Positions 1 to 64,000 of a stretch of 64,000 bases of DNA are shown here, in pieces. Both the position numbers and the translations under genes were made by a program. Source of the DNA: Moheibacter lacus (GTDB lineage Bacteria; Bacteroidota; Bacteroidia; Flavobacteriales; Weeksellaceae); the NCBI RefSeq assembly GCF_014042165.1, contig NZ_JACDZE010000001.1, forward strand, positions 62,001 to 126,000, read 5' to 3'. The notes under the pieces are model-generated. The model made no database searches. It had not been told where the DNA came from and was given only the letters and a program-made list of their open reading frames with translations. Every line of letters begins with the position of its first letter. Position 1 is the first letter of the stretch.

Positions 1-288
1 TTGAAAGTTTCAGTAGGCAGTAATTTCGGGATTGAAGGCGATGCGCGTCAAAATGAAAATACAACCAATATCGCCGGGGATGTGACCATTGATTACAACC
101 TTTCCAAAGACGGCCGGTATATGTTGCGCGCCTATCGAAAAGACGAATACCAAGTGGCTTTGCAGGGACAAATCGTAGAAACCGGCGTGGGCTTTATCAT
201 CACTTTGGATTACGATAAATTCCGCGAAATCTTTCAGCGAAGCAAGGAAAAAAAGAAAAACAGAAACAAAGAAGTAGAATTTAAATAA
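1..288 (+). CDS. tamB: Translocation/assembly module TamB, C-terminal fragment
   Basis: This is the last 95 codons of a gene that begins before the window. The residues have the character of a TamB (DUF490) C-terminus: beta-strand-rich text with a YMLRAYRKDEYQ-type strand, an aliphatic/aromatic final strand (GVGFIITLDYDKF) and a basic tail. TamB is an inner-membrane-anchored periplasmic beta-helix that works with a TamA-type Omp85 barrel in outer-membrane lipid and protein transport. The stop codon shares one base with the ATG of the next gene (TAATG), so the two are translationally coupled. That next gene encodes the TamA-like partner, which strongly supports the call. No start can be assigned because the 5' part is missing. 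Confidence 0.85.
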   Translation: MKVSVGSNFGIEGDARQNENTTNIAGDVTIDYNLSKDGRYMLRAYRKDEYQVALQGQIVETGVGFIITLDYDKFREIFQRSKEKKKNRNKEVEFK

Positions 289-2612
289 TGGGGAAAATTC
301 ATACATACATTCGTACGACAATGGTTTCGGGATTGGTCCTTTTGATTTCTTCTTGTAGCAATACGAAATACTTGAACGAAGGCGAAATGCTCTTTACCGG
401 AGCCGAAGTCAAGATTGAATCAGACTCAATTCCACGCAAAGAACAAAAGGAATTAAAAGAAAATTTAGAAGAGAATTTAACACCCAAACCCAATTCTTCT
501 TTTTTGGGCCTTCGGCCGAAATTATTCTTCTACAACATCACCAAAGAACCCGAAAAAGACAAAGGATTGCGTTATTGGATGAAGTACCGATTGGGCGAAG
601 AACCGGTTTTATTGCAAGATGTAGACCGAGAATTCAACCGAGAAATTTTGGTCAACTATGCCGAAAACAAAGGCTATTTCAATGCAACTGCATCCTACGA
701 TACGATTTCCAAAAATAAAAAAGCAGAGATTCATTACACCGTAAATCCGGGCGCACAATATAAATTGGGCTTGGTTGAATATGAAAAAGATACCACGCTG
801 ATCAATACCGAAATTCAAAAATTAACCGATAAATCACTGCTCCAAACAGGTGAACCCTTTGATTTGGATGTGATCAAAGCCGAACGGGAACGAATCGACC
901 GAAATCTCAAAGAACGGGGATTTTATTATTTCAGTCCGGAGAATATACTCGTTCAGGCCGATAGTACTGTTTCCAACGACCATAGAGTCGATTTGAATGT
1001 AAAATTGAAAGACAATACGCCGCAATTGGCCAAAGAACAATTCACCATCGACAAAGTAATTGTTTTTCCCAATTACAGTATGGATGAAGTGAAACTGGGC
1101 CGATATGGAATCCCAATGCATATCGATACTCTTTCGGGATATACCTATGAAAATATATATGTGGTGGATCACGAAAATAAGTTCAAACCCAAAATTTTTG
1201 ACCGTGCGCTTTATTTCAAAACCGGTGATTTGTACAATCGATCCAATCATAATTTAAGTTTAAGCCGATTGATTAATCTTGGCGTTTTCAAATTTGTGAA
1301 AAATGAATTTGTCGTTTCAGATTCGGTCAATCAAAAGTTTGATGCGTATTATTTACTCACGCCAAGAGAACTCCAATCATTGCGATTGGAAGCATTGGGC
1401 CGAACAAATTCTGCAAATTATGCCGGAAGTGAGTTAAACCTGAATTGGACCCATCGCAATATATTTCGAGGTGCCGAACAATTGAAAGTCGCCGTTTTTG
1501 GTGCTTTCGATGTGCAGATGGGAGGACCGAAAGATGCCGCCAATATATTCCGCGCCGGTGCCAATGCACAATTGTCTATCCCACGAATTGTCGCGCCTTT
1601 TCGATTTCAATCTTCCAGTGCATTTGTTCCCCGAACCAATATTTCGATCGGATATGAATTTATGAACCGAACCGAACTCTATACACTCAATAATTTCAAT
1701 GCTTCATTTGGATATGTTTGGAAAGAAAATGAACGGAAAGAACACGATTTAAAAATACTGGACATTACCTATATTTCGCCTGCCAATATCACCGAGAAAT
1801 TCGATTCGATTTCGGCCAATAATCCATTTATGCAACGAATCGTAGAACCGCAATTGATTTTTGGACCAGTTTATTCGTACACCTACACCAATACGATGTT
1901 GCCCAAGAAAAACACGATTTATTACAGAGGTCGTTTGGATTTAGCGGGGAATTTGGCGGGATTAATTTCGGGTGGAAATGCAAAAGAAGGAAATCAAAAA
2001 GAAATATTTGACGTTCCTTTTAGTCAATATGCCAAAATTGAAAACGATTTCCGATTTTACCATAAATTAAATGATAAAAATTCCATTGCTACTCGTTTAA
2101 TCGCCGGCGTTGCGTATCCGTATGGAAATTCCGAATACATCCCTTTTTCACGTCAATTCTTCATTGGCGGAAGCAATAGTATCCGTGCGTTTCGTGCCCG
2201 AACTTTGGGACCGGGAAGTTTTGATCCGAGGACTTTGGACAATGCATTTTTCTTCGATCAATCGGGTGATATAAAATTGGAACTCAATGCTGAATACCGA
2301 CTCAATCTCTTTAATTTCTTGAATATGGCCGTTTTTGCCGATGCAGGAAATATATGGTTGGTCAATGAAGACCCCGATCGTCCGGGAGGAAAGTTTTCCA
2401 AAAATTGGTTGGACGAAATAGCTGTGGGAGCAGGATTGGGATTGCGAATGGATTTTTCAATTTTAATACTTAGACTGGATTTAGCAATGCCGCTCAGGGT
2501 GCCTTACTTCGAAAAAGGAGATCGCTGGGCTTTTGACAAAATTGATTTCGGTAACAGCGACTGGCGGAAAGACAATTTGATTTTGAATATCGCGATTGGG
2601 TATCCTTTTTAG
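288..2612 (+). CDS. tamL: Lipoprotein TamA-like Omp85 outer-membrane barrel (TamL)
   Basis: A 774-residue Omp85-family protein. It starts with a lipoprotein signal: a hydrophobic stretch at residues 11-22 and a lipobox LISSC with Cys23. POTRA-like periplasmic repeats follow, to about residue 330. The C-terminal half is a 16-strand-type barrel. Within it, FIGGSNSIRAFR (near residue 630) matches the conserved VRGF/Y motif of Omp85 loop 6, and the chain ends in the expected aromatic residue (IGYPF). In Bacteroidota the TamA partner of TamB is commonly such a lipoprotein, called TamL. The ATG overlaps the tamB stop by one base, so the pair forms one operon. Its role is outer-membrane biogenesis; the exact substrates are not known from sequence. 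Confidence 0.9.
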   Translation: MGKIHTYIRTTMVSGLVLLISSCSNTKYLNEGEMLFTGAEVKIESDSIPRKEQKELKENLEENLTPKPNSSFLGLRPKLFFYNITKEPEKDKGLRYWMKYRLGEEPVLLQDVDREFNREILVNYAENKGYFNATASYDTISKNKKAEIHYTVNPGAQYKLGLVEYEKDTTLINTEIQKLTDKSLLQTGEPFDLDVIKAERERIDRNLKERGFYYFSPENILVQADSTVSNDHRVDLNVKLKDNTPQLAKEQFTIDKVIVFPNYSMDEVKLGRYGIPMHIDTLSGYTYENIYVVDHENKFKPKIFDRALYFKTGDLYNRSNHNLSLSRLINLGVFKFVKNEFVVSDSVNQKFDAYYLLTPRELQSLRLEALGRTNSANYAGSELNLNWTHRNIFRGAEQLKVAVFGAFDVQMGGPKDAANIFRAGANAQLSIPRIVAPFRFQSSSAFVPRTNISIGYEFMNRTELYTLNNFNASFGYVWKENERKEHDLKILDITYISPANITEKFDSISANNPFMQRIVEPQLIFGPVYSYTYTNTMLPKKNTIYYRGRLDLAGNLAGLISGGNAKEGNQKEIFDVPFSQYAKIENDFRFYHKLNDKNSIATRLIAGVAYPYGNSEYIPFSRQFFIGGSNSIRAFRARTLGPGSFDPRTLDNAFFFDQSGDIKLELNAEYRLNLFNFLNMAVFADAGNIWLVNEDPDRPGGKFSKNWLDEIAVGAGLGLRMDFSILILRLDLAMPLRVPYFEKGDRWAFDKIDFGNSDWRKDNLILNIAIGYPF

Positions 2613-2721
2613 AAGGTAGAAATTAGAGGGTAGAAGTTAGAATTTAGATTGTTGATTGAAAACTCAAACTCAAAGCACAAAACTCAAAGCGAAAAACACA
2701 CAACTCAAACTGCAAATCGCA
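2613..2721. repeat. Short degenerate AT-rich direct repeats after tamL
   Basis: Non-coding spacer built of short imperfect repeats: first AGAAGTTAGA-like units, then AACTCAAA-like units repeated several times. No ORF or conserved motif was seen. It leads directly into the terminator hairpin at 2722-2754. Confidence 0.5.
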
Positions 2722-2754
2722 AAAAAAACTGCACTGAGATTCAATGCAGTTTTT
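2722..2754. terminator. Bidirectional intrinsic terminator
   Basis: A stem ACTGCA / TGCAGT extended inward by TGA / TCA across one C-A mismatch, with a 3-base loop. It is preceded by an A-run and followed by a T-run, so it could end transcription on either strand. It lies about 110 bases after the tamL stop and fits the end of the tamB-tamL operon. Confidence 0.75.
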
Positions 2755-2993
2755 CAAAAAGGAAACAAAACATAAACGAAAACATTTTGAGGGAAAATTT
2801 CATTTTCCGTTCAAATACTTAGCAATGATATGAAAAGTTTTTATGCCGATTTATGATTGGAGTCATAAAGTATAAATATTTAAAAATTAGCTATTTAGGA
2901 AATATTAATCTTTTGTTAAAGCTTAAATTATTTGAACTGGAAGGCTCATTATTTGATTTGGCTTAAGAAAATCTAAAAATTATGGACTTGTAA

Positions 2994-3239
2994 ATTTTAA
3001 ATTCAGAAACGGAATATCCCGGCTGCTACTTTGTGGTAGACAAAGAGGCCACGTCGTTAAAAACAACCATTGACCCTCAGTTTGGGGTTGAGAGTGTGCC
3101 TTTTAAACGAATTCAAGAAAAGGAAGAGGAGCAAATTCTAAACCTGTATCGAAAAGGGGGCGCCCCCGAATGGGAGATAAATTTTGGGGGTGAAAAGGAT
3201 TTTTACATTGCCCAGCTCAGAAAATGCAAACTCTTCTAA
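2994..3239 (+). pseudogene. Unrecognised open frame, probable gene remnant
   Basis: An open frame of about 80 codons without an ATG near its 5' end (the only early start is GTG at 3033). Its residues look protein-like rather than random: PGCYFVVDKEATSLKTT, then an acidic EKEEEQ stretch, then WEINFGGEKDFYIAQLRKC. I recognise no family. The following bases (about 3270-3410) carry a hydrophobic, aromatic text in another frame, ending IIHSWYETYL before a TGA, which suggests a frameshifted membrane-protein remnant. The stretch lies in the longest gene-free interval of the window, between a terminator and the 3' end of the convergent WYL gene. A short real gene remains possible. Confidence 0.3.
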
Positions 3240-3416
3240 AAAAGAAAGAGGTACAATTGGCGCGATTTTGGGATTCCTAATTAGATCAAAGAATTTGTAT
3301 ATGTTTTATCCTTACACTTTTGGTTGGTCCAAAACATCGCAATCGGGCTATTTTCTCTGTTTTACTCTATTATTCCAATCATAATCCACAGCTGGTACGA
3401 AACTTATCTTTGAGTT

Positions 3417-3447
3417 GAATTCTATTATTATTTCCTCGATAGAATTC
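3417..3447. repeat. 9-bp inverted repeat GAATTCTAT / ATAGAATTC
   Basis: A perfect 9-bp inverted repeat with a 13-base loop, in the gene-free stretch downstream of the WYL regulator (which ends at 3530). There is no T-run on either side, so it is a poor intrinsic terminator. A G-rich block (GTTGGGTGTTTTTGCGGGAT) follows immediately and stands out from the local AT-rich sequence. Function unknown. Confidence 0.4.
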
Positions 3448-3529
3448 GTTGGGTGTTTTTGCGGGATGGTGGCTACGGCAAGGACTGAAAAATAACACTT
3501 CAATTCAACCGAAAATATAGAAACCGAAT

Positions 3530-4441
3530 TTAAGTGTATAACTTCAAGGCCGTTTTCAATTTGTTTTGGATCTCATCGGCCAGGGATTTTGGTTGTAAAA
3601 CTTGGATAAATTCGCCATGAGAAAGAATTTCCTGTACAAAATCATAAGTGGGAACAATTTTAAGTTGGACAATCATTTCACCATTTTTATCTTGTAAAAT
3701 CTGCTGCGAATGATGAAGCGGCATGGTTCTGATATAATTTCCCTGACCATTTATAAATTTCAATCCAATGATTTGGGGAGATTTTTCTCCCGGACCGACG
3801 ATCCCAAAACAATCTTTGAAAAATTCTTTTGCATTGATTTTTTGCGGAAATTGAAATTTGGTTTGGGTGATTTGCAAAGCAAATAATCTGTCCAATCCAA
3901 ATGTCCTGAACTCTTTTCTCTCCAAATCATACACAAAAACATACCATCTTTTCTTGAATTCTTTGAGCAAATAAGGCTCAACTGTTCTGATTTCGACATC
4001 TTCTGACCAGAATTTCTGATAACGAAATTGGATCTGAAAACGATTTTGAATGGCATAGAGCAAACCGCTGAGATTTTCCGTCCCTTCCGGTTTTCGGGTG
4101 TCAAACTGGATGAATTCTGAGAAAGATTGATTCAGGTTCAGAACTTGAAAAACATCCAAAGCCTCAAACATCCGTTCGCTGTATTCGTCCTGTTGATCTT
4201 CGTTGATGAAATAAACTTTTCTCGATCGATCAAATTTGATTTCAATTCCATAAAGTGTTTCGATCTCCTTAAGATCTCGTTGAAAAGTCCGCAAAGAAAC
4301 TTCCAAATTCAATTCATGGAGTTCTGATTCAGATTGGAATTTATCGAGAATTTCATCAAAAGAAGCGGGATGATTTCTGAGTTTCTGAATGATGATGCGG
4401 TGACGGGAAAGGGATTCTTGTTTGGACATAAGTTTTCTCAA
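3530..4441 (-). CDS. WYL-domain transcriptional regulator (YafY type)
   Basis: A 303-residue helix-turn-helix regulator. The N-terminal winged helix covers about residues 8-75, with SLRTFQRDLKEIETLYGIEI typical of the HTH_11/DeoR-like domain of this family. The WYL domain covers about 140-225, with RWYVFVYDLERKEFRTFGLDRL containing the signature at 165-169. A WCX-like C-terminal extension follows. These proteins sense small ligands or nucleic acid and often control DNA repair or defence genes. Two in-frame ATGs exist (codons 1 and 5). A -7 element at 4455-4462 fits a short leader to either. It is transcribed apart from the desaturase gene upstream, with about 85 bases between them. Its target is unknown. 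Confidence 0.88.
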   Translation of the reverse strand: MRKLMSKQESLSRHRIIIQKLRNHPASFDEILDKFQSESELHELNLEVSLRTFQRDLKEIETLYGIEIKFDRSRKVYFINEDQQDEYSERMFEALDVFQVLNLNQSFSEFIQFDTRKPEGTENLSGLLYAIQNRFQIQFRYQKFWSEDVEIRTVEPYLLKEFKKRWYVFVYDLERKEFRTFGLDRLFALQITQTKFQFPQKINAKEFFKDCFGIVGPGEKSPQIIGLKFINGQGNYIRTMPLHHSQQILQDKNGEMIVQLKIVPTYDFVQEILSHGEFIQVLQPKSLADEIQNKLKTALKLYT

Positions 4442-4454
4442 TTGTTTTCATTTT

Positions 4455-4462
4455 CAAATTTA
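4455..4462 (-). promoter_or_regulatory. -7 promoter element of the WYL regulator
   Basis: Reads TAAATTTG on the minus strand, matching the Bacteroidota TAnnTTTG element, 14 bases before the first possible ATG. Confidence 0.5.
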
Positions 4463-4526
4463 AGAATTCAAAGCGACATAACACGTCGTTTGTCCAAACA
4501 TATTGCAAATGGAAAACCAAAATTAA

Positions 4527-5447
4527 TTATTCCTTAAGCTTTTTTTCTTTGATTTTATCCCGATAAATGGCACCCGGACTTCCAAACATAAAGAATAATT
4601 TTCTCCGAATTCCTTTTGCTTGTTTCACATCGGCATAGATGTCTTTGTATTCGTGAAAATTCAGGTAAAGCGGATTCATGCTGGTGTTGATTTTGGTCGT
4701 CAATCCGTAGGTGGGTCTTTCCTCCTCCGGTTGATAAGTCCCAAATAATTTGTCCCAAAAAATAAAAATGGCAGAGAAATTCTTGTCGATGTATTTTTCT
4801 TCCGATCCGTGGTGAACACGGTGATTGGAAGGTGTCACCAATAATTTTTCGATCCAAGGATGAAGTTTAGGAACATGGTCTGTATGTTGCCAGAATTGAA
4901 ATAAGACCGAAATCTGATTGGCAATAAAAAAAATAACCGGATGAAATCCCACTATGGCAATCGGAATAAAAAAGATGGTTTTGAAATGTTGGATCCAGCT
5001 GAGCCGGAAAGACACCGTGAGATTGTAACTTTCCGCCGAATGATGCACCACATGCGTTGACCAAAAGAAACGGTTAAAATGGGAAATGCGGTGCGACCAA
5101 TAACTGCAGAAATCATATAAAATTAGACAAGGAATCAGCGTCCACCAATTGAGCATCATGCGCCAGGGAACCAGGTTGTATAAAAAAATACTGCCATAAA
5201 TGAGGGTAGCTTTAAAGAAAAGGTTAATGGCCACATTGCCCAATCCGACAAAGAGTGAGCCTAGTGCTTCGGTGGTATTGTAACTTTTTTTTCCTTCTTT
5301 CCAGGAATACCAAATTTCTATTAAAGTGAGAATTGCCATAACGGGAATCGCATATACAATCAAGTTGGCTGATTCGCTTTCCAGAGAAGTTACATCTAAA
5401 TAATCAATTTTTGGGGCACCCAACAGTTCATTAAAATCATCAAACAT
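4527..5447 (-). CDS. Sterol desaturase / fatty acid hydroxylase family protein
   Basis: A 306-residue integral membrane di-iron oxygenase-family protein. The histidine clusters of the family are all present: HRISH at residues 119-123, HVVHH at 132-136, QHTDH near 187-191, and HRVHH at 209-213. Several hydrophobic segments (about 27-47, 65-90, 98-118, 150-180) would hold it in the membrane with the di-iron site at the cytoplasmic face. Bacterial members hydroxylate or desaturate lipids such as carotenoids, sphingolipid-like or ornithine lipids; the substrate cannot be told from this sequence. It sits alone, with 85 bases to the WYL gene downstream and a 356-base gene-free interval upstream. 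Confidence 0.88.
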   Translation of the reverse strand: MFDDFNELLGAPKIDYLDVTSLESESANLIVYAIPVMAILTLIEIWYSWKEGKKSYNTTEALGSLFVGLGNVAINLFFKATLIYGSIFLYNLVPWRMMLNWWTLIPCLILYDFCSYWSHRISHFNRFFWSTHVVHHSAESYNLTVSFRLSWIQHFKTIFFIPIAIVGFHPVIFFIANQISVLFQFWQHTDHVPKLHPWIEKLLVTPSNHRVHHGSEEKYIDKNFSAIFIFWDKLFGTYQPEEERPTYGLTTKINTSMNPLYLNFHEYKDIYADVKQAKGIRRKLFFMFGSPGAIYRDKIKEKKLKE

Positions 5448-5803
5448 CGCATGAAAGATAGGGTTTCTAAATTTAATGAGTAAATGAAGCCCTTTAACGG
5501 AAGATGGGGTTTAGAATTTCGATGTGTCGAAGTAATTCTATAACTGTAGTCAGACAGCGGTAAAAAAGTATTAAATAAAAAGATTGTCTGCTTCGCAGAG
5601 TTTCAGGTTTCAGAGTTTGAGGTTTCAGTTTTCAAAGTTTTTCTCACCAATTTACTTCATCGTATTGTATCACCACAAGGAACACAATTTTAAATAAAAT
5701 AGAGCCCGGTATTCAAATAAATTTTCGTTAATTCCTTTTCATACTCTATCCATACTCTATCTATACTTTATCTTTTCCTGAAAATTCTTTGTTTTTAACC
5801 TAC
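5448..5803. other. Gene-free interval
   Basis: Between the desaturase start and the NTF2-like stop codon. It holds a short run of GTTTCAG-like repeats at about 5598-5640 and AT-rich text. I see no RNA gene, no exact TAnnTTTG element on the minus strand, and no convincing terminator hairpin. Confidence 0.5.
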
Positions 5804-6166
5804 TTAAATGGCTACACCACTTCCGCCTACGACTTTGATTCCTTCCTGAAATCTTTTCCAAAATCGTATGTATTGGTATCGGGCTTCAAAGGGTTCGGCT
5901 TGGTAAGTTCCTTTTAAATCGACCAACAAAACCACAATGGCCAAATCATCCATTGTTTGAAGTTCTTTTATCTCGGGATCCAGCCGGTTAATTTTCAGAT
6001 GACCGCTGCGGTAGGTTTCCAAATCTTTTTCTTTGGTGAGGATTTCTCCGCCGGGAGCAATAAAAAGTAAATCTTCATGCAAAAGCACATCCAACTCTTT
6101 GAGATCACTGTTTTTAATGGCTTCATATAGCCGGTTTTCCTGTTCTAAAATTTCTGTTTTTGTCAT
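5804..6166 (-). CDS. NTF2-like (DUF4440/SnoaL-type) protein
   Basis: A 120-residue single-domain protein with the DUF4440 pattern: an N-terminal helix that opens LEQENRLYEAIKNSDLKELDVLLHED, then FIAPGGEILTKEKDLETYRSG, then alternating strands ending in YQYIRFWKRFQEGIKVVGGSG. Proteins of this fold form a cone-shaped pocket and serve as isomerases, hydrolases or ligand carriers; no catalytic role can be assigned here. No signal peptide, so it should be cytoplasmic. It reads in the same direction as the tiny exported protein 49 bases upstream and may be co-transcribed with it. Confidence 0.8.
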   Translation of the reverse strand: MTKTEILEQENRLYEAIKNSDLKELDVLLHEDLLFIAPGGEILTKEKDLETYRSGHLKINRLDPEIKELQTMDDLAIVVLLVDLKGTYQAEPFEARYQYIRFWKRFQEGIKVVGGSGVAI

Positions 6167-6214
6167 TTATATATCTTAATTTTTTGATAATTCTAATTGG
6201 AAGATTCATTAAAA

Positions 6215-6454
6215 TTAGATGCCTTTTTCATTTTTTAAAACGATTATCGTATTCAATCGCATAAACGATCCCCTATTCCAATACATTCGGGTAGATTCTG
6301 GTGTAAAATAAAAATCCATATACGAACCCTCTATACTGTGCATATCATGATTGTTGCTGGAAAATTCTAATTGATAATGCAAATGTCCTGTGTTCTGCGC
6401 TTTTATCATTCCGAATACCATCAGAATGAGAAGCAGTAAAAGTAATGTTTTCAT
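6215..6454 (-). CDS. Small exported protein, possibly truncated
   Basis: A 79-residue protein with a clear signal peptide (MKTLLLLLLILMVFGMIKAQ, cut after AQ as is usual in Bacteroidota). The remaining 59 residues (NTGHLHYQLEFSSN...) open like the first beta strands of a longer periplasmic protein, for example of GLPGLI type, and then stop abruptly after LKNEKGI. It may be the 5' remnant of a longer gene or a genuine small secreted protein. No downstream continuation in another frame was recognised in the 49 bases before the next gene. Function unknown. Confidence 0.5.
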   Translation of the reverse strand: MKTLLLLLLILMVFGMIKAQNTGHLHYQLEFSSNNHDMHSIEGSYMDFYFTPESTRMYWNRGSFMRLNTIIVLKNEKGI

Positions 6455-6628
6455 GCTCTTCGAGTTTACACAAAGTTGATGAAATTTACGATGGTAGAGA
6501 GAATTTATTTGAAGTGTGAATCAATTGAAGATAGGGTTTACGGGAATCCGTATTATTAGATGATAATTATTGTTTATTTTCGGGGATTAAAATTTAAAAT
6601 CAAACAATTTTAGGGTTAAAATATAATA

Positions 6629-9127
6629 ATGGCAATCAAAAAATCTGAATTATACAGCTCGCTATGGGCTTCTTGTGACGAATTACGTGGCGGAATGGAC
6701 GCCTCTCAATATAAAGATTATGTGTTGACGATGCTCTTCGTGAAGTACATTTCTGATAAATACAAAAACGATCCTTTTGGGGCGATTGAAGTGCCTGAGG
6801 GCGCATCGTTTGACGATATGGTGGCGTTGATTGGAAATCCTGAAATTGGCGATAAAATTAATAAACAGATTTTAAACCCGATTAAAGAAGCCAACCGGTT
6901 GACCGATTTCCCGGATTTTAACGACGAAAGCAAATTAGGAAAAGGAAAAGATTTGGTGGATACGGTGTCGAACTTGATTCGTATTTTCAACGACCAAAGC
7001 TTGGATTTTACTAAAAACTCAGCCGAAGGCGATGATATTCTGGGCGATGCTTACGAATTTCTGATGCGTCATTTTGCCACAGAATCGGGTAAATCCAAAG
7101 GGCAATTCTATACGCCTGCAGAAGTTTCGCGGGTGTTGGCAAAGGTCATTGGCATCAATGCGAACAATTCATCCAACCAAACCACGGCGTATGACCCTAC
7201 CTGCGGATCGGGATCGTTGCTCTTAAAAGTGGCCAACGAATCGGGCAAAGACATCACACTGTACGGACAAGAAAAAGAAACCACAACCGCCAATTTGGCC
7301 AAGATGAATATGATTTTGCACAATAGCCCAACGGCAGAGATTGTGGCAGATAATACCTTGACCCGTCCGGCCTATAAGGAAGCCGATGGCAGTTTAAAAC
7401 GTTTCGAATATGTAGTGGCCAATCCTCCGTTTTCGTTGAAAAGCTGGAGCAATGGGGTGAATGTAGAGGCCGACGAATTTGATCGTTTTGCCTTGGGTGT
7501 TCCGCCCGAAAAGAACGGCGATTATGCCTTTTTACTGCACATCATCAAATCCTTGAAAAAAACAGGTAAAGGTGCGGTGGTATTGCCACACGGCGTATTG
7601 TTCCGTGGAAATGCCGAGGGCGAAATCCGTAAAAACATCTTGAAGAAAGGCTACATCAAAGGCATTATCGGTTTGCCGGCCAACTTATTTTACGGAACGG
7701 GCATTCCCGCCTGTATCATTGTGTTGGACAAAGAATATGCCGAGCACCGCAAAGGGATTTTTATGATCGATGCGAGCAAGAATTTTGTAAAAGACGGCAA
7801 CAAAAATCGTTTGCGTGAGCAAGACATTCGCAAGATAACCGATGTATTTAGTGCACAAGAAGAATTGCCCAGATACAGCCGAATGGTGCCAATGAGTGAA
7901 ATTGCAGATCCTAAAAACGATTATAACCTGAATATTCCACGCTATATCGATACCCAAGAAGCAGAAGATATACAAGATATTGCGGCGCACTTGCAAGGTG
8001 GCATTCCGGAGCGCGATGTAGCGGCTTTGGACGCGTATTGGAAAGTGTACCCCAATTTAAAACAAAGTTTGTTTACGCCTTTGCGTGAGGGCTATGTACA
8101 GCTAAATGTCGCCGCAACAGATATTAAATCCACGATTTTTAATCATCCCGAATACCAAGCGTTTGCTACGGCTTTGGCAGATACGTACACAAATTGGTTG
8201 CAAACCCAAGCGCAACGTTGGTTGGCAGTCGGCGAAGGCAGCAACCTCAAAGAGTTGATTGCACAAATGAGCGAAGATTTATTGCAAGCTTTTGCCGATA
8301 ATCCTTTGGTGAGCAATTACGATTTGTACCAACACCTGATGAGTTATTGGCAAGAGGTAATGCAAGACGATTTGTACATTATTTCGTTGGACGGATGGAA
8401 AGCCGGAAACGAATGGAACCGTCAAGTGATAAAAGGCAAAACGGGCAAAGATGGCAAAGCCGGCAAAGACAAAGAAGTGGCCGGATTGGCAGGTGTACAA
8501 GGCCGATTGATTGCTGCCGAATTGTTGGCAAAGGTGTATTTTGAAGACCTACAAGTGCAAATCAATGCACAAGAACAAGTGATAGAAAGCGCACAAGCAA
8601 GCTTGACAGAGATTGAGGAAGAACAAAGCAGCGAAGACGGATTGTTTGCTGATTTGGAAAAGATTAATGCCACCGAAGTAGGAAAACTTTTGAAACAATT
8701 ACAACCTACCAAAAAGGCAAAAGCTGCTGCGAAACACGAATACGCAATGGTAGCAGAACCGGAAGCGGTTTATGAGACCAAAAGCAGTTTTGATGTATTA
8801 GAAGAATACGTAGCCTTAGACATTTCCATTAAAAAAGCCAATGCCGAAATCAAGAAACTGCAAGCGGAATTAGAAAAAGCCGTGATCGAAAAGTACGCTG
8901 AGCTGAGCGAAGAAGAAATAAAAGACCTCTTGGTGAACCAAAAATGGACAGCTCATTTGCAAAGTACTTTGGTGCAAGAACAAGACAAAATCTCGCAAGC
9001 CTTAACCCAACGCATCAATGCTTTAGCCGAACGTTATGCGACGACCTTAGGCAAGTTGGAAGCTGAAGTTCTCGAAGCCTCCAATAACGTAAAGTCTCAC
9101 CTTGAAAAAATGGGATGGATATGGTAA
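6629..9127 (+). CDS. hsdM: Type I restriction-modification DNA methyltransferase HsdM, long form
   Basis: An 832-residue N6-adenine methyltransferase subunit. The HsdM N-terminal helical domain (residues 5-140) is followed by the catalytic domain. That domain has SAM motif I at about 187-195 (DPTCGSGSLLL) and the catalytic NPPF at about 265-268. It methylates adenine in the target chosen by HsdS, which marks self DNA. The chain is much longer than the roughly 500 residues common in the family. Residues 470-832 form an added helical/coiled-coil region with a Gly-Lys-rich patch near 608-622 (GKTGKDGKAGKDKEV). The hsdS start lies inside its last codons. A near-consensus -7 box (TATTTTCG, 6575-6582) precedes it. 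It is first in a six-gene run. Confidence 0.95.
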   Translation: MAIKKSELYSSLWASCDELRGGMDASQYKDYVLTMLFVKYISDKYKNDPFGAIEVPEGASFDDMVALIGNPEIGDKINKQILNPIKEANRLTDFPDFNDESKLGKGKDLVDTVSNLIRIFNDQSLDFTKNSAEGDDILGDAYEFLMRHFATESGKSKGQFYTPAEVSRVLAKVIGINANNSSNQTTAYDPTCGSGSLLLKVANESGKDITLYGQEKETTTANLAKMNMILHNSPTAEIVADNTLTRPAYKEADGSLKRFEYVVANPPFSLKSWSNGVNVEADEFDRFALGVPPEKNGDYAFLLHIIKSLKKTGKGAVVLPHGVLFRGNAEGEIRKNILKKGYIKGIIGLPANLFYGTGIPACIIVLDKEYAEHRKGIFMIDASKNFVKDGNKNRLREQDIRKITDVFSAQEELPRYSRMVPMSEIADPKNDYNLNIPRYIDTQEAEDIQDIAAHLQGGIPERDVAALDAYWKVYPNLKQSLFTPLREGYVQLNVAATDIKSTIFNHPEYQAFATALADTYTNWLQTQAQRWLAVGEGSNLKELIAQMSEDLLQAFADNPLVSNYDLYQHLMSYWQEVMQDDLYIISLDGWKAGNEWNRQVIKGKTGKDGKAGKDKEVAGLAGVQGRLIAAELLAKVYFEDLQVQINAQEQVIESAQASLTEIEEEQSSEDGLFADLEKINATEVGKLLKQLQPTKKAKAAAKHEYAMVAEPEAVYETKSSFDVLEEYVALDISIKKANAEIKKLQAELEKAVIEKYAELSEEEIKDLLVNQKWTAHLQSTLVQEQDKISQALTQRINALAERYATTLGKLEAEVLEASNNVKSHLEKMGWIW

Positions 9128-10362
9128 AGCAAGGGTATAAACAAACCGAAATTGGGGTAATTCCTGAGGATTGGGAGGTTTACACAGTACGAGATTTAAT
9201 TACTCTTTTAACTGATTATGATGCTAATGGAAGTTTTTCATCAGTTGCAGAAAACGTTAAATCATATAATTATCCAGAGTACGCTTGGTATGTAAGATCA
9301 ACAGATTTAGAAAATAAAACTGATTTGTCTAATGTCAAATATGTAGATAAACCTTCATATGACTTTTTGAAGAAAACTTCTTTATTTGGAGGGGAATTAT
9401 TATTTCTTAAAAGAGGCGATATTGGCAATGTATATCTATTTGAAATGAAAACAAATAGGGCAACTTTAGCTCCTAATTTGTATTTGTTAAAACTAAATGA
9501 TATTTCATCATCTAAATATTTATATCAATATTTTATCAGCGAAAATGGTCAAAAGCAATTAAAAAGTAAAAATGCAGGTTCAACATTAGGAGCATTATAT
9601 AAAGATGATGTAAAAGCTATGCTAGTCCCACTTCCCCCATTAGCCGAGCAAGAAGCGATCGCTGCGGCATTGTCGGATGCGGATGCGTGGGTTGAGAGCT
9701 TAGAACAACTCATCGCTAAAAAACGCCTCATCAAACAAGGCGCTATGCAAACCTTGCTGACACCAAAAGATGATTGGGAAGTGAAGAAGTTGGGGGAGGT
9801 AGCATCGTATAGACGAGGAAGTTTTCCTCAACCATATGGATTAGATAAATGGTATGATGATACTAATGGAATGCCTTTTATTCAAGTTTTTGATGTTGCC
9901 AAGAATAGAAAATTAAAAATTGATACTAAAAGAAAAGTTAGTGAGTTAGCTCAGCCAATGAGTGTATTTGTTCCAAAGGGGACTATTGTATTAACTATAC
10001 AAGGTTCTATTGGACGAATTGCATTAACACAATATGATGCATATTGTGATAGAACTTTGTTGATATTTGAAAAAATAGATAGTAGTTTATATAAATTCTA
10101 TTTTTTGCTAGCCGTAGAACAAATTTTTGAAATTGAAAAAGAAAAAGCTCCGGGAGGTACAATTAAAACAATTACAAAAGAAGCATTGTCCGATTTTAAA
10201 ATAACATATCCAAAATCCCTTTCCGAGCAAGAGCGTATTGCAAGGATTTTATCGGATATGGATGCGGAGTTGGAGGCCTTGGAGCAGCAATTAGCGAAAG
10301 CGCGGCAAATCAAACAAGGGATGATGCAGGAATTGTTGACCGGGAGAACGAGGTTGGTGTAG
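9115..10362 (+). CDS. hsdS: Type I restriction-modification specificity subunit HsdS
   Basis: A 415-residue specificity subunit with the classic two-repeat plan. Target-recognition domain 1 covers about residues 20-175. A conserved helical spacer follows, with LAEQEAIAAALSDADAWVESLE and KRLIKQGAMQTLLTP. Target-recognition domain 2 covers about 220-365. A second conserved helical region holds SEQERIARILSDMDAELEALE and RQIKQGMMQELLTG. The two spacers set the distance between half-sites of the bipartite DNA target. The recognition domains are clearly more AT-rich than the conserved spacers, a sign that recognition domains have been swapped in. It overlaps hsdM by 13 bases; a second ATG at 9121 is an equally possible start. 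The recognised sequence cannot be deduced. Confidence 0.95.
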   Translation: MDMVKQGYKQTEIGVIPEDWEVYTVRDLITLLTDYDANGSFSSVAENVKSYNYPEYAWYVRSTDLENKTDLSNVKYVDKPSYDFLKKTSLFGGELLFLKRGDIGNVYLFEMKTNRATLAPNLYLLKLNDISSSKYLYQYFISENGQKQLKSKNAGSTLGALYKDDVKAMLVPLPPLAEQEAIAAALSDADAWVESLEQLIAKKRLIKQGAMQTLLTPKDDWEVKKLGEVASYRRGSFPQPYGLDKWYDDTNGMPFIQVFDVAKNRKLKIDTKRKVSELAQPMSVFVPKGTIVLTIQGSIGRIALTQYDAYCDRTLLIFEKIDSSLYKFYFLLAVEQIFEIEKEKAPGGTIKTITKEALSDFKITYPKSLSEQERIARILSDMDAELEALEQQLAKARQIKQGMMQELLTGRTRLV

Positions 10363-10394
10363 ATAATTGTAAAAAACTAAATGATAAAATCAAA

Positions 10395-13300
10395 ATGAAA
10401 CATATCTCCTTACGGTTAGCTTGGCACGATGACGGCTGGAACGGTCACATTTGTAAAAATCCTAGAGCAAATACCCATTGTGTGGGACAACATTCTTATC
10501 CGGGCGATTTGATTTCGCAGGCCAGGGATTTAGACTGGGAAGAGCAAGAAAATGTAGCAGGATGTCATTGTTCGGCAATTGACGGTATACCACCTTGTTC
10601 TTACAGCATCAATGCTTTTGGAAACGCCGCAATCAAAGGAGAAAGTAATCCGCCTGATTTCTTTAAGGATAATTCCAAAGGCATAGCGTTTGAAATTCCG
10701 GCTTCTACAGCCTGTATTTGGCCTTATGAACAGATGTATTCTGACGATATTAAGGCTGATAAAGGTTCATCGCAGACCTATAATTATACGAAAAGATTGG
10801 CTGCAGCTAAAAATTTCTTTAAAGAAGTAACACCAAACGAAAGTCTTGTATTTTATTATGCCAACAAAAGCAATCCCTTCAGCGAAGAGGATGATAGAAA
10901 TTTCGTGTTGGTAGGTATCTCCAGAATTAAAAAAATTGGAGAGGTAATGTATTATGAAAATGTATCTGAAGAAAATAAAAAGAAATATGCAGATGGGTTT
11001 GTATGGCAGTTGCCTATCACGTCTAAATTTCCTGACGAAGGATTTGCAATTCCTTACCATAAGTACCGAGACCAACCTGAAATATTAGAAAGGATAACGT
11101 ACATACCAGAAATTTCAGACAATTTTAAATACGGCACCAAACATATATCTGATGATGATGCTTTGATTTATGTGGAACGTTTAACAGAAATTGTAGATTT
11201 TTTGATAAATGTAGATGATACAGAAAATTGGGTAGAACGAAAAACCTGGTTGGTATCCTTGCAAAATGAACTTTGGAAAAAAAGGGGGCCATATCCTGGG
11301 CTAAATTCTGCTTTAGAAGCTTTGGAAATGCCAGAATTTATGGATTTCTATAAAGAAGCGGTAGCCAAAAGCGAAGGAATTAAAGCAAAAGAAACTATTT
11401 TCAGATATCTCAATGATAAAAAACTTACGGATTTTGTAGATAATTCCATTCATCCAGCTACACTAAAATCTTACCAGAAAAACTGGTATATCAAGTTGGA
11501 AAACCAAAATAAGCGAGATTTAATTGAAAATGTACTTTCAAGAATTGATTTGAAAACCAGCCAGATCAAGCTGATATTGGATGATAAAAGGGAACAAAAT
11601 AATATTTACTCATCTATCGATGCAATCCTTGAAAATCCTTTCATTCTTCAGGAGGAATACATTGGTACTGATGCAAGCGATATCATCAACTTTGAAAAAA
11701 TAGACCACGCTGTTTTACCTTCTCAGGAGTTGAGTTTGGATATTCTGGTTCCCAAAGATGATAATAGAAGACTGCGTGCTTTGATTATTGATTGTCTCAA
11801 AAAAGAGGACGTTCATTCATTCGTAGATCAAGTAACATTGTTAGAAAAAGTCAATCAAAAAATAAGCGTATATCCCGATTGGAAAAACATTCAATTCAAT
11901 AAAGGATATATTGATTTTGAAAAGGACTTTTTTGAAGAGAAGCTCTTTTTTAGAACAGCGGAGAATATCACTTATGTCTATCTGAAAGACATCTACGAGC
12001 AAGAGCGTATAATAGAAAAACAAATTCGAAATTTGGTTGGCCGGTTGCCAATAGATGTGCAAAGACCGTTTAACGAAGCGAAATGGCAAAATGAAATATT
12101 CAAAGCGGATTGTAATTTGGATAGAAAAGCTCCAGAAGAATATCGAACTGCTGTTGAAAGTCAGGTTTTGGTATGTAAACAAATTTTTAGAAAGCCTATT
12201 AGCATTTTATCGGGTGCAGCAGGCACTGGTAAAACTACAGTAATCAATGCCATTATTAAAGCCATAAAATTCAGTTCAAATAATACTGAAAAGTGTTTGC
12301 TTCTAGCGCCTACTGGTAAAGCGTCAGACAGAATGAAAGAAGCAACTGGAGAAGAGGCGAAGACCATTCATCAATTTTTGGCAAGTAAAGGTTGGCTCAA
12401 TCCTAATTTTACTTTCAAAAAAGAAGGCGGCAAAAAAGAGAGTGATATCACAACCTACATTGTTGATGAAACTTCAATGATTGACTTGACCTTAATGGCA
12501 ACCTTATTCAAAGCCATTAATTGGGATTATGCCAAGCGCATCATATTTGTGGGAGACCCCAATCAGTTACCACCAATTGGGAAAGGGAAAGTTTTTGCAG
12601 AAACTATTGAATTTATCAAAGAGATTGACGAGGAAGCGTACGGTCATTTGCGGGATAATATGCGCCAGATGGAAAATAAGATCGACGGCAAGGGCACAGG
12701 CATTATTGATTTGGCTTCTATTTATGTGCAAGAAGATGGACATTCTTTTGAAAGCAAATCTGACACAGAAGATATACTGAAAAAGATAAATGAAAATGGT
12801 GAATTAGATCAAGATGTAAAAGTTCTTATTTGGGAAGATAATGTTTCTTTGGAAGAACAACTAATCTCTTCTATAAAAAATGATATGGAAGAGAGCGGAA
12901 ACGATAATATTATGAATTATCAAGTGGTTTCGCCCTATCGGGGAGAATTATTTGGAACTGAGCACTTAAATAAAGTACTTCAAACAAATCTGAATAGTAA
13001 GAATGCTCAAAAAGGACTGCTCGGCGGAATAACCTATTTTGATAAAATTATCCAATTTACAAATCGAGCTGGTTTAAACTCTTACTGGTATAATAATTTC
13101 AAAATCGATAAATGGGAACGTGTTGCTGTTTATAATGGAGAAATTGGTCAGGTATGGATGCATCCATTTGACAAAAAATCCTATCATTATTCTACTAACA
13201 TCAAGAGATTTAATGTTAAATTCAACAGACAGCCCCAATATTATATTGAGTTTAATAACGAAAATCAAGTAGTTGAAAATATCGAATTAGGCTATGCTAT

Positions 13301-13913
13301 TTCAGTTCATAAATCTCAAGGGAGCGAGTTCAGTTATCTATATTTAATTATACCACAATCTAAACAAACGTTACTTTCCACAGAGTTGATCTACACAGGA
13401 ATTACTCGTGCAAAAACAAAGCTTAGAATTTTTATTGAGAAAGACTTGAGTATTCTTCAGTCGTTAAGAAGACCAGAACGCTCAAAATTAAAATTTATAA
13501 ATTCTTCCTTATTTGCGTTTAGACCATTGCCGATGGAATTTTCAAATATGGGAGCCTGGTATGAAGAAGGAAAGGTTCAAGCAACTTTAAGTGAATATTT
13601 GGTGAGAAGTAAATCTGAAGTGATTATTACCAACCTCCTGGTTACTAATGAAATGACCAGCTTTAAATATGAAACGCTATTGTATGCTCCTGATAAAACA
13701 TTTTATCTCCCAGATTTTACAATCAATGTCAATGGGAAAACATACTATTGGGAACACGTAGGAATGTTGCATATACCGAAATATAAACAGCGCTGGGAAG
13801 AGAAGCAGAAATGGTATGAAAAGCATTTTCCAAATCAATTGTTGGTTACTTACGAAAGTGAAAACCTCACGAAAGAAGCCCAGAGAATAATTGACGAGAT
13901 AAAAAGAAATTAG
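10395..13913 (+). CDS. Large RecD-like SF1 helicase with N-terminal Cys cluster and C-terminal PD-(D/E)XK-like nuclease
   Basis: An 1172-residue protein with three visible parts. The N-terminus has a Cys/His cluster (ICKNPRANTHC, then GCHCSAIDGIPPC, residues about 19-67) that could bind metal; I know no family for it. A RecD/TraA-like SF1 helicase follows. It has Walker A GAAGTGKT near 606, TPTGKA-like motif Ia (APTGKASD), Walker B VDETSM near 690, motif III GDPNQLPP near 720, motif V HKSQGSEF near 972 and motif VI YTGITRAK near 1001. The C-terminus resembles a PD-(D/E)XK nuclease: RSKSE near 1070, YLPDF near 1103, YWEHVGM near 1117. It lies 32 bases after hsdS and 17 before the next giant gene, inside a type I system where neither is normal. 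A defence role is inferred from this position. The gene is more AT-rich than hsdM. Confidence 0.85.
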   Translation: MKHISLRLAWHDDGWNGHICKNPRANTHCVGQHSYPGDLISQARDLDWEEQENVAGCHCSAIDGIPPCSYSINAFGNAAIKGESNPPDFFKDNSKGIAFEIPASTACIWPYEQMYSDDIKADKGSSQTYNYTKRLAAAKNFFKEVTPNESLVFYYANKSNPFSEEDDRNFVLVGISRIKKIGEVMYYENVSEENKKKYADGFVWQLPITSKFPDEGFAIPYHKYRDQPEILERITYIPEISDNFKYGTKHISDDDALIYVERLTEIVDFLINVDDTENWVERKTWLVSLQNELWKKRGPYPGLNSALEALEMPEFMDFYKEAVAKSEGIKAKETIFRYLNDKKLTDFVDNSIHPATLKSYQKNWYIKLENQNKRDLIENVLSRIDLKTSQIKLILDDKREQNNIYSSIDAILENPFILQEEYIGTDASDIINFEKIDHAVLPSQELSLDILVPKDDNRRLRALIIDCLKKEDVHSFVDQVTLLEKVNQKISVYPDWKNIQFNKGYIDFEKDFFEEKLFFRTAENITYVYLKDIYEQERIIEKQIRNLVGRLPIDVQRPFNEAKWQNEIFKADCNLDRKAPEEYRTAVESQVLVCKQIFRKPISILSGAAGTGKTTVINAIIKAIKFSSNNTEKCLLLAPTGKASDRMKEATGEEAKTIHQFLASKGWLNPNFTFKKEGGKKESDITTYIVDETSMIDLTLMATLFKAINWDYAKRIIFVGDPNQLPPIGKGKVFAETIEFIKEIDEEAYGHLRDNMRQMENKIDGKGTGIIDLASIYVQEDGHSFESKSDTEDILKKINENGELDQDVKVLIWEDNVSLEEQLISSIKNDMEESGNDNIMNYQVVSPYRGELFGTEHLNKVLQTNLNSKNAQKGLLGGITYFDKIIQFTNRAGLNSYWYNNFKIDKWERVAVYNGEIGQVWMHPFDKKSYHYSTNIKRFNVKFNRQPQYYIEFNNENQVVENIELGYAISVHKSQGSEFSYLYLIIPQSKQTLLSTELIYTGITRAKTKLRIFIEKDLSILQSLRRPERSKLKFINSSLFAFRPLPMEFSNMGAWYEEGKVQATLSEYLVRSKSEVIITNLLVTNEMTSFKYETLLYAPDKTFYLPDFTINVNGKTYYWEHVGMLHIPKYKQRWEEKQKWYEKHFPNQLLVTYESENLTKEAQRIIDEIKRN

Positions 13914-13930
13914 ATTATAAATATGGTTCA

Positions 13931-16900
13931 ATGAAAATAAAAGATATCCAACAATATAGAGAAGTTTTCAAAAATGTTATACGTAATGTGCCAGATCGCA
14001 ATGAAAATTTTATTGGGAATTATTATTATGACGAAGTACAACAGAAAAGGATAAGAGGATGGTTTGATCTGTATTTTGGCCAAGCGGATGGTAATTCGAC
14101 CGCCCAAAAAGGTGTTGAAAATAAACTGATTTCTTTCTTGGATATGGCAAGGGATGGCCAAGCTATTTATGAATTTTTACAAAATGCAGTAGATGCTGGT
14201 GCTTCCAAATTCTTAATGTTTTATAAAACCGATCCTGATACTAATGAAGATTATTTATTGGTCATTAACAATGGGGAAATGTTTACTACGGAAAGCATCA
14301 TTTCTATTTTAAACATTGGTTCTTCTACCAAAACAAATAACTCTGAAAAAATCGGTCAATTTGGTATAGGATTTAAACTTGCGCATCGATTGGTTGGGAA
14401 AGACAATGCTATTGCAGAACTCTTGAATGATTTAAATGGTCCTATTCTGTATAGTTGGAAAAACAATGAAATTGCAAACTTACAAACGCCACTATCGGTC
14501 GAGGAATTTAAATATTCTTTTGATGACAAGAGCCACAAATTAACAGTTCAGGACGAGAATTCTTGGCTTTTCAAAATCCTTCTTACTACTTTTCCTTGTG
14601 CTTATAATGAAAAGCCTGTGATATGGGATGGTGAGGTAGTTTCAGAACCACCCTTCTCTGAAAAAGATTTAAATTTTTTACAGGGATGGCTTAATGAAGA
14701 AAGCTTACAACTACATCTTAAAAACGACTTCGAACAAGGCGCTCTTTTCTTGATGAAACTAGGTGAAGGTAAATTAAAAGAGATTAAGGATGAACCTAAT
14801 CTCAAAGAAGGTGTTCGCTTTTCACTTGCGATTTTAAAAGAAACATCAGGAAATGGAAAAGGGCTATCTACTGCCGTAATCAATGAGGAGAAGGTGTATC
14901 ATCCTGAATTAGATTTCCATAAAATCACCATCCCAAAAGAAGATAAAGATCAATATGCTTATGTTCGATTTGGGAAACCTTATGATGAATTAGACCAACA
15001 TCAAATCAATGAACTAGCTAATGAAAGTGCTATTCAAATTTTGTTTGGTTTCAAAAATTATAATGAAATTGCTGATTTTTTTAAAGGCTCACCAAGTTTT
15101 TATCTTTATTTTCCTGTAAGCCAAGAGGTTCACAATTTTAATTATATTTTTCATTCAAACGCTTTGTACAAAGGTTCCAGCAGGGTCTTTTTACAAGCTG
15201 GTGGAGGTAAAGGACTTAATGAGCGACTGTTTGAAAAGACTGTCGAGCTTTTGGAAAAAGATTTACGAAAATTATTTAATGAGGATCTTAAAAAGTTCAA
15301 AAACTTATATAGTGCCTTTTTAACATCTGGAAAAACTCAAAATAATGAAAGTGAGTGGATTACAAATAGCTACACACGCCCAATAGATGAAATGCTTAAA
15401 CGCATTGTTCCAGTAAAAAAGGCTGAAGGGGAATTATTGTTATTAGACAGTACATCAACCCGCAGCCCAATTTACTTGATCGATACCGAAATCGGAATTC
15501 TGGAAGATCAGTATTATTTCCTGTTTGACAAGGCTGAACTTTCTCTGGAATATTCCTTTAAGGCAATTGATAAATTGAATTTAAAATCATACAACATCTA
15601 TGATATACTAAATATTGAAAATATAAGTAATCGTCTGAATCATTGGATTGATCATGATGAAGATAAGGCTAAACTGTTTTATAAAGAACTTACAGAGAAT
15701 CAAAATACGCATCGTCCTAATTCTCTTACTGATGTTCAGAAGGCAAATCTTGTAAAAATTAAGTGGATTCAATTATCAGATGATAAAACATTTAGCACAA
15801 TTCAAGAAATAGAAAAAAACACGCCTGTTTTTTTATTGTCTAAGACGCTGTACTCAGTAAAGGAAATTTTCCACAAACTAAATCTCTCTACAAGTAAATA
15901 TGATTTAAGTGCTTTTATTGATAAATATAGGGGTAACTTTCAACAAAATGAACTGCGCCAGTTTACGTACAGTACACTGACTTCTATGTTTAGCGAGCAA
16001 GTTGAAACAAACGATTTAGACCAATTAGATAATAATGAACGATTTGCTTTATTCGAGGCTTTCAGAACTTTGGATGATAATCCTGGAGGAAGATTAAGCT
16101 TATTAAAATTATACAAAAATAGACTAGGCAACTACCAACCTTTAGGTCGATTAGCAAATGTTCAAGGCGGATTGTTAGGGTTGTTCTCAATTGACACTTC
16201 CCAGTTAACTGGAATTGATAGTAGGATTTTACAAAACTATTTAAAAGTTGATGGGACTGTACTTTATGAAAAGATTTATTATCCTCAATGGAAGGATTTA
16301 TTGGAGTATGTCATTACTAACACAGGTAGTATCACACCTTCTAAAATCGTATCCGAAATCAATTATGCTTTTAATCATTCAAACTGGTCTGAGAAAGAGA
16401 CACATTTACTATCCTCACACCAAGTTGTAATATGCAATGGTAAAGTTTTAGAAACGAGTAATATTCTCATTCCGCACAATGGGGAAATCGAAGATTACGG
16501 AAAAAAGCAGGAAAGTTTAGAGAAGTTTTATAAAACATATTTACCAGACCAAAAATTCTTAGAGATATTTACCACAAACAGTCCATTTGGATATAAAACA
16601 GAATTAAATGACCCTGAACTTCTATTAGAAAATATTTCGGAACAAGATGTGTTTGAAGTATTGAACCTTGCTCGTCAGTTCCAATTAGATTTTTTCGAAG
16701 ACAACACAATAGAGAAACACAATAATTCTTACAATATCATTTCATCACGCAACAAACAGCAATATTTTTCAGAGGATGATAAAATAATTGATTTGATGGA
16801 TGATTTGTCTACAACAAAATACGAATTATTACCGAATGCGTTTAGAGAATTTGCCGAAATGGTAAGTACGAGAGGTATAGAGCTTCACAAGTTATTCATC

Positions 16901-19900
16901 AGTAATAGTAGCATCTATGAAAATAATGGAACTCTTCACAAACTTCTGGAAGTTGCCGTTTCATTTGCTGAAGAATCACGTATAGAATTGTTTGAAAAAC
17001 TTGAAAAAATTACACTTGACTTTGACGAAGAGGCTGATATAATTAATAAATTGATCCAGTTTATTAATTCAATAAGACGTGTTGATATTGATGAATTGCA
17101 GTCTAAAGTTGTTTTATCTAGGGGTACAGATGAAATCGTTTTAAATGTTTTACGCCCATCAATTTCAACGTTAACACTAAATCAACGCGAAATCGATTTT
17201 GAAAAAATATTTGGAGCAAAAGATATTGATAACATTGCGACAGATTTTTATAATAAATTTATAGACCGATCAGAAATTGATAAGAAATTTTTTATAAAAT
17301 TATTAAAACTCGAAAACGTAACTGATAATGGAGAATTAAAAGATGCATTTCTCAATTCCTTAAATGATGGGAACGAAATAGTTACAATTTATCAGTTGTA
17401 CTATGCGGTATTCTCAGGAGCGTTTTCAAATGATGAACTTGGACAATTTTACTTAATAAATATTGATGGTGAATTTTACAATTTGGATCATTCGTGGATT
17501 TTTTCTGAAGATTTTGACACTAATCTTTTCAAAGATGAAAATTTGCTTCACCATTGCTACGCTGAAAATCGTGAGATGCTAACTGAGGTTATTCATTCTG
17601 AGAACACTGGTATCAAGTTTTTCAGGATGAATGATGTAGCTGATTATTCGATTCTAAATGCTGAAGTAGATTACGTCCTTAGCCAGAAACTTGATTTTTT
17701 ATACGATGTTCATAGTAAAACGCTTTTGCAAGATCGTGTAATAAATTATATAGAAATAAATGAATTTTTAGGTATGACTTCCTATAATAAAATTATTTCG
17801 GAAGTTTTCGAACAAGAAAATAATCTATCTCGGGAATTACTTGATTGGTATGCCGGTGATTTAAGTAAAAAAACTTTTCTTGAAGAATTGGGTTACAAAT
17901 TTGATGATAACCCTGCCATTTTGTTTTTGAACGCTTTAGTACTTAATAATGAAAATTTTTCGGAGTTCAACATTAACGTATTTGAAAAAGATGATATTGA
18001 GCTCATTGTCGATTATTTATATCAAAATGAGATTTCATTTAGTTTAAGCAATAGGACTTTGATTAATAAGATGGTCGAACTAATTAAGATTTATTGGAGC
18101 TATCAACAAAATAGAATTTTATGCTATTTAGATGGATCAAAGCTTGGTGTTGAGAGCTCAGAGGAACTCTATGATTTTGATTATAATATTATTGATCAGA
18201 TTTTAAGTAATTCTAATAGTGAAATCTTGACTCAATTTTTTAAAAAATACACAATACCTTATAAAGAAATTGCAGATTTATTTGGTGATGAAGAATTAAA
18301 TATAGTTGAATTAAACTTTGAAATTATTCAAGATAGGTCAAATCATTTGAACGAATATTTTTATCACGAATGGAAAAAGAGCGTAAAAAATATCAATATA
18401 TACAAAGGAGATTTTTTAGTTTACAATATGTATGCTGAAATTGATGGTGAAGATGTGTGCCTATGCGAGATTAGTTATCAAGATGATTTTTGGTTAAATG
18501 CTAATGGAAATCAGTTAGCATTATACTACACAACCAACAAGTCTCTAAAATCTTTGGTAGATCATTTTACTTCAGATGATTATGATGAATATGAAAGTTA
18601 CAATTTGAGAATTTCTCTTAAAAACTTGGAAGAGCTTTATAATTCCTTTAATGCGACAATCTCAGAAGTTCTAGAAAATACAGATATAGAAGAAATCAAA
18701 GGATATTTTCAATCACAGATCGAGAAAGAGGAACGTAGAGTCCATCGGGAAGCAATTACATCTGAAATTAGAGAGACAGCCAAGTATTCAAAATCGTGGT
18801 TTATAAAATACTTGGAGTACCTCAATACAGTTACAGAGAAAAACAGCTCGCAAGATTTGCAGTTTTTAAGATTTAGTAAAATCGAGAAAACAGATAAGCC
18901 TAATTTCTACAAACTATCTGGTTGCAGTGGTGCAATACCTGAGAACATTGACGAATCTACTAACGTAAATATTAAAATAATTTCAGCCAGTCAAAGGCAA
19001 TCTTATAGTATCCAAAATATTTCGCAGAAGAATCAAACAGTACTAATACAACTTAACCAAATTTTACCCGATACTTTGGTTGACAATTTTTTCGTAGGAG
19101 AAATCACCTATTCTCCAACAATTGATTTATTAGGACGATTGACAAATGCTTTTCATTATTTAGAAGATTGGGAAGATATAAATGCGAAGTTTCCTCCAAT
19201 TCAGTATATTTATGGTCCACCTGGAACCGGGAAAACTACTTCACTTAAAAATAAAATTATCGGCTTAACAAACGACAATCCCAATGTAAAGATTCTTGTT
19301 CTGACTCCAACCAATAAGGCTTGTGATGTATTAGCCGAAAAGCTTTATGAAGAAAATTATGATAGCTTTATACGTTTATCTTCTCAGACATCCACAGCAT
19401 TGCCGGAAGAAGTATATACGAATGATTTGAATGATGTTTCACTAGAAAATTTAAATGTGCTTATTTCTACGATTCATAGACATTCTTACTTCAAAGTAAA
19501 TACTGATCATTCTCAGTTCTATTTATACAATTATGAAGAATGGGATTATGTTATTATCGACGAAGCGTCTATGATTAATCTGCCATATATAACATTTAGT
19601 TCCTTAATTAGCCTACAAAACAACCCCAATTGTAAGGTAATTATAGCAGGTGATCCAAAACAAATTCCCCCCGTACCAGAATTGAAAGATGCAGAAAGAG
19701 AAGAAATAGGAGTAGAAACGGAGAATATCTATTCAATGTTTGGACTTAAAAGCTTTGATAAAGAAACTCAAAAATCTGAAATAAGAGATATTGATAAGGT
19801 TGATAATTTAGACATACAATATCGTTCATTGCCTGAAATCGGTAATTTATTTAGTAATTTTTCTTATGAAGGTAAAGTAAGTTCAAATCGATCGTTGGAT

Positions 19901-20608
19901 TCTAAAAGAGCATTACCTAAGCAATTACAAAATCTGTTGTCCGATTCAATTACATTTTTAGATGTTCCGCTGGAAAGAGATAACCAGCTTTTTAGTGTCA
20001 ATAAATTGATTCACAGTTCATACCATCTTTATTCAGGTTTGTTGGTTTACGAATTGATTCGATTTTTTGATAAACATAATAATGATGAAAAGCAGTGGAC
20101 GATTGGAATTATTTCACCTTACAAAGCACAAGCTGTTCTAGTCAGTCGATTAGTCGTAGATTTAAAATTAAAAACTAATATTCGTGTCTACGCTGATACT
20201 GTTCACGGCTTCCAAGGCGATGAGTGTGATATCGTGTTTTTTATATGTAACCCGAGTAGCTATCAATCAAAACCACACGATAAATCTTTACTGGCTAATG
20301 ATTTTATTTATAACGTCGCTATTAGTAGGGCTAAGGATTATTTGGTAATCGTAAATCCGTTTGAAAAGCAGACCGAAAATAAATTCTTAAACCGATTGAA
20401 AACTATACATTCCAGTTTTACACAGAAAAATGTTGTAATTCAAAAGTCGAAAAGTTTTGAAAATTTAATTTTCAGTAATAAAAATTTCTTGGATGAAAAC
20501 ACATTTATAACAAGGCACGACGATGTAAATGTATATACTTCGGATGTCTATAGGTATTATATTAAAAAAAATGAGATTTCTATTGATTTTCAAATAACAA
20601 AAGCTTAA
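13931..20608 (+). CDS. Giant GHKL ATPase / UPF1-like SF1 helicase fusion protein
   Basis: A 2225-residue protein with two separate nucleotide-binding engines. The N-terminus is a GHKL (Hsp90/MutL/sacsin-like) ATPase: N-box EFLQNAVDAGA at about 80-90, an NNGEMF box near 112, and GQFGIGFKLAHRL near 141. Residues about 450-1700 match no domain I can name. The C-terminus is an SF1B helicase of the UPF1/Dna2 kind: Walker A GPPGTGKTTS near 1761, TPTNKACD, Walker B IIDEASM near 1876, GDPKQIPPVPE, QYRSLPEIG, SPYKAQA, HGFQGDE and VAISRAKDYL near 2130. It lies between the RecD-like gene and hsdR. The coding sequence is very AT-rich compared with hsdM and hsdR. Function inferred: ATP-driven nucleic-acid sensing or remodelling in defence. 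It is not a known type I subunit. Confidence 0.85.
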   Translation: MKIKDIQQYREVFKNVIRNVPDRNENFIGNYYYDEVQQKRIRGWFDLYFGQADGNSTAQKGVENKLISFLDMARDGQAIYEFLQNAVDAGASKFLMFYKTDPDTNEDYLLVINNGEMFTTESIISILNIGSSTKTNNSEKIGQFGIGFKLAHRLVGKDNAIAELLNDLNGPILYSWKNNEIANLQTPLSVEEFKYSFDDKSHKLTVQDENSWLFKILLTTFPCAYNEKPVIWDGEVVSEPPFSEKDLNFLQGWLNEESLQLHLKNDFEQGALFLMKLGEGKLKEIKDEPNLKEGVRFSLAILKETSGNGKGLSTAVINEEKVYHPELDFHKITIPKEDKDQYAYVRFGKPYDELDQHQINELANESAIQILFGFKNYNEIADFFKGSPSFYLYFPVSQEVHNFNYIFHSNALYKGSSRVFLQAGGGKGLNERLFEKTVELLEKDLRKLFNEDLKKFKNLYSAFLTSGKTQNNESEWITNSYTRPIDEMLKRIVPVKKAEGELLLLDSTSTRSPIYLIDTEIGILEDQYYFLFDKAELSLEYSFKAIDKLNLKSYNIYDILNIENISNRLNHWIDHDEDKAKLFYKELTENQNTHRPNSLTDVQKANLVKIKWIQLSDDKTFSTIQEIEKNTPVFLLSKTLYSVKEIFHKLNLSTSKYDLSAFIDKYRGNFQQNELRQFTYSTLTSMFSEQVETNDLDQLDNNERFALFEAFRTLDDNPGGRLSLLKLYKNRLGNYQPLGRLANVQGGLLGLFSIDTSQLTGIDSRILQNYLKVDGTVLYEKIYYPQWKDLLEYVITNTGSITPSKIVSEINYAFNHSNWSEKETHLLSSHQVVICNGKVLETSNILIPHNGEIEDYGKKQESLEKFYKTYLPDQKFLEIFTTNSPFGYKTELNDPELLLENISEQDVFEVLNLARQFQLDFFEDNTIEKHNNSYNIISSRNKQQYFSEDDKIIDLMDDLSTTKYELLPNAFREFAEMVSTRGIELHKLFISNSSIYENNGTLHKLLEVAVSFAEESRIELFEKLEKITLDFDEEADIINKLIQFINSIRRVDIDELQSKVVLSRGTDEIVLNVLRPSISTLTLNQREIDFEKIFGAKDIDNIATDFYNKFIDRSEIDKKFFIKLLKLENVTDNGELKDAFLNSLNDGNEIVTIYQLYYAVFSGAFSNDELGQFYLINIDGEFYNLDHSWIFSEDFDTNLFKDENLLHHCYAENREMLTEVIHSENTGIKFFRMNDVADYSILNAEVDYVLSQKLDFLYDVHSKTLLQDRVINYIEINEFLGMTSYNKIISEVFEQENNLSRELLDWYAGDLSKKTFLEELGYKFDDNPAILFLNALVLNNENFSEFNINVFEKDDIELIVDYLYQNEISFSLSNRTLINKMVELIKIYWSYQQNRILCYLDGSKLGVESSEELYDFDYNIIDQILSNSNSEILTQFFKKYTIPYKEIADLFGDEELNIVELNFEIIQDRSNHLNEYFYHEWKKSVKNINIYKGDFLVYNMYAEIDGEDVCLCEISYQDDFWLNANGNQLALYYTTNKSLKSLVDHFTSDDYDEYESYNLRISLKNLEELYNSFNATISEVLENTDIEEIKGYFQSQIEKEERRVHREAITSEIRETAKYSKSWFIKYLEYLNTVTEKNSSQDLQFLRFSKIEKTDKPNFYKLSGCSGAIPENIDESTNVNIKIISASQRQSYSIQNISQKNQTVLIQLNQILPDTLVDNFFVGEITYSPTIDLLGRLTNAFHYLEDWEDINAKFPPIQYIYGPPGTGKTTSLKNKIIGLTNDNPNVKILVLTPTNKACDVLAEKLYEENYDSFIRLSSQTSTALPEEVYTNDLNDVSLENLNVLISTIHRHSYFKVNTDHSQFYLYNYEEWDYVIIDEASMINLPYITFSSLISLQNNPNCKVIIAGDPKQIPPVPELKDAEREEIGVETENIYSMFGLKSFDKETQKSEIRDIDKVDNLDIQYRSLPEIGNLFSNFSYEGKVSSNRSLDSKRALPKQLQNLLSDSITFLDVPLERDNQLFSVNKLIHSSYHLYSGLLVYELIRFFDKHNNDEKQWTIGIISPYKAQAVLVSRLVVDLKLKTNIRVYADTVHGFQGDECDIVFFICNPSSYQSKPHDKSLLANDFIYNVAISRAKDYLVIVNPFEKQTENKFLNRLKTIHSSFTQKNVVIQKSKSFENLIFSNKNFLDENTFITRHDDVNVYTSDVYRYYIKKNEISIDFQITKA

Positions 20609-20663
20609 TATTTTTTATTATTAAGGCCTATCTTAGTTTAGGGAAATAACTAAAAAAAGAATT

Positions 20664-23600
20664 ATGATTAACCCAATCGAACGCAATACCCAAAATCGTA
20701 TCATTCAATTGTTTCAAGAGCAATTGGAGTACACCTATTATGGCAATTGGGAGAAGCGTGAACATAATAGTAACGTAGAGGCGGATATTTTAAAAAAGAA
20801 TCTATTAAAACGTGGGTATTCGGAAACTTTAGCCAATAAAGCGGTGAAGGAATTGACGGATTTGGCAATGACCAGCGCAGGGAATGTGTACCATCGTAAT
20901 AAAACCTTATATGAAACTATTCGCTATGGTGTGAAAGCCCGACCCGAATTGGGTGAACAATTTGATACTATTTTTCCGATTGATTGGAAAGACTGGCGAA
21001 ACAACGATTTTGGCATTGCAGAAGAGGTGACCTTAACCAAGGGTCAGCACGTTCGTCGCCCCGATATTGTGTTGTATGTAAATGGGATTGCATTAGGTGT
21101 TTTGGAGTTGAAACGTGGGACAACAGATATTGCCGAATCGGTAAATCAATCGATATCAAATCAGAAAGAACATTTTAACGAGTGGTTTTATTCGACTGTT
21201 CAATTTATATTGGCCGGGAATAATACCCAAGGATTAAAATACGGAACCATCGAAACGCCTGCCAAATATTTTTTAAGTTGGAAAGAAGATGAACACGACA
21301 ATACAGCGTATAAATTAGATAAATACCTGAAAAAATTGTGCGCTAAGGAGCGTTTCCTAGATATTATCTATAACGCTGTGGTGTTTGATGCGGGGGTGAA
21401 AAAATTACCTCGACCACATCAGTATTTTGCCTTGAAAGCCTCGCAAGAATTTATACGCCGGAAAGAAGGCGGCATCATTTGGCATACCCAAGGATCGGGC
21501 AAATCGTTGATGATGGTGATGTTGGGGAAATGGATATTGGAAAATGTACCCAATTCGCGATTGGTGATATTGACCGATAGAACCGAGTTGGATGGCCAAA
21601 TTGAGCGGGTGTTTAACGACGTGGGCGAAACTGACATTGCCAAAACCCGTTCGGGAAAGGAATTGATGCAATTTTTGCAAGCCTCTAAACCTCGATTGAT
21701 TTGTTCCTTGATTCATAAATTCGGAAATAAATCCGAAACCGATTTCGATGCGTTTTTAAAAGAATTACAAGAAAATCCGGTACAAACCCAAGGCGAAATT
21801 TTTGTTTTTATAGACGAAGCCCACCGTACGCAAGGGGGTAAACTCAATCAAATTATGAAAGCGGTATTGCAAAACGCCGTTTTCATCGGATTTACAGGAA
21901 CTCCTTTGTTGAAGCAAGATAAAAAAACAACGATGGATGTTTTTGGGCGATACATTCATACGTATAAATTTAATGAAGCGGTTGAGGACGGTGTCGTGAA
22001 AGATTTGATGTACGAAGGACGTTCTATTGAACAGCGATTAACCTCTCAAACAAAAGTCGATCAGTGGTTTGATTCGAAAACAGCTGGATTAAATGATTTC
22101 CAAAAAAATGAGCTGAAAAAGAAATGGGGAACGATGCAAAATGTGTTGAGCTCAAAGAGTCGAATGGAAATGATTGTGTCGGATATCTTGTTGGATTTCT
22201 CTACCAAGCCCCGGTTGAAATCGCAAATGGGAAATGCAATTTTGGTGGCATCAAGCATTTACGAAGCGTGTAAATATTACAACTTGTTTTTACAAACCGA
22301 ATTAAAAAACAAATGCGCAATTATCACTTCTTATAATCCCAATGCAAGAGATATTTCATTGGAAGATACGGGCGCAGATAACGAAACCGATAAGGAATAT
22401 ATCTACAATACCTATGTAGAATTATTGAAGAATGTAAGTGTCAAAGGCAATAAATCCAAAACAGAAACCTACGAAACCGATTCGAAAGAGCAGTTTAGAA
22501 AAGAGCCGGCACGGATGAAGTTATTAATTGTCGTTTCAAAACTATTAACCGGATTTGATGCGCCACCGTGCTCGTATATCTACATCGATAAAAAGATGCA
22601 AGATCATACCTTGTTTCAAGCCATTTGTCGCGTGAACCGTCTGGATACCGATGATAAAGATTATGGCTATATCGTAGATTACATGGAATTATTTGGCAAT
22701 GTAACCGATGCCATTAATGTATATACTTCAGAGTTAGATTCGGAAGGTTTTTCGAAAGAAGAGGTCGAAATTCATATCAAAGACCGTTTGAAGATAGCCA
22801 AAGATAGATTGTGGACAGCGATGGAAACCGTAGAAAGCATTTGCGAAAATGTCGCTTTGCCTAAATCACAATTGGATTATATTCATTATTTCTGTGGCAA
22901 TACAGAAAATGAAGACGATCTAAAGGCTAATGAATACAAACGTATGGCATTGTACAAAGCCATTGTAGAATATATCCGCGCCTATGCGAATCTGAAAGCT
23001 GATTTTTCGGAGGCTGGATTTACGGAAAAAGAAATCAACACGTTCCATCAGAAATTAGATGATTATTTGAATCTAAGAGAAGTCATCCGCATTGCCAGTG
23101 GAGAAACCATTGACTTGAAAGCCTATGAAGCCGATATGCGTTTCTTGATTGATACCTACATTAAAGCAGAAGAATCGGAAACGATTAGTCCTTTTGAAGA
23201 TATTTCCTTGTTGGATTTGTTAGAAACCAATATGGAAAAAGCCATAGATTCATTGCCCAAGGGCGTCAAAGGGAATAAAGAAGCTGTTGCGGAAACGATT
23301 GAGAATAATGTACGAAGTAAAATTGTAGAAGAACATCTGTTAGACCCAAAATACTTTGATCAGATGTCTGTTTTATTGCAGGAATTGATTGAACGCAGAA
23401 AACAAGAATCTATCAATTATCAACAGTATTTAGTAGAAATGGCGGAACTGATTCGTCAAGTCAATAAAGGCAAAACAGATGACGTTCCCTCGTCATTAAA
23501 CACCAAAGGTAAAGTCGCTTTATATCACACGTTGGATAATGATGAGACTTTAGCCTTAGCTTGTGAAGAGGCTGTTCAATATGCCAAACAAGAAGGTTTT

Positions 23601-23717
23601 CGAGAAAATATTGCCAAGCAGAAATTGCTGAAGAAAGCCATATTTAACGTGGTAAATGACGTGAACAAAGTAAACGAAATATACAAAGTTATCGAGGCTC
23701 ATAAAGACGAATATTGA
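20664..23717 (+). CDS. hsdR: Type I restriction endonuclease subunit HsdR
   Basis: A 1017-residue restriction and translocation subunit of normal family length. The N-terminal PD-(D/E)XK nuclease shows RRPDIVLYVNG and VLELKRG near residues 131-152. Two RecA-like SF2 motor domains follow, with Walker A HTQGSGKS near 275, DEAH at about 383, a GFTGTPL motif III and QAICRVNR motif VI near 652. A long helical C-terminus would dock on the methyltransferase core. HsdR pumps unmethylated DNA through the complex and cuts at a distance. It is separated from hsdM/hsdS by about 10.3 kb of foreign-looking ATPase genes, with a 55-base gap upstream. Its stop shares one base with the start of the metallopeptidase gene. 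Confidence 0.96.
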   Translation: MINPIERNTQNRIIQLFQEQLEYTYYGNWEKREHNSNVEADILKKNLLKRGYSETLANKAVKELTDLAMTSAGNVYHRNKTLYETIRYGVKARPELGEQFDTIFPIDWKDWRNNDFGIAEEVTLTKGQHVRRPDIVLYVNGIALGVLELKRGTTDIAESVNQSISNQKEHFNEWFYSTVQFILAGNNTQGLKYGTIETPAKYFLSWKEDEHDNTAYKLDKYLKKLCAKERFLDIIYNAVVFDAGVKKLPRPHQYFALKASQEFIRRKEGGIIWHTQGSGKSLMMVMLGKWILENVPNSRLVILTDRTELDGQIERVFNDVGETDIAKTRSGKELMQFLQASKPRLICSLIHKFGNKSETDFDAFLKELQENPVQTQGEIFVFIDEAHRTQGGKLNQIMKAVLQNAVFIGFTGTPLLKQDKKTTMDVFGRYIHTYKFNEAVEDGVVKDLMYEGRSIEQRLTSQTKVDQWFDSKTAGLNDFQKNELKKKWGTMQNVLSSKSRMEMIVSDILLDFSTKPRLKSQMGNAILVASSIYEACKYYNLFLQTELKNKCAIITSYNPNARDISLEDTGADNETDKEYIYNTYVELLKNVSVKGNKSKTETYETDSKEQFRKEPARMKLLIVVSKLLTGFDAPPCSYIYIDKKMQDHTLFQAICRVNRLDTDDKDYGYIVDYMELFGNVTDAINVYTSELDSEGFSKEEVEIHIKDRLKIAKDRLWTAMETVESICENVALPKSQLDYIHYFCGNTENEDDLKANEYKRMALYKAIVEYIRAYANLKADFSEAGFTEKEINTFHQKLDDYLNLREVIRIASGETIDLKAYEADMRFLIDTYIKAEESETISPFEDISLLDLLETNMEKAIDSLPKGVKGNKEAVAETIENNVRSKIVEEHLLDPKYFDQMSVLLQELIERRKQESINYQQYLVEMAELIRQVNKGKTDDVPSSLNTKGKVALYHTLDNDETLALACEEAVQYAKQEGFRENIAKQKLLKKAIFNVVNDVNKVNEIYKVIEAHKDEY

Positions 23718-24421
23718 TGCGAAAGGAACAATTGAAGATTGGGCAGGTGGATATAGAGGTAACTTTCAAGCCGATAAAAAATTTGCATCTGAGCGTGCAT
23801 CCGCCAAAAGGGCACGTCACTATTGCTTCACCCGAATTTTATGATTTGGAGAAAGTGAAAATTTATGCAGCAACAAAATTAGCTTGGATAAAAAGAGAAC
23901 AACGCAAATTTAAAGAGCAACCTCGCGAAGAACCTCGATTGTATGTCAACCGGGAAAGTCATTATTTATTTGGTGAGCGCTATTTGTTAAAATTAATAGG
24001 GGCTACAAAAAATAAGGTGCAACCTGAGGGAAAGAATCTTACGATTTACACCAAAAACACGAATGACAAGGCTTTATTAGAAAAACAATTGTACGCTTAC
24101 TATCGAAATGAATTACGAGGACGATTGCAAGTAATGATTGAAAAGTATGCAAAACAAATGGATATTGAGGTGCCTGCTTTTAAAATTCGTAAGATGAAAA
24201 CCAAGTGGGGCAGCTGTGCAACAGATCATTCACGGATCTGGTTTAATATTGAGCTAGCTAAAAAACCATTGGACTGCATTGAGTATATTGTCGTACACGA
24301 ATTAGTTCATTTATTAGAACGAAATCACAACAAGCGTTTTATTGCGTTGATGGATCAATTCTTACCCAATTGGCGATTGCAAAAAAAAATATTGAATGAG
24401 CTGCCTTTATCAGCAAATTAA
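23717..24421 (+). CDS. YgjP-type zinc metallopeptidase (M48/DUF45 family)
   Basis: A 234-residue predicted zinc protease. The catalytic HELVH motif lies near residue 193, and a third ligand region is likely in NHNKRF just after it. KWGSC upstream (near 163) is also typical of the YgjP/DUF45 family. I chose the ATG at 23717, whose A is the last base of the hsdR TGA stop; a TTG one codon earlier is less likely. The one-base overlap implies translational coupling to hsdR. Genes of this family are often found beside type I hsdR genes, so it probably belongs to the system, perhaps in turnover of a component. The substrate is unknown. No signal peptide is visible. Confidence 0.88.
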   Translation: MRKEQLKIGQVDIEVTFKPIKNLHLSVHPPKGHVTIASPEFYDLEKVKIYAATKLAWIKREQRKFKEQPREEPRLYVNRESHYLFGERYLLKLIGATKNKVQPEGKNLTIYTKNTNDKALLEKQLYAYYRNELRGRLQVMIEKYAKQMDIEVPAFKIRKMKTKWGSCATDHSRIWFNIELAKKPLDCIEYIVVHELVHLLERNHNKRFIALMDQFLPNWRLQKKILNELPLSAN

Positions 24422-24442
24422 TCCTTTCCTTTGATAAAATCC

Positions 24443-24483
24443 ACCCAATTCCTCCCTTCACTCTTGGGCGTAAAGAATTGGGT
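24443..24483 (+). terminator. Weak candidate terminator at the island end
   Basis: Inverted repeat ACCCAATTC / GAATTGGGT (9 bp) with a 23-base loop, 22 bases after the metallopeptidase stop and followed by only three T. It could end the island transcript, but the long loop and short T-run make this uncertain. Confidence 0.3.
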
Positions 24484-24570
24484 TTGAAATAGAGCAAATA
24501 ATAAATCCCAAATCTAAAATCATCAATCTCAAATCCTAAATTTAATTTCCCCATCTACCCTCAAAATCTC

Positions 24571-24578
24571 TATCTTTG
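24571..24578 (+). promoter_or_regulatory. -7 promoter element of purN
   Basis: TATCTTTG, an exact match to the Bacteroidota TAnnTTTG element, about 57 bases before the purN ATG. No clear -33 box was seen. Confidence 0.55.
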
Positions 24579-24635
24579 TGTCCCAAGAAACTATACGATA
24601 TACTTTCTACAAACCTACATTATACACACAAAGAA

Positions 24636-25205
24636 ATGAAAATAGCCGTATTTGTCTCAGGTTCAGGAAGCAATTTACAAAACATCATCGATGCCATCCA
24701 AGACGGCAGTCTTCCCAACACCGAAATCGCAATGGTTATGGCCGATCGCGATTGTTATGCAGTAGAGCGTTCGTTGGATTACGACATCCCGACCTTTTTA
24801 CTCGAAGAAAAAAAGACATTTTCAGAAGATGCGGATCATAATCTCGAGGGAGAAAACATCGATCTAATCGTCCTGGCCGGATTTTTATCTATCCTTTCCA
24901 AAGAATTTGTTGAAAAATGGCAAGGAAAAATCATCAACATTCATCCGGCACTTTTACCCAAATACGGTGGAAAAGGCATGTACGGCAAACACGTTCATCA
25001 AGCGGTTCTGGATGCGGGCGACCAAGTTTCCGGTGCCACCGTTCATTTTGTAACTGCCGGAGTGGATGAAGGCGAAATCATTTTACAAGGAGAATTCGCA
25101 GTAGAAAAAACCGATGAAATAGCAGATTTACAAAGAAAAGTAGCTGAAGTTGAAAAAGAAATCATGATCCAAGCGATTCAAAAATTGACGGAAAAAATCG
25201 GATAA
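24636..25205 (+). CDS. purN: Phosphoribosylglycinamide formyltransferase (GAR transformylase)
   Basis: A 189-residue enzyme that transfers a formyl group from 10-formyl-THF to GAR, step 3 of purine synthesis. The N-terminus MKIAVFVSGSGSNLQNII carries the nucleotide-binding SGxGSN motif. The catalytic region has INIHPALLPKYGGKGMYG with the active-site Asn-His pair, and GATVHFVTAGVDEGEII holds the catalytic Asp. The open frame extends 20 codons further upstream, but the ATG at 24636 begins exactly at the conserved N-terminal strand, so I chose that. Fits the following purL-purC-purF genes, though a separate promoter and the purL riboswitch suggest separate control. Confidence 0.95.
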   Translation: MKIAVFVSGSGSNLQNIIDAIQDGSLPNTEIAMVMADRDCYAVERSLDYDIPTFLLEEKKTFSEDADHNLEGENIDLIVLAGFLSILSKEFVEKWQGKIINIHPALLPKYGGKGMYGKHVHQAVLDAGDQVSGATVHFVTAGVDEGEIILQGEFAVEKTDEIADLQRKVAEVEKEIMIQAIQKLTEKIG

Positions 25206-25258
25206 TTTTTCAAAAGAATTAAACCATAAATTCTATTCTAAAAACAAAATAATTTCCG

Positions 25259-25266
25259 TAAATTTG
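25259..25266 (+). promoter_or_regulatory. -7 promoter element of the purL transcript
   Basis: TAAATTTG, an exact TAnnTTTG match, about 155 bases before the purL ATG. That leaves a leader long enough to hold the riboswitch at 25289-25361. Confidence 0.6.
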
Positions 25267-25288
25267 TCGCTTGTTTTTAAAGTTAAAA

Positions 25289-25361
25289 TTTCACTTGTAT
25301 AAACCCGAGATAAGGTCGGGTGTTTCTACGGAAAACCATTAATTTTCCACTACAAATGAAG
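25289..25361 (+). ncRNA. Purine riboswitch aptamer, guanine class, in the purL leader
   Basis: The leader folds into a purine-riboswitch three-way junction. P1 is TTGTA (25295-25299) with TACAA (25351-25355), extended past one mismatch. J1/2 is TAA. P2 is ACCCGA/TCGGGT (25303-25308, 25316-25321) with loop GATAAGG; the xpt loop is GAUAUGG. J2/3 is GTTTCTAC, identical to the family consensus. P3 is GGAAAA/TTTTCC (25330-25335, 25343-25348) with loop CCATTAA. The GG of loop 2 and CC of loop 3 needed for the kissing contact are kept. J3/1 is AC, so the base at the specificity position (74 in xpt numbering) is C at 25350, which predicts guanine or hypoxanthine rather than adenine. Confidence 0.85.
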
Positions 25362-25400
25362 TTTTATGAATTCGTTTTCATATACTTCATTTGCAGTTTT
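25353..25400 (+). promoter_or_regulatory. Expression-platform hairpin competing with riboswitch P1
   Basis: CAAATGAAGT (25353-25362) pairs perfectly with ACTTCATTTG (25384-25393), and an inner TATGAA/TTCATA stem continues it. The 5' arm reuses the 3' strand of aptamer P1, so the two structures exclude each other. The hairpin is followed by CAGTTTT, a short T-run that makes it a possible but not ideal terminator. Ligand-stabilised P1 would free or block this hairpin; the expected logic is purine repression, but by this overlap ligand binding would disfavour the hairpin, so an additional structure may be involved. See findings. Confidence 0.65.
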
Positions 25401-25420
25401 AAAAAAGAATATAAAACGCT

Positions 25421-28400
25421 ATGAATAAACGAATTTTTATTCAAAAAAAATCAGAATTTGACGTTCACAGTAGAAAAGTCACAAAAGAATTACAAAACCT
25501 TGTCAGCGGAATTTCGTGCAAGGTTTTTGTCATTTATGACCTTTTTGAAATCACAGAAAACCAATTGGAAAATGCACTGTGCGAGGTCTTTGCAGATCCA
25601 GTGACCGATATCGTTTACCAAAATTTCGAAGAAATTTTAACTTCCGACACCGTAAATCCCAAATCCTACTTTGCAACAGAGCCGCTTCCCGGTCAATACG
25701 ACCAACGCGCCGATTCTGCCGATCAATGTTTACAACTCATCGGTTACAGAAATCCAAAAGTGAAGTCCGGCTATTTGTATGTTTTTGAAGAAATTTCCGA
25801 TTCAGAATTGGAAAAAGTAAAAAACTATTTGATCAATCCTATCGAAGCCAGAGAAAAGGATTTAAGCCAACTTTCTTATAGCGAATCAACCGAAATCAAA
25901 CCCGTTCCAACGGTTGAAAGTTTCATTCAATTTGATGCAAAACAATTAGAAAAATTGCACCAAGAATTTGGATTTTCGATGGGAATGGACGATTTGGAAT
26001 TCATCCAAAATCATTTCAAATCCATCGATAGAAATCCAACTGAAACCGAACTAAAAGTTCTGGATACTTATTGGTCAGATCATTGTCGCCATACGACTTT
26101 TGAAACCGAATTGACTTCAATCAAATTTGAAAACCAATTCAAAGAAACCCTTCAAAAAACCTTTGATTATTATCTCAAATTAAGAGAAGAATTAAATATC
26201 CAAAAACCCATTCGTCTGATGGATATGGCGACGATTATGGGAAAATATTTGAGTAAAACCGGAAAAGTCCAAAACATTGACGTTTCGGAAGAAATCAATG
26301 CTTGTTCCATCGTCGTTCCCATCGATGTAGATGGCGTGGAAGAAGAATGGTTGTTGCAATTTAAAAACGAAACCCATAATCATCCAACGGAAGTTGAACC
26401 TTTTGGTGGTGCTTCGACTTGTGTGGGCGGAGCGATTCGTGATCCACTTTCCGGTCGTGCTTATGTATTTCAAGCGATGCGGATTACCGGTTCGGCTGAT
26501 CCTTTGGAAAAAATTGAAGATACTTTACCCGGAAAATTACCGCAAAGAAAAATCACCAAAGAAGCTGCAAACGGATACAGTTCCTACGGAAACCAAATCG
26601 GACTGGCAACGACTTATGTCAAAGAAATTTACGACGAAGGTTACAAAGCCAAACGAATGGAAGTCGGTTTTGTCGCCGGAGCGGTGAAAAAAGATTGGGT
26701 ACGCAGAGAAGAACCCAAAGCGGGTGATAAAGTGATTTTGTTAGGCGGACGAACCGGACGCGACGGAGTCGGAGGTGCCACAGGTTCCTCCAAAACCCAT
26801 GATGGACAGAAATTGGAAGAATTGAGTTCGGAAGTACAAAAAGGAAATGCAATCGTCGAACGTAAAATCCAACGGCTCTTCCGCAACAAAGAAGTGCTTG
26901 CATTGATTAAAAAATGCAATGATTTCGGTGCGGGTGGTGTTTCAGTTGCGATTGGTGAAATCGCACGTGGCGTGAACATCGATTTAGATACACTTCCGTT
27001 AAAGTATTTAGGATTGAACGGAACCGAGTTGGCGCTTTCTGAATCTCAGGAACGAATGGCAGTAGTAGTCGAACGTAAAGATGTCGAAAAATTCATCCAA
27101 TTCTCCGAAATTGAAAATTTGGAAGCAACAGTCGTGGCCGATGTTACCGATGACGAAACGATGACCATGTGGTGGAAAGGCGAGAAAATCGTGGAACTAG
27201 ACAGAAAATTCCTCGATACCAATGGCGTAAGAAAACAAGCGGAAATTTCTGTAGAAAACGGAGAAAACCACTCTCCTTTTTCAGCCCAAGAATTTACCAA
27301 AGAAAATTTCATAGGTCAATTAAAAAAATTGAACCATACTTCCCAAAAGGGAATGGTGGAAATGTTTGATAATAATGTCGGACGAAGTACCGTTTTAAAT
27401 GCTTTTGGTGGAAAATACCAAGATACACCGGAAGACATCAGCGTTCAGAAATTCCCAACTGACGGATTTACCGAATCGGTAAGCATGGCGAGTTTTGGTT
27501 TCAATCCGGAAATCAGCCGATGGTCGCCATATCACGGCGCTTATTTTGCGGTGATGGACAGTGTTTCAAAAATTGTAGCCGGAGGAGGAAATTACAAAGA
27601 AATCCGACTGACTTTTCAGGAATATTTTGAGAAATTAAAAGACGATCCATCTCGCTGGGGAAAACCATTTGCAGCCGTTTTGGGGTCGATTGAAGCGCAA
27701 AAACAATTGGGAATTCCTGCGATTGGTGGAAAGGACAGCATGAGCGGAAGTTATCAGGACATCGATGTTCCCCCGACTTTGATTTCATTTGCGGTGAGTC
27801 CAAATAAATCTTATAAAATCAATTCGTCGACTTTACAGCATACGAATTCAAAATTGTCCGTTTTCATTCCTAAATTGAATAAAAATCATTTATTTGACGA
27901 AGAAAATTTAAAATCGATATTCTATTATTTGTACGCCAACAACGGAAAAATTGATTCCGCAATGGCGGTAAAATCAGGTGGAATTGCCGAAACATTGGCT
28001 TTGATGGGATTTGGAAATGAAATTGGTTTTGAAATTAATTCAGAATTAGAATTGGTTAAAAATTATCCAGGCGCAATCATCATCGAGCATCAAATTGATT
28101 TGGATATTCCGGAAGAATTGAAGGAAAATTACTTCGAAATTGGAACAACCCATAAATCTTCAGATTTTAATTTCAATTCAATTCAAATTTCCATTCGCGA
28201 AGCAAAATCGGCTTGGAAATCAACATTTGCAGAACTTTTTCCTTACGAAGTACGAGGTACGAAGTCCGATCCCGAAATTTCGGGACGAGGTTTAAAAAAT
28301 AACATCTCAGAAATCTTAATTCGTAAATCCAACATCGTAATTCCTAAGGTTTTCATTCCCGCATTTCCGGGAACGAATTCCGAATATGATAGTGCAAAAG

Positions 28401-29131
28401 CTTTCCAACGAGAAGGTGCCGAAACGGAAATTATCGTATTTAAAAATTTGTCGGAAAAAGACATCGAAGAATCGGTAGCTGCATACGCCAAAGCGATTGA
28501 AAATGCGCAAATTCTTTTCATACCTGGAGGATTTTCCGCTGCGGACGAACCGGACGGATCGGGAAAATTCATTGCGACTGTTTTGCGAAATGAAAAAATC
28601 AAAGAAAGCGTCCATAAATTATTGGAAAGAGATGGTTTGGTTTTGGGGATTTGCAATGGATTTCAAGGTTTGATCAAATCGGGATTATTGCCTTACGGCG
28701 AAATCAGACCATTGGAAGAAAACACGCCGACTTTGACTTTCAACGAAATTGGGCGACACATCGCACAAGTGGCGAAAATTCGGGTGACCAATAACCTTTC
28801 CCCGTGGTTAAAAGGAATGCAAGGAGAGGAATATTGGGTGCCGGTATCACATGGAGAAGGTCGATTTATGGCCGATGAGGAGAATTTGAAAAAACTATTT
28901 GATCAAGGACAAATTGCTACGCAATTTATTGACTTAGAAGGAAATATAGCAGAAGAAATGCCATTCAATCCAAATGGATCCATGATAGGAATCGAAGGAA
29001 TTACGAGTCCATGCGGAAAGGTTTTCGGAAGAATGGGACATCCGGAAAGATTTGAAGAAGGATTGTTCCAAAACATCCCAGGAATGGGATATATGAACAT
29101 ATTTAAGAATGGAGTAGAATATTTTAAATAA
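25421..29131 (+). CDS. purL: Phosphoribosylformylglycinamidine synthase, large single-chain form
   Basis: A 1236-residue FGAM synthase that converts FGAR, glutamine and ATP to FGAM, step 4 of purine synthesis. It has the fused PurL form: N-terminal PurS-like domain (about 1-150), linker, two AIRS-type ATP domains (ETHNHPTEVEPFGGASTC near 320-340, GGKDSMSGSY near 770) and a C-terminal class-I glutamine amidotransferase. That last domain has FIPGGFSAADEPDGSGK, nucleophile Cys in LGICNGFQ near 1077, and GHPERFEE near 1206. A guanine-class riboswitch occupies its leader. It is followed by purC after about 90 bases. Confidence 0.97.
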   Translation: MNKRIFIQKKSEFDVHSRKVTKELQNLVSGISCKVFVIYDLFEITENQLENALCEVFADPVTDIVYQNFEEILTSDTVNPKSYFATEPLPGQYDQRADSADQCLQLIGYRNPKVKSGYLYVFEEISDSELEKVKNYLINPIEAREKDLSQLSYSESTEIKPVPTVESFIQFDAKQLEKLHQEFGFSMGMDDLEFIQNHFKSIDRNPTETELKVLDTYWSDHCRHTTFETELTSIKFENQFKETLQKTFDYYLKLREELNIQKPIRLMDMATIMGKYLSKTGKVQNIDVSEEINACSIVVPIDVDGVEEEWLLQFKNETHNHPTEVEPFGGASTCVGGAIRDPLSGRAYVFQAMRITGSADPLEKIEDTLPGKLPQRKITKEAANGYSSYGNQIGLATTYVKEIYDEGYKAKRMEVGFVAGAVKKDWVRREEPKAGDKVILLGGRTGRDGVGGATGSSKTHDGQKLEELSSEVQKGNAIVERKIQRLFRNKEVLALIKKCNDFGAGGVSVAIGEIARGVNIDLDTLPLKYLGLNGTELALSESQERMAVVVERKDVEKFIQFSEIENLEATVVADVTDDETMTMWWKGEKIVELDRKFLDTNGVRKQAEISVENGENHSPFSAQEFTKENFIGQLKKLNHTSQKGMVEMFDNNVGRSTVLNAFGGKYQDTPEDISVQKFPTDGFTESVSMASFGFNPEISRWSPYHGAYFAVMDSVSKIVAGGGNYKEIRLTFQEYFEKLKDDPSRWGKPFAAVLGSIEAQKQLGIPAIGGKDSMSGSYQDIDVPPTLISFAVSPNKSYKINSSTLQHTNSKLSVFIPKLNKNHLFDEENLKSIFYYLYANNGKIDSAMAVKSGGIAETLALMGFGNEIGFEINSELELVKNYPGAIIIEHQIDLDIPEELKENYFEIGTTHKSSDFNFNSIQISIREAKSAWKSTFAELFPYEVRGTKSDPEISGRGLKNNISEILIRKSNIVIPKVFIPAFPGTNSEYDSAKAFQREGAETEIIVFKNLSEKDIEESVAAYAKAIENAQILFIPGGFSAADEPDGSGKFIATVLRNEKIKESVHKLLERDGLVLGICNGFQGLIKSGLLPYGEIRPLEENTPTLTFNEIGRHIAQVAKIRVTNNLSPWLKGMQGEEYWVPVSHGEGRFMADEENLKKLFDQGQIATQFIDLEGNIAEEMPFNPNGSMIGIEGITSPCGKVFGRMGHPERFEEGLFQNIPGMGYMNIFKNGVEYFK

Positions 29132-29220
29132 TAATCTCTGGGAAATTCTCGGCGGGTAAATTTAACCTCAAAGAGTCAAAGGAAACCGCAAAGAGCGCTG
29201 AGCAATAAAATAAAAACACA

Positions 29221-29943
29221 ATGAGCCACACAAAAAAAGATTTCATCTACGAAGGAAAAGCCAAACAAGTCTATGCAACTGAAGACCCGAATTTGGTGAT
29301 CGTATATTACAAAGACGATGCAACAGCATTCAACGCGCAAAAACGTGGAACGGTTGCTGACAAAGGCGAAATGAACAATAAGATTTCGACGTTGATTTTC
29401 AATTATTTAATTGGGAAAGGAATTCCGACGCATTACATCGAAACAATAAACGAACGCGAACAATTGGTTAAAAAAGTGGACATCATTCCGCTGGAAATGG
29501 TCGTTCGGAACTATGTTGCCGGAAGTATGGCGCAACGTTTAGGTTTGGAAGAAGGCGCAAAATCGCCTGTTACGATTTTTGACATTTGTTACAAAAAAGA
29601 CGAATTGGGTGATCCTTTGATTAATGATCATCACGCCGTTTTGCTTGGAGCAGCGACTTATGAGGAATTGAAAGAAATGTACGAGGTGACCGATAAAATC
29701 AACGAAGCTTTAAAAGAATTGTTCTTAAAAGCCAATTTGATTTTGATCGATTTTAAAATCGAATTTGGAAAGGATAGTGAAGGAAACATCATTCTGGCAG
29801 ATGAAATCAGTCCAGACACCTGCCGACTTTGGGACAAAGATACTTTGAAGAAATTAGACAAAGACCGTTTCAGAAGAGATTTGGGTGAGGTTTCTGAAGC
29901 TTATCATGAGGTTTACAACAGACTTTTGGAAGCGGTAAAATAA
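29221..29943 (+). CDS. purC: SAICAR synthetase
   Basis: A 240-residue enzyme that ligates aspartate to CAIR using ATP, step 8 of purine synthesis (step 7 in some counts). The N-terminus [18 protein letters not shown] holds the glycine-poor phosphate-binding strand of the family. [20 protein letters not shown]-type text (residues 90-110) and [14 protein letters not shown] (near 195) are SAICAR synthetase signatures. Length is normal. It lies between purL and purF in the same direction; the spacers hold only AT-rich sequence, so one transcript under the purL riboswitch is plausible. Confidence 0.97.
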
Positions 29944-30211
29944 ATACGATAAGTTCCGAAAACCGCAATAAAAACATTAAGAAGTTAAAAATTTAAAATT
30001 AAGATATATTAAGATTCAAATCTTTCATTAAGAAATACCTTAAATCAATTATGATTCTTAACCTTACTTAAAATTTTCTAAAAACACTAAACTGCTTAAT
30101 GTTAAAAATAAAAAATAAAGTACACGCAAAATGAAAATCTGCACAAAAACATCAAATTTTCAGAACCGAATCTATCAACGAAATTGGTTAAAAACTACTT
30201 TCAACGATTCT

Positions 30212-31621
30212 ATGGACAGCATGGAAGAGGAATGTGGCGTTTTTGGGATTTATTCGCCCAACAACATCGACACTTTTTCATTGGCTCAGTTCGGGATGTT
30301 TGCGTTGCAGCATCGCGGACAGGAAGCTGCCGGAGTCTCCGTTTTGAAAGAAGGAAATATCAAAACCTATAAATCAACCGGTTTGGTTTTGGATGTTTTT
30401 AAACAAATCGAGGAAATTGAAGAATTTCAAGGAAATGCAGCCATCGGTCATACGCGTTATACGACTGCCGGTGGTGGAAGTTCGAAAAATATTCAACCGC
30501 TGTATGCAGTGAATTATTATGGGAAACCGCATTTTTCCATTGCACACAACGGAAATGTCATCGAAACCGACGAATTAAAAGAAGAATTATACAAAGAAGG
30601 TTTGCCTTTTTTGGCGACTTCTGATACTGAAGTGATTTTGCGTTCGATTCAGAAACATTCAGATTTAAGCGTTCAGGAAGCCATCCAAAAAGGATTGAAA
30701 AACATACGCGGTGCTTATTCGGTTTTGTTGTTGACCAAAAATTCATTGGCCGCTTTTCGTGATCCCAATGGAATTCGTCCTTTGTGCATCGGGAAAATTG
30801 ACGAAGAAACCTATGTTTTCAGTTCAGAAAGTTGTGCGTTGGATGCAGTTGGTGCCGAATTCATCCGCGATGTAGAACCTGGAGAAATCATCGTTGCAGA
30901 CAAAGACGGTCTTCACTCCTATTCGCTTGAACAACCTTCAAAACAAAGAATTTGTGCTTTCGAATACATATATTTTGCGCGTCCCGATTCCAATATCCAA
31001 GGAAAAGACATTTATGATTTGCGTGTGGAAAGTGGTCGGAAATTGTATGAACAATCGCCTGTTGAAGCCGATGTTGTGATTGGCGTTCCCGATTCCGGAG
31101 TTCCGTCTGCTATTGGATTTTCAAACGCTTCTGGGATTCCATTTGAACCGATTTTGGTGAAAAACCGTTATATGAGCCGTTCGTTTATCGTTCCATCGCA
31201 GGAAATGCGCGAACGTGTGGTGAATTTGAAATTGAATCCGATTAAAGATAAAATCAAAGGAAAACGATTGGTGATTTTGGATGATTCGATTGTGCGCGGA
31301 ACGACAAGTAAATTGTTGATCAAAATTTTAAAAGAAGCCGGCGCCAAAGAAATTCATTTCCGAAGTGCTTCGCCTCCGATTATTGCGCCTTGTTTTTTGG
31401 GCATTGATATGCCGACGAAAAAAGATTTAATTTCAGCCAATATGAATAATAAAGAATTGGCGGTTTACCTCGGTGTGGACAGTTTGGATTTTCTTTCAGT
31501 TCCCAATTTGATCGAAATCATCGGTTCAACCAATCATTGTTTTGGTTGTTTTACGGAGAAATATCCGGTGCAACGAAATGCATCAAAAGACGAATTTTAT
31601 CAGAAGAAGATTGAGTATTGA
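30212..31621 (+). CDS. purF: Amidophosphoribosyltransferase
   Basis: Catalyses the committed step of purine synthesis: PRPP plus glutamine to phosphoribosylamine. The class-II glutaminase nucleophile is the Cys of EEECGVFGIY, which must be exposed by removal of a short leader. The frame is open from an ATG at 30131, which would give a 34-residue leader. I prefer the ATG at 30212 (7 residues before Cys); 30221 is also possible. HRGQEAAGVSV and IGHTRYTT are glutaminase motifs. VILDDSIVRGTTSK near the C-terminal third is the PRPP-binding loop. The 187-base gap after purC contains only AT-rich repeats. Confidence 0.95.
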   Translation: MDSMEEECGVFGIYSPNNIDTFSLAQFGMFALQHRGQEAAGVSVLKEGNIKTYKSTGLVLDVFKQIEEIEEFQGNAAIGHTRYTTAGGGSSKNIQPLYAVNYYGKPHFSIAHNGNVIETDELKEELYKEGLPFLATSDTEVILRSIQKHSDLSVQEAIQKGLKNIRGAYSVLLLTKNSLAAFRDPNGIRPLCIGKIDEETYVFSSESCALDAVGAEFIRDVEPGEIIVADKDGLHSYSLEQPSKQRICAFEYIYFARPDSNIQGKDIYDLRVESGRKLYEQSPVEADVVIGVPDSGVPSAIGFSNASGIPFEPILVKNRYMSRSFIVPSQEMRERVVNLKLNPIKDKIKGKRLVILDDSIVRGTTSKLLIKILKEAGAKEIHFRSASPPIIAPCFLGIDMPTKKDLISANMNNKELAVYLGVDSLDFLSVPNLIEIIGSTNHCFGCFTEKYPVQRNASKDEFYQKKIEY

Positions 31622-31623
31622 GG

Positions 31624-31998
31624 TTAAGTGGTTAATAGATAATATTCATTTTCCTTAATAAAAATTCTTACAACGTCATAAATGATTCCACCGCCAGATT
31701 GTCTTTTCAATTCACAGGAAAAAGACGCCATTTGAGTAACTGGATTATACAGACAGAAAAAATATTCAAAATCAAATTCCTCATTGATTGATTGTAAATC
31801 TAACTGAATAAATTTTATTATTTCATTAACTAAAATTTCTCTATCTGAAGTAATTAGATATATTTTACCCTGAATTTTATCGGGTTTTCCAGAAATAATT
31901 TTTTCGACAAATTTTATAATTGACTTTTCATTTAATGTCGTCAAATCTATTAATTCAGTTTTAAGTTTATTTGGATTATCTAAATTAAAATAATTCAT
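31624..31998 (-). CDS. Unknown small protein in the gldF-gldG transcript
   Basis: A 124-residue protein starting MNYFNLDNPNKLKTELIDL. The open frame extends upstream into gldG, but those codons are a shadow of the gldG end; the ATG at 31998 sits 8 bases after the gldG stop and is the sensible start. It looks cytoplasmic, with no signal peptide or membrane segment, an alpha/beta pattern, and a C-terminal strand pair around SCELKRQSGGGIIYDVVRIF. I recognise no family. It converges on purF with two bases between stop codons. Co-transcription with gldG is likely; a role in gliding is not shown. Confidence 0.65.
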   Translation of the reverse strand: MNYFNLDNPNKLKTELIDLTTLNEKSIIKFVEKIISGKPDKIQGKIYLITSDREILVNEIIKFIQLDLQSINEEFDFEYFFCLYNPVTQMASFSCELKRQSGGGIIYDVVRIFIKENEYYLLTT

Positions 31999-32006
31999 AA
32001 TCAATT

Positions 32007-33680
32007 TTAAGCAAACCTCCTTCTCCGCCACCAAATCATCCCCAAACCAATTACCCAAATCACCAAAGCCGGCAGGATCAAATTGATCATCTGCCATTTG
32101 GATTTATCGAGTTGGAGTTTGGTTTCATTTAAATCGGGGATTTCTAATTTTCGGTTTTTAAGGTTCAGGAAATCAGTTTCTCCGAGCAAATAATCCACGC
32201 AGTTCAACAAGAAATTCTGGTTATCATAAGCCACCGGACGTTCTTTGGGATTGTCGGGTCGAAGTGAAAATCGGTCTTCACCCAAACGCATCGGTCTTCC
32301 CGATAAAACGTGGTTTTTCGCCACATCACCGTCAGAAACCACGATCAATTTCCCGTTTTGGGTTTCCGATTTGAAATTGGGAATTTCGTTTCGTTCATAG
32401 CGAGAAGCATACATCGATTTGAAATTTCCTTCCGCCAAAACAGCGAGTGGAATTCTTCCCATTTGGTATTCTTCTTTGTTGACATTTCCCACTTCTGCCA
32501 ATTCCACCAAACTCATCGATGGTTGCAAAGTTGTATAAGGCGAAGTTGCCAATAAAACACTGTGTTCTATGTTTGGATTGTCGAGAAGTTCCATCGGATT
32601 GGCAAATTCAAATCGGACAGAAGTAATGGATTCCGTTATGGGATTGGGATCTGCACCAAATCCACGCACGAAATACGGCCAAGTATACGCGTTATAACTC
32701 ACATTTCCGGCGGTCGTTTCACCATCAGCCAAAACGATTTTTGCGGCTTCCAAATCTTTTACAATCGCTGGAATGATGCGGATTCCATAGTTGAATAGAA
32801 AATCATTCAATTTCAAATCTCTTGGAAAAGCCACGATTTTTCCGCTTCTGAAAATGCTGTCCATTTCGGCGTCTACCGTTTCGGTCAGGAACATCATTTT
32901 CCCACCATTCATGATGTATTGATCCAACACCAATTTGTCAGCATCAGAAAAAGGCAAAGTGGGTTTGGCCGAAATCAAGGCATCAAAATGTTTGAGCGCT
33001 TCCAAATCCGATTGTTTTAATGTATAAGTCGAATCTTGAATCGGTTGAATATATACATCAACGTTGTAATTGTCGGCCAAAGCACGTCCGAAACCATCCA
33101 TGTAGATTTGGGGTAATTCGTCGTGATGTACCAGAAATCCTACATTTTTGCGATTAACTTGGGTAATTCGTCTTATGTCATCCATAAACAAATACTCCAA
33201 TTTTTCTGTGGAAGCCGCCGCTAATTGGTCAAAAGACAAAGCAGGATCGTTCACCAAAGTTTCCATCCAACCTTCCTTTTCTCCGTATTTTAATTGGGCA
33301 TACGGATAAACATTCAGCACGCCATCATCTGTTTTTACCGGAGCCGGCGCGAGTCCGTTCTCTTGCAATTGGGCGGATGTATAATCTTTTGAAGGATTTA
33401 AAAATTGATAAGAAATCTGAGGATTGATGTTTCTGAATTCATCCAATAAAAAACTGATTTCATTTTTCAAAGTCCGGTAATCTCCGGAAAGTTGCCCTCC
33501 GAGTAAAACGTTTATTTTTAAAGGTTTATCAATTTTTTGAAGAATCGTTTGTGTCGTTTGGCTTAACGTATAACGTTTGTCATAGGTCATATCCAATCGT
33601 TTGAAAATGAACTCCGACAATACACCAATTCCAATTAAAATTAGAATAACAACTAAACTATTTCGTGTTGATTTTTTCAT
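32007..33680 (-). CDS. gldG: Gliding-motility ABC transporter accessory protein GldG
   Basis: A 557-residue membrane-anchored protein. One transmembrane segment lies at residues 8-26 and another near the C-terminus (WQMINLILPALVIWVIGLGMIWW). Between them is a large periplasmic ABC_transp_aux (DUF4350-like) domain with KINVLLGGQLSGDYRTLKNE and the DALISAKPTLPFSDADKLVLDQYI region. In Bacteroidota GldA, GldF and GldG form an ABC transporter needed for gliding in some species. Here gldF lies immediately upstream with a 4-base overlap, and gldA is not in the window. The C-terminal WWRRRRFA is a stop-transfer tail. Confidence 0.95.
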   Translation of the reverse strand: MKKSTRNSLVVILILIGIGVLSEFIFKRLDMTYDKRYTLSQTTQTILQKIDKPLKINVLLGGQLSGDYRTLKNEISFLLDEFRNINPQISYQFLNPSKDYTSAQLQENGLAPAPVKTDDGVLNVYPYAQLKYGEKEGWMETLVNDPALSFDQLAAASTEKLEYLFMDDIRRITQVNRKNVGFLVHHDELPQIYMDGFGRALADNYNVDVYIQPIQDSTYTLKQSDLEALKHFDALISAKPTLPFSDADKLVLDQYIMNGGKMMFLTETVDAEMDSIFRSGKIVAFPRDLKLNDFLFNYGIRIIPAIVKDLEAAKIVLADGETTAGNVSYNAYTWPYFVRGFGADPNPITESITSVRFEFANPMELLDNPNIEHSVLLATSPYTTLQPSMSLVELAEVGNVNKEEYQMGRIPLAVLAEGNFKSMYASRYERNEIPNFKSETQNGKLIVVSDGDVAKNHVLSGRPMRLGEDRFSLRPDNPKERPVAYDNQNFLLNCVDYLLGETDFLNLKNRKLEIPDLNETKLQLDKSKWQMINLILPALVIWVIGLGMIWWRRRRFA

Positions 33681-34405
33681 TTTTTCCGCTCCAAATTAAA
33701 ATTCGTCAACACCAAAAATATTCCTATCAATACCAGAAAATAAACCAAATCCCTCGTATCGATGATTCCTTTCAACAACTGCTGATAATGCGTGTAAATC
33801 CCCAATTTTTGTACATAATAATCAGCTCCACCCAATAAATTATATGATGCCAAACTTTCAAACGCATAAAACAATATGAAGCACAAAAATATCGCTAAAA
33901 CATAAGCTGCAACTTGATTTTTGGTCATCGAAGAAGTGAAAATTCCGATCGAAGCAAAAGTCGTTCCCATTAAAAACAATCCCAAATAGCCGCTGAAAAA
34001 CACGCCGTAATCGAGTTGTTGGGTTTCGTTGATGAATTGATTTAAAGTATAAATAAAAATTAAAGTTGGCAACAGACAAAAAACCAAAACGATGACAACC
34101 GCCAGAAATTTCCCCCAAACGATTCCACAGATATTGATGGGTTGGGTGAATAACCATTGCAAAGTACCCGAGCTTTCTTCTTCGGCGATGGTTCGCATCG
34201 TCAAAGCCGGAATCAAAAACAACAAAATCCAAGGTGCGACAAAAAAGAAACTGCTCAAAGTCGCCGTTCCGATGTTGAATATGTTGAATTCGTTGTCAAA
34301 AAACCACAAAAACAATACGCAAATCAGCACAAACGCCGATGCGCAGATGTAGGCCATAAAACCCGTGAAATAGTTCGTTACTTCTTTTTTGAAAATCTTA
34401 ATCAT
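33677..34405 (-). CDS. gldF: Gliding-motility ABC transporter permease GldF
   Basis: A 242-residue ABC-2 type permease with six hydrophobic segments (about 18-35, 50-70, 95-125, 140-160, 168-190, 220-235). It opens MIKIFKKEVTNYFTGFMAY, and ALTMRTIAEEESSGTLQWLFTQP near residues 62-84 is the coupling-helix region that contacts the ATPase. It would form the membrane channel of the GldAFG transporter. The stop overlaps the gldG start by four bases and its own start overlaps the end of the hemJ-like gene by eight bases, so all are read together. Confidence 0.95.
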   Translation of the reverse strand: MIKIFKKEVTNYFTGFMAYICASAFVLICVLFLWFFDNEFNIFNIGTATLSSFFFVAPWILLFLIPALTMRTIAEEESSGTLQWLFTQPINICGIVWGKFLAVVIVLVFCLLPTLIFIYTLNQFINETQQLDYGVFFSGYLGLFLMGTTFASIGIFTSSMTKNQVAAYVLAIFLCFILFYAFESLASYNLLGGADYYVQKLGIYTHYQQLLKGIIDTRDLVYFLVLIGIFLVLTNFNLERKK

Positions 34406-34937
34406 TCTTTCTGTTCACTAAACGGACGATCAGCATAATTAGTACGCCAACGCCTACAAAACTAATCAAAATCCAATACCAATACGTCAAAAATAATCCT
34501 TTTAAAATCACCGCAAAAACGATGATGAAAAGCAACAAAGTTGCAACTTCGTTCATCATCCTTAAACGAACCGATTTCATTTTGAATTGGTCTTGTTGGA
34601 TTTCTTTCAGAGTCTTCCAACTCCAAAGATGATAACCTATTAGCAATAAAACTGCCGTTAATTTGATATGCATCCAGGGTTGTGTAAGCAGCGACTGATT
34701 TAAAAATAACATTGTAATTCCGGTTATGAGAACCAGAATTCCCGCCGGAACCGTGATGATATTCCATAATTTTCTTTCCATCAACCGAAATTGATTACGC
34801 AAAATGGATTGTTCTGATTCTGGATTATTTTGGGTTTCCGTATGGTAAATAAAAAGACGGACGATGTAAAACAGTCCGGCGAAATAACTGACCACAAAAA
34901 TGATGTGAATGGCTTTAATGATGGGATAGAATTCCAT
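34398..34937 (-). CDS. hemJ: HemJ-like protoporphyrinogen oxidase (CopD/UPF0093 family)
   Basis: A 179-residue membrane protein with four main hydrophobic segments. HemJ features include the early His in KAIHIIFVVSYFAGLFYIVR (His11), LFIYHTE soon after, and the W-x-H-region QPWMHIKLTAVLLLIGYHLW at about 86-106. HemJ oxidises protoporphyrinogen IX to protoporphyrin IX in haem synthesis in bacteria that lack HemG and HemY. The family assignment is firm; the exact role is inferred. It heads a transcript with gldF and gldG. The -7 box at 34942-34949 lies so close to the ATG that the mRNA would be nearly leaderless. Confidence 0.8.
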   Translation of the reverse strand: MEFYPIIKAIHIIFVVSYFAGLFYIVRLFIYHTETQNNPESEQSILRNQFRLMERKLWNIITVPAGILVLITGITMLFLNQSLLTQPWMHIKLTAVLLLIGYHLWSWKTLKEIQQDQFKMKSVRLRMMNEVATLLLFIIVFAVILKGLFLTYWYWILISFVGVGVLIMLIVRLVNRKND

Positions 34938-34941
34938 AGGA

Positions 34942-34949
34942 CAAAAATA
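34942..34949 (-). promoter_or_regulatory. -7 promoter element of the hemJ-gldF-gldG operon
   Basis: Reads TATTTTTG on the minus strand, an exact TAnnTTTG match, with only four bases between it and the ATG of the hemJ-like gene. Transcription would start at or within a few bases of the start codon. Confidence 0.5.
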
Positions 34950-35056
34950 ATCAATACCTTAATATATCATTTAAAGTTGATTTGATAATTTCAACCTTCA
35001 AAAACTTTTTTTCATTTCATTAAATTAAAGTACTTTTCATTTTATTTGATTTAATT

Positions 35057-35596
35057 ATGATGCATTTTTCCTTTCAACCTCAACTCGAAAATGAAACCCT
35101 AAAATTGGTTCCTCTCCAAGAATCGGATTTTGAAAAACTTTTTGAAGTTGCTTCTGATCCTGCAGTTTGGGCGCAACATCCCAATAAAAATCGATACAAA
35201 CGAGAAGTATTCCAAACCTTTTTTAAAGGTGCAATGGAAAGTCCAGGCGCTTTTCTTGTCGTTGAAAAATCTACCGGCGAAATCGCCGGAAGCACCCGGT
35301 TTTATGATTTTAATTCTGAGGACAATAGCCTGTACATCGGTTACACATTTTACGGCACAAAGTTTTGGGGAAAAGGAATCAATCCACAAGCAAAAAAATT
35401 GATGTTGGATTATATTTTTCAATTTGTCGACAAAGTCAATTTTCATGTAGGCGCTTCCAATTTTCGATCACAAAAAGCCATGGAAAAACTTGGCGCTGTA
35501 AAAACAATGGAATTAAATGTGGCCTATTTTGGAGAAGAGGAAAAAACGAATTTTCAATATGAAATCCAGAAAAAAGATTGGTTAAAATCTAATTGA
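35057..35596 (+). CDS. GNAT-family acetyltransferase, RimJ/RimL type
   Basis: A 179-residue N-acetyltransferase. Typical features are LKLVPLQESDFEKLFEVASDP at the N-terminus, the strand GEIAGSTRFYDF, and the acetyl-CoA-binding region YTFYGTKFWGKGINPQAKKLML at about 96-117. VNFHVGASNFRSQKAMEKLGAV at about 130-151 is the family's Asn-Ser/Ala-Met-Glu-Lys-Lue-Gly helix. Likely substrate is an amino group on a protein or small molecule; it cannot be specified. A second ATG at 35060 is equally possible. The 3' end overlaps the convergent SAM hydroxide adenosyltransferase gene by eight bases. Confidence 0.9.
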   Translation: MMHFSFQPQLENETLKLVPLQESDFEKLFEVASDPAVWAQHPNKNRYKREVFQTFFKGAMESPGAFLVVEKSTGEIAGSTRFYDFNSEDNSLYIGYTFYGTKFWGKGINPQAKKLMLDYIFQFVDKVNFHVGASNFRSQKAMEKLGAVKTMELNVAYFGEEEKTNFQYEIQKKDWLKSN

Positions 35597-36413
35597 ATTC
35601 GACATAAATTTCACTTCCTTTTTTCAAACCATAAAGCGTACTTGCTGCTCCAAAAGATTTAGGATTGCTTTTATAAATGGCGATTTCCAAATAACCGGAA
35701 GAACCAATCAAAGCCAAACCTTTCCCTACATAATCAAATTCTTTTTCGAAATCTTTTACGAAATCACTGTAATTCCGATACAATTCTGTAAATTCTTGAT
35801 TGCGATGCCAAATCCTGAAATTTCTTTTTTTCCCAACCTTTTCAAATATTTTCTCAGAAATATTGGTAATTGCATTTCCATAATTGTCAATATAAATGAC
35901 CGTTCCGATAATTTGTTTATTGTCTTTGATGACAGGACGCAATGCAGAAAGTTCTCTAAATGACTTTAATTTTTGTCCCACCACGGCGAGCATACCTCCT
36001 CTTGCCAGATGGCAAGCAACCGGAACAAATAAATCACGCGTTGGGAATACAGAATTTTCCTGAACCTGAGGCAATTTTATTTCTACCAATTCTTTTGGTG
36101 TCACTTCAGAACAAATTAAGGAAAGAATTCCGTTATCACTCGTTATGAAATAATGATCATCAATCAATGCTGCAATTGGAACTTTCGTAGGATTGGTAAG
36201 CGCATCGACTCCTAGTATGTGAATGGTTCCTTTTGGGAAATCTTTGTAAGAATTTTTGACAATAAAAGCGCCTTCAGCTATATCAAATGGTTGGATTTCA
36301 TGCGAAATGTCCACAATCGTCACATCAGAAAGCTCCGTATAAATTTTTGCTTTCAATGAGGCAACATTGGCATCTTTTATTCCAAAATCAGTTGTTAATG
36401 TAATAATCGGCAT
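35589..36413 (-). CDS. S-adenosyl-L-methionine hydroxide adenosyltransferase (DUF62)
   Basis: A 274-residue enzyme of the SAM hydrolase/fluorinase/chlorinase family. It starts MPIITLTTDFGIKDANVASLKA with the conserved Asp that binds the ribose of SAM. It also has VDISHEIQPFDIAEGAFIVKNSY (about 34-56), FITSDNGILSLI (near 90) and IYIDNYGNAITNIS (near 172), all hallmark segments. Known members hydrolyse SAM to adenosine and methionine; halogenases differ at a few loop residues. Hydrolysis is the expected activity here. The promoter at 36434-36441 is back to back with that of phoH. Confidence 0.92.
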   Translation of the reverse strand: MPIITLTTDFGIKDANVASLKAKIYTELSDVTIVDISHEIQPFDIAEGAFIVKNSYKDFPKGTIHILGVDALTNPTKVPIAALIDDHYFITSDNGILSLICSEVTPKELVEIKLPQVQENSVFPTRDLFVPVACHLARGGMLAVVGQKLKSFRELSALRPVIKDNKQIIGTVIYIDNYGNAITNISEKIFEKVGKKRNFRIWHRNQEFTELYRNYSDFVKDFEKEFDYVGKGLALIGSSGYLEIAIYKSNPKSFGAASTLYGLKKGSEIYVEFN

Positions 36414-36433
36414 GAAAAATCTGTTCCAGCAAA

Positions 36434-36441
36434 CAAATATA
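36434..36441 (-). promoter_or_regulatory. -7 promoter element of the SAM hydroxide adenosyltransferase gene
   Basis: Reads TATATTTG on the minus strand, an exact TAnnTTTG match about 20 bases before the ATG. It lies five bases from the divergent phoH element. Confidence 0.55.
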
Positions 36442-36446
36442 TTGCG

Positions 36447-36454
36447 TATTTTTG
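36447..36454 (+). promoter_or_regulatory. -7 promoter element of phoH
   Basis: TATTTTTG, an exact TAnnTTTG match, 28 bases before the TTG start codon of phoH. Confidence 0.55.
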
Positions 36455-36482
36455 TATTGAATCGAATTTAAACACAAGACAT

Positions 36483-37430
36483 TTGACAGAATTAAATTTA
36501 GAATTGGTTGATGTAAACATTCAAGAGTTTTACGGACCCAATAATGAAAACTTTAAAACTTTAAAATCCTATTTCCCCAAATTAAAAATTGTAGGTCGTG
36601 GAAGGACTATTTCTGCAGTGGGAAATGAGGATTTACTTCAGGCATTGGATCAAAAAATCGCTCAAATCATCACGCACATACAACACTTTAACCAACTGAA
36701 AGAAAAAGATGTAGAACATATTTTGGAACTCGACAGTTCTACCCAAAAAACAATGACAAACGCAAAAGAAGTTTTGGTACATGGCGTCAATGGCAAACTC
36801 ATCAAAGCCCATACTCCCGGACAAATCGAATTGGTAGACAAAGTTTATAAGAACGATATGGTATTTGCCATAGGACCAGCCGGAACCGGAAAAACCTACA
36901 CAAGTGTCGCACTTGCTGTTCAAGCGCTTAAAAACAAGGAAGTTAGAAGAATCATCTTAACGCGTCCTGCTGTAGAAGCTGGTGAAAGTTTGGGTTTTTT
37001 ACCGGGTGATTTGAAAGAAAAACTGGACCCCTATTTACAACCACTTTATGATGCCTTGAAAGATATGATTCATTTTGAAAAACTGAATTCTTATTATGAA
37101 AAAGGAATCATCGAAGTGGCTCCTTTGGCGTTTATGCGCGGACGAACTTTGGACGAAGCCTTTGTCATACTTGACGAAGCGCAGAACACCACACATGCTC
37201 AGATGAAAATGTTCCTGACCCGAATGGGTAAAAATGCCAAATTCATCATCACCGGCGACCCTGAACAAGTCGATTTACCACCCAAACAGAAATCGGGATT
37301 AAAAGAAGCCATGTCTATTTTGGACAATGTTGATGGAATTGGGATGGTGAAATTGACGGAAAAGGATGTGGTCAGACATAAATTGGTTGGAAAAATTCTT
37401 CAGGCTTATAAAAAAGTAGATAATCAGTAA
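36483..37430 (+). CDS. phoH: PhoH-family ATPase
   Basis: A 315-residue cytoplasmic P-loop ATPase. An N-terminal KH-like region is followed by Walker A GPAGTGKT at residues 131-138, RPAVEAGESLGFLPGDLKEK near 160-180, and Walker B VILDEAQN near 228-235. Family members are linked to RNA metabolism, often beside ybeY; here ybeY is not adjacent. The start codon is TTG at 36483, since there is no in-frame ATG near the 5' end and the conserved N-terminal text begins immediately after it. A -7 box lies at 36447-36454. Confidence 0.93.
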   Translation: MTELNLELVDVNIQEFYGPNNENFKTLKSYFPKLKIVGRGRTISAVGNEDLLQALDQKIAQIITHIQHFNQLKEKDVEHILELDSSTQKTMTNAKEVLVHGVNGKLIKAHTPGQIELVDKVYKNDMVFAIGPAGTGKTYTSVALAVQALKNKEVRRIILTRPAVEAGESLGFLPGDLKEKLDPYLQPLYDALKDMIHFEKLNSYYEKGIIEVAPLAFMRGRTLDEAFVILDEAQNTTHAQMKMFLTRMGKNAKFIITGDPEQVDLPPKQKSGLKEAMSILDNVDGIGMVKLTEKDVVRHKLVGKILQAYKKVDNQ

Positions 37431-37434
37431 TGAA

Positions 37435-37548
37435 ATGATATTAGGTCATAAAGTCTCAATTTTGAAATGGGATGATTATTTGATTTTATTTATTTTTCTC
37501 ATTCTCATCATTTTACCTGAATATTTCTCTAATTATTATTTTCATTAA
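37435..37548 (+). CDS. Possible 37-residue hydrophobic peptide
   Basis: An ATG five bases after the phoH stop opens 37 codons: MILGHKVSILKWDDY, then a long hydrophobic run LILFIFLILIILPEYF, then NYYFH. It would form one transmembrane helix. It could be a small membrane protein or simply AT-rich chance sequence; no conservation evidence is available from the window alone. Confidence 0.2.
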   Translation: MILGHKVSILKWDDYLILFIFLILIILPEYFSNYYFH

Positions 37549-37619
37549 TTAATTTTACAACAGGTCTAATTATTTTTTCATATATCTACTTTGGCTAAAA
37601 AATAACGAACTAATTTGGA

Positions 37620-37784
37620 ATGAAACAAGTTTTACAAGAAGGCGATTTTTACAAAACACCGGAAGGTTACATCGTTTTTACGGAACAATATCATTTGCGT
37701 CGTGGCTATTGTTGCAAAAGCGGTTGCCGGCATTGTCCATACGGATATGACAAAAAAACGGATACGTTTAAAAAGAAAAATTAG
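37620..37784 (+). CDS. DUF5522 small cysteine-rich protein
   Basis: A 54-residue protein, MKQVLQEGDFYKTPEGYIVF and onward, with FTEQYHLRRGYCCKSGCRHC followed by PYGYDKK. The C-C-x(3)-C-x(2)-C pattern (residues 31, 32, 36, 39) with HLRRG is the signature of DUF5522, a family of small proteins common in Bacteroidota and some other phyla. The cysteines suggest metal or cluster binding, but no function is established. It is directly followed by a strong terminator. Confidence 0.85.
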   Translation: MKQVLQEGDFYKTPEGYIVFTEQYHLRRGYCCKSGCRHCPYGYDKKTDTFKKKN

Positions 37785-37785
37785 A

Positions 37786-37806
37786 GTCGCTTTGAGCGGC
37801 TTTTTT
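37786..37806 (+). terminator. Intrinsic terminator after the DUF5522 gene
   Basis: Stem GTCGCT / AGCGGC (six pairs, one G-T) with loop TTG, followed by six T. It starts one base after the TAG stop. Confidence 0.85.
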
Positions 37807-37820
37807 GTTGAGTTGAAACC

Positions 37821-37847
37821 AAAAAAAACCCCGGCATTTCTGCCGGG
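37821..37847 (-). terminator. Intrinsic terminator of the fad operon
   Basis: On the minus strand CCCGGCA / TGCCGGG (seven pairs) with loop GAAA, followed by a run of eight T. It ends transcripts coming from fadE, whose stop is about 97 bases upstream. Confidence 0.88.
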
Positions 37848-37943
37848 ACCCTCTCTACTAAAACTTAAGTACCATGAAAACTCAACTACCTTATGAAAAG
37901 AATAGTACTTAACTGTTTATATTCCAAACATCGTGCCAAAGAT
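37848..37943 (-). ncRNA. Candidate 3'-UTR small RNA after fadE
   Basis: Between the fadE stop and the strong terminator is a 96-base stretch. It carries an 8-bp inverted repeat (TTAAGTAC / GTACTTAA) around a loop of about 35 bases, all upstream of the terminator hairpin. This is the layout of a 3'-UTR-derived small RNA. On the plus strand the same stretch has only a 12-codon ORF (MKTQLPYEKNST). No known RNA family was recognised. Confidence 0.3.
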
Positions 37944-39740
37944 TTAAAAAGAGTATTTATTTTCTTTTATTAAAAATTCAGCTACTTCTGTTTTAAGTTG
38001 AACGACATTTGGAAAATCATTATATCGTGTAAATCTTCTTAATCCTGAAAGCATCATGCGCTGTTCATCTCCCTCTGTAAAAGAAATGATTCCAGCTATT
38101 GCATTTTTCTTAATCACCTCTACGGAGTCAAACAACTGCAATTTAGCAAATTTTATTGATACCGCAGCATTTTCTTCCGAATTAGATTTTGAAATCTTCT
38201 CAGCTCGCAATATAGTACTTTCCGCCATATAAATCTCAATTAAAATAGAAGATGCCCGTAAAATCAACTGTTGATGTTTCTCCAAATCTGCTCCAAATTT
38301 TTGTAAAGCCGCTCCAGCAACCATAAAGAATGCTTTTTTCAAATTCGTTAAAATTTCTTTTTCTTGCGCAAAAAGTTCGGTATAATCCGGCACATCAAAG
38401 GATGGAATACTCATCAATTCATTGGCGACATTCATCGCAGGTGTCATCAAATCTACCCTGCCTTGAAAAGCACGTTTCACTAACATGCTGACGCTGAGTA
38501 AACTATTTATCTCATTGGTTCCTTCATAAATTCTTGAAATCCTCGCATCTCTCCAAGCTGCTTCCATCGGCATTTCTTTAGAATAACCCATTCCGCCATA
38601 AATCTGAATTCCTTTATCAGCCGAAATTTGCGCCATATCCGAAATCCAAACTTTTAAAATCGATGCTTCAATCGCATATTCTTCAATACCTTTTAATTCC
38701 GCTTCATTGTGTGGCATACCATTGGATACATTTTCAGCAATGGCTTCCTCTATATCTTTTGCAGCCCTGTAAGCTCCGGCTTCTGAAGCAAATGTCGCCA
38801 CTGCCATATCAGCCAATTTTTCTTGGATTGCTCCGAAAGTATTGATGGAAACGCCAAATTGTTTGCGTTCAGATGAATAATTTATCGCGTTGGAAACAAT
38901 TCTTCTTTGGGCATCTAGACAAGCCGCCCCCAATTTAATTCGACCAACATTTAACGCATTCATCGCGATTTTAAATCCGCCGTTTCGTTCACCCAACATA
39001 TTTTCAACCGGAACCAAAACCTCATTGAAAAAGACTTGGCGTGTAGAAGAAGAAACAATTCCGAGTTTATCTTCTTCCTCACCTAAAGAAAATCCGTCTC
39101 CAGCTTGAGATTTTTCAACAATAAATGCCGTGATGTTTTTATCGTCTTCAATTCGCGCAAAAACGATGAATAATTCTGCAAAACCGGCATTGGTAATCCA
39201 CATTTTTTGACCGGTGATTTTGTAATGTTTTCCATCCTCGGTCAAAACAGCTTTGGTCTTTCCGGAGTTGGCATCAGAACCTGCTTCTGGTTCTGTCAAG
39301 CAATAGGAAGCAAACCATTCTCCAGTCGCCAATTTCGGCAAATATTTCTTTTTCTGTTCTTCCGTTCCGTAAAGCGTAATGGGCATGGTTCCAATTCCCG
39401 TATGCGCCCCATAAGCCGTTGCTAATGAACCCGTTGCGCCCGAAATATAATCACAAACCAACATCGTTGTGACAAATCCCATTCCCAATCCTCCATATTC
39501 TTCCGGAACTGAAATGCCCAAAAATCCAAGCTCCCCTAACTTTTTCATCAAATCTTCAATCAAGGCATAATCCTTTTTTTCTATCTGATGTTTTTTTGGC
39601 CAAACTTCTCTGTCGATGAATTCCTTGGCCGATTCCAGCATCATTTTTTGTTCTTCACTGAAATCTTCCGGTGTAAATATATTTTCCCAAGTCAAATCCT
39701 TCACCAAGAATTCTCCTCCTTTTAATCGATTATTGCTCAT
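37944..39740 (-). CDS. fadE: Acyl-CoA dehydrogenase
   Basis: A 598-residue FAD enzyme for the first oxidation of beta-oxidation. The core dehydrogenase fold includes SYCLTEPEAGSDANSG (about 150-165) and KMWITNAGFAELFIVFA, both substrate/FAD contact signatures. QIYGGMGYSKEMPMEAAWRDARISRIYEGTNEI-type text (near 385-420) is the PROSITE acyl-CoA dehydrogenase motif and holds the catalytic Glu in YEGTNEI. A C-terminal extension of about 180 residues matches the very-long-chain/FadE-Bacillus type. It is last in the fadN-fadA-fadE order known from Bacillus fadNAE. A terminator follows. Confidence 0.93.
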   Translation of the reverse strand: MSNNRLKGGEFLVKDLTWENIFTPEDFSEEQKMMLESAKEFIDREVWPKKHQIEKKDYALIEDLMKKLGELGFLGISVPEEYGGLGMGFVTTMLVCDYISGATGSLATAYGAHTGIGTMPITLYGTEEQKKKYLPKLATGEWFASYCLTEPEAGSDANSGKTKAVLTEDGKHYKITGQKMWITNAGFAELFIVFARIEDDKNITAFIVEKSQAGDGFSLGEEEDKLGIVSSSTRQVFFNEVLVPVENMLGERNGGFKIAMNALNVGRIKLGAACLDAQRRIVSNAINYSSERKQFGVSINTFGAIQEKLADMAVATFASEAGAYRAAKDIEEAIAENVSNGMPHNEAELKGIEEYAIEASILKVWISDMAQISADKGIQIYGGMGYSKEMPMEAAWRDARISRIYEGTNEINSLLSVSMLVKRAFQGRVDLMTPAMNVANELMSIPSFDVPDYTELFAQEKEILTNLKKAFFMVAGAALQKFGADLEKHQQLILRASSILIEIYMAESTILRAEKISKSNSEENAAVSIKFAKLQLFDSVEVIKKNAIAGIISFTEGDEQRMMLSGLRRFTRYNDFPNVVQLKTEVAEFLIKENKYSF

Positions 39741-39786
39741 TTCGTAATATTTTTAAATTTAATAATTTGAATTTCAAATTCAACAT

Positions 39787-40965
39787 TTATAATAGCTCAA
39801 AGACGGAAGCCGCTCCCTGCCCGGTTCCTACACACATGGTTACCATTCCGTATTTTTTGTTCTGACGCTTCATTTCATCCAAAAGTTGAACGGTTAATTT
39901 AGTTCCGGTACAACCCAGCGGATGTCCCAATGCAATTGCTCCTCCGTTTACATTCACGATTTCTGGATTCAAATCCAAACCTCTCATTACAGCTAAGGAT
40001 TGTGATGCAAATGCCTCGTTTAATTCGATTAAATCAATGTCCGATTGTTTTAGTCCGGCTTGTTCCAATGCTTTTGGGATAGCATACAAAGGTCCAATTC
40101 CCATGATTCTTGGTGGTACGCCAACTGTTGAATAAGACAATAACCTCGCAACTGGTGTCAGGTTCAACTCTTTCACCATTTCTTCTGACATAACCAAAAC
40201 GAAAGCTGCTCCATCTGACATCTGAGAAGAATTTCCAGCTGTGACACTTCCGCCATTTGCAAAAACAGGTCTTAGTTTTGACAATACTTCTAAAGAGGTA
40301 TCGGCTCTCGGTCCTTCATCCTGATTGAAAGTAACTTTTTTGGTTTGTACTTTTTCTTTCTCATCAAGCGAAGTGAATTCAACGTCAATTGGAACGATTT
40401 GGTTTTCAAACTTCCCCGATTCAATTGCTTTCATCGCTTTTTGATGCGATTGATACGCAAATTGATCTTGATCCTCACGCGAAACTTTGAATTCGTTTGC
40501 AACCGCTTCCGCAGTCAAACCCATTCCCCAATAATAATCGGCATTTTTCTCCGAAACCTTTGTGTCCGGAATTGGTTTAAATCCGCCCATCGGGATATAA
40601 GACATACTTTCAGCTCCTCCGGCAATGATACAATCTGCCATTCCGGTTCTGATCTTCGCCGCCGCAATGGCAATGGTTTCAGAACCTGAAGCGCAATAGC
40701 GGTTGACTGTAACGCCTGGAACTTTGTCCGTATTTAATCCCATTAAGGAAATCAATCTTGCCATGTTTAATCCTTGTTCGGCTTCCGGCATGGCACAACC
40801 TACGATGACATCGTCGATTCGGTCTTTATCCAGATTGGGAACATCTTGCATCATTCTTTCGATGACTTTAGCAGCCAACTCATCCGGGCGTGTAAATCGC
40901 AAAGTACCTCTCGGCGCTTTTCCTACTGCTGTTCTATATCCTGTAACTATATATGCTTGTTTCAT
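39787..40965 (-). CDS. fadA: Acetyl-CoA C-acyltransferase (3-ketoacyl-CoA thiolase)
   Basis: A 392-residue thiolase that cleaves 3-ketoacyl-CoA to acetyl-CoA and a shortened acyl-CoA. The acyl-accepting Cys91 lies in VNRYCASGSE. The C-terminal signatures are GGAIALGHPLGCTGTK (His near 348) and MCVGTGQGAA (the base Cys near 378). Length is normal. It lies between the inserted four-helix-bundle gene and fadE, all on the minus strand with short gaps, so it belongs to the fad operon. Confidence 0.95.
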   Translation of the reverse strand: MKQAYIVTGYRTAVGKAPRGTLRFTRPDELAAKVIERMMQDVPNLDKDRIDDVIVGCAMPEAEQGLNMARLISLMGLNTDKVPGVTVNRYCASGSETIAIAAAKIRTGMADCIIAGGAESMSYIPMGGFKPIPDTKVSEKNADYYWGMGLTAEAVANEFKVSREDQDQFAYQSHQKAMKAIESGKFENQIVPIDVEFTSLDEKEKVQTKKVTFNQDEGPRADTSLEVLSKLRPVFANGGSVTAGNSSQMSDGAAFVLVMSEEMVKELNLTPVARLLSYSTVGVPPRIMGIGPLYAIPKALEQAGLKQSDIDLIELNEAFASQSLAVMRGLDLNPEIVNVNGGAIALGHPLGCTGTKLTVQLLDEMKRQNKKYGMVTMCVGTGQGAASVFELL

Positions 40966-40971
40966 TATTTT

Positions 40972-40985
40972 AAGTATATTGTATT
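40972..40985. repeat. Left copy of 14-bp inverted repeat flanking the four-helix-bundle gene
   Basis: AAGTATATTGTATT; its exact reverse complement occurs at 41432-41445. The two copies bracket the four-helix-bundle gene and its flanking spacers, between fadA and fadN. Confidence 0.6.
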
Positions 40986-41006
40986 GTTGTATAATGTATA
41001 TTGTAA

Positions 41007-41363
41007 TTAATTCTTTTCCAAAGATGATTGAAGTTTTATAACCATATTTTGAATATGTTGAATTTCCGATTCCAAATAAAGAAATTGTTCATCCGACAGA
41101 TAGCCTATATTTTTTGAAATAATAATTTGAGTTTCAAATTCAAAAGAAGAACCAAGTGCAACTCCCAAAAAGTTAGCGAAATCTTTCTTTGATTTTCTTC
41201 CACATCCTTCTGCAATGTTCGAAGGAATCGAAACCACACATCTTCTGATTTGGGAAACTAACCCAAAGATTTCATCCTTTGGAAAACTCTTAGTTACCAT
41301 ATAGGTTTCCGTAACCAAATCAATTGCCTTTTGCCATACTTTTAACTCTTTAAAATAATTCAT
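41007..41363 (-). CDS. Four-helix-bundle protein (S23 / rRNA intervening-sequence family)
   Basis: A 118-residue all-helical protein with the family pattern. It opens YFKELKVWQKAIDLVTETY, then SFPKDEIFGLVSQIRRCVVSIPSNIAEGCGRKSKKDFANFL in pieces matching the signature IPSNIAEGxGR, and ends with a helix pair. Relatives are encoded in 23S rRNA intervening sequences and resemble the Avd proteins of diversity-generating retroelements. Many stand-alone copies occur in Bacteroidota with no known role. It is unexpected inside a fad operon; the gene is bracketed by 14-bp inverted repeats, which suggests it arrived as a cassette. No reverse transcriptase lies nearby. Confidence 0.9.
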   Translation of the reverse strand: MNYFKELKVWQKAIDLVTETYMVTKSFPKDEIFGLVSQIRRCVVSIPSNIAEGCGRKSKKDFANFLGVALGSSFEFETQIIISKNIGYLSDEQFLYLESEIQHIQNMVIKLQSSLEKN

Positions 41364-41431
41364 ATTTTTTTTCTTTAATGAATTGATGTAAATTGTATTT
41401 TGTTTTTCTCTATTTTTTTAAACTATACAGA

Positions 41432-41445
41432 AATACAATATACTT
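41432..41445. repeat. Right copy of 14-bp inverted repeat flanking the four-helix-bundle gene
   Basis: AATACAATATACTT, the exact reverse complement of 40972-40985. An AATTAATT-containing block lies beside each copy (about 41003 and 41452) in the same orientation. Confidence 0.6.
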
Positions 41446-41452
41446 TATACAA

Positions 41453-43807
41453 TTAATTTCTCAATGGTTTTCCTGTCTTCAACATATGCTGAATTCTTTC
41501 CAATGTTTTTCTCTCACCACAAAGCGATAAAAAAGCTTCTCTTTCCAAATCCAATAAATATTGCTGCGAAACTTCGGTCGCTTCCGTAAGATTTCCTCCC
41601 GTCATCACATACCCCAATTTATTGGCAATCAATCGGTCATGTTCCGAAATATAATTTCCGGCGACCATCTGGTCAGAACCGACATAAAACATTCCCATCG
41701 CTTCTTTTCCGAGCACTTTTACTTTTTCCGGAATCGGTTGCGTATAACCAGAGTCAGCCAATAAAATCGCTTGTTTTTTTGCTTCTGCAATTTGGCGGTC
41801 TTTATTGACAACGATGATGTCTTCGTTTCGTATGAATCCTAAGTTTTTTGCTTCATAAGCTGAAGTTGCTACTTTGGCCATGGCAATCGATAAATACGCT
41901 TCACGCAAATGATTGGTTTTTACATCATCCTGCATCAAATGAAGTGAAGCGCGTCGTGTCATTTCTTTGGTTCCACCACCACCCGGAATTACCCCGACAC
42001 CAACTTCTACTAGTCCCATATAAGTTTCTGCGGCTGCCACTATTTTATCAGCATGAAGCGAAATTTCGCATCCGCCACCCAGTGACATCCCATGTGGCGC
42101 AACGACAACCGGAATCGCACTGTGGCGAACTTTCATCATCGTATCTTGAAAAGTTTTGATTGCCATGTTCAATTCCCACCAATCTTGTTCGGCAGCCATC
42201 ATCATGATCATCGCCAAATTGGCACCAACCGAAAAATTATCGGCTTGATTTCCGATGACCAATCCTTTATGTTCTTTTTCTGCCAATTCAATCGCTTTGT
42301 TGATTCCAGTGATGACACCACCGCCAATCGAATTCATTTTTGAACGAAATTCTAAATTGAGAATTCCATCGCCTAAATCCTGAATACTGGCTTCCGGATT
42401 GCTCCAAACTTCCGTGGTTTTTCGGATGTTGTCCAATATGATAAAAGCATCTTGCCCTGGAATTAAGGAATATTGTTTGGATGTAATATCATAGAAATAT
42501 TTCTTCCCATCTTTTACCTGATAAAAAGTTTCAATTCCTGACTCAAGCATTTGTTTTACCCAAGTTGCCGATTCATATCCTTCGGATTCCAATAATTCCA
42601 ATCCTTGTTTCACCCCAACCAAATCCCAAGTTTCAAAAGGTCCGTATTTCCAAGCATAACCGGTTTTCATCGCGTCATCGATTCGGTAGAGCGTATCGGA
42701 AATTTCAGGGACTTTTCGAGAAACATAAGCAAACAAACTCGCGAAATGTTTTCGGATCAATTCTCCGTGTTTGGATTTGTCTTTTAAAATTAGTCCCAAC
42801 TTATTTCGTGTACTTCCGGCTTGTTTGGCCATCTCTAAAACCGGAATTTTCGCTCGTTCTAACGGTCGATATTCCAATTTTTCTAAATCCAAAGCAAATC
42901 GGTTGGTATTGCCTTCTTTGTCTATTTCTTTATAATAAAATCCTTTTCGAGTTTTGTCTCCCAAAAATTTGTTTTCCAACAAAAAATCCATCACTTTGGA
43001 TGGTTTCAAATCTTGAATCAACACGTCATCCGGACAGTTTTGTTGCAATCCTTTGGTTACGTTTGCGGCCGTATCCAAACCTACTAAATCGGCCAATTTA
43101 AAGGTTCCGGTTTTCGGTCTTCCAAGTATGCTTCCTGTCATCGTATCTGCCTCTTCTATGGTCAATCCTATTTCCTGCGCCAGTTCCATCACTTTGGCCA
43201 TCGAATAAACACCTACTCGATTTCCTATGAATCCGGGTGTATCTTTACATAAAACCGGTGTTTTTCCTAAAAACTTTTCTGCATAATGCTCAAAAAATGA
43301 AATTATGGAAGCATCGGTTTTGGGACCGGGAATGATTTCAAATAATTTCAAATAGCGTGGCGGATTGAAAAAATGCGTTCCACAGAAATGTTTTTGAAAA
43401 TCTTCTGACCTACCATCTGACATCAAATGAATAGGAATTCCGGATGTGTTAGAAGAAATCAGTGTTCCTTCTTTTCGGAATTGATCCACCTTTTCAAACA
43501 TCTGCTTTTTGATATCCAAACGCTCGATGATCACTTCGATCACCCAATCCGAATTTTTTATTCCTTCTAAATCATCTTCAAAATTTCCAACCTCAATTCG
43601 CGAAGCAAATTTTTTATCATAAATCGGAGAAGGATTGGATTTTAGCGCATTGTTCAAATGATCTCTTGCTATTTTATTTCGGTCTGGTCCTTCGGATGGC
43701 ATATCAAGCAACACCACTTGAACACCGATTCCGGCTAAATGGCATGCAATTCCTGATCCCATCACACCGGACCCCAAAACGGTTACCTTTCTTATGTGCC
43801 TATTCAT
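41453..43807 (-). CDS. fadN: 3-hydroxyacyl-CoA dehydrogenase / enoyl-CoA hydratase
   Basis: A 784-residue bifunctional beta-oxidation enzyme. The NAD-binding dehydrogenase domain comes first: VTVLGSGVMGSGIACHLAG at residues 8-26, then SSNTSGIP, HFFNPPRYLKLFEIIPG, and KDTPGFIGNRV near 190. A second 3HCDH helical domain follows to about 400. The enoyl-CoA hydratase/crotonase domain lies at about 480-700, with HGMSLGGGCEISLHAD and GVIPGGGGTKEM. This domain order (dehydrogenase then hydratase) is that of Bacillus FadN, opposite to E. coli FadB. It is nine bases after the MarR gene and precedes fadA and fadE. Confidence 0.93.
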   Translation of the reverse strand: MNRHIRKVTVLGSGVMGSGIACHLAGIGVQVVLLDMPSEGPDRNKIARDHLNNALKSNPSPIYDKKFASRIEVGNFEDDLEGIKNSDWVIEVIIERLDIKKQMFEKVDQFRKEGTLISSNTSGIPIHLMSDGRSEDFQKHFCGTHFFNPPRYLKLFEIIPGPKTDASIISFFEHYAEKFLGKTPVLCKDTPGFIGNRVGVYSMAKVMELAQEIGLTIEEADTMTGSILGRPKTGTFKLADLVGLDTAANVTKGLQQNCPDDVLIQDLKPSKVMDFLLENKFLGDKTRKGFYYKEIDKEGNTNRFALDLEKLEYRPLERAKIPVLEMAKQAGSTRNKLGLILKDKSKHGELIRKHFASLFAYVSRKVPEISDTLYRIDDAMKTGYAWKYGPFETWDLVGVKQGLELLESEGYESATWVKQMLESGIETFYQVKDGKKYFYDITSKQYSLIPGQDAFIILDNIRKTTEVWSNPEASIQDLGDGILNLEFRSKMNSIGGGVITGINKAIELAEKEHKGLVIGNQADNFSVGANLAMIMMMAAEQDWWELNMAIKTFQDTMMKVRHSAIPVVVAPHGMSLGGGCEISLHADKIVAAAETYMGLVEVGVGVIPGGGGTKEMTRRASLHLMQDDVKTNHLREAYLSIAMAKVATSAYEAKNLGFIRNEDIIVVNKDRQIAEAKKQAILLADSGYTQPIPEKVKVLGKEAMGMFYVGSDQMVAGNYISEHDRLIANKLGYVMTGGNLTEATEVSQQYLLDLEREAFLSLCGERKTLERIQHMLKTGKPLRN

Positions 43808-43815
43808 TTTATATT

Positions 43816-44280
43816 TTATTTAAGCGTTAATTCTTTTTTTTTATCAAATGTTTTTTTGTCAGAAGCTATTGCATTTATTTTTTGCAGTACATTAAAAAAT
43901 ATGTTCAATTCTTCAACGGAAATCTTTTGATGGATGGAATCATAAAAATTCAATACTACTTCTTTTGAGACATTTCGCATGGTCAAACCATCTTCAGTAA
44001 GTACAATTAATACACTTCTTCCATCTTCCGGATTCGGCTTTCTGGTGATCAATCCTCTTTCTTCCAAATTTTTTAAGGTTCGAGACAAACTCGTTGGTTC
44101 AATTCCCATTTTAGGACCTAATGAGGTGCTTGGCGTCCCAGATTTTGGATCAATGGACAATAAAGTAAATCCCATGACCATGGTCGAATTGAATTTGGAT
44201 GCTTGTTCGTTGTACATCTTTTGAATTGTCAACCAGGTAGACCTTAGATATTGGTCAATCGTTAAATCAGTATTACCCAT
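43816..44280 (-). CDS. MarR-family transcriptional regulator of the fad operon
   Basis: A 154-residue winged-helix regulator. The DNA-binding core has TSLGPKMGIEPTSLSRTLKNL (recognition helix, about 61-81) followed by the wing LITRKPNPEDGRSVLIVLTEDG. It is the first gene of the fad operon, nine bases before fadN, so it probably senses acyl-CoA or fatty acid and represses the operon. That function is inferred from position. Its own promoter carries a palindrome at 44316-44335, a likely autoregulatory operator. Confidence 0.92.
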   Translation of the reverse strand: MGNTDLTIDQYLRSTWLTIQKMYNEQASKFNSTMVMGFTLLSIDPKSGTPSTSLGPKMGIEPTSLSRTLKNLEERGLITRKPNPEDGRSVLIVLTEDGLTMRNVSKEVVLNFYDSIHQKISVEELNIFFNVLQKINAIASDKKTFDKKKELTLK

Positions 44281-44300
44281 ATTTTTTCATTAGAGAATAA

Positions 44301-44308
44301 CAAATATA
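44301..44308 (-). promoter_or_regulatory. -7 promoter element of the MarR-fad operon
   Basis: Reads TATATTTG on the minus strand, an exact TAnnTTTG match, 20 bases before the MarR ATG. Confidence 0.6.
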
Positions 44309-44315
44309 ATCAATT

Positions 44316-44335
44316 TTATTATGCACGCATAGTAA
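44316..44335. promoter_or_regulatory. Candidate MarR operator palindrome
   Basis: TTATTATGC-AC-GCATAGTAA, an inverted repeat with 8 of 9 pairs matching around a 2-base centre. It lies where the -33 box should be for the -7 element at 44301-44308. A repressor dimer bound here would block the promoter, as expected for MarR autoregulation. Confidence 0.6.
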
Positions 44336-44513
44336 AATGAAATAATTTTCTTAATTTACAATTATTTAACGAAACTGACAAATAACCGATGAATTGATAA
44401 TTTAAGTATCCTTTTCAATCAATTTCTAAGAAAATTGGCTGAATTAATTTCAAATCATCTACGCAAAACCAAAGTCATTCATCATTTAACTAAAATGAAA
44501 TGATGTGAAAAAT

Positions 44514-44975
44514 TCAATCAAGTTTTACTGGTAAATCTTTCAAGAAATGATATTTCTGATTTTCTAAATCCATTTGGCAATAATAATGACCCAAACCATT
44601 GGTAACCATCAAATAATCAGCATCTAATTGAAGATTATACCGAGCAATTTGGTCAAAGGTTTCCTGCGAAATTTGAATCGAAGGTGCTTTGCATTCGATG
44701 ATGATAAAGGGTTTTTCTTTTTTGAAGACGATGACGTCGGCTCTTTTTTTCATACCGTATAGAGAAACGACAACTTCAGTGTTAATGGCTGATTTTGCAT
44801 ATTTTTTTTCCTCCATTAGAAATTGGACAACATTTTGACGCACCCATTCTTCCGGTGTCAGCACCAACCATTTTTTACGGATTGTGCAAAAGATGTAAAC
44901 CAAATCCGCTTCTTGTTTGAATCGAAATTGGTAATTTTCGGGAAAATTTAATTGAGGTAATTTTAACGCATTCAT
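44514..44975 (-). CDS. HsdR N-terminal-domain (PD-(D/E)XK-like) protein
   Basis: A 153-residue stand-alone version of the type I restriction enzyme R-subunit N-terminal domain. The nuclease core is visible as GMKKRADVIVFKKEKPFIIIECKAP (about 74-98), with Asp79 and the E-x-K of IECK, preceded by a helix carrying WVRQNVVQFLMEEKKY. No helicase domain follows. Such proteins are common in Bacteroidota beside holA and are not known restriction enzymes; a housekeeping nuclease role is possible but untested. Its ATG overlaps that of the divergent holA gene by two bases. Confidence 0.88.
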   Translation of the reverse strand: MNALKLPQLNFPENYQFRFKQEADLVYIFCTIRKKWLVLTPEEWVRQNVVQFLMEEKKYAKSAINTEVVVSLYGMKKRADVIVFKKEKPFIIIECKAPSIQISQETFDQIARYNLQLDADYLMVTNGLGHYYCQMDLENQKYHFLKDLPVKLD

Positions 44976-45981
44976 GAGTCAGCCAAATAGCATCATCAAA
45001 GATATTAAAAACAAAAAAATTGCTCCCCTTTATTTTCTTTCGGGTGACGAAGCTTTTTTTATCGACCAAATTTCCAAAACCATCGAAAACGAAGTGTTGA
45101 CTGATGATGAAAAAGGATTTAACCAATCCATCATCTATGGAAATGATACAGACATGAGTGCCATCATCGGTTTGGCCAAACAATTTCCTATGGGTGCTGA
45201 GCGACAAGTCATCATCGTAAAAGAAGCCCAGCATCTTTCCAGATCCATAGATCAGTTGGAATCCTATGCAGAAAACCCTCAACCTTCTACTGTATTGGTT
45301 TTCAATTACAAAGGAAAAACACTGGACAAAAGAAAAAAGTTGGGAAAAACTTTACAGAAAAATGGTATTCTTTTAGAATTCAAAAAATTATATGAAAATC
45401 AAATTCCAGATTGGATTGAAACAACTGCAAAAGAAATGGGTTTGGCTCTTGAAACCAAATCTAAATTCATGATGACAGAATTTTTAGGGTCTGATTTAGG
45501 GAGGATTTACAATGAACTTCAAAAGTTAAAAATCGTCGCTGAAGATGGGAAAATCACACCTGAAATCGTTGAAAAAAACATAGGCATCAGTAAGGATTAC
45601 AATAATTTTGAATTGAGAAATGCCATCGAAACCCGAAATGCGCCAAAAGCCTTCCAAATCATCAAATATTTCAGCCAAAACCCGAAGGACAATCCTCTCG
45701 TAGTGACGCTTTCTATTTTGTATCAAACTTTTTCCAATATCATCATTTTCCATTCACTGACCGACAAATCCCAAGGAAATATAGCCAAAGAACTCGGCGT
45801 TCATCCATTTTTTGTGAAAGACGCAACAGTCGCAGCTAAAAATTATCCTTTAAAAAAAGCAACACGCATCATTTCACTTTTACGAGAAACAGATGTAAAA
45901 AGCAAAGGTGTAGGTGCAACCGGAAACACCAGTCAGGGAGATTTACTACAAGAATTATTATTTAAGATTTTCATTCAATAG
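44974..45981 (+). CDS. holA: DNA polymerase III subunit delta
   Basis: A 335-residue clamp-loader subunit. The family pattern is clear: PLYFLSGDEAFFIDQISKTIENEVL at the N-terminus (the degenerate P-loop region of delta), then FPMGAERQVIIVKEAQHLS, LVFNYKGKTLDKRKKLGK and LGSDLGRIYNELQKL near 170. A C-terminal collar domain (about 210-335) includes NPLVVTLSILYQTFSNIIIF. Delta opens the sliding clamp during replication. The start codon overlaps that of the divergent HsdR_N gene (CATG at 44973-44976). Confidence 0.93.
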   Translation: MSQPNSIIKDIKNKKIAPLYFLSGDEAFFIDQISKTIENEVLTDDEKGFNQSIIYGNDTDMSAIIGLAKQFPMGAERQVIIVKEAQHLSRSIDQLESYAENPQPSTVLVFNYKGKTLDKRKKLGKTLQKNGILLEFKKLYENQIPDWIETTAKEMGLALETKSKFMMTEFLGSDLGRIYNELQKLKIVAEDGKITPEIVEKNIGISKDYNNFELRNAIETRNAPKAFQIIKYFSQNPKDNPLVVTLSILYQTFSNIIIFHSLTDKSQGNIAKELGVHPFFVKDATVAAKNYPLKKATRIISLLRETDVKSKGVGATGNTSQGDLLQELLFKIFIQ

Positions 45982-46013
45982 TGCTCAACCCCTTCAAAAT
46001 CCCTCAAAAATTT

Positions 46014-46021
46014 TATCTTTG
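46014..46021 (+). promoter_or_regulatory. -7 promoter element of nhaA
   Basis: TATCTTTG, an exact TAnnTTTG match, 20 bases before the nhaA ATG. Confidence 0.6.
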
Positions 46022-46041
46022 CGGCTCTAGAAAATTGAATA

Positions 46042-47379
46042 ATGAGTGCAACCCGAAAATTCCCAATTGACAAAGTCGTTCAACCAATCCAAAGTTTCAT
46101 CGCACAAGAAAAATCGGGTGGATTGGTGCTCGGTTTAAGTGTCATCGTTGCGATGATTCTAGCCAATTCTCCATGGGCAGAAGAATATCATCATTTCTTT
46201 GAGCATAAATTGGGACTTTATTTTGACGGAGGAATCGCACTTGAATACAGCATCCATCACTGGATCAATGACGGTCTGATGGCCATTTTCTTTTTTGTCG
46301 TAGGACTAGAATTGAAACGAGAAATCGTAGCCGGAGAGCTTTCCAATCCCAGAAAAGCCATGCTTCCCATTTTTGCTGCTATCGGTGGAATGGTCGTCCC
46401 TGCTTTGATCTATCTTTCCTTAAATCCTAGCGGCGATGCGCACCATGGATGGGGAATCCCGATGGCGACTGACATCGCCTTTGCCTTAGGTGTTTTGTAT
46501 CTTTTAGGAAATCGAATTCCGCTGACTTTAAAAGTTTTTCTTACAGCCTTGGCGATTGTAGATGATTTGGGAGCTGTTTTGGTGATTGCGTTTTTCTACA
46601 CCTCCGAAATCTCCATGGTCAGTTTGGTCTTTGGATTGAGTTTTTTATTGATCATGTATGTCGGCAATAAATTGGGGATCAGAAATATTTTATTTTATGG
46701 AATTTTAGGGATTTTGGGCGTTTGGACATCTTTTTTAGTTTCAGGAGTTCATGCTACCATTGCAGCTGTTTTGGCAGCTTTTACCATTCCGGCTGATGTA
46801 AAAATTCGAGAAAATTATTACATCGAAAAAATTCAAGGATATTTGAATCGATTTAAAAATTTAGACCCTAATAATGCGATTTCAACTTTGACCAATGAAC
46901 AATTACATGTATTGGAAAAGGTAAAAAAAGCGACCGATCATGCTACGCCTCCTTTACAAAAGTTGGAACATGCCATGCATCCATTTGTCACTTTTGTGAT
47001 CATTCCGATTTTTGCTTTGGCCAATGCGAGTGTTTCATTGATCGACATAGAATTTGATCAAATATTTGAAACCAATGTAGCCCTCGGAGTCGCTTTAGGA
47101 CTTTTGATCGGGAAAGTAGTCGGCGTCGTTGGATTTACTTGGTTGGCCGTAAAAATGAAAATTGCGGTTTTTCCGGACGGAATGAATCTCCGAAATTTAT
47201 TTGGGTTGGGGCTTTTGGCTTCCATCGGATTTACCATGTCGCTTTTCATTACTTCGCTTGCGTTCCGCCATCCGGAATACATGACACAAGCCAAAATCGG
47301 TATTTTTACCGCTTCTATCGTAGGTGGGATTTTAGGATATTGGGTTTTGAGCAGAGAGAGCAGAAAAGCTACAACTTAA
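46042..47379 (+). CDS. nhaA: Na+/H+ antiporter NhaA
   Basis: A 445-residue inner-membrane antiporter that exports Na+ in exchange for protons. Conserved segments are VVGLELKRE near residue 90, GWGIPMATDIAFALGVL near 135-151, and LTALAIVDDLGAVLVIAFFY near 165-185 with the Asp-Asp pair of the ion site. FALANASV and GKVVGVVGFTWLAVKM come near 325-370. GLLASIGFTMSLFITSLAF is in the C-terminal part. It is about 50 residues longer than E. coli NhaA, mainly from a cytoplasmic insert near 250-310 that is common in this lineage. Its 3' end overlaps the convergent histidine kinase gene by 11 bases. Confidence 0.96.
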   Translation: MSATRKFPIDKVVQPIQSFIAQEKSGGLVLGLSVIVAMILANSPWAEEYHHFFEHKLGLYFDGGIALEYSIHHWINDGLMAIFFFVVGLELKREIVAGELSNPRKAMLPIFAAIGGMVVPALIYLSLNPSGDAHHGWGIPMATDIAFALGVLYLLGNRIPLTLKVFLTALAIVDDLGAVLVIAFFYTSEISMVSLVFGLSFLLIMYVGNKLGIRNILFYGILGILGVWTSFLVSGVHATIAAVLAAFTIPADVKIRENYYIEKIQGYLNRFKNLDPNNAISTLTNEQLHVLEKVKKATDHATPPLQKLEHAMHPFVTFVIIPIFALANASVSLIDIEFDQIFETNVALGVALGLLIGKVVGVVGFTWLAVKMKIAVFPDGMNLRNLFGLGLLASIGFTMSLFITSLAFRHPEYMTQAKIGIFTASIVGGILGYWVLSRESRKATT

Positions 47380-49234
47380 TTTCGGCTACCGCTTGCATGC
47401 CTCGGTCTTTTTTCTTGGCAAATTTAAAATTCCCTCCTATGGATTTTAATCTTTGGGAAATGCTGTACAATCCTTGGTTTCCTTCACCTAATTCTCCATC
47501 AAATCCAACGCCGTCATCGGTGACTTCGATTTGAAGTCCATTTTGATTTCGACCAAATGAAATGACCGCATTTTCTGCTTGTGAATGTTTGATAATATTG
47601 TTCACCAATTCCTGAATGATCCGGAACAACATCAATTGAAGTTGTTGGGAAACCCTTTCTGCTCCGCTGTTTTCATCCACCACCGAAATATTGATCAAAC
47701 GGGTTTGGTTGATTTCCGATACAAAATGATGCGTGGCTTTGATGATGCCTTCGTTTTCCAGAACAGTTGGCAATAAATTATGTGCGATATGCCGAACGTC
47801 TGCATGGGTATGATCAAGGATTTGAGCAACTTTTTGGATTTGTTCGGCTTGCTTTTCTTCCGGCAAATGGAGAATCGTTTCCAAACTCATTTTTGCAGCG
47901 CCTATCATCGCAGCAACTCCATCGTGTAACTCATAAGAAATCCGGTTCCGTTCTCGTTCTTCGCCTTGGATGAAGGAATTCAAAATGGCGTTTTCTTTTT
48001 CCTGTTGGAGTTTTTGGAATTTGAGTTTTTGGGTTTTCCGATTGTAGATGAAAAATCCGCCCAATAAGGAAACCGCTAATGCTCCACCCAAAATGACATA
48101 CAATAAATTGGCGCGTTGCTTCTGGATTTTCAGGTCTTGTTCGGCGATTTGTTTTTCTTTTTTTTCGGTTTCGTATTGGGTATTCAGTTCAAATATTTCT
48201 TTTGCATTTTCACCGGCAGAAATGGAATCTTTAAAAAGAGAGTAGGTGTGATAATAGTCGGCAGCTTTGGTTTTATTTCCATTTTTGAAATTGATTTTGG
48301 CAGCGGTAAAAGATGCCTTCATCAAATTAACATTGTCTCCCGCTTCCTTTGAAGCCAGAACTGCTTTTTCAGCATAGTTCAACGCCTCAGCATCACGACC
48401 CAATCGATCCAAAACATCTGCATATCGATAATAACTTGAAGCCAAATAAATAGGATTGTTTAATTCTTCCGCAAACCGAATCGATTTCTCACTGTAGACC
48501 AATGCTTTCTTCTCCTCTTTTTGGATTAGGGATAAAACATTATTCGATTGGGTTTTGGCGATTAAATCATTGGATTGTTCTGCCAATTCTAATGCTTTTT
48601 TTGCCCAATTTTTTACTTCTGCCGTATCTTTTTTAAAATAATATCCTAATGCCAAATTACTGGCCACCGTTGCAATAAAACGCTGATCATTGTTTTCTTT
48701 TAAGAGTGCATAGGATTTTTTCAAATAATCGATTTGTTTATCATCATTTCCCGATTCTCCGAGTAAAGTAGCAATATTGGAATACAAATACCCCAAATGC
48801 AAAGGATTTCCTCCTTCTTCCAAAATTTCCGCCGCTTTCAAATAGGATTTTATCGCTTTATCCAAATTCCCTTTGTAATAATGTACATTTCCCAACAGAT
48901 TAAACGCATCCAGATCGGACCGGTATTTTTTTACAGGATTTGGATTTTTTAACGCCAAATTTGCGTAGCGCATCGCCGAATCAATTTCGGTTTTGCTCAT
49001 AAAATAATAGGCTTTTTTAAAATAGAGAAAATCCAGAAAATCTACTTTTTCCTTTTTTCCGTTATGTATCAATTTATCAAATAAAACGGTACAATTCGGA
49101 TGTTCAGATTGCAAACAATTTTCTATTTCTTTGATCCTTTTTGCATAATCAGGACTGAGGTTTGGGTCTAGTCTATTTTGTGCCCACAAGGAAATCGAAA
49201 TAAAACATAAAAAGAGAAGGCTTATTTTTTTCAT
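47369..49234 (-). CDS. TPR-containing sensor histidine kinase (NarX/HisKA_3 type)
   Basis: A 621-residue two-component sensor. A signal peptide (residues 1-19, cut after WAQ) leads into a periplasmic array of tetratricopeptide repeats (about 70-330), then a coiled coil and one transmembrane helix at 377-396. The HisKA_3 dimerisation domain has RNRISYELHDGVAAMIGAAK with phospho-acceptor His437. The HATPase domain has ELVNNIIKHSQA and DDGVGFDG. The ligand is unknown; TPR sensors often read protein partners. It lies 15 bases downstream of its response regulator gene in the same operon. Confidence 0.93.
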   Translation of the reverse strand: MKKISLLFLCFISISLWAQNRLDPNLSPDYAKRIKEIENCLQSEHPNCTVLFDKLIHNGKKEKVDFLDFLYFKKAYYFMSKTEIDSAMRYANLALKNPNPVKKYRSDLDAFNLLGNVHYYKGNLDKAIKSYLKAAEILEEGGNPLHLGYLYSNIATLLGESGNDDKQIDYLKKSYALLKENNDQRFIATVASNLALGYYFKKDTAEVKNWAKKALELAEQSNDLIAKTQSNNVLSLIQKEEKKALVYSEKSIRFAEELNNPIYLASSYYRYADVLDRLGRDAEALNYAEKAVLASKEAGDNVNLMKASFTAAKINFKNGNKTKAADYYHTYSLFKDSISAGENAKEIFELNTQYETEKKEKQIAEQDLKIQKQRANLLYVILGGALAVSLLGGFFIYNRKTQKLKFQKLQQEKENAILNSFIQGEERERNRISYELHDGVAAMIGAAKMSLETILHLPEEKQAEQIQKVAQILDHTHADVRHIAHNLLPTVLENEGIIKATHHFVSEINQTRLINISVVDENSGAERVSQQLQLMLFRIIQELVNNIIKHSQAENAVISFGRNQNGLQIEVTDDGVGFDGELGEGNQGLYSISQRLKSIGGNFKFAKKKDRGMQAVAEIKL

Positions 49235-49249
49235 AAGTGATTTTTTTTT

Positions 49250-49870
49250 TCAAACTTTTACCAATCCCAGCATAATCGCTTTCCTGACGATTCCGGCGAT
49301 GTTTCGGGCCTCGAGTTTGAGCATGATGTTTCCGCGATGGGTTTCGATGGTTTTTTCCGAGAGAAACAATTGGTCGGCGATTTCTTTGGTCGTTTTTTCC
49401 TGAACGATCAATTGCAAAACTTCCAATTCCCGTTCGGTCAAATCTACATTTGTTTTGGTCGTTTGGGTTTCAAAAAATACCTGTTGGGTTTTGGAACTGA
49501 AATATTTTTCGCCTTCCATCACTTTTTGCAAAGCGCGCTGAATTTCATCTCGTCCGTCAATCTTTAATAAATAACCGTCAAAACCCGCATTTACAGCCGA
49601 TTTTATGGTCGACGAATCAGAATGACTGGTCAGTGCGATGATTTTCATGGATTCATTTCGTTTTTTAATTTCCGAAATAATTTCGCGGCCGTCGTGCCGC
49701 CCGAAATGAATATCCAACAAGAGAATATCAAATTTCGCCTGTTCCATAGCCGATTTCAGTTGATTAAAATCCTCGCTTTTTACTACTTTTTCCACAAAAT
49801 CAAATGTGTTCAAAAGCATTTCCAAACCTTCCAAAACCAAAAAGTGATCGTCAGCAATCAGAATTTTCAT
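49250..49870 (-). CDS. NarL/LuxR-family response regulator
   Basis: A 206-residue regulator. The receiver domain has Asp7-Asp8 in IADDH, phospho-acceptor Asp53 in LLLDIHFG, and the switch Lys in YLLKIDGRDE. The C-terminal LuxR helix-turn-helix (about 140-205) reads LTERELEVLQLIVQEKTTKEIA with SEKTIETHRGNIMLKL. It is partnered with the histidine kinase gene directly downstream. A perfect palindrome at 49878-49895 lies just before its start and may be its own binding site. Confidence 0.95.
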   Translation of the reverse strand: MKILIADDHFLVLEGLEMLLNTFDFVEKVVKSEDFNQLKSAMEQAKFDILLLDIHFGRHDGREIISEIKKRNESMKIIALTSHSDSSTIKSAVNAGFDGYLLKIDGRDEIQRALQKVMEGEKYFSSKTQQVFFETQTTKTNVDLTERELEVLQLIVQEKTTKEIADQLFLSEKTIETHRGNIMLKLEARNIAGIVRKAIMLGLVKV

Positions 49871-49877
49871 CCGTATA

Positions 49878-49895
49878 TTTTAGAGAACTCTAAAA
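49878..49895. promoter_or_regulatory. Perfect 18-bp palindrome upstream of the response regulator
   Basis: TTTTAGAG-AA-CTCTAAAA, eight perfect pairs around a 2-base centre, 8 bases before the response-regulator ATG and downstream of the unknown exported-protein gene. It could be an operator for autoregulation, or a hairpin in the transcript running through from 49924. No T-run follows it on the minus strand, so a terminator is less likely. Confidence 0.5.
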
Positions 49896-49923
49896 ATAAT
49901 GAAAATCTGATTGGTTTTCCATT

Positions 49924-50607
49924 TTAATTTTGGTGCAAATACACGAAATATTCCGTGTTTGAGATCTCTTTTAATTTATAGCGTATTTGACCGTTGGCCA
50001 GTTGAGTTTTATCTCCCAATACCAATTGGTTTCCGGGCAAATTATTTGGAAAATCAACGGGTATTTTGGCTTCTAAATTTAATTTGTTGAAAAAATAAAT
50101 CGGATCAAAATTTATAGGAAATTCAGCTAAATGTATACAGGTTTCATCTTCCGTTTTTTCATATTTCATTTTGAATTCTTTTCCCAAAATAGGCTCATAT
50201 CCCAAGTCATTTTGATTGAATATTTTTGTTTCACCGGTTTCAAAATAATATTCCGGAATGTGTTTTACTTCTTTAAATTCTAATTTTTCTTCCCAACGAA
50301 TCGATTTCCCGAACTCGTCTTTTGCTTGCATCCAAAAACTTCCATCCGGTTTTGCCAGTATCCAATCAAACATTTCACCCGAAACTCCATACGCTTCCAC
50401 TGTAAATAACCAATATTGGAGCTCCGGATGAAAATAAACCACCATTTCTCCCTGATGCCCGAATTCATTTTCCGGAATCAGCTCATTTTTATATTCCCAA
50501 ACCCAAGCTTGGGTAAAATTGATTTCCGAATTTTCCTTGTAACTAATTTGCCCAAAGACAGAAGATGAAAAAAGAAGTAAAATCGGAATGAGAAAGAATG
50601 GTTTCAT
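49924..50607 (-). CDS. Exported protein of unknown function
   Basis: A 227-residue protein with a signal peptide (MKPFFLIPILLLFSSSVFGQ, cut after GQ). The mature part is rich in Trp, Tyr and acidic residues (FTQAWVWEYKNELIPENEFG, VYFHPELQYWLFTVEAYG), a beta-sheet pattern like lipocalin- or DUF4412-like periplasmic proteins, but I cannot name a family. It is the last of six exported-protein genes on the minus strand, with 15 bases to the gene upstream, and precedes the two-component genes. Confidence 0.65.
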   Translation of the reverse strand: MKPFFLIPILLLFSSSVFGQISYKENSEINFTQAWVWEYKNELIPENEFGHQGEMVVYFHPELQYWLFTVEAYGVSGEMFDWILAKPDGSFWMQAKDEFGKSIRWEEKLEFKEVKHIPEYYFETGETKIFNQNDLGYEPILGKEFKMKYEKTEDETCIHLAEFPINFDPIYFFNKLNLEAKIPVDFPNNLPGNQLVLGDKTQLANGQIRYKLKEISNTEYFVYLHQN

Positions 50608-50622
50608 AAAATTTAGGTTGAA

Positions 50623-51243
50623 TTAATAGATAAAATCATCTTTAGAACTTCCCAAAGCTTGAAAAACAGGATGATGCAACGTAATAGTTCCTTCATAGTC
50701 TTTCCAATTTTCCGGTTTCTCAACGTCCATCGCTGCTCCGATTTTTCCTTTTACTTTTATCACGACTTTGTCTTTTTGCAATTGGGTGATTTCACCTTCC
50801 GCCTCAAAAGACATTTGAATTTCCATCGAATTGTCTTTAATGAATGTTTTTGAAAAAGTAAATCCATCGTTCTCTCCCACCACCATTTTCCCGCTGATGG
50901 GACGCAGGGTTGTAAGATCTTTTCCTGTAAAAGCCATCAGGATATTGTCTTGCCCGTTTTCACTTCCCGCGATGGTAATGGCGATGGTTTCTTTTGAGGC
51001 GGTAATACTTCCAAATCCGTTGGTAAATTGATTTTGGATGTTTTCATCTCCTATTTGAATATCGACAACAGCAGCATTTTCTTCGACATGACTGATATCC
51101 AAAGCGTCAATTTCCTGACCGGAAGCCGTTTCAATTGCTTTCTCGATCATTTCGGTTTTTAGTTCGTTTTTCTTTTCCTCCCATTTATTACAACCGGTGG
51201 CCATAAAAAACAGGATCCCCAGCATTCCTACATAATTTTTCAT
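50623..51243 (-). CDS. Lipoprotein of unknown function
   Basis: A 206-residue lipoprotein with lipobox ATGC (Cys18). A helical linker follows (KKNELKTEMIEKAIETASGQEI), then a beta-rich domain with NDGFTFSKTFIKDNSMEIQMS and VKGKIGAAMDVEKPENWKDYEG. No family recognised. It is separated by two bases from the lipoprotein gene upstream, so they are co-transcribed. Asp19 sorting signals are absent (Asn19 follows the Cys), so its membrane location is open. Confidence 0.65.
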   Translation of the reverse strand: MKNYVGMLGILFFMATGCNKWEEKKNELKTEMIEKAIETASGQEIDALDISHVEENAAVVDIQIGDENIQNQFTNGFGSITASKETIAITIAGSENGQDNILMAFTGKDLTTLRPISGKMVVGENDGFTFSKTFIKDNSMEIQMSFEAEGEITQLQKDKVVIKVKGKIGAAMDVEKPENWKDYEGTITLHHPVFQALGSSKDDFIY

Positions 51244-51245
51244 AT

Positions 51246-52034
51246 TTATTTACATTTGTTTAAAATAATTTGGGCTAAATCAAAAGCAACTTTTTGGTTG
51301 ATCTTTGGGTCATTGCTTACGTCAATCATCAATTCGAATTTCACTCCGTTTTGCAAAACCACCAATTCATTTGTCACCAAATTCCATCGTGCTGCATCAC
51401 CCAAATTCATTACTTTTCGGTAACCTTCTGAAACCTCCTTGAATGCATCCATTAATTTTCCGGAAACTTCTTTTACTTGTTCTTTGCTTATGTTTTGTTC
51501 CTCCGCTTTTTTTACCGCAGCTTCGGCTTCGGCTTCGCCCGATTTTCCTTCCAAAATATCGTCTACCGCTTGATTGGCCAAATCCATTTCTTCATCGGTC
51601 AAAGCCCGATAATTATTTTCAAAATCATTTAAAGACATCGCTTTTATTCCTCTTACCTTAACGATATCGGGAATTTCCATTTCACGCGTAAGTCCTCTGA
51701 CTTTCCCTATACGTTTGTTTTTAAATTTGAATAAAAATTCATGGTATTCCGGACTTTTCATCACTTTTTGGTATTTGGTTTCCAATTTTTCTTTCGAAAA
51801 TCCGGTAGCCTTAAGCACATCGATTTCGGAAACCAATTGGTCGTATTTTTTTTGGTAATCGAGCAAACAGGAATTTCCACCCGAAGCATTCGGATCCAAT
51901 TTTCTTCGGCTTTCCGCATTTTCAATCGCCGATTCCAAATCGATTTCGCCTGAATATGTCAATTTGTTTTTATCCTCGCTACAACTTATCAAAATGAGCG
52001 ATAGAAATAAAATGGTGTATAGTTTTGTTTTCAT
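51246..52034 (-). CDS. Lipoprotein of unknown function
   Basis: A 262-residue lipoprotein with lipobox LISC (Cys18, followed by SEDKN). The mature part is mostly helical and charged: SAIENAESRRKLDPNASGGNS, a segment ALTDEEMDLANQAVDDILEGK, and an Ala/Glu-rich AEAEAAVKKAEEQ stretch. A beta pair NLVTNELVVLQNGVKFEL lies near the C-terminus, which ends with Lys-Cys-Lys. No family recognised. It lies 12 bases after the repeat-bearing exported protein in the same transcript. Confidence 0.65.
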   Translation of the reverse strand: MKTKLYTILFLSLILISCSEDKNKLTYSGEIDLESAIENAESRRKLDPNASGGNSCLLDYQKKYDQLVSEIDVLKATGFSKEKLETKYQKVMKSPEYHEFLFKFKNKRIGKVRGLTREMEIPDIVKVRGIKAMSLNDFENNYRALTDEEMDLANQAVDDILEGKSGEAEAEAAVKKAEEQNISKEQVKEVSGKLMDAFKEVSEGYRKVMNLGDAARWNLVTNELVVLQNGVKFELMIDVSNDPKINQKVAFDLAQIILNKCK

Positions 52035-52046
52035 TTGATGTTATTT

Positions 52047-52994
52047 TTAGTCTTCAATTCTTAGAACATTGGGTTTTGGATCTTCAATCCTCGGAACATT
52101 GGGCTGATTTCCTTTTGGCTCAACGGGCAATAAATCATCCTCTTTTGGCACGACCGGCAACAAATCGTCTTCATCTTCCAGATAAGGAACATTGGGTTTT
52201 GGATCGTCTTCAATCAAGGGAACATTGGGTTTTGGATCGTTTTCAATCAAGGGAACATTGGGTTTTGGATTTTCATTTTCCAGGGCATCCCAATCCACCG
52301 GATCTTCCCATTCTTTTGGTTTTACACAGGTATAGGAAATCGGAATTTTATTGATACAATCCTCTTTTGTCGGCACCCGAATGGTTACCGTGATGAGACC
52401 TTCTATCAATTTTTCATTTTTCAATTCGGCGATAAAAACCATGTTCATGGCATGATTCCCGAAATAGCCTCTGTATAAATTTGGGCGGATGCGCATCCAT
52501 TTCACATCGGAACTATTCATCAAAAAACGACCATGAAAGGGTTTGGGGAATGTAACGATTCCAGATTGGGATTTTCCTTCCAACATGGATTTGAACAAAT
52601 TGGAAGTTTGACCATAACAAACATCGCCTACGACTGTTCCGATCGATATTTTCCATTGGCCATCCAAAGGTTGAAAATTAGGATTGAATGGATAAATCAT
52701 CGTAAATCCATCGCCACCATAAAATTTATCCAACTGCGAACGACTCATCTCCAATTCGACATAATTTTCCCAATTTCCATCGACTTTGACATCAACCACA
52801 ATGGCATTTTCCGGTAAATTGGCGTAATAATTTTCCGTATTTCCGTCGACAATATCGTATTCCGTAGCATCGAGTTCAGATAATTGAAATGTACAACCAT
52901 TTCCCATCTCACACGTAGCCAATATCAGTTTTTTGGCCAAAATAATTGGCGAAATCATCAAAAATAAGGCAACTAACAATCGTTTCATATTCAA
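52047..52994 (-). CDS. Exported protein with C-terminal Pro-rich repeats
   Basis: A 315-residue exported protein. A signal peptide covers about residues 1-20 (LLVALFLMISPIILA). A beta-rich domain of about 220 residues follows, with a few Cys, and then a C-terminal tail of near-identical units of the form DPKPNVPLIED, with variants PYLED and DLLPVVPKE. The tail is encoded by 33-bp tandem DNA repeats (52050-52283). Such a Pro-rich acidic tail could span periplasm or bind a partner. No family recognised. Its stop of transcription direction is shared with neighbours, and its start overlaps the end of the upstream lipoprotein gene by four bases. Confidence 0.65.
   Translation of the reverse strand: MNMKRLLVALFLMISPIILAKKLILATCEMGNGCTFQLSELDATEYDIVDGNTENYYANLPENAIVVDVKVDGNWENYVELEMSRSQLDKFYGGDGFTMIYPFNPNFQPLDGQWKISIGTVVGDVCYGQTSNLFKSMLEGKSQSGIVTFPKPFHGRFLMNSSDVKWMRIRPNLYRGYFGNHAMNMVFIAELKNEKLIEGLITVTIRVPTKEDCINKIPISYTCVKPKEWEDPVDWDALENENPKPNVPLIENDPKPNVPLIEDDPKPNVPYLEDEDDLLPVVPKEDDLLPVEPKGNQPNVPRIEDPKPNVLRIED
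52050..52283 (-). repeat. 33-bp tandem repeats encoding PKPNVPLIED units
   Basis: Near-identical 33-bp units, three in a row at about 52190-52283 and two more diverged copies at about 52050-52105, with a short DDLLPV-coding insert between them. They keep the reading frame of the exported protein and are likely to vary in number by slippage or recombination. Confidence 0.75.
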
Positions 52995-53653
52995 TTATTT
53001 AATGGATTTTCAATTATTAACTTTGTAAAAGCTATTGCTTTATTTCGGCTCAATTTTTCGTCTGGGAAATTGGTGGTAACGGTAAAAGAAATCCCGTCTA
53101 CAAAGACATGCAATGCATTTACAGGTGTTTCCCAATAAGCTGATTCTCCGATATTTTCCCATTTCTCAAATTTTTGGATTTTGGAATTTTTGGCCAAATA
53201 TTTTGCTTCAGAAATGGCGATGTCTGCATCAACGGATTGATCATTTGTGATCCGATCAATTTCGCTTTGAACGAAATCTTTGGATTCAAATTGATTTTGA
53301 AAATCCTTTTTTGAAATTCGTTTGACCAAACCCATTCCCAAAGAATTAAATTTTTCTATGTTCAATTCTTTTCCTGAACGGGTTTTTATCGATTCCTTCT
53401 GTCCATTTGGCCAACTGTATAGAACCATACGTTTGGAAACGTCCGGTGAAAAATTTTCATTGTAAATCTTGATTTTTTCTTCATCTGCTTCGGCTATTTC
53501 CGCCAATTTCTCTTTGGAAATGGTTGTCGGTTTTTTCATGATTTCGATGATCGTTTGGATGGTAAAATCCTCCGAAATTTGAATAGAATCGCCTAAATCC
53601 TTACAGGAAAGAATAATCAGAAAACAACAACCGATTAAAATTGACCTCTTCAT
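52991..53653 (-). CDS. Lipoprotein of unknown function
   Basis: A 220-residue lipoprotein with lipobox ILSC (Cys17, then KDLGD). A helical section includes EIMKKPTTISKEKLAEIAEADEEKIKIYN. A beta-rich section follows with RMVLYSWPNGQKESIKT and ENIGESAYWETPVNALHVFVDGISF. The C-terminal helix is KAIAFTKLIIEN. The last part resembles the end of the lipoprotein at 51246-52034 in layout (beta pair then helix), so the two may be related domains. No family named. It lies four bases after the OmpA-domain gene. Confidence 0.65.
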   Translation of the reverse strand: MKRSILIGCCFLIILSCKDLGDSIQISEDFTIQTIIEIMKKPTTISKEKLAEIAEADEEKIKIYNENFSPDVSKRMVLYSWPNGQKESIKTRSGKELNIEKFNSLGMGLVKRISKKDFQNQFESKDFVQSEIDRITNDQSVDADIAISEAKYLAKNSKIQKFEKWENIGESAYWETPVNALHVFVDGISFTVTTNFPDEKLSRNKAIAFTKLIIENPLNN

Positions 53654-53657
53654 AGCA

Positions 53658-54980
53658 TTAGATTTTGATAAATTCTACCCGACGATTTTGCGCCTTTCCG
53701 GAAGTGGTTTGATTGGAATCAATGGGTTGAGATTCCCCTTTTCCATCGGTTTGCAATCGGGAAGCATCGATTCCAAATTCGTTAACCAAAGCATTTTTCA
53801 CCGATTCTGCTCTATTTTTTGACAAAGTCAAATTCGCTTCGTCCGAACCGTCGCCATCGGTATGACCGACAATGGAAATAGTACCGGAAATTGATTTTAT
53901 GGCTTGAGCGGCGTTGTTCAAAATAGACCAAGATTCGGGTTTAATTCGTGAAGAATTGACATCAAAATAAATAGCATTGGTGACGAATTTCCCATCTGAT
54001 TTTATTTCTTGCGTGGCATTGGGAACTTTTCCTCCTACGCGTACATTGGTAATATACATCCCGTTTCCCCATTGATTGGAACTCATCATAAACGTATAAT
54101 TTCCCTTTTTCAGAAAAGCATTTTGAAGATTAACCAATTCTTTTCCATTGTGAAAAATCTTAATGGAATTTCCGTTTCTGGAGATTGCCATCCGGTTGAT
54201 TTCATTTGATTTCCAGGTATTATTATAGGTTTTGGTATAGAAATTCTGAATTTCCGGGTCCAATCCATATTCGCGGGTAGCGGAAATATTGAGAAACCCT
54301 TCCGAACCATAGGGATGTACATCGAGGGTTACTTCCGGTTTTTCATTGAAATGCAAATCAAAATTTTCGCGGTCGTCTCTTGCAACAAAACTAAATCTTA
54401 ATCCACTTTGCATTTCCGAAACCGTTTCTGCATCTATGTACATATCCCATTCGATGGTGCAGTTATCGGGAAGATTTTTAAATCCGTTTGGAAAAAAATG
54501 TCCGTATCTTGGGATTTTCAACCAGTTTCCATCCTTCCCATTTAAAGAAGTGATTTGTGCAGGATTTTCCTGATCCCAATTATTTACAAACCAATTCCCG
54601 CTACCAGAACTTATTTGCGCCGTACTGAAATCTTCAAAAAACAATACTTCTTTCCCCGACACGAAAGTAGATCCTTCGTATTCCGAAAAATCGGTTTCAT
54701 CCTCATTCGGATTCGTGTTTGAATTCGAGGAATTTGTGTGAGAAGGTTTAGATTTTGGATTTTCCTTTTTACCACTGTCTTTCTTCTTGTCTTTCTTTTT
54801 AAAAACCGAATTGATCCCATCTTCTATAGCGTCGATTCCGGCATCGATGGCTTCGTCGGTTTTCTGGTTGACTTTTTGGGTTGCTTTTCCTTTTGCCACA
54901 TCTGTGGGATTATTGATTTGAGCACTCACAAAACAGTTGAGTACAAGCATCATAAATAAAAATGTACTTATTTTTTTCAT
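53658..54980 (-). CDS. OmpA-family outer-membrane/peptidoglycan-binding protein
   Basis: A 440-residue exported protein, first in a run of six. It has a signal peptide (residues 1-20, cut after SAQ), a low-complexity Lys/Asp/Ser/Asn linker (about 55-100), a beta-sandwich domain reminiscent of a lectin or LamG-like fold (about 115-320), and a C-terminal OmpA domain (about 330-440). In the OmpA domain NAIYFDVNSSRIKPESWSIL, IVGHTDGDGSDEANLTLSKNRAESV-type text and GKGESQPIDSN carry the peptidoglycan-binding Asp and Arg positions. It would anchor the surface layer to the cell wall. An inverted repeat sits right before its ATG. Confidence 0.85.
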   Translation of the reverse strand: MKKISTFLFMMLVLNCFVSAQINNPTDVAKGKATQKVNQKTDEAIDAGIDAIEDGINSVFKKKDKKKDSGKKENPKSKPSHTNSSNSNTNPNEDETDFSEYEGSTFVSGKEVLFFEDFSTAQISSGSGNWFVNNWDQENPAQITSLNGKDGNWLKIPRYGHFFPNGFKNLPDNCTIEWDMYIDAETVSEMQSGLRFSFVARDDRENFDLHFNEKPEVTLDVHPYGSEGFLNISATREYGLDPEIQNFYTKTYNNTWKSNEINRMAISRNGNSIKIFHNGKELVNLQNAFLKKGNYTFMMSSNQWGNGMYITNVRVGGKVPNATQEIKSDGKFVTNAIYFDVNSSRIKPESWSILNNAAQAIKSISGTISIVGHTDGDGSDEANLTLSKNRAESVKNALVNEFGIDASRLQTDGKGESQPIDSNQTTSGKAQNRRVEFIKI

Positions 54981-55006
54981 CTTTGAAATGGATTAAAATT
55001 TCAAAG
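54981..55006. repeat. 9-bp inverted repeat abutting the OmpA-protein start codon
   Basis: CTTTGAAAT / ATTTCAAAG, a perfect 9-bp inverted repeat with an 8-base loop, touching the ATG of the OmpA-family gene on its upstream side. It could be an operator or a 5'-leader hairpin that controls translation of the exported-protein operon. Confidence 0.5.
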
Positions 55007-55137
55007 ACAAAATTGATGTGAAAACAAGGACTATATTTCGGGGAAAATATGGAAATTTCAATTCAGGGTTTTCCCTGACCGTGAAGTTGATGAGTGGTTA
55101 TTTGATTGATTTATTGAGAAATTTATAAATCACAAGC

Positions 55138-56115
55138 CTACTTCTCCCGTTCCATCACATAGTTGACCATGGTGCGAAGTGAAGTTTTGTATTCGCTTTC
55201 AGGGAATTCATCCAAAATTTGAAGTGCGTCAGCCGTGTATTGCTCCATGGTTTTTTGGGTGTACTCGATCCCGCCGTTATCTTTCACAAACTGAATAACT
55301 TCACGCACACGTTTTTTATTTTGGTTGTGACGTTTCACCGAATTGATCAACCAATCTTTTTCTTGTTTCGACACTTTATTCAAAACATGAATCAGCGGAA
55401 GAGTCATTTTTTGTTCCTTGATATCGATTCCCACCGGTTTTCCGATGATATCCGAACTCGTATAATCAAACAAATCATCTTTGATTTGAAACGCAATCCC
55501 CACCAAATTCCCAAATCTGTGCATCTTCTTACAAATTTCTTCTTCTGCACCCACAGATCTCGCGCCGGCTTCACAACAAGCTGCAATCAACGTTGCGGTT
55601 TTTTGTCGGATGATTTCGAAATAAACCTCTTCCGTGATGTCGAGTTTGCGTGCTTTTTCGATTTGAAGTAATTCACCTTCGGACATTTCTTTTATCGCGA
55701 CCGATACGACTTTCAACAAATCAAAATCTTCATTTTCAGTCGAAAGAATCAAAGTTTTGGACAATAAATAATCACCGACCAAAACCGCAATTTTATTTTT
55801 CCAAAGCGCATTGAGAGAGAAAAAACCACGACGCATATCGGAATCGTCCACGACATCATCATGAACCAAAGTTGCCGTATGAATCAATTCGATCAGCGCA
55901 GCTGCCCTGTAACTTCTTTCCTGAAATTGACCGGTCAATTTCGCAGTGAGAAATACAAACATCGGCCGCATCTGTTTTCCTTTTCTGCGTACGATATAAT
56001 GCGTAATCCTGTCCAGAAGCGGAACATTACTTTTCATCGACTGATAAAATTTCGTCTCGAAAAGTTTCATCTCTTCCGCAATCGGTGCTTTTATATTTTC
56101 AACAGTTTTTTTCAC
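55138..56115 (-). CDS. ispB: Polyprenyl diphosphate synthase (IspB-like)
   Basis: A 325-residue trans-prenyltransferase that makes the long isoprenoid chain of menaquinone. The first Asp-rich motif is LVHDDVVDDSDMRRG at residues 83-97 (DDxxD at 86-90). The second is QIKDDLFDYTSSDIIGK near 212. GKQMRPMFVFLTAKL near 45-60 is the N-terminal substrate-binding region. Length fits octa- or heptaprenyl synthases; chain length cannot be read reliably. It follows the exported propeller-like gene by one base, and shares its promoter. Confidence 0.92.
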   Translation of the reverse strand: MKKTVENIKAPIAEEMKLFETKFYQSMKSNVPLLDRITHYIVRRKGKQMRPMFVFLTAKLTGQFQERSYRAAALIELIHTATLVHDDVVDDSDMRRGFFSLNALWKNKIAVLVGDYLLSKTLILSTENEDFDLLKVVSVAIKEMSEGELLQIEKARKLDITEEVYFEIIRQKTATLIAACCEAGARSVGAEEEICKKMHRFGNLVGIAFQIKDDLFDYTSSDIIGKPVGIDIKEQKMTLPLIHVLNKVSKQEKDWLINSVKRHNQNKKRVREVIQFVKDNGGIEYTQKTMEQYTADALQILDEFPESEYKTSLRTMVNYVMEREK

Positions 56116-56116
56116 T

Positions 56117-57052
56117 TTATTCGGCTAAAGAATGGATACATTGAACACTTTGTTCCACATGGAAGGTTTTAAATTTAAAATCTTCATTGCTGAAACAAAT
56201 CACACTTGGTTTGTCAGGTTTTATAGAAATTCCTTCAGTTTGACCAACTTGCGCTGTAAAACCAAGTGGCAAATTAAACTTGTTCAATTTATTGCTAAAC
56301 AACAGTTCTTTTCCATTTTTGGGCAATGAAAATCCTGAGATAAAAGCCACACCATCAGGCGTATAACCGATGAGATAAAAACCATGAGTATTGGAAATCG
56401 GATTGGTATCTATAGTGGCGCCGGTCACCAAATAATTGGTTTTAAAAGTTTCCACTTTTATTGCTTGTTGTTTTCCCGGTTTGATATCTAAAATATAATG
56501 GCTGGTAGCCAGATTGGACCATTCTTTTGTAAACAAATGCAATTTTCCTTTGTAATAAAACATGGCTTCGCAGTCAAAATTGGTTTTCTTATTTCCGGGG
56601 TCGAAATCTTTTTGTTCCGGAAAGGAAAATTCGATTTTCTGAACTTCTACTGAAATTTCTTTTTTCTTTGATTCCAATTCTGAAATTGGAAAATAAAAAA
56701 TCGCCAAATCTTTTCGTTTCCCATTGTTATTCCCAAAATCTCCGATGAAAAAATACTGATCACTTACAGCCAATTCTTCCCAATCTCTATTTTCAGCATT
56801 GGTGATTTTAACCGTTTGAATGATTTTCCCGGTTTCTGGGTTGATTTTATAGAGTTCCGGTTTTCCGCCACTATCATTTTGTCCCCAATAATGACCATCT
56901 ATGATCTCTAACGAAGAAATTTCTTTTAGTTTCTCTGAAATTTCCAACGTTTTGATTTGATAATTTTCGATATCCAAGGTATCGATTTTCATTTGAGCTG
57001 AAAGATTCAAAAAATTCAAAATAAATATGACAGCTACTGTATAATTCTTCAT
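56117..57052 (-). CDS. Exported beta-propeller-like protein
   Basis: A 311-residue exported protein with a signal peptide (residues 1-19, cut after SAQ). The mature part has repeated short beta segments such as SSLEIIDGHYWGQNDSGGK, PELYKINPETGKIIQTVKIT, NRDWEELAVSDQYFFIGDFG and FDCEAMFYYKGKLHLFTKEW. These resemble the blades of SdiA-regulated or esterase-like (phytase-type) propellers. No catalytic residues could be assigned. It has its own -7 box at 57078-57085 and is followed by ispB one base after its stop, so the two form an operon even though their functions seem unrelated. Confidence 0.7.
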   Translation of the reverse strand: MKNYTVAVIFILNFLNLSAQMKIDTLDIENYQIKTLEISEKLKEISSLEIIDGHYWGQNDSGGKPELYKINPETGKIIQTVKITNAENRDWEELAVSDQYFFIGDFGNNNGKRKDLAIFYFPISELESKKKEISVEVQKIEFSFPEQKDFDPGNKKTNFDCEAMFYYKGKLHLFTKEWSNLATSHYILDIKPGKQQAIKVETFKTNYLVTGATIDTNPISNTHGFYLIGYTPDGVAFISGFSLPKNGKELLFSNKLNKFNLPLGFTAQVGQTEGISIKPDKPSVICFSNEDFKFKTFHVEQSVQCIHSLAE

Positions 57053-57077
57053 GGAAGTGAATTCTCCTTTTGCTCCC

Positions 57078-57085
57078 CAAAGGTA
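57078..57085 (-). promoter_or_regulatory. -7 promoter element of the propeller-ispB operon
   Basis: Reads TACCTTTG on the minus strand, an exact TAnnTTTG match, 25 bases before the ATG at 57052. Confidence 0.6.
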
Positions 57086-57103
57086 TTAAAAAGTTTCAGG
57101 TTT

Positions 57104-58276
57104 TTATAGCAGTCTCACAGACTTCAGAATATGTTTCCCCGAAATACTTTGGGTAAAAATTAAAGTTTGCGCTTCCGATTCCTTTAAATTGTATTTTTTT
57201 CGAATCAACTCAACCGACATCGGGTAGTTCTTTGAAACCACATGAAAAGCTTGGTTTTGAATCGTTTTTTTCGCGTCTTTTATTTCTTCAATAATTTTAA
57301 AAACCTTTCCGGGAAAAGATTTCACCAGATTTTCTGAAGTATAGAGATGCGTGTTTTTCTCCAATTTATCCAAATCAAATTGATGCCCAACCAATTTAAA
57401 AGCACCCGATTTTAACACGGCAGAATTGGGTTCGTAAATGTATTTTTTCACAGAAGATAATTGGGATTCAACTTTAGATTCACCTAAAAATTGAAATACA
57501 AATTCAAATTGATTCGATTCTAAATTTACAGCTTTGATAATAGGATTGACATTGTTTTCTTTTTTGCAAATCAACAACAGTTCTTTCATTTCATTTTTTA
57601 CCGCAACCAGATGAATTTCATGAATTTGTGGAATTTGGTCGATGAGCATTTTCAGATCCAAAAGAGGTGAAAGTTTGACCATCAAAGTTTCGGTTCGACT
57701 TAATAATTCAGTCATCCATTCCAATAAATTGGGCTCTAAATCTTCCAATAAAAATTTTTTCTGCGAACCTTTTCTTCTAGCCGGATCCAGATATATTACG
57801 TCCCATTTTTGATCAGGATTTTCATGAAAAAAGGTCTCGAAATCTATGGCTAAATATTTTAAATTACCTTGACCTAAAACATGATAATTATGCGCTGAGA
57901 TTTCCGCTAATTCAGCATTTCTTTCCAATGCGGTAACGGACTCAAATTCTTTGGAAAACGCAAAAGCATCGATTCCCATTCCGGCTGTTAAATCGATCAA
58001 CGTATTTCCTGAAACCAGTTTTGATTTGTATTGAGCTGTAGTCCATGAAGAGGCTTGTTCGAGATTTAAACTGGGCGGATAAAAAATCGCTTTCGTTTCC
58101 GACAAAAAAGGAAATTTGGATTTGGCGATTTGGAAACCTTTAATTTGCTGCGCCAATTCTGCAGAAGAAACAGTTGGAAAAGGAGATTTACGCAAAGAAA
58201 TGACCCGAAAATCTTCCTTTTGGTGTTGTAAAATGAATTCTTGAACTTCAGTTTCCAAAATTTGATGGTTCATCAT
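57104..58276 (-). CDS. THUMP-like class I SAM-dependent methyltransferase (PG_1098 family)
   Basis: A 390-residue methyltransferase. An N-terminal helical domain (about 1-80) is followed by a Rossmann methyltransferase with motif I LIDLTAGMGIDAFAFSKEF (about 92-110), acidic loop VTALERNAELAEISAHN, and WDVIYLDPARRKGSQKK (motif IV DPAR near 160). C-terminal ferredoxin-like and THUMP-like domains follow. DPAR-type enzymes usually methylate RNA bases; the substrate of this family is not established. ATGs at 58276 and 58273 are both possible starts. A -7 box lies at 58291-58298. Confidence 0.88.
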   Translation of the reverse strand: MMNHQILETEVQEFILQHQKEDFRVISLRKSPFPTVSSAELAQQIKGFQIAKSKFPFLSETKAIFYPPSLNLEQASSWTTAQYKSKLVSGNTLIDLTAGMGIDAFAFSKEFESVTALERNAELAEISAHNYHVLGQGNLKYLAIDFETFFHENPDQKWDVIYLDPARRKGSQKKFLLEDLEPNLLEWMTELLSRTETLMVKLSPLLDLKMLIDQIPQIHEIHLVAVKNEMKELLLICKKENNVNPIIKAVNLESNQFEFVFQFLGESKVESQLSSVKKYIYEPNSAVLKSGAFKLVGHQFDLDKLEKNTHLYTSENLVKSFPGKVFKIIEEIKDAKKTIQNQAFHVVSKNYPMSVELIRKKYNLKESEAQTLIFTQSISGKHILKSVRLL

Positions 58277-58290
58277 GGTGCAAATAAGGA

Positions 58291-58298
58291 CAAAATTA
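58291..58298 (-). promoter_or_regulatory. -7 promoter element of the methyltransferase gene
   Basis: Reads TAATTTTG on the minus strand, an exact TAnnTTTG match, 14 bases before the first ATG. Confidence 0.5.
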
Positions 58299-58401
58299 AT
58301 GGAAAAATAATATTTGAATACAATAGGATTTTTATAAGAAAATCAATCTTTTAAATGATGAATGTTGGGCGAAAATATTTTCATCTCCAAGCAATTTCTT
58401 C

Positions 58402-58409
58402 TAAATTTG
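58402..58409 (+). promoter_or_regulatory. -7 promoter element of the MscS-family gene
   Basis: TAAATTTG, an exact TAnnTTTG match, 52 bases before the ATG at 58462. Confidence 0.5.
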
Positions 58410-58461
58410 CAATTACAAATTGGCTCCACCATTCCGTAGGAGCGTTCAATCAAAAAGTTTT

Positions 58462-59760
58462 ATGAGTTTAATGAAAATGGATCCGCAAGATTATATGTAT
58501 GAATTTACACATGCAAAAATCCTAGAATGGGGATGGCCTGAGACTTCTTCGCATCTTGCTACTACATTTGGACTGATGATCGTACTGGGCATTTTATTGT
58601 TTGGGTTGCAGTTTCTTTTGTGGAAATTTTTCTTGAATTTTTTGGTGAAAGTTTCTAAAAATTCAAAGAATCAATTTGATGATTATTTGGTCCGAAATAA
58701 AATGATGCTCAATCTTTCCAGATTGATATTGATCTACGCTTGTTTTCCGGTTGTGGAGTTGGTTTTTTCTCATTTCGAAGATTGGATTTCTCCACTTGAA
58801 AAGTTTTTCAACATCCTATTGGTTGTCGGTTGGTTGATGGTGATCAACTCACTTTTGCGTTCCTTAAGAGATTTATTCAAAACCCAAAAGGCATTTGAAG
58901 GAAAACCGCTGAACAGTTATTTACAGGTGATCAATATTTTACTGGTTTTCATAGGTGGAGTCGTGATTTTCACTACGCTTACCGGAAAATCACCTTGGGC
59001 GTTTTTGACGGCGATGGGTGCTGCTTCGGCGATTTTGATGTTGGTTTTTAAGGATACGATTTTAGGTTTTGTCGCCAGTATCCAAGTAGCTACAAATGAC
59101 ATGGTAAGAATTGGAGATTGGATCGAAATGCCCAAATATGGTGCAGATGGTGATGTTGTGGAGATCAATCTCAACACGGTGAAAGTTCAGAATTGGGATA
59201 AGACAATCACGACCATTCCTACTTATTATTTGATCACCGATTCTTTTAAAAATTGGCGAGGAATGCAGGATTCGGGTGGTAGAAGGATCAAAAGAGCGGT
59301 AAATATTAAGATTTCGTCCATCCATTATGTCAATTCTGAAGAAATTGAAGAATTGAAAAAGATCAAACTCCTCGCTCCATTTATCGAAAAAAGACAAGCA
59401 GAAATCGACCGATACAATTCAGAAAACTTCCCTGACAGAAGCATGCCTGTAAATGGTAGAAACATGACCAACGTGGGACTTTTCAGACAATACATCAAAA
59501 AATATGTCGAAAACCATCCGGGTGTTCATCAAAACATGACTTTGATGGTCAGACAACTTTCTCCTACAGAATTAGGCTTGCCACTTGAGTTATATATGTT
59601 TTCAACGGACATCAATTGGACGACGTATGAAGATTTAATGTCTGATGTTTTTGACCATCTTCTGGCTGCGGTAAAATTCTTTAATTTGGAAGTTTTTGAA
59701 TCTCCGGCTTCAGATGACATACGGAAATTGGGAAGTTTCAAGGAATTTCAGTTGAGTTAA
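58462..59760 (+). CDS. MscS-family mechanosensitive ion channel
   Basis: A 432-residue membrane channel. Transmembrane segments lie at about residues 25-50, 75-95, 105-125 and 150-170. The pore helix and beta domain follow: TAMGAASAILMLVFKDTILGFVA-type text near 185-205, then VATNDMVRIGDWIEMPKYGADGDV near 210-235, which is the hallmark MscS beta-domain entry. A large cytoplasmic domain completes it. It would open under membrane tension to release solutes. The frame is open 14 codons further upstream from a TTG, but the ATG at 58462 is the better start. Confidence 0.92.
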   Translation: MSLMKMDPQDYMYEFTHAKILEWGWPETSSHLATTFGLMIVLGILLFGLQFLLWKFFLNFLVKVSKNSKNQFDDYLVRNKMMLNLSRLILIYACFPVVELVFSHFEDWISPLEKFFNILLVVGWLMVINSLLRSLRDLFKTQKAFEGKPLNSYLQVINILLVFIGGVVIFTTLTGKSPWAFLTAMGAASAILMLVFKDTILGFVASIQVATNDMVRIGDWIEMPKYGADGDVVEINLNTVKVQNWDKTITTIPTYYLITDSFKNWRGMQDSGGRRIKRAVNIKISSIHYVNSEEIEELKKIKLLAPFIEKRQAEIDRYNSENFPDRSMPVNGRNMTNVGLFRQYIKKYVENHPGVHQNMTLMVRQLSPTELGLPLELYMFSTDINWTTYEDLMSDVFDHLLAAVKFFNLEVFESPASDDIRKLGSFKEFQLS

Positions 59761-60052
59761 TGCTTTAAACCTGAGTTTGCTAATGTTTAATCGAACTTTT
59801 CAGTACACACAAAAAAAAATAATAGATTGTAATTCAGCTACATAAATACATTGTTTTTTCTTTTTAATCAGTGCGTATAAGTTGAAATAGTTTCTAGTTT
59901 TCGTGAAACATAGAATCATGAAAATAAATGACGTATCTCTATACCGCCAAAGGCGGATACAATGAAAAATAAATCATCATAAAGATCCTCCTATGTCGTT
60001 AAGATCATCATTATCAACCCTATATAATTTTTATTGTGTACTAAATTCGAAG
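59761..60052. other. Gene-free interval with a CCGCC-AAA-GGCGG hairpin
   Basis: A 292-base interval between the convergent MscS and AI-2E genes. It holds one GC-rich hairpin (CCGCC / GGCGG with loop AAA at 59944-59956) in otherwise AT-rich sequence, without a T-run. AAGATC occurs twice (about 59981 and 60000). No RNA gene recognised. Confidence 0.45.
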
Positions 60053-61150
60053 TTATAAATTCTTCGTGATGCTCTGCACGATTTTATATTCGGAAAAGAA
60101 TTCTTTCAAAACAACTCGCAAAACCGTATAAGCCGGAACGGCGATGGCTACTCCGATTACGCCAAATAAAATCCCACCGATCAAGATGACCAAAAAGATT
60201 TCGAGTGGATTGGATTTTACGCTTCGCGAATAAATAAGTGGTTGGTTGATGAAATTGTCCCAAACATGCGTAAGGGTATACCAGAACATGATCCATAAAA
60301 CCGTCGGGATGATTTCTGCTCGAAAATCTAAACCTAAACCATGCAAATCACTCATCGACAAACTCGCCATGATCACACCTCCCAGAAGTGGGCCGATGTA
60401 GGGAAGCGGATTGAGCAAAGCACAAATCAATGCAATTACCGCTGCGTAATTGATCCCAAATGAAAGCAATATGATAAAATAAAAGGTAAACATGATCAAG
60501 ACTTGCAAAGTCAAACCGATGAAATACCTTGACAACAAATCTTTGGTTTTGTCCAGCACGTTTTCAAACCTCATTTCTTCACCTTTTGGAGCGATGGCGA
60601 CGATCATTTTATTGATCAAATCCCTGTCGCGCAAAAAGAAAAAAGTGATGAACATCACAGAAAAAGTATCGATCATCAACACGCCCAATGTGGTGATCGA
60701 ATCGCCAAACATTCCGGAAAAACTCTTGATGTTCACATTTTTCACAGCATCATTCAGAAAACTTTCCAAAAGAGGAATGTTTAAAAAACCTAAGGAATCT
60801 GACAGTAATTTGATTTGGTTAGAAACTGCATCTTCAAATCGATCCATATGAATGAAATTCCCTAACAACCGATAAGGTTCGTTGAGCACAAGCGAAATGA
60901 ACAAACTCACAAATGCAAAAATCAGAAACACAAAAAGCGAAATCGTGACAATCGAGCCGATCCAGTTGGGAATCTTTAGTTTATTGTGCATCAAATTCAT
61001 AAGCGGACGACCGATCATCGCCAACACAAATGCGATCGCGAGATACGCAAAAACGGAACGAATCAACCATAGAAAATACAATGCAAAACAAATCAAAGCA
61101 GCTATTCCTAACGCCCTTAAAATACCGTAGGATAGCTGTTTGGGTGTCAT
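60053..61150 (-). CDS. AI-2E-family (TqsA/PerM-like) transporter
   Basis: A 365-residue membrane protein with about eight hydrophobic segments: two pairs at 10-50 and 62-88, one near 150-172, and a cluster at 210-345. Family hallmarks are LALFNPLPYIGP-type text (ICALLNPLPYIGPLLGGVIMAS near 240-261) and the C-terminal NQPLIYSRSVKSNPLEIFLVILIGG split across 300-325. Members export diverse small molecules or Na+/H+; autoinducer export is known only for some, so the substrate is open. The start overlaps the mutA stop by four bases. Confidence 0.9.
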   Translation of the reverse strand: MTPKQLSYGILRALGIAALICFALYFLWLIRSVFAYLAIAFVLAMIGRPLMNLMHNKLKIPNWIGSIVTISLFVFLIFAFVSLFISLVLNEPYRLLGNFIHMDRFEDAVSNQIKLLSDSLGFLNIPLLESFLNDAVKNVNIKSFSGMFGDSITTLGVLMIDTFSVMFITFFFLRDRDLINKMIVAIAPKGEEMRFENVLDKTKDLLSRYFIGLTLQVLIMFTFYFIILLSFGINYAAVIALICALLNPLPYIGPLLGGVIMASLSMSDLHGLGLDFRAEIIPTVLWIMFWYTLTHVWDNFINQPLIYSRSVKSNPLEIFLVILIGGILFGVIGVAIAVPAYTVLRVVLKEFFSEYKIVQSITKNL

Positions 61151-62418
61151 AAATCGGATTCTATTTTTTCTGCCAATCTTTTTCTGATGATAGGTTGGAT
61201 TTGGGTCATGATCGGAAGGCTCGGTTTTTCTACTGGTTTGGGTTGATCGGAAGGATTTCGGAATTTATTGACACCGATTAAAATCATTTCACCTTCATCA
61301 AACGCCATTTGTTCTCGATCTGCACTTTTTTGAATCATTTTTTGAATTCTTCCTTCAAAAAGTCCTTTTAAAAACCCACCTTCTTCTTCTAATTTTTTAA
61401 ACAAATCCAAAGCATTTCTGCTCATCAATTCGGTCAGATTCTCAATGAAATAAGTTCCCGAAATGGGATCCATCACTTTATCGAAATAAGATTCTTTTTG
61501 TAATAACAATTGTTGTTTGGAAGCCAATTCTTCACTAAAATCACTGGATTTTCCTATGGAATCATACGGAAAAGCATACACCACATCTGCTTTTCCTTGA
61601 ACTGCGGCGGCGGCTTCAAGACCAGAACGAATCACATTATTGTACACATCCAAAACGGATTTGTTACGAAGCGAAGTTTCCGCCAAAATGTAAACTTCAG
61701 CGTCAGAATTGTATTCGGCCAAAATCAGTTCCCAAAGATTTCGAAGTGCTCTTAATTTGGCAATTTCAAAAAAATAATTTCCGCCAACTGCTACTTTGAA
61801 ATATAATTTTGGAGCAACTTTTTCTCCCAATGTCTCTAGGTATTCGACCGCTTGAGAAATCGCCAAAGCGATTTGAAGTACATGATTGGCTCCCGCATTT
61901 TGAAAAAGGGAAGCATTTACTTCTACTGATTTTGCGAAATTTCCTTCATCTATTAATTTTTCAGCCAATGCTAAATCTTCTTCCTCTGATCGGTACCAAT
62001 CTCCTGATTCAGCAAAATGTCCTAAAACATCCAATCCCAAATATTTGAGGTTTTTAAACGAAGCGAAATTATTTTTTGACAATACTTCAAATGGCTTCTC
62101 TAAATCAAAAAATAAATCCAAATATTCCGGTAAACTTTTCAGTTTATCAATTTGTTGGTCCTTAATTTTCAAACCATATAAATAAGATGTATCTTGATTT
62201 GCATCAGGTAAAAATTGACCGATGATTTTCCAATCTTTTGTAGTTTGAATCGGAAAAACGGTTTGCAAAAGATCTTCTTGGGTATAAACCGGTTTGATCT
62301 GAATTCCTTCAGCTGTATCCCATACCAGCACTTCATTGTAATCCAGTCCTGCCAATTCAGCTTGGACTTTAAGTTTCCATTCTTGTGGGTTCAGTTGTTT
62401 AAAATCCTCCATTTTCAA
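61147..62418 (-). CDS. mutA: Methylmalonyl-CoA mutase small (beta) subunit
   Basis: A 423-residue small subunit of the heterodimeric, B12-dependent mutase. Recognisable segments are EVLVWDTAEGIQIKPVYTQED near 32-52, VNASLFQNAGANHVLQIALAISQAVEYL near 168-195, and KVAVGGNYFFEIAKLRALRNLW near 208-230. DPISGTYFIENLTE near 320 is typical of mutase TIM barrels. This subunit has no B12-binding domain of its own. The large subunit gene mutB is not in the window. It lies between ftsB-like and AI-2E genes, an arrangement common in Flavobacteriia. Confidence 0.9.
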   Translation of the reverse strand: MKMEDFKQLNPQEWKLKVQAELAGLDYNEVLVWDTAEGIQIKPVYTQEDLLQTVFPIQTTKDWKIIGQFLPDANQDTSYLYGLKIKDQQIDKLKSLPEYLDLFFDLEKPFEVLSKNNFASFKNLKYLGLDVLGHFAESGDWYRSEEEDLALAEKLIDEGNFAKSVEVNASLFQNAGANHVLQIALAISQAVEYLETLGEKVAPKLYFKVAVGGNYFFEIAKLRALRNLWELILAEYNSDAEVYILAETSLRNKSVLDVYNNVIRSGLEAAAAVQGKADVVYAFPYDSIGKSSDFSEELASKQQLLLQKESYFDKVMDPISGTYFIENLTELMSRNALDLFKKLEEEGGFLKGLFEGRIQKMIQKSADREQMAFDEGEMILIGVNKFRNPSDQPKPVEKPSLPIMTQIQPIIRKRLAEKIESDL

Positions 62419-62766
62419 TTAAGGTTGTTCCTGCTTTTTTACTTTTTGCTCCTCTACGATAAAAACGTCTTCATTTTCTTTTTTCAAATAATGCTTTTCT
62501 CTCGCAACTCTTTCTATTTCAGATGCATTTATTTTCATTTGATGAATTTGAATCGTTTCTTTTTCCAATTTTTCTTCATAATATTTTTTATCTTTTACCA
62601 ATTCCTTTATTTCACTATCCAATTCTTTATGAATGAAATAGGAGTTTTGGTCAAAAAAGAACATCCAAACTACAAATAAAACGGTAACGATCAAGTATTT
62701 ATTGAGAAAAAAACGGTACCATCTACCTGATTTGGAGGTTTGTATTTTATCTTTTTTGGGATTCAT
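62419..62766 (-). CDS. FtsB/DivIC-like septum formation protein
   Basis: A 115-residue bitopic membrane protein. A short cytoplasmic basic N-terminus (NPKKDKIQTSKSGRWYRFFL) leads into one transmembrane helix (about 25-41, YLIVTVLFVVWMFFF). A coiled coil follows (about 48-85, with EIKELVKDKKYYEEKLEKET) and then the family's ERVAREKHYLKKENEDVFIVEE near 87-108. This is the FtsB/DivIC plan, which joins FtsL and FtsQ in the divisome. It overlaps udk by four bases upstream and abuts mutA. Confidence 0.88.
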   Translation of the reverse strand: MNPKKDKIQTSKSGRWYRFFLNKYLIVTVLFVVWMFFFDQNSYFIHKELDSEIKELVKDKKYYEEKLEKETIQIHQMKINASEIERVAREKHYLKKENEDVFIVEEQKVKKQEQP

Positions 62767-63389
62767 GATTCTACTGTTGAGGCTAATTTATCTTTTATCA
62801 AAGTAGAAAGCAGTCTTATCGCTGCTTCGTTTTTCTTTTTCATGTTTGGAACGATGATGTCTGCATGATTTTTTGATGGTTCGATGAATTGAACATGCAT
62901 GGGCTTTAAGGTAGTTCGATATCGATTCAAAACTTCATCTAAATCCCGTCCTCTTTCAGAAATATCCCGTTGAATTCTTCTGATCAATCTTTCGTCCGAA
63001 TCAGCATGAACATAAATTTTCAAATCAAATAATTCGCGAAGCGCAGGATCTGTCAAAACCAGAATTCCCTCTACGATGATGACATTTTTCGGAGGTGTAA
63101 TCAGGGTTTCGTCTGTTCGGCTGTGGGTTATGAACGAATAAACCGGTTGTTCAACGGTCAGACCATTTTTTAATTGTTGGACATGTGAAGTCAACAATTC
63201 AAAATCGATGGATCTTGGATGGTCAAAATTGATTTTTTCTCTTTCATCAAAGGAAAGATCTTGATGGTCTTTGTAATAATTATCTTGTGAAACGACCAAC
63301 ACATTTTCAGTATTGAGGTGTTTCAAAATGTTTCGTACAACGGTTGTTTTCCCGGATCCGGTTCCACCGGCTATTCCTATGATAAGCAT
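62763..63389 (-). CDS. udk: Uridine kinase
   Basis: A 208-residue nucleoside kinase that phosphorylates uridine and cytidine in pyrimidine salvage. The P-loop GIAGGTGSGKTT lies at about residues 5-16 from the chosen start. SQDNYYKDHQDL, NFDHPRSIDFELL and FEPSKNHADIIVPN-type text (IEPSKNHADIIVP near 165) are conserved. The open frame extends 23 codons further upstream, but the ATG at 63389 begins just before the conserved strand MLIIGIAGG and lies one base after the sanA-like stop, so it is the better start. Confidence 0.94.
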   Translation of the reverse strand: MLIIGIAGGTGSGKTTVVRNILKHLNTENVLVVSQDNYYKDHQDLSFDEREKINFDHPRSIDFELLTSHVQQLKNGLTVEQPVYSFITHSRTDETLITPPKNVIIVEGILVLTDPALRELFDLKIYVHADSDERLIRRIQRDISERGRDLDEVLNRYRTTLKPMHVQFIEPSKNHADIIVPNMKKKNEAAIRLLSTLIKDKLASTVES

Positions 63390-63390
63390 A

Positions 63391-64000
63391 TTATTCTTCG
63401 TTTGGAAATGATTCTTTATCCTTATAAAATTTAGGCATAGTCTCCAAAATATAAACATCCAATAGGGCTTTTACCCTCGCAAAATATTCTCTAGTAATGG
63501 TGATCGTACTATAACCTTTTGGGACATTGTTTGCGTTAAATCCCAGGCTGTAAATATCGTGATTTTTACCAATAAATATGGCGCGTTCGTTATGAAATTC
63601 TTGGGAAATGATGGTAAGTGAATCTTGCCCAAACACTTCCTTGGCGCGCAAAACCGAATCGAGTGTGCTAAATCCTGCAAAATCCTCCACGATTTTATCT
63701 TCCGGAATTCCCATTTTGATCAGTTCATTTTTCATGTCTCGGGTCTCGTTGTACTCCATGATCGAATTGTCACCACTGACGATGAGAAATTTCACTTTTC
63801 CGGATTTGAATAATTCTACAGCGGCTTGCATCCGGTATTTGAAATATAAATTTTCACCTCCACCTCGCACTCTTTTACTTGTCCCGAGCACCAAACCAGT
63901 CGGATTTTCCGGAATTTCTTGAAGATCATCATAGGTTTTTCCTTTCGACTCATGTTCCACCCAAAAGTTGGAAAACAACAAAATACTGGTAAAAAGAATG
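63391..64000 (-). CDS. SanA/YdcF-like (DUF218) protein, partial
   Basis: The 5' end lies beyond the window; the frame is open to the edge on the minus strand, where the first visible residues (ILFTSILLFSNFWVEHES) look like the end of a membrane anchor. The DUF218 domain has GLVLGTSKRVRGGGENLYFKYR and FLIVSGDN near the front, then the conserved MGIPEDKIVEDFAGFSTLDS and IISQEFHNERAIFIG. This is the SanA branch, linked to envelope barrier function and vancomycin resistance at high temperature in enterobacteria. It is followed by udk one base after its stop. Confidence 0.88.
   Translation of the reverse strand, partial: ILFTSILLFSNFWVEHESKGKTYDDLQEIPENPTGLVLGTSKRVRGGGENLYFKYRMQAAVELFKSGKVKFLIVSGDNSIMEYNETRDMKNELIKMGIPEDKIVEDFAGFSTLDSVLRAKEVFGQDSLTIISQEFHNERAIFIGKNHDIYSLGFNANNVPKGYSTITITREYFARVKALLDVYILETMPKFYKDKESFPNEE

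Follow-up and report, generated by a model that had tools for sequence, protein, structure and literature searches.

Gene content and organization of the locus

The window (the whole stretch of Moheibacter lacus DNA that was analysed, 64,000 nt) contains six consecutive ORFs on the same strand, none with internal stops:

6629-9127, + strand: hsdM, type I N6-adenine methyltransferase subunit, 832 aa (Pfam N6_Mtase, 353.9 bits, and HsdM_N; TIGR00497; PADLOC MTase_I, 1193 bits)
9115-10362, + strand: hsdS, specificity subunit, 415 aa (Pfam Methylase_S in two stretches; PADLOC Specificity_I)
10395-13913, + strand: P1, PDC-S68 family protein, RecD2-like, 1172 aa (PADLOC PDC-S68), first cargo gene of the hsdS-hsdR slot
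13931-20608, + strand: P2, giant GHKL-ATPase and SF1 helicase, 2225 aa (Pfam SACS, HATPase_c_3, AAA_11, and AAA_12), second cargo gene of the slot
20664-23717, + strand: hsdR, type I restriction and translocation subunit, 1017 aa (HSDR_N, SWI2_SNF2, and T1R_D3; TIGR00348; PADLOC REase_I, 1616 bits)
23714-24421, + strand: YgjP-like metallopeptidase, TTG start, 235 aa (Pfam YgjP-like, 198 bits; synteny)

The genes are closely packed: hsdM and hsdS overlap by 13 bases, the next three junctions have gaps of 32, 17, and 55 bases, and hsdR shares its last 4 bases with the metallopeptidase gene. ORF coordinates and Pfam and TIGRFAM matches agree with the six genes and families of the original prediction; its spacing of 13 to 55 bases fits all junctions except the last, which is an overlap of four. 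Both hsdM (TIGR00497, 271.2) and hsdR (TIGR00348, 501.3) score over their curated cut-offs (242.75 and 284.55, respectively). The type I restriction-modification gene set is complete, each frame being intact, and a YgjP-like metallopeptidase gene follows hsdR in all 33 loci compared. To judge from sequence, hsdM, hsdS, and hsdR, together with the gene for the YgjP-type metallopeptidase, make up a complete type I operon with predicted methylation and restriction activity. Frames and motifs are intact throughout the locus, ruling out a pseudogene reading. As proposed earlier, the two genes between hsdS and hsdR are extra to this complete system, and domain and structure-model evidence bears out their description as a helicase-nuclease and a GHKL/SF1 giant.

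P1, a PDC-S68 family protein and probable helicase-nuclease

P1 matches the PADLOC PDC-S68 model end to end (1652 bits, residues 2-1169 of 1172 against model positions 3-1200 of 1202; PADLOC prints no cut-off), and no difference from it was found. Its score against the RecD2-like model TIGR01448 (278.6) is under that model's cut-off of 500. PDC-S68 is listed as a single-gene system and as a phage defence candidate, its anti-phage role being a candidate one only; such PDCs derive from guilt-by-embedding (PMC12988326). A literature search by the name PDC-S68 found no published domain description. Three regions can be distinguished:

10395-11264, + strand: P1 N-terminal region, residues about 1-290, possible PUA-superfamily (YTH/EVE-like) modified-base reader
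12162-13439, + strand: P1 SF1B (RecD2-type) helicase core, residues about 590-1015 (Pfam AAA_19, AAA_30, and UvrD_C_2)
13572-13910, + strand: P1 C-terminal PD-(D/E)XK-type nuclease, residues about 1060-1172 (AF2 model, pLDDT 84.2; structural matches)

In the helicase core, residues G607, G610, G612, K613, D691, and E692 are invariant among 14 sequences. The Pfam scan sees no nuclease domain in P1, and when profiles of its N- and C-terminal parts were searched against PDB sequences, E-values never fell below 0.09. The C-terminal structural model, compared by VIA, matches Bax1 (Z 9.9), TnsA (Z 8.4), and VRR_NUC (Z 7.9), with a best Foldseek E-value of 0.0039, and S1072, E1075, D1107, E1120, H1121, G1123, and K1137 are invariant in the 14 sequences. 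As modelled, the C-terminus has the core fold of PD-(D/E)XK-type nucleases, in which acidic residues are conserved, and is predicted to be a nuclease.

Far more tentatively, the N-terminus may be a YTH/EVE-like modified-base reader. It has a series of near-invariant residues (H3, R7, W10, H11, W15, N16, G17, C20, N26, C29, and C68), and structural comparison of its low-confidence model (pLDDT 58.2) is dominated by YTH, EVE, and ASCH domains of the PUA superfamily, with a VIA Z of up to 8.4 (rmsd 2.9 over 125 residues). The best Foldseek E-value, 0.053, is not significant, and a Pfam scan of 14 members gave no match to this region.

P2, a Tiamat-like protein with a terminal helicase

P2 has two recognizable parts:

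13931-18946, + strand: P2 Tiamat (TmtA)-like region, residues 1-1672, including a GHKL site around residues 74-162 (PADLOC TmtA; P_loop_sacsin; sacsin structures)
19193-20365, + strand: P2 C-terminal Upf1/MkoA-like SF1 helicase, residues about 1755-2145 (Pfam AAA_12, 85.7 bits; PADLOC MkoA)

The TmtA model (PDLC03970, 465 bits) is covered over most of its length by P2 residues 1-1672; the alignment ends at position 1491 of 1552, and the SF1 helicase then follows. NCBIfam P_loop_sacsin is also matched (62.6, cut-off 50), as are sacsin structures. The terminal helicase may set P2 apart from Tiamat; in the TmtA-like protein of a relative (G494, locus L050), the end region matches NOV_C instead. 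This helicase resembles MkoA of Mokosh (144 bits over 315 residues), and structures matched by it include Nam7/Upf1, Smubp-2, and Dna2. Mokosh, however, has a PLD-family nuclease, fused or as a partner, and no PLD domain was found in any of the six genes, P2 included (Pfam, E 0.01). Full-length relatives of P2 are found in genomes G443 and G033, in both cases downstream of BREX genes. The P2 profile found no relative in viral contigs, and among 211 genomes of the order it matched only the window's own.

Comparison with known systems

The pair had been thought to lie outside existing models, a view not borne out by the PADLOC matches of P1 to PDC-S68 (1652 bits) and of P2 to TmtA (465 bits) with a MkoA-like helicase. 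Hma, suggested earlier as the closest relative, can be set aside: no HmaA, HmaB, or HmaC model is among the PADLOC families for P1 (16), P2 (9), or hsdR (7), or among the best 25 of 40 for HsdM. The exclusion of BREX stands, with PglZ, BrxC, BrxL, and PglX unlisted in PADLOC for the six genes (among the best 25 of 40 matches for HsdM and the best 25 of 126 for HsdS). MADS models are matched in the operon only under their curated cut-offs (MAD2, 43.1 against 720; MAD5, 57.8 against 400).

The closest parallels are in overall arrangement. The RRDM island of enteropathogenic E. coli has the order rptR-hsdM-hsdS-darTG2-hsdR-M48 metallopeptidase (PMC12255303). It has the same gene frame, with foreign defence genes between hsdS and hsdR and a metallopeptidase after hsdR, but its cargo is the DarTG2 toxin-antitoxin, where the window has P1 and P2 and no DarTG2. 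The 450 bases before the window's hsdM contain no ORF of more than 48 aa in the hsdM direction, and thus no RptR upstream. In Vibrio cholerae, the type I operon of VPI-2 has TgvAB embedded in it (PMC11411939). This is likewise a two-gene cargo, and GmrSD-like, as is the commonest cargo among relatives of the slot described below; P1 and P2 differ in having no GmrSD domain (Pfam). TgvAB and DarTG2, each carried within a type I operon, are parts of clusters that protect E. coli against phages (PMC11411939; PMC12255303).

A third case suggests another way in which P1 and P2 might act. The EcoprrI type I locus contains an accessory gene for PrrC, which is activated once Stp inhibits the enzyme (PMC12707154; PMC2610378). 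By analogy, the type I complex here would keep the pair silent until a phage inhibitor released it, and the infected cell would be arrested or killed. PrrC is an ABC-ATPase anticodon nuclease, and Pfam and PADLOC give no PrrC, ABC-ATPase, or anticodon-nuclease match for P1 or P2; in addition, P1 relatives adjoin unrelated restriction types, each of which a contact-based guard would have to recognize. Silencing of this kind is considered quite unlikely.

The hsdS-hsdR slot in related genomes

An hsdR of this kind is present in 13 of 197 family genomes, and the order hsdM-hsdS-[slot]-hsdR-YgjP is kept in all 12 other than the window's own, more often than chance would explain. A phylum-wide set comprised 42 genomes in which hsdR reached an E-value of 1e-200 or lower; two of these (G000 and G095) entered the family counts instead, and two more were left out, one with a stop inside (G327) and one at a contig start (G330). 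From the 38 resulting loci (L069-L106), 18 without hsdM or hsdS in view were excluded from the slot count and 20 kept; a locus at a contig edge (L002) was outside the counts. The operon order is not universal beyond the family: in nine of those 18, the visible sequence upstream of hsdR extends for 7 kb or more and holds no hsdM or hsdS relative.

Among the 33 loci with hsdM, hsdS, and hsdR in view, the window included, 29 have at least one ORF of at least 100 aa in the hsdS-hsdR gap. Insertions are rare at the other junctions, with hsdM-hsdS gaps of at least 300 bases in 3/33 and hsdR-ygjP gaps over 100 bases in 1/33. All 29 slot ORFs of at least 100 aa in the 13 family loci are co-oriented with the operon. 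A profile scan of 24 slot ORFs (from 19 of the 28 other filled loci, the window's two being excluded) assigned 16 to a family and left 8 without one. GmrSD-like genes are found most often: blastp clustering places them in 10 loci, three of which were profile-checked (L048, L051, and L058). A Tiamat-like gene without P1 occupies the slot in two loci (L050, by profile, and L056, whose protein is 43% identical to that of L050), a P1 relative without P2 is found in one (L057), and other slots hold other nucleases.

Since 29 of the 33 slots are filled, and with differing contents, the P1-P2 pair is exchangeable cargo. The slot has already been proposed as a hotspot in print. A fixed six-gene composite with hsdMSR is rejected on the same grounds: slot contents vary among relatives, including Tiamat-like genes without P1 and a P1 relative without P2, and one genome (G443) has the pair with no hsdMSR beside it.

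A rival explanation is passive accretion, with the slot a safe, expressed landing site and P1 and P2 independent defence genes unlinked to each other or to hsdMSR. The GC contents of P1 (0.351) and P2 (0.314) are under those of hsdM (0.438) and hsdR (0.383), in keeping with this, yet hsdS is also low (0.349). One slot contains an IS200-like transposase gene. In a tree of P1 proteins, those paired with GHKL genes do not cluster, their scatter needing three changes, which might also be one gain and two losses. Against this, P1 and a GHKL gene are adjacent at three loci (the window, G443, and L110), and operon spacing is tight. Passive accretion is considered quite unlikely.

Recurrence and neighborhoods of the pair

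At survey thresholds, P1 and P2 co-occur only in the window's genome. Inspection revealed a second pair in G443, where both genes are adjacent, in reverse order, after BREX genes and with no hsdMSR beside them. Its P1 relative was unreported by the survey; because scoring in these searches is limited to the top few candidates of each genome, further misses are possible. A contig scan with P1 as a single sequence yielded one locus. The pair thus recurs elsewhere, as had been suggested, and chance insertion without recurrence is weakened by G443 and L110. In a same-genus comparison, the neighbors of purN differ from the window's in G402, G429, and G445, and those of the Omp85 gene in G402 and G429, so no clean empty site was seen.

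Of 19 loci with full-length P1 (a locus with a partial P1, L115, being set apart), 13 have a DNA methyltransferase in view, and in four (L007, L023, L027, and L110) the genes inspected include no restriction gene. As a control, HsdM or HsdR relatives were found at 3/5 P1-family loci in IMG/VR and at 0/73 other RecD2-like loci. Relatives of P1 or P2 have as neighbors, among other systems, type I, BREX PglX/PglXI, type ISP, type IIG, and type III, which mostly make N6-methyladenine.

In a methylation-gated composite, along the lines of the original prediction, P1 would read the adenine marks made by HsdM on self DNA, unmarked or wrongly marked DNA would be unwound and cut, and P2 would serve as a gate. 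These neighborhoods, the resemblance of the P1 N-terminus to YTH domains, which are m6A readers, and the reappearance of the pair after BREX genes in G443 are consistent with this, and P1 and P2 may depend on HsdM/HsdS marks. The four P1 loci without a restriction gene, the free exchange of slot cargo, the occurrence of the pair without hsdMSR beside it, and the low confidence of the reader fold all count against gating, which overall seems unlikely. A broader form, in which P1 and P2 are a portable module for adenine-methylating defence systems (type I in the window, BREX in G443), with a YTH-like reader, RecD2 motor, and PD-(D/E)XK nuclease gated by the GHKL-helicase and destroying DNA with missing or wrong N6-methyladenine, is distinctly improbable.

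A probable second layer of defence with exchangeable genes

The best reading of P1 and P2 is as two large nucleic-acid-processing defence proteins backing up type I restriction. The explanation favored, at somewhat better than even likelihood, is that the hsdM-hsdS-hsdR-ygjP operon carries two exchangeable defence genes in its slot, as a second layer when a phage escapes HsdR. P1 probably checks DNA as a helicase-nuclease. Its N-terminus would read some feature of the DNA, perhaps a base modification; its RecD2-type motor would move from a DNA end or single-stranded stretch, and its C-terminal PD-(D/E)XK-type domain would then cut. P2, as a Tiamat-like GHKL ATPase, would close on ATP and control its Upf1-like helicase. 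Both would be expressed with the restriction operon, working beside the enzyme rather than as its subunits.

As the original prediction proposed, the pair probably serves defence. Because relatives fill the slot with other, often defence-type, genes, the two giants in it probably act as a plug-in second layer against viruses, rather than representing an entirely new type of system. Tiamat, like PDC-S68, is listed as a single-gene system; here, two large families, PDC-S68 and Tiamat-like proteins, are linked as a recurrent pair, and a domain plan (possible base reader, helicase, and nuclease) can be offered for PDC-S68. In this operon family, the hsdS-hsdR slot behaves as a natural cassette site, with one restriction frame and a cargo varying by species. 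The matched loci are a ready set in which to find and test defence genes and to ask if restriction cooperates with its cargo.

The operon and its two large slot genes

Six genes on one strand were found where the original prediction had placed them. Family profile matches to hsdM, hsdS and hsdR make this a complete type I operon, with two large genes (P1 and P2) in the slot between hsdS and hsdR:

3530–4441, minus strand: WYL/WCX-domain regulator gene, divergent, ~2.2 kb upstream of hsdM
6629–24421, one strand: hsdM, hsdS, P1 (1172 aa), P2 (2225 aa, 17 bases from P1), hsdR, and a YgjP-type metallopeptidase gene overlapping hsdR by 4 bases

WYL/WCX-type regulators control some defence operons. 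Purine-synthesis genes begin just past the operon end. GC content is 0.351 for P1, 0.314 for P2, 0.438 for hsdM, 0.383 for hsdR and 0.349 for hsdS; because hsdS is as low as P1, composition says little. At E 1e-200, hsdR has no match in five genomes of the same genus; completeness is just 76 and 81% for two of these.

P1 matches the PADLOC phage defence candidate PDC-S68 end to end (1652 bits). Residues 1–1672 of P2, a GHKL-ATPase and SF1 helicase giant, match TmtA of Tiamat (465 bits), and its C-terminal helicase matches MkoA of Mokosh (144 bits); by PDB profiles, one end groups with sacsin and the other with Nam7/Upf1-type SF1 helicases. The pair had been thought to lie outside named systems, with Hma closest in idea. 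Both proteins instead match existing models, and no Hma model is among the PADLOC families listed for either. PDCs are described (PMC12988326) as candidates detected through their embedding in other defence systems.

Slot contents in related operons

A search for hsdR in 197 family genomes gave 13 matches, including the window's own. The order hsdM-hsdS-slot-hsdR-YgjP is kept in all 12 other loci, and the slot content varies.

Table. Slot contents of the 12 other family loci.
L048, L051, L052, L054, L055, L058, L059: GmrSD-like genes
L050: Tiamat-like gene, alone
L056: Tiamat-like gene after a 330-aa gene
L057: P1 relative and two small genes
L049: one 128-aa PDDEXK_3 gene
L053: no ORF of 60 aa

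Sampling 395 genomes of the phylum yielded 42 hsdR matches; 38 loci were fetched, 20 of them with hsdM and hsdS in view. Among these 20 and the 13 family loci, slots with ORFs of at least 100 aa are the rule (29/33), and GmrSD-like genes, assigned by blastp clustering, occur in 10/33. Insertions of at least 300 bases between hsdM and hsdS are found at three of the 33 loci, and an hsdR-YgjP gap above 100 bases at one. In the family loci all 29 slot ORFs of at least 100 aa are co-directional with the operon; over all 33 loci, 70 slot ORFs are co-directional and eight are not. One slot contains an IS200-like transposase gene; of 24 slot ORFs scanned, 8 have no family profile match. Nine of the 18 left-out phylum loci have at least 7 kb upstream of hsdR in view with no hsdM or hsdS relative, so the operon order is not universal for this hsdR subfamily.

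A gene of ~200–220 aa is shared by slots with otherwise different cargo (L054, 14969–15619; L057, 15173–15832; L088, 13808–14413); the L054 and L057 copies, which were scanned, have no Pfam match.

P1 relatives also sit between hsdS and hsdR in distant operons of two genomes (G053 and G421). At a contig edge in Pedobacter kyungheensis (L002, 47–523), a 114-residue stretch with 96% identity to the C-terminal nuclease domain of the window's P1 directly precedes an hsdR of 83% identity. The stump points to transfer between distant members of the Bacteroidota and to cargo loss.

Recurrence of the pair

Survey thresholds gave P1 in 7/395 phylum and 3/197 family genomes, and P2 likewise in 7/395 and 3/197. 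Only the window's genome is in both lists, and the P2 profile had no other match among 211 order genomes, but inspection of genome G443 revealed an adjacent pair. There the P2 relative is full-length (34% and 45% over two matched parts), and 33 bases separate it from the full-length P1 relative (26%) that follows. The pair starts 193 bases past a BREX gene run: PglXI and BrxHI, with PglZ matched partially and BrxA weakly. In G033, four genes separate a third full-length P2 relative from BrxC, PglX, PglZ and BrxL upstream. Loci of interest are:

G443, C1 ~294500–319830 (L065, L107–L109): BREX genes and pair, with an upstream 1219-aa gene
G297, L034 5060–10411: shorter P2 relative (1783 aa) embedded in a BREX operon, flanked by PglX and PglZ
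L110 (IMG/VR viral contig) 896–12670: consecutive genes for a HEPN_Swt1-SNF2 helicase, a sacsin-GHKL protein, a P1 relative and an ADP-ribosylglycohydrolase

Of 19 P1 proteins placed on a tree, the three with a GHKL partner do not cluster; three changes are required, a number that one gain plus two losses could also give. Together with G443 and L110, this pattern indicates that the pairing is recurrent and not obligatory.

Neighbours of P1

A DNA methyltransferase is in view at 13 of 19 full-length P1 loci (the window, L003, L004, L005, L022, L024, L025, L026, L057, L067, L108, L111 and L114). At L108, PglXI is ~14 kb from the P1 relative, on the far side of the P2 relative. At L113 an HsdR-like gene lies by P1, and at L112 a neighbouring gene encodes HSDR_N and RAMA domains; at L007, L023, L027 and L110 no restriction or methylation gene is among those looked at, which are part of the neighbours there. 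Among IMG/VR loci from one scan, HsdM or HsdR relatives accompany 3/5 P1-family loci vs 0/73 other RecD2-like controls, the control loci being shorter (median 14.5 vs 19.5 kb).

In G130, a 1565-aa DarT-domain protein (L027, 2500–7197) adjoins a P1 relative, and the two parts of a 789-aa gene match PDC-S07 and PDC-S41. An island on Hymenobacter plasmid pHsw1 (L003, 1114–35079) has a DrmD-like helicase, a P1 relative, type III methyltransferase and restriction genes, a GHKL-SF1 protein, a primase-polymerase and a DinG-like helicase.

Domains of P1

Helicase motifs are common to 14 full-length P1 sequences, the window's included, as are seven invariant residues of a C-terminal block (S1072, E1075, D1107, E1120, H1121, G1123 and K1137). 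The model of this block (pLDDT 84.2) has nucleases as its top structural matches, among them Bax1 (Z 9.9, rmsd 3.5, 107 residues), I-Bth0305I (Z 9.4), TnsA (8.4) and VRR_NUC (7.9), which have the PD-(D/E)XK fold in common. Foldseek gave nothing under E 0.001 for it, the best being Bax1 at 0.0039.

The first 400 residues are modelled at a pLDDT of only 58.2. In structural comparison 49 of 50 rows, many of them repeats of a few YTH proteins, are YTH, EVE or ASCH proteins or VcaM4I, the lone exception being DrmAB; PH1033, MJECL36, 2eve, 2g2x and VcaM4I are members of the YTH/EVE/ASCH superfamily. The best row is the Mmi1 YTH domain (Z 8.4, rmsd 2.9, 125 residues), to be read against best Z values of 7 to 8 typical of models without a clear match. 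The top six Foldseek rows are also of this kind, at non-significant E values (0.05 to 0.28), and Pfam supports a reader fold at the N-terminus in 0/14 members. The putative reader fold counts as a lead.

Possible roles

Type I operons with embedded defence genes are already known as a kind, as are the models that both giants match. As far as the literature was searched, three things are new: a PDC-S68 protein and a GHKL-helicase giant recur as a pair, slots are compared within this lineage, and a domain plan is proposed for P1. PMC12707154 and PMC2610378 describe PrrC as switched on upon inhibition of its type I host enzyme. The slot genes most likely provide a second layer alongside type I restriction. 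In it P1 would check and degrade DNA, possibly reading HsdM's mark, and the role of P2 would be that of a Tiamat-kind, ATP-gated helicase.
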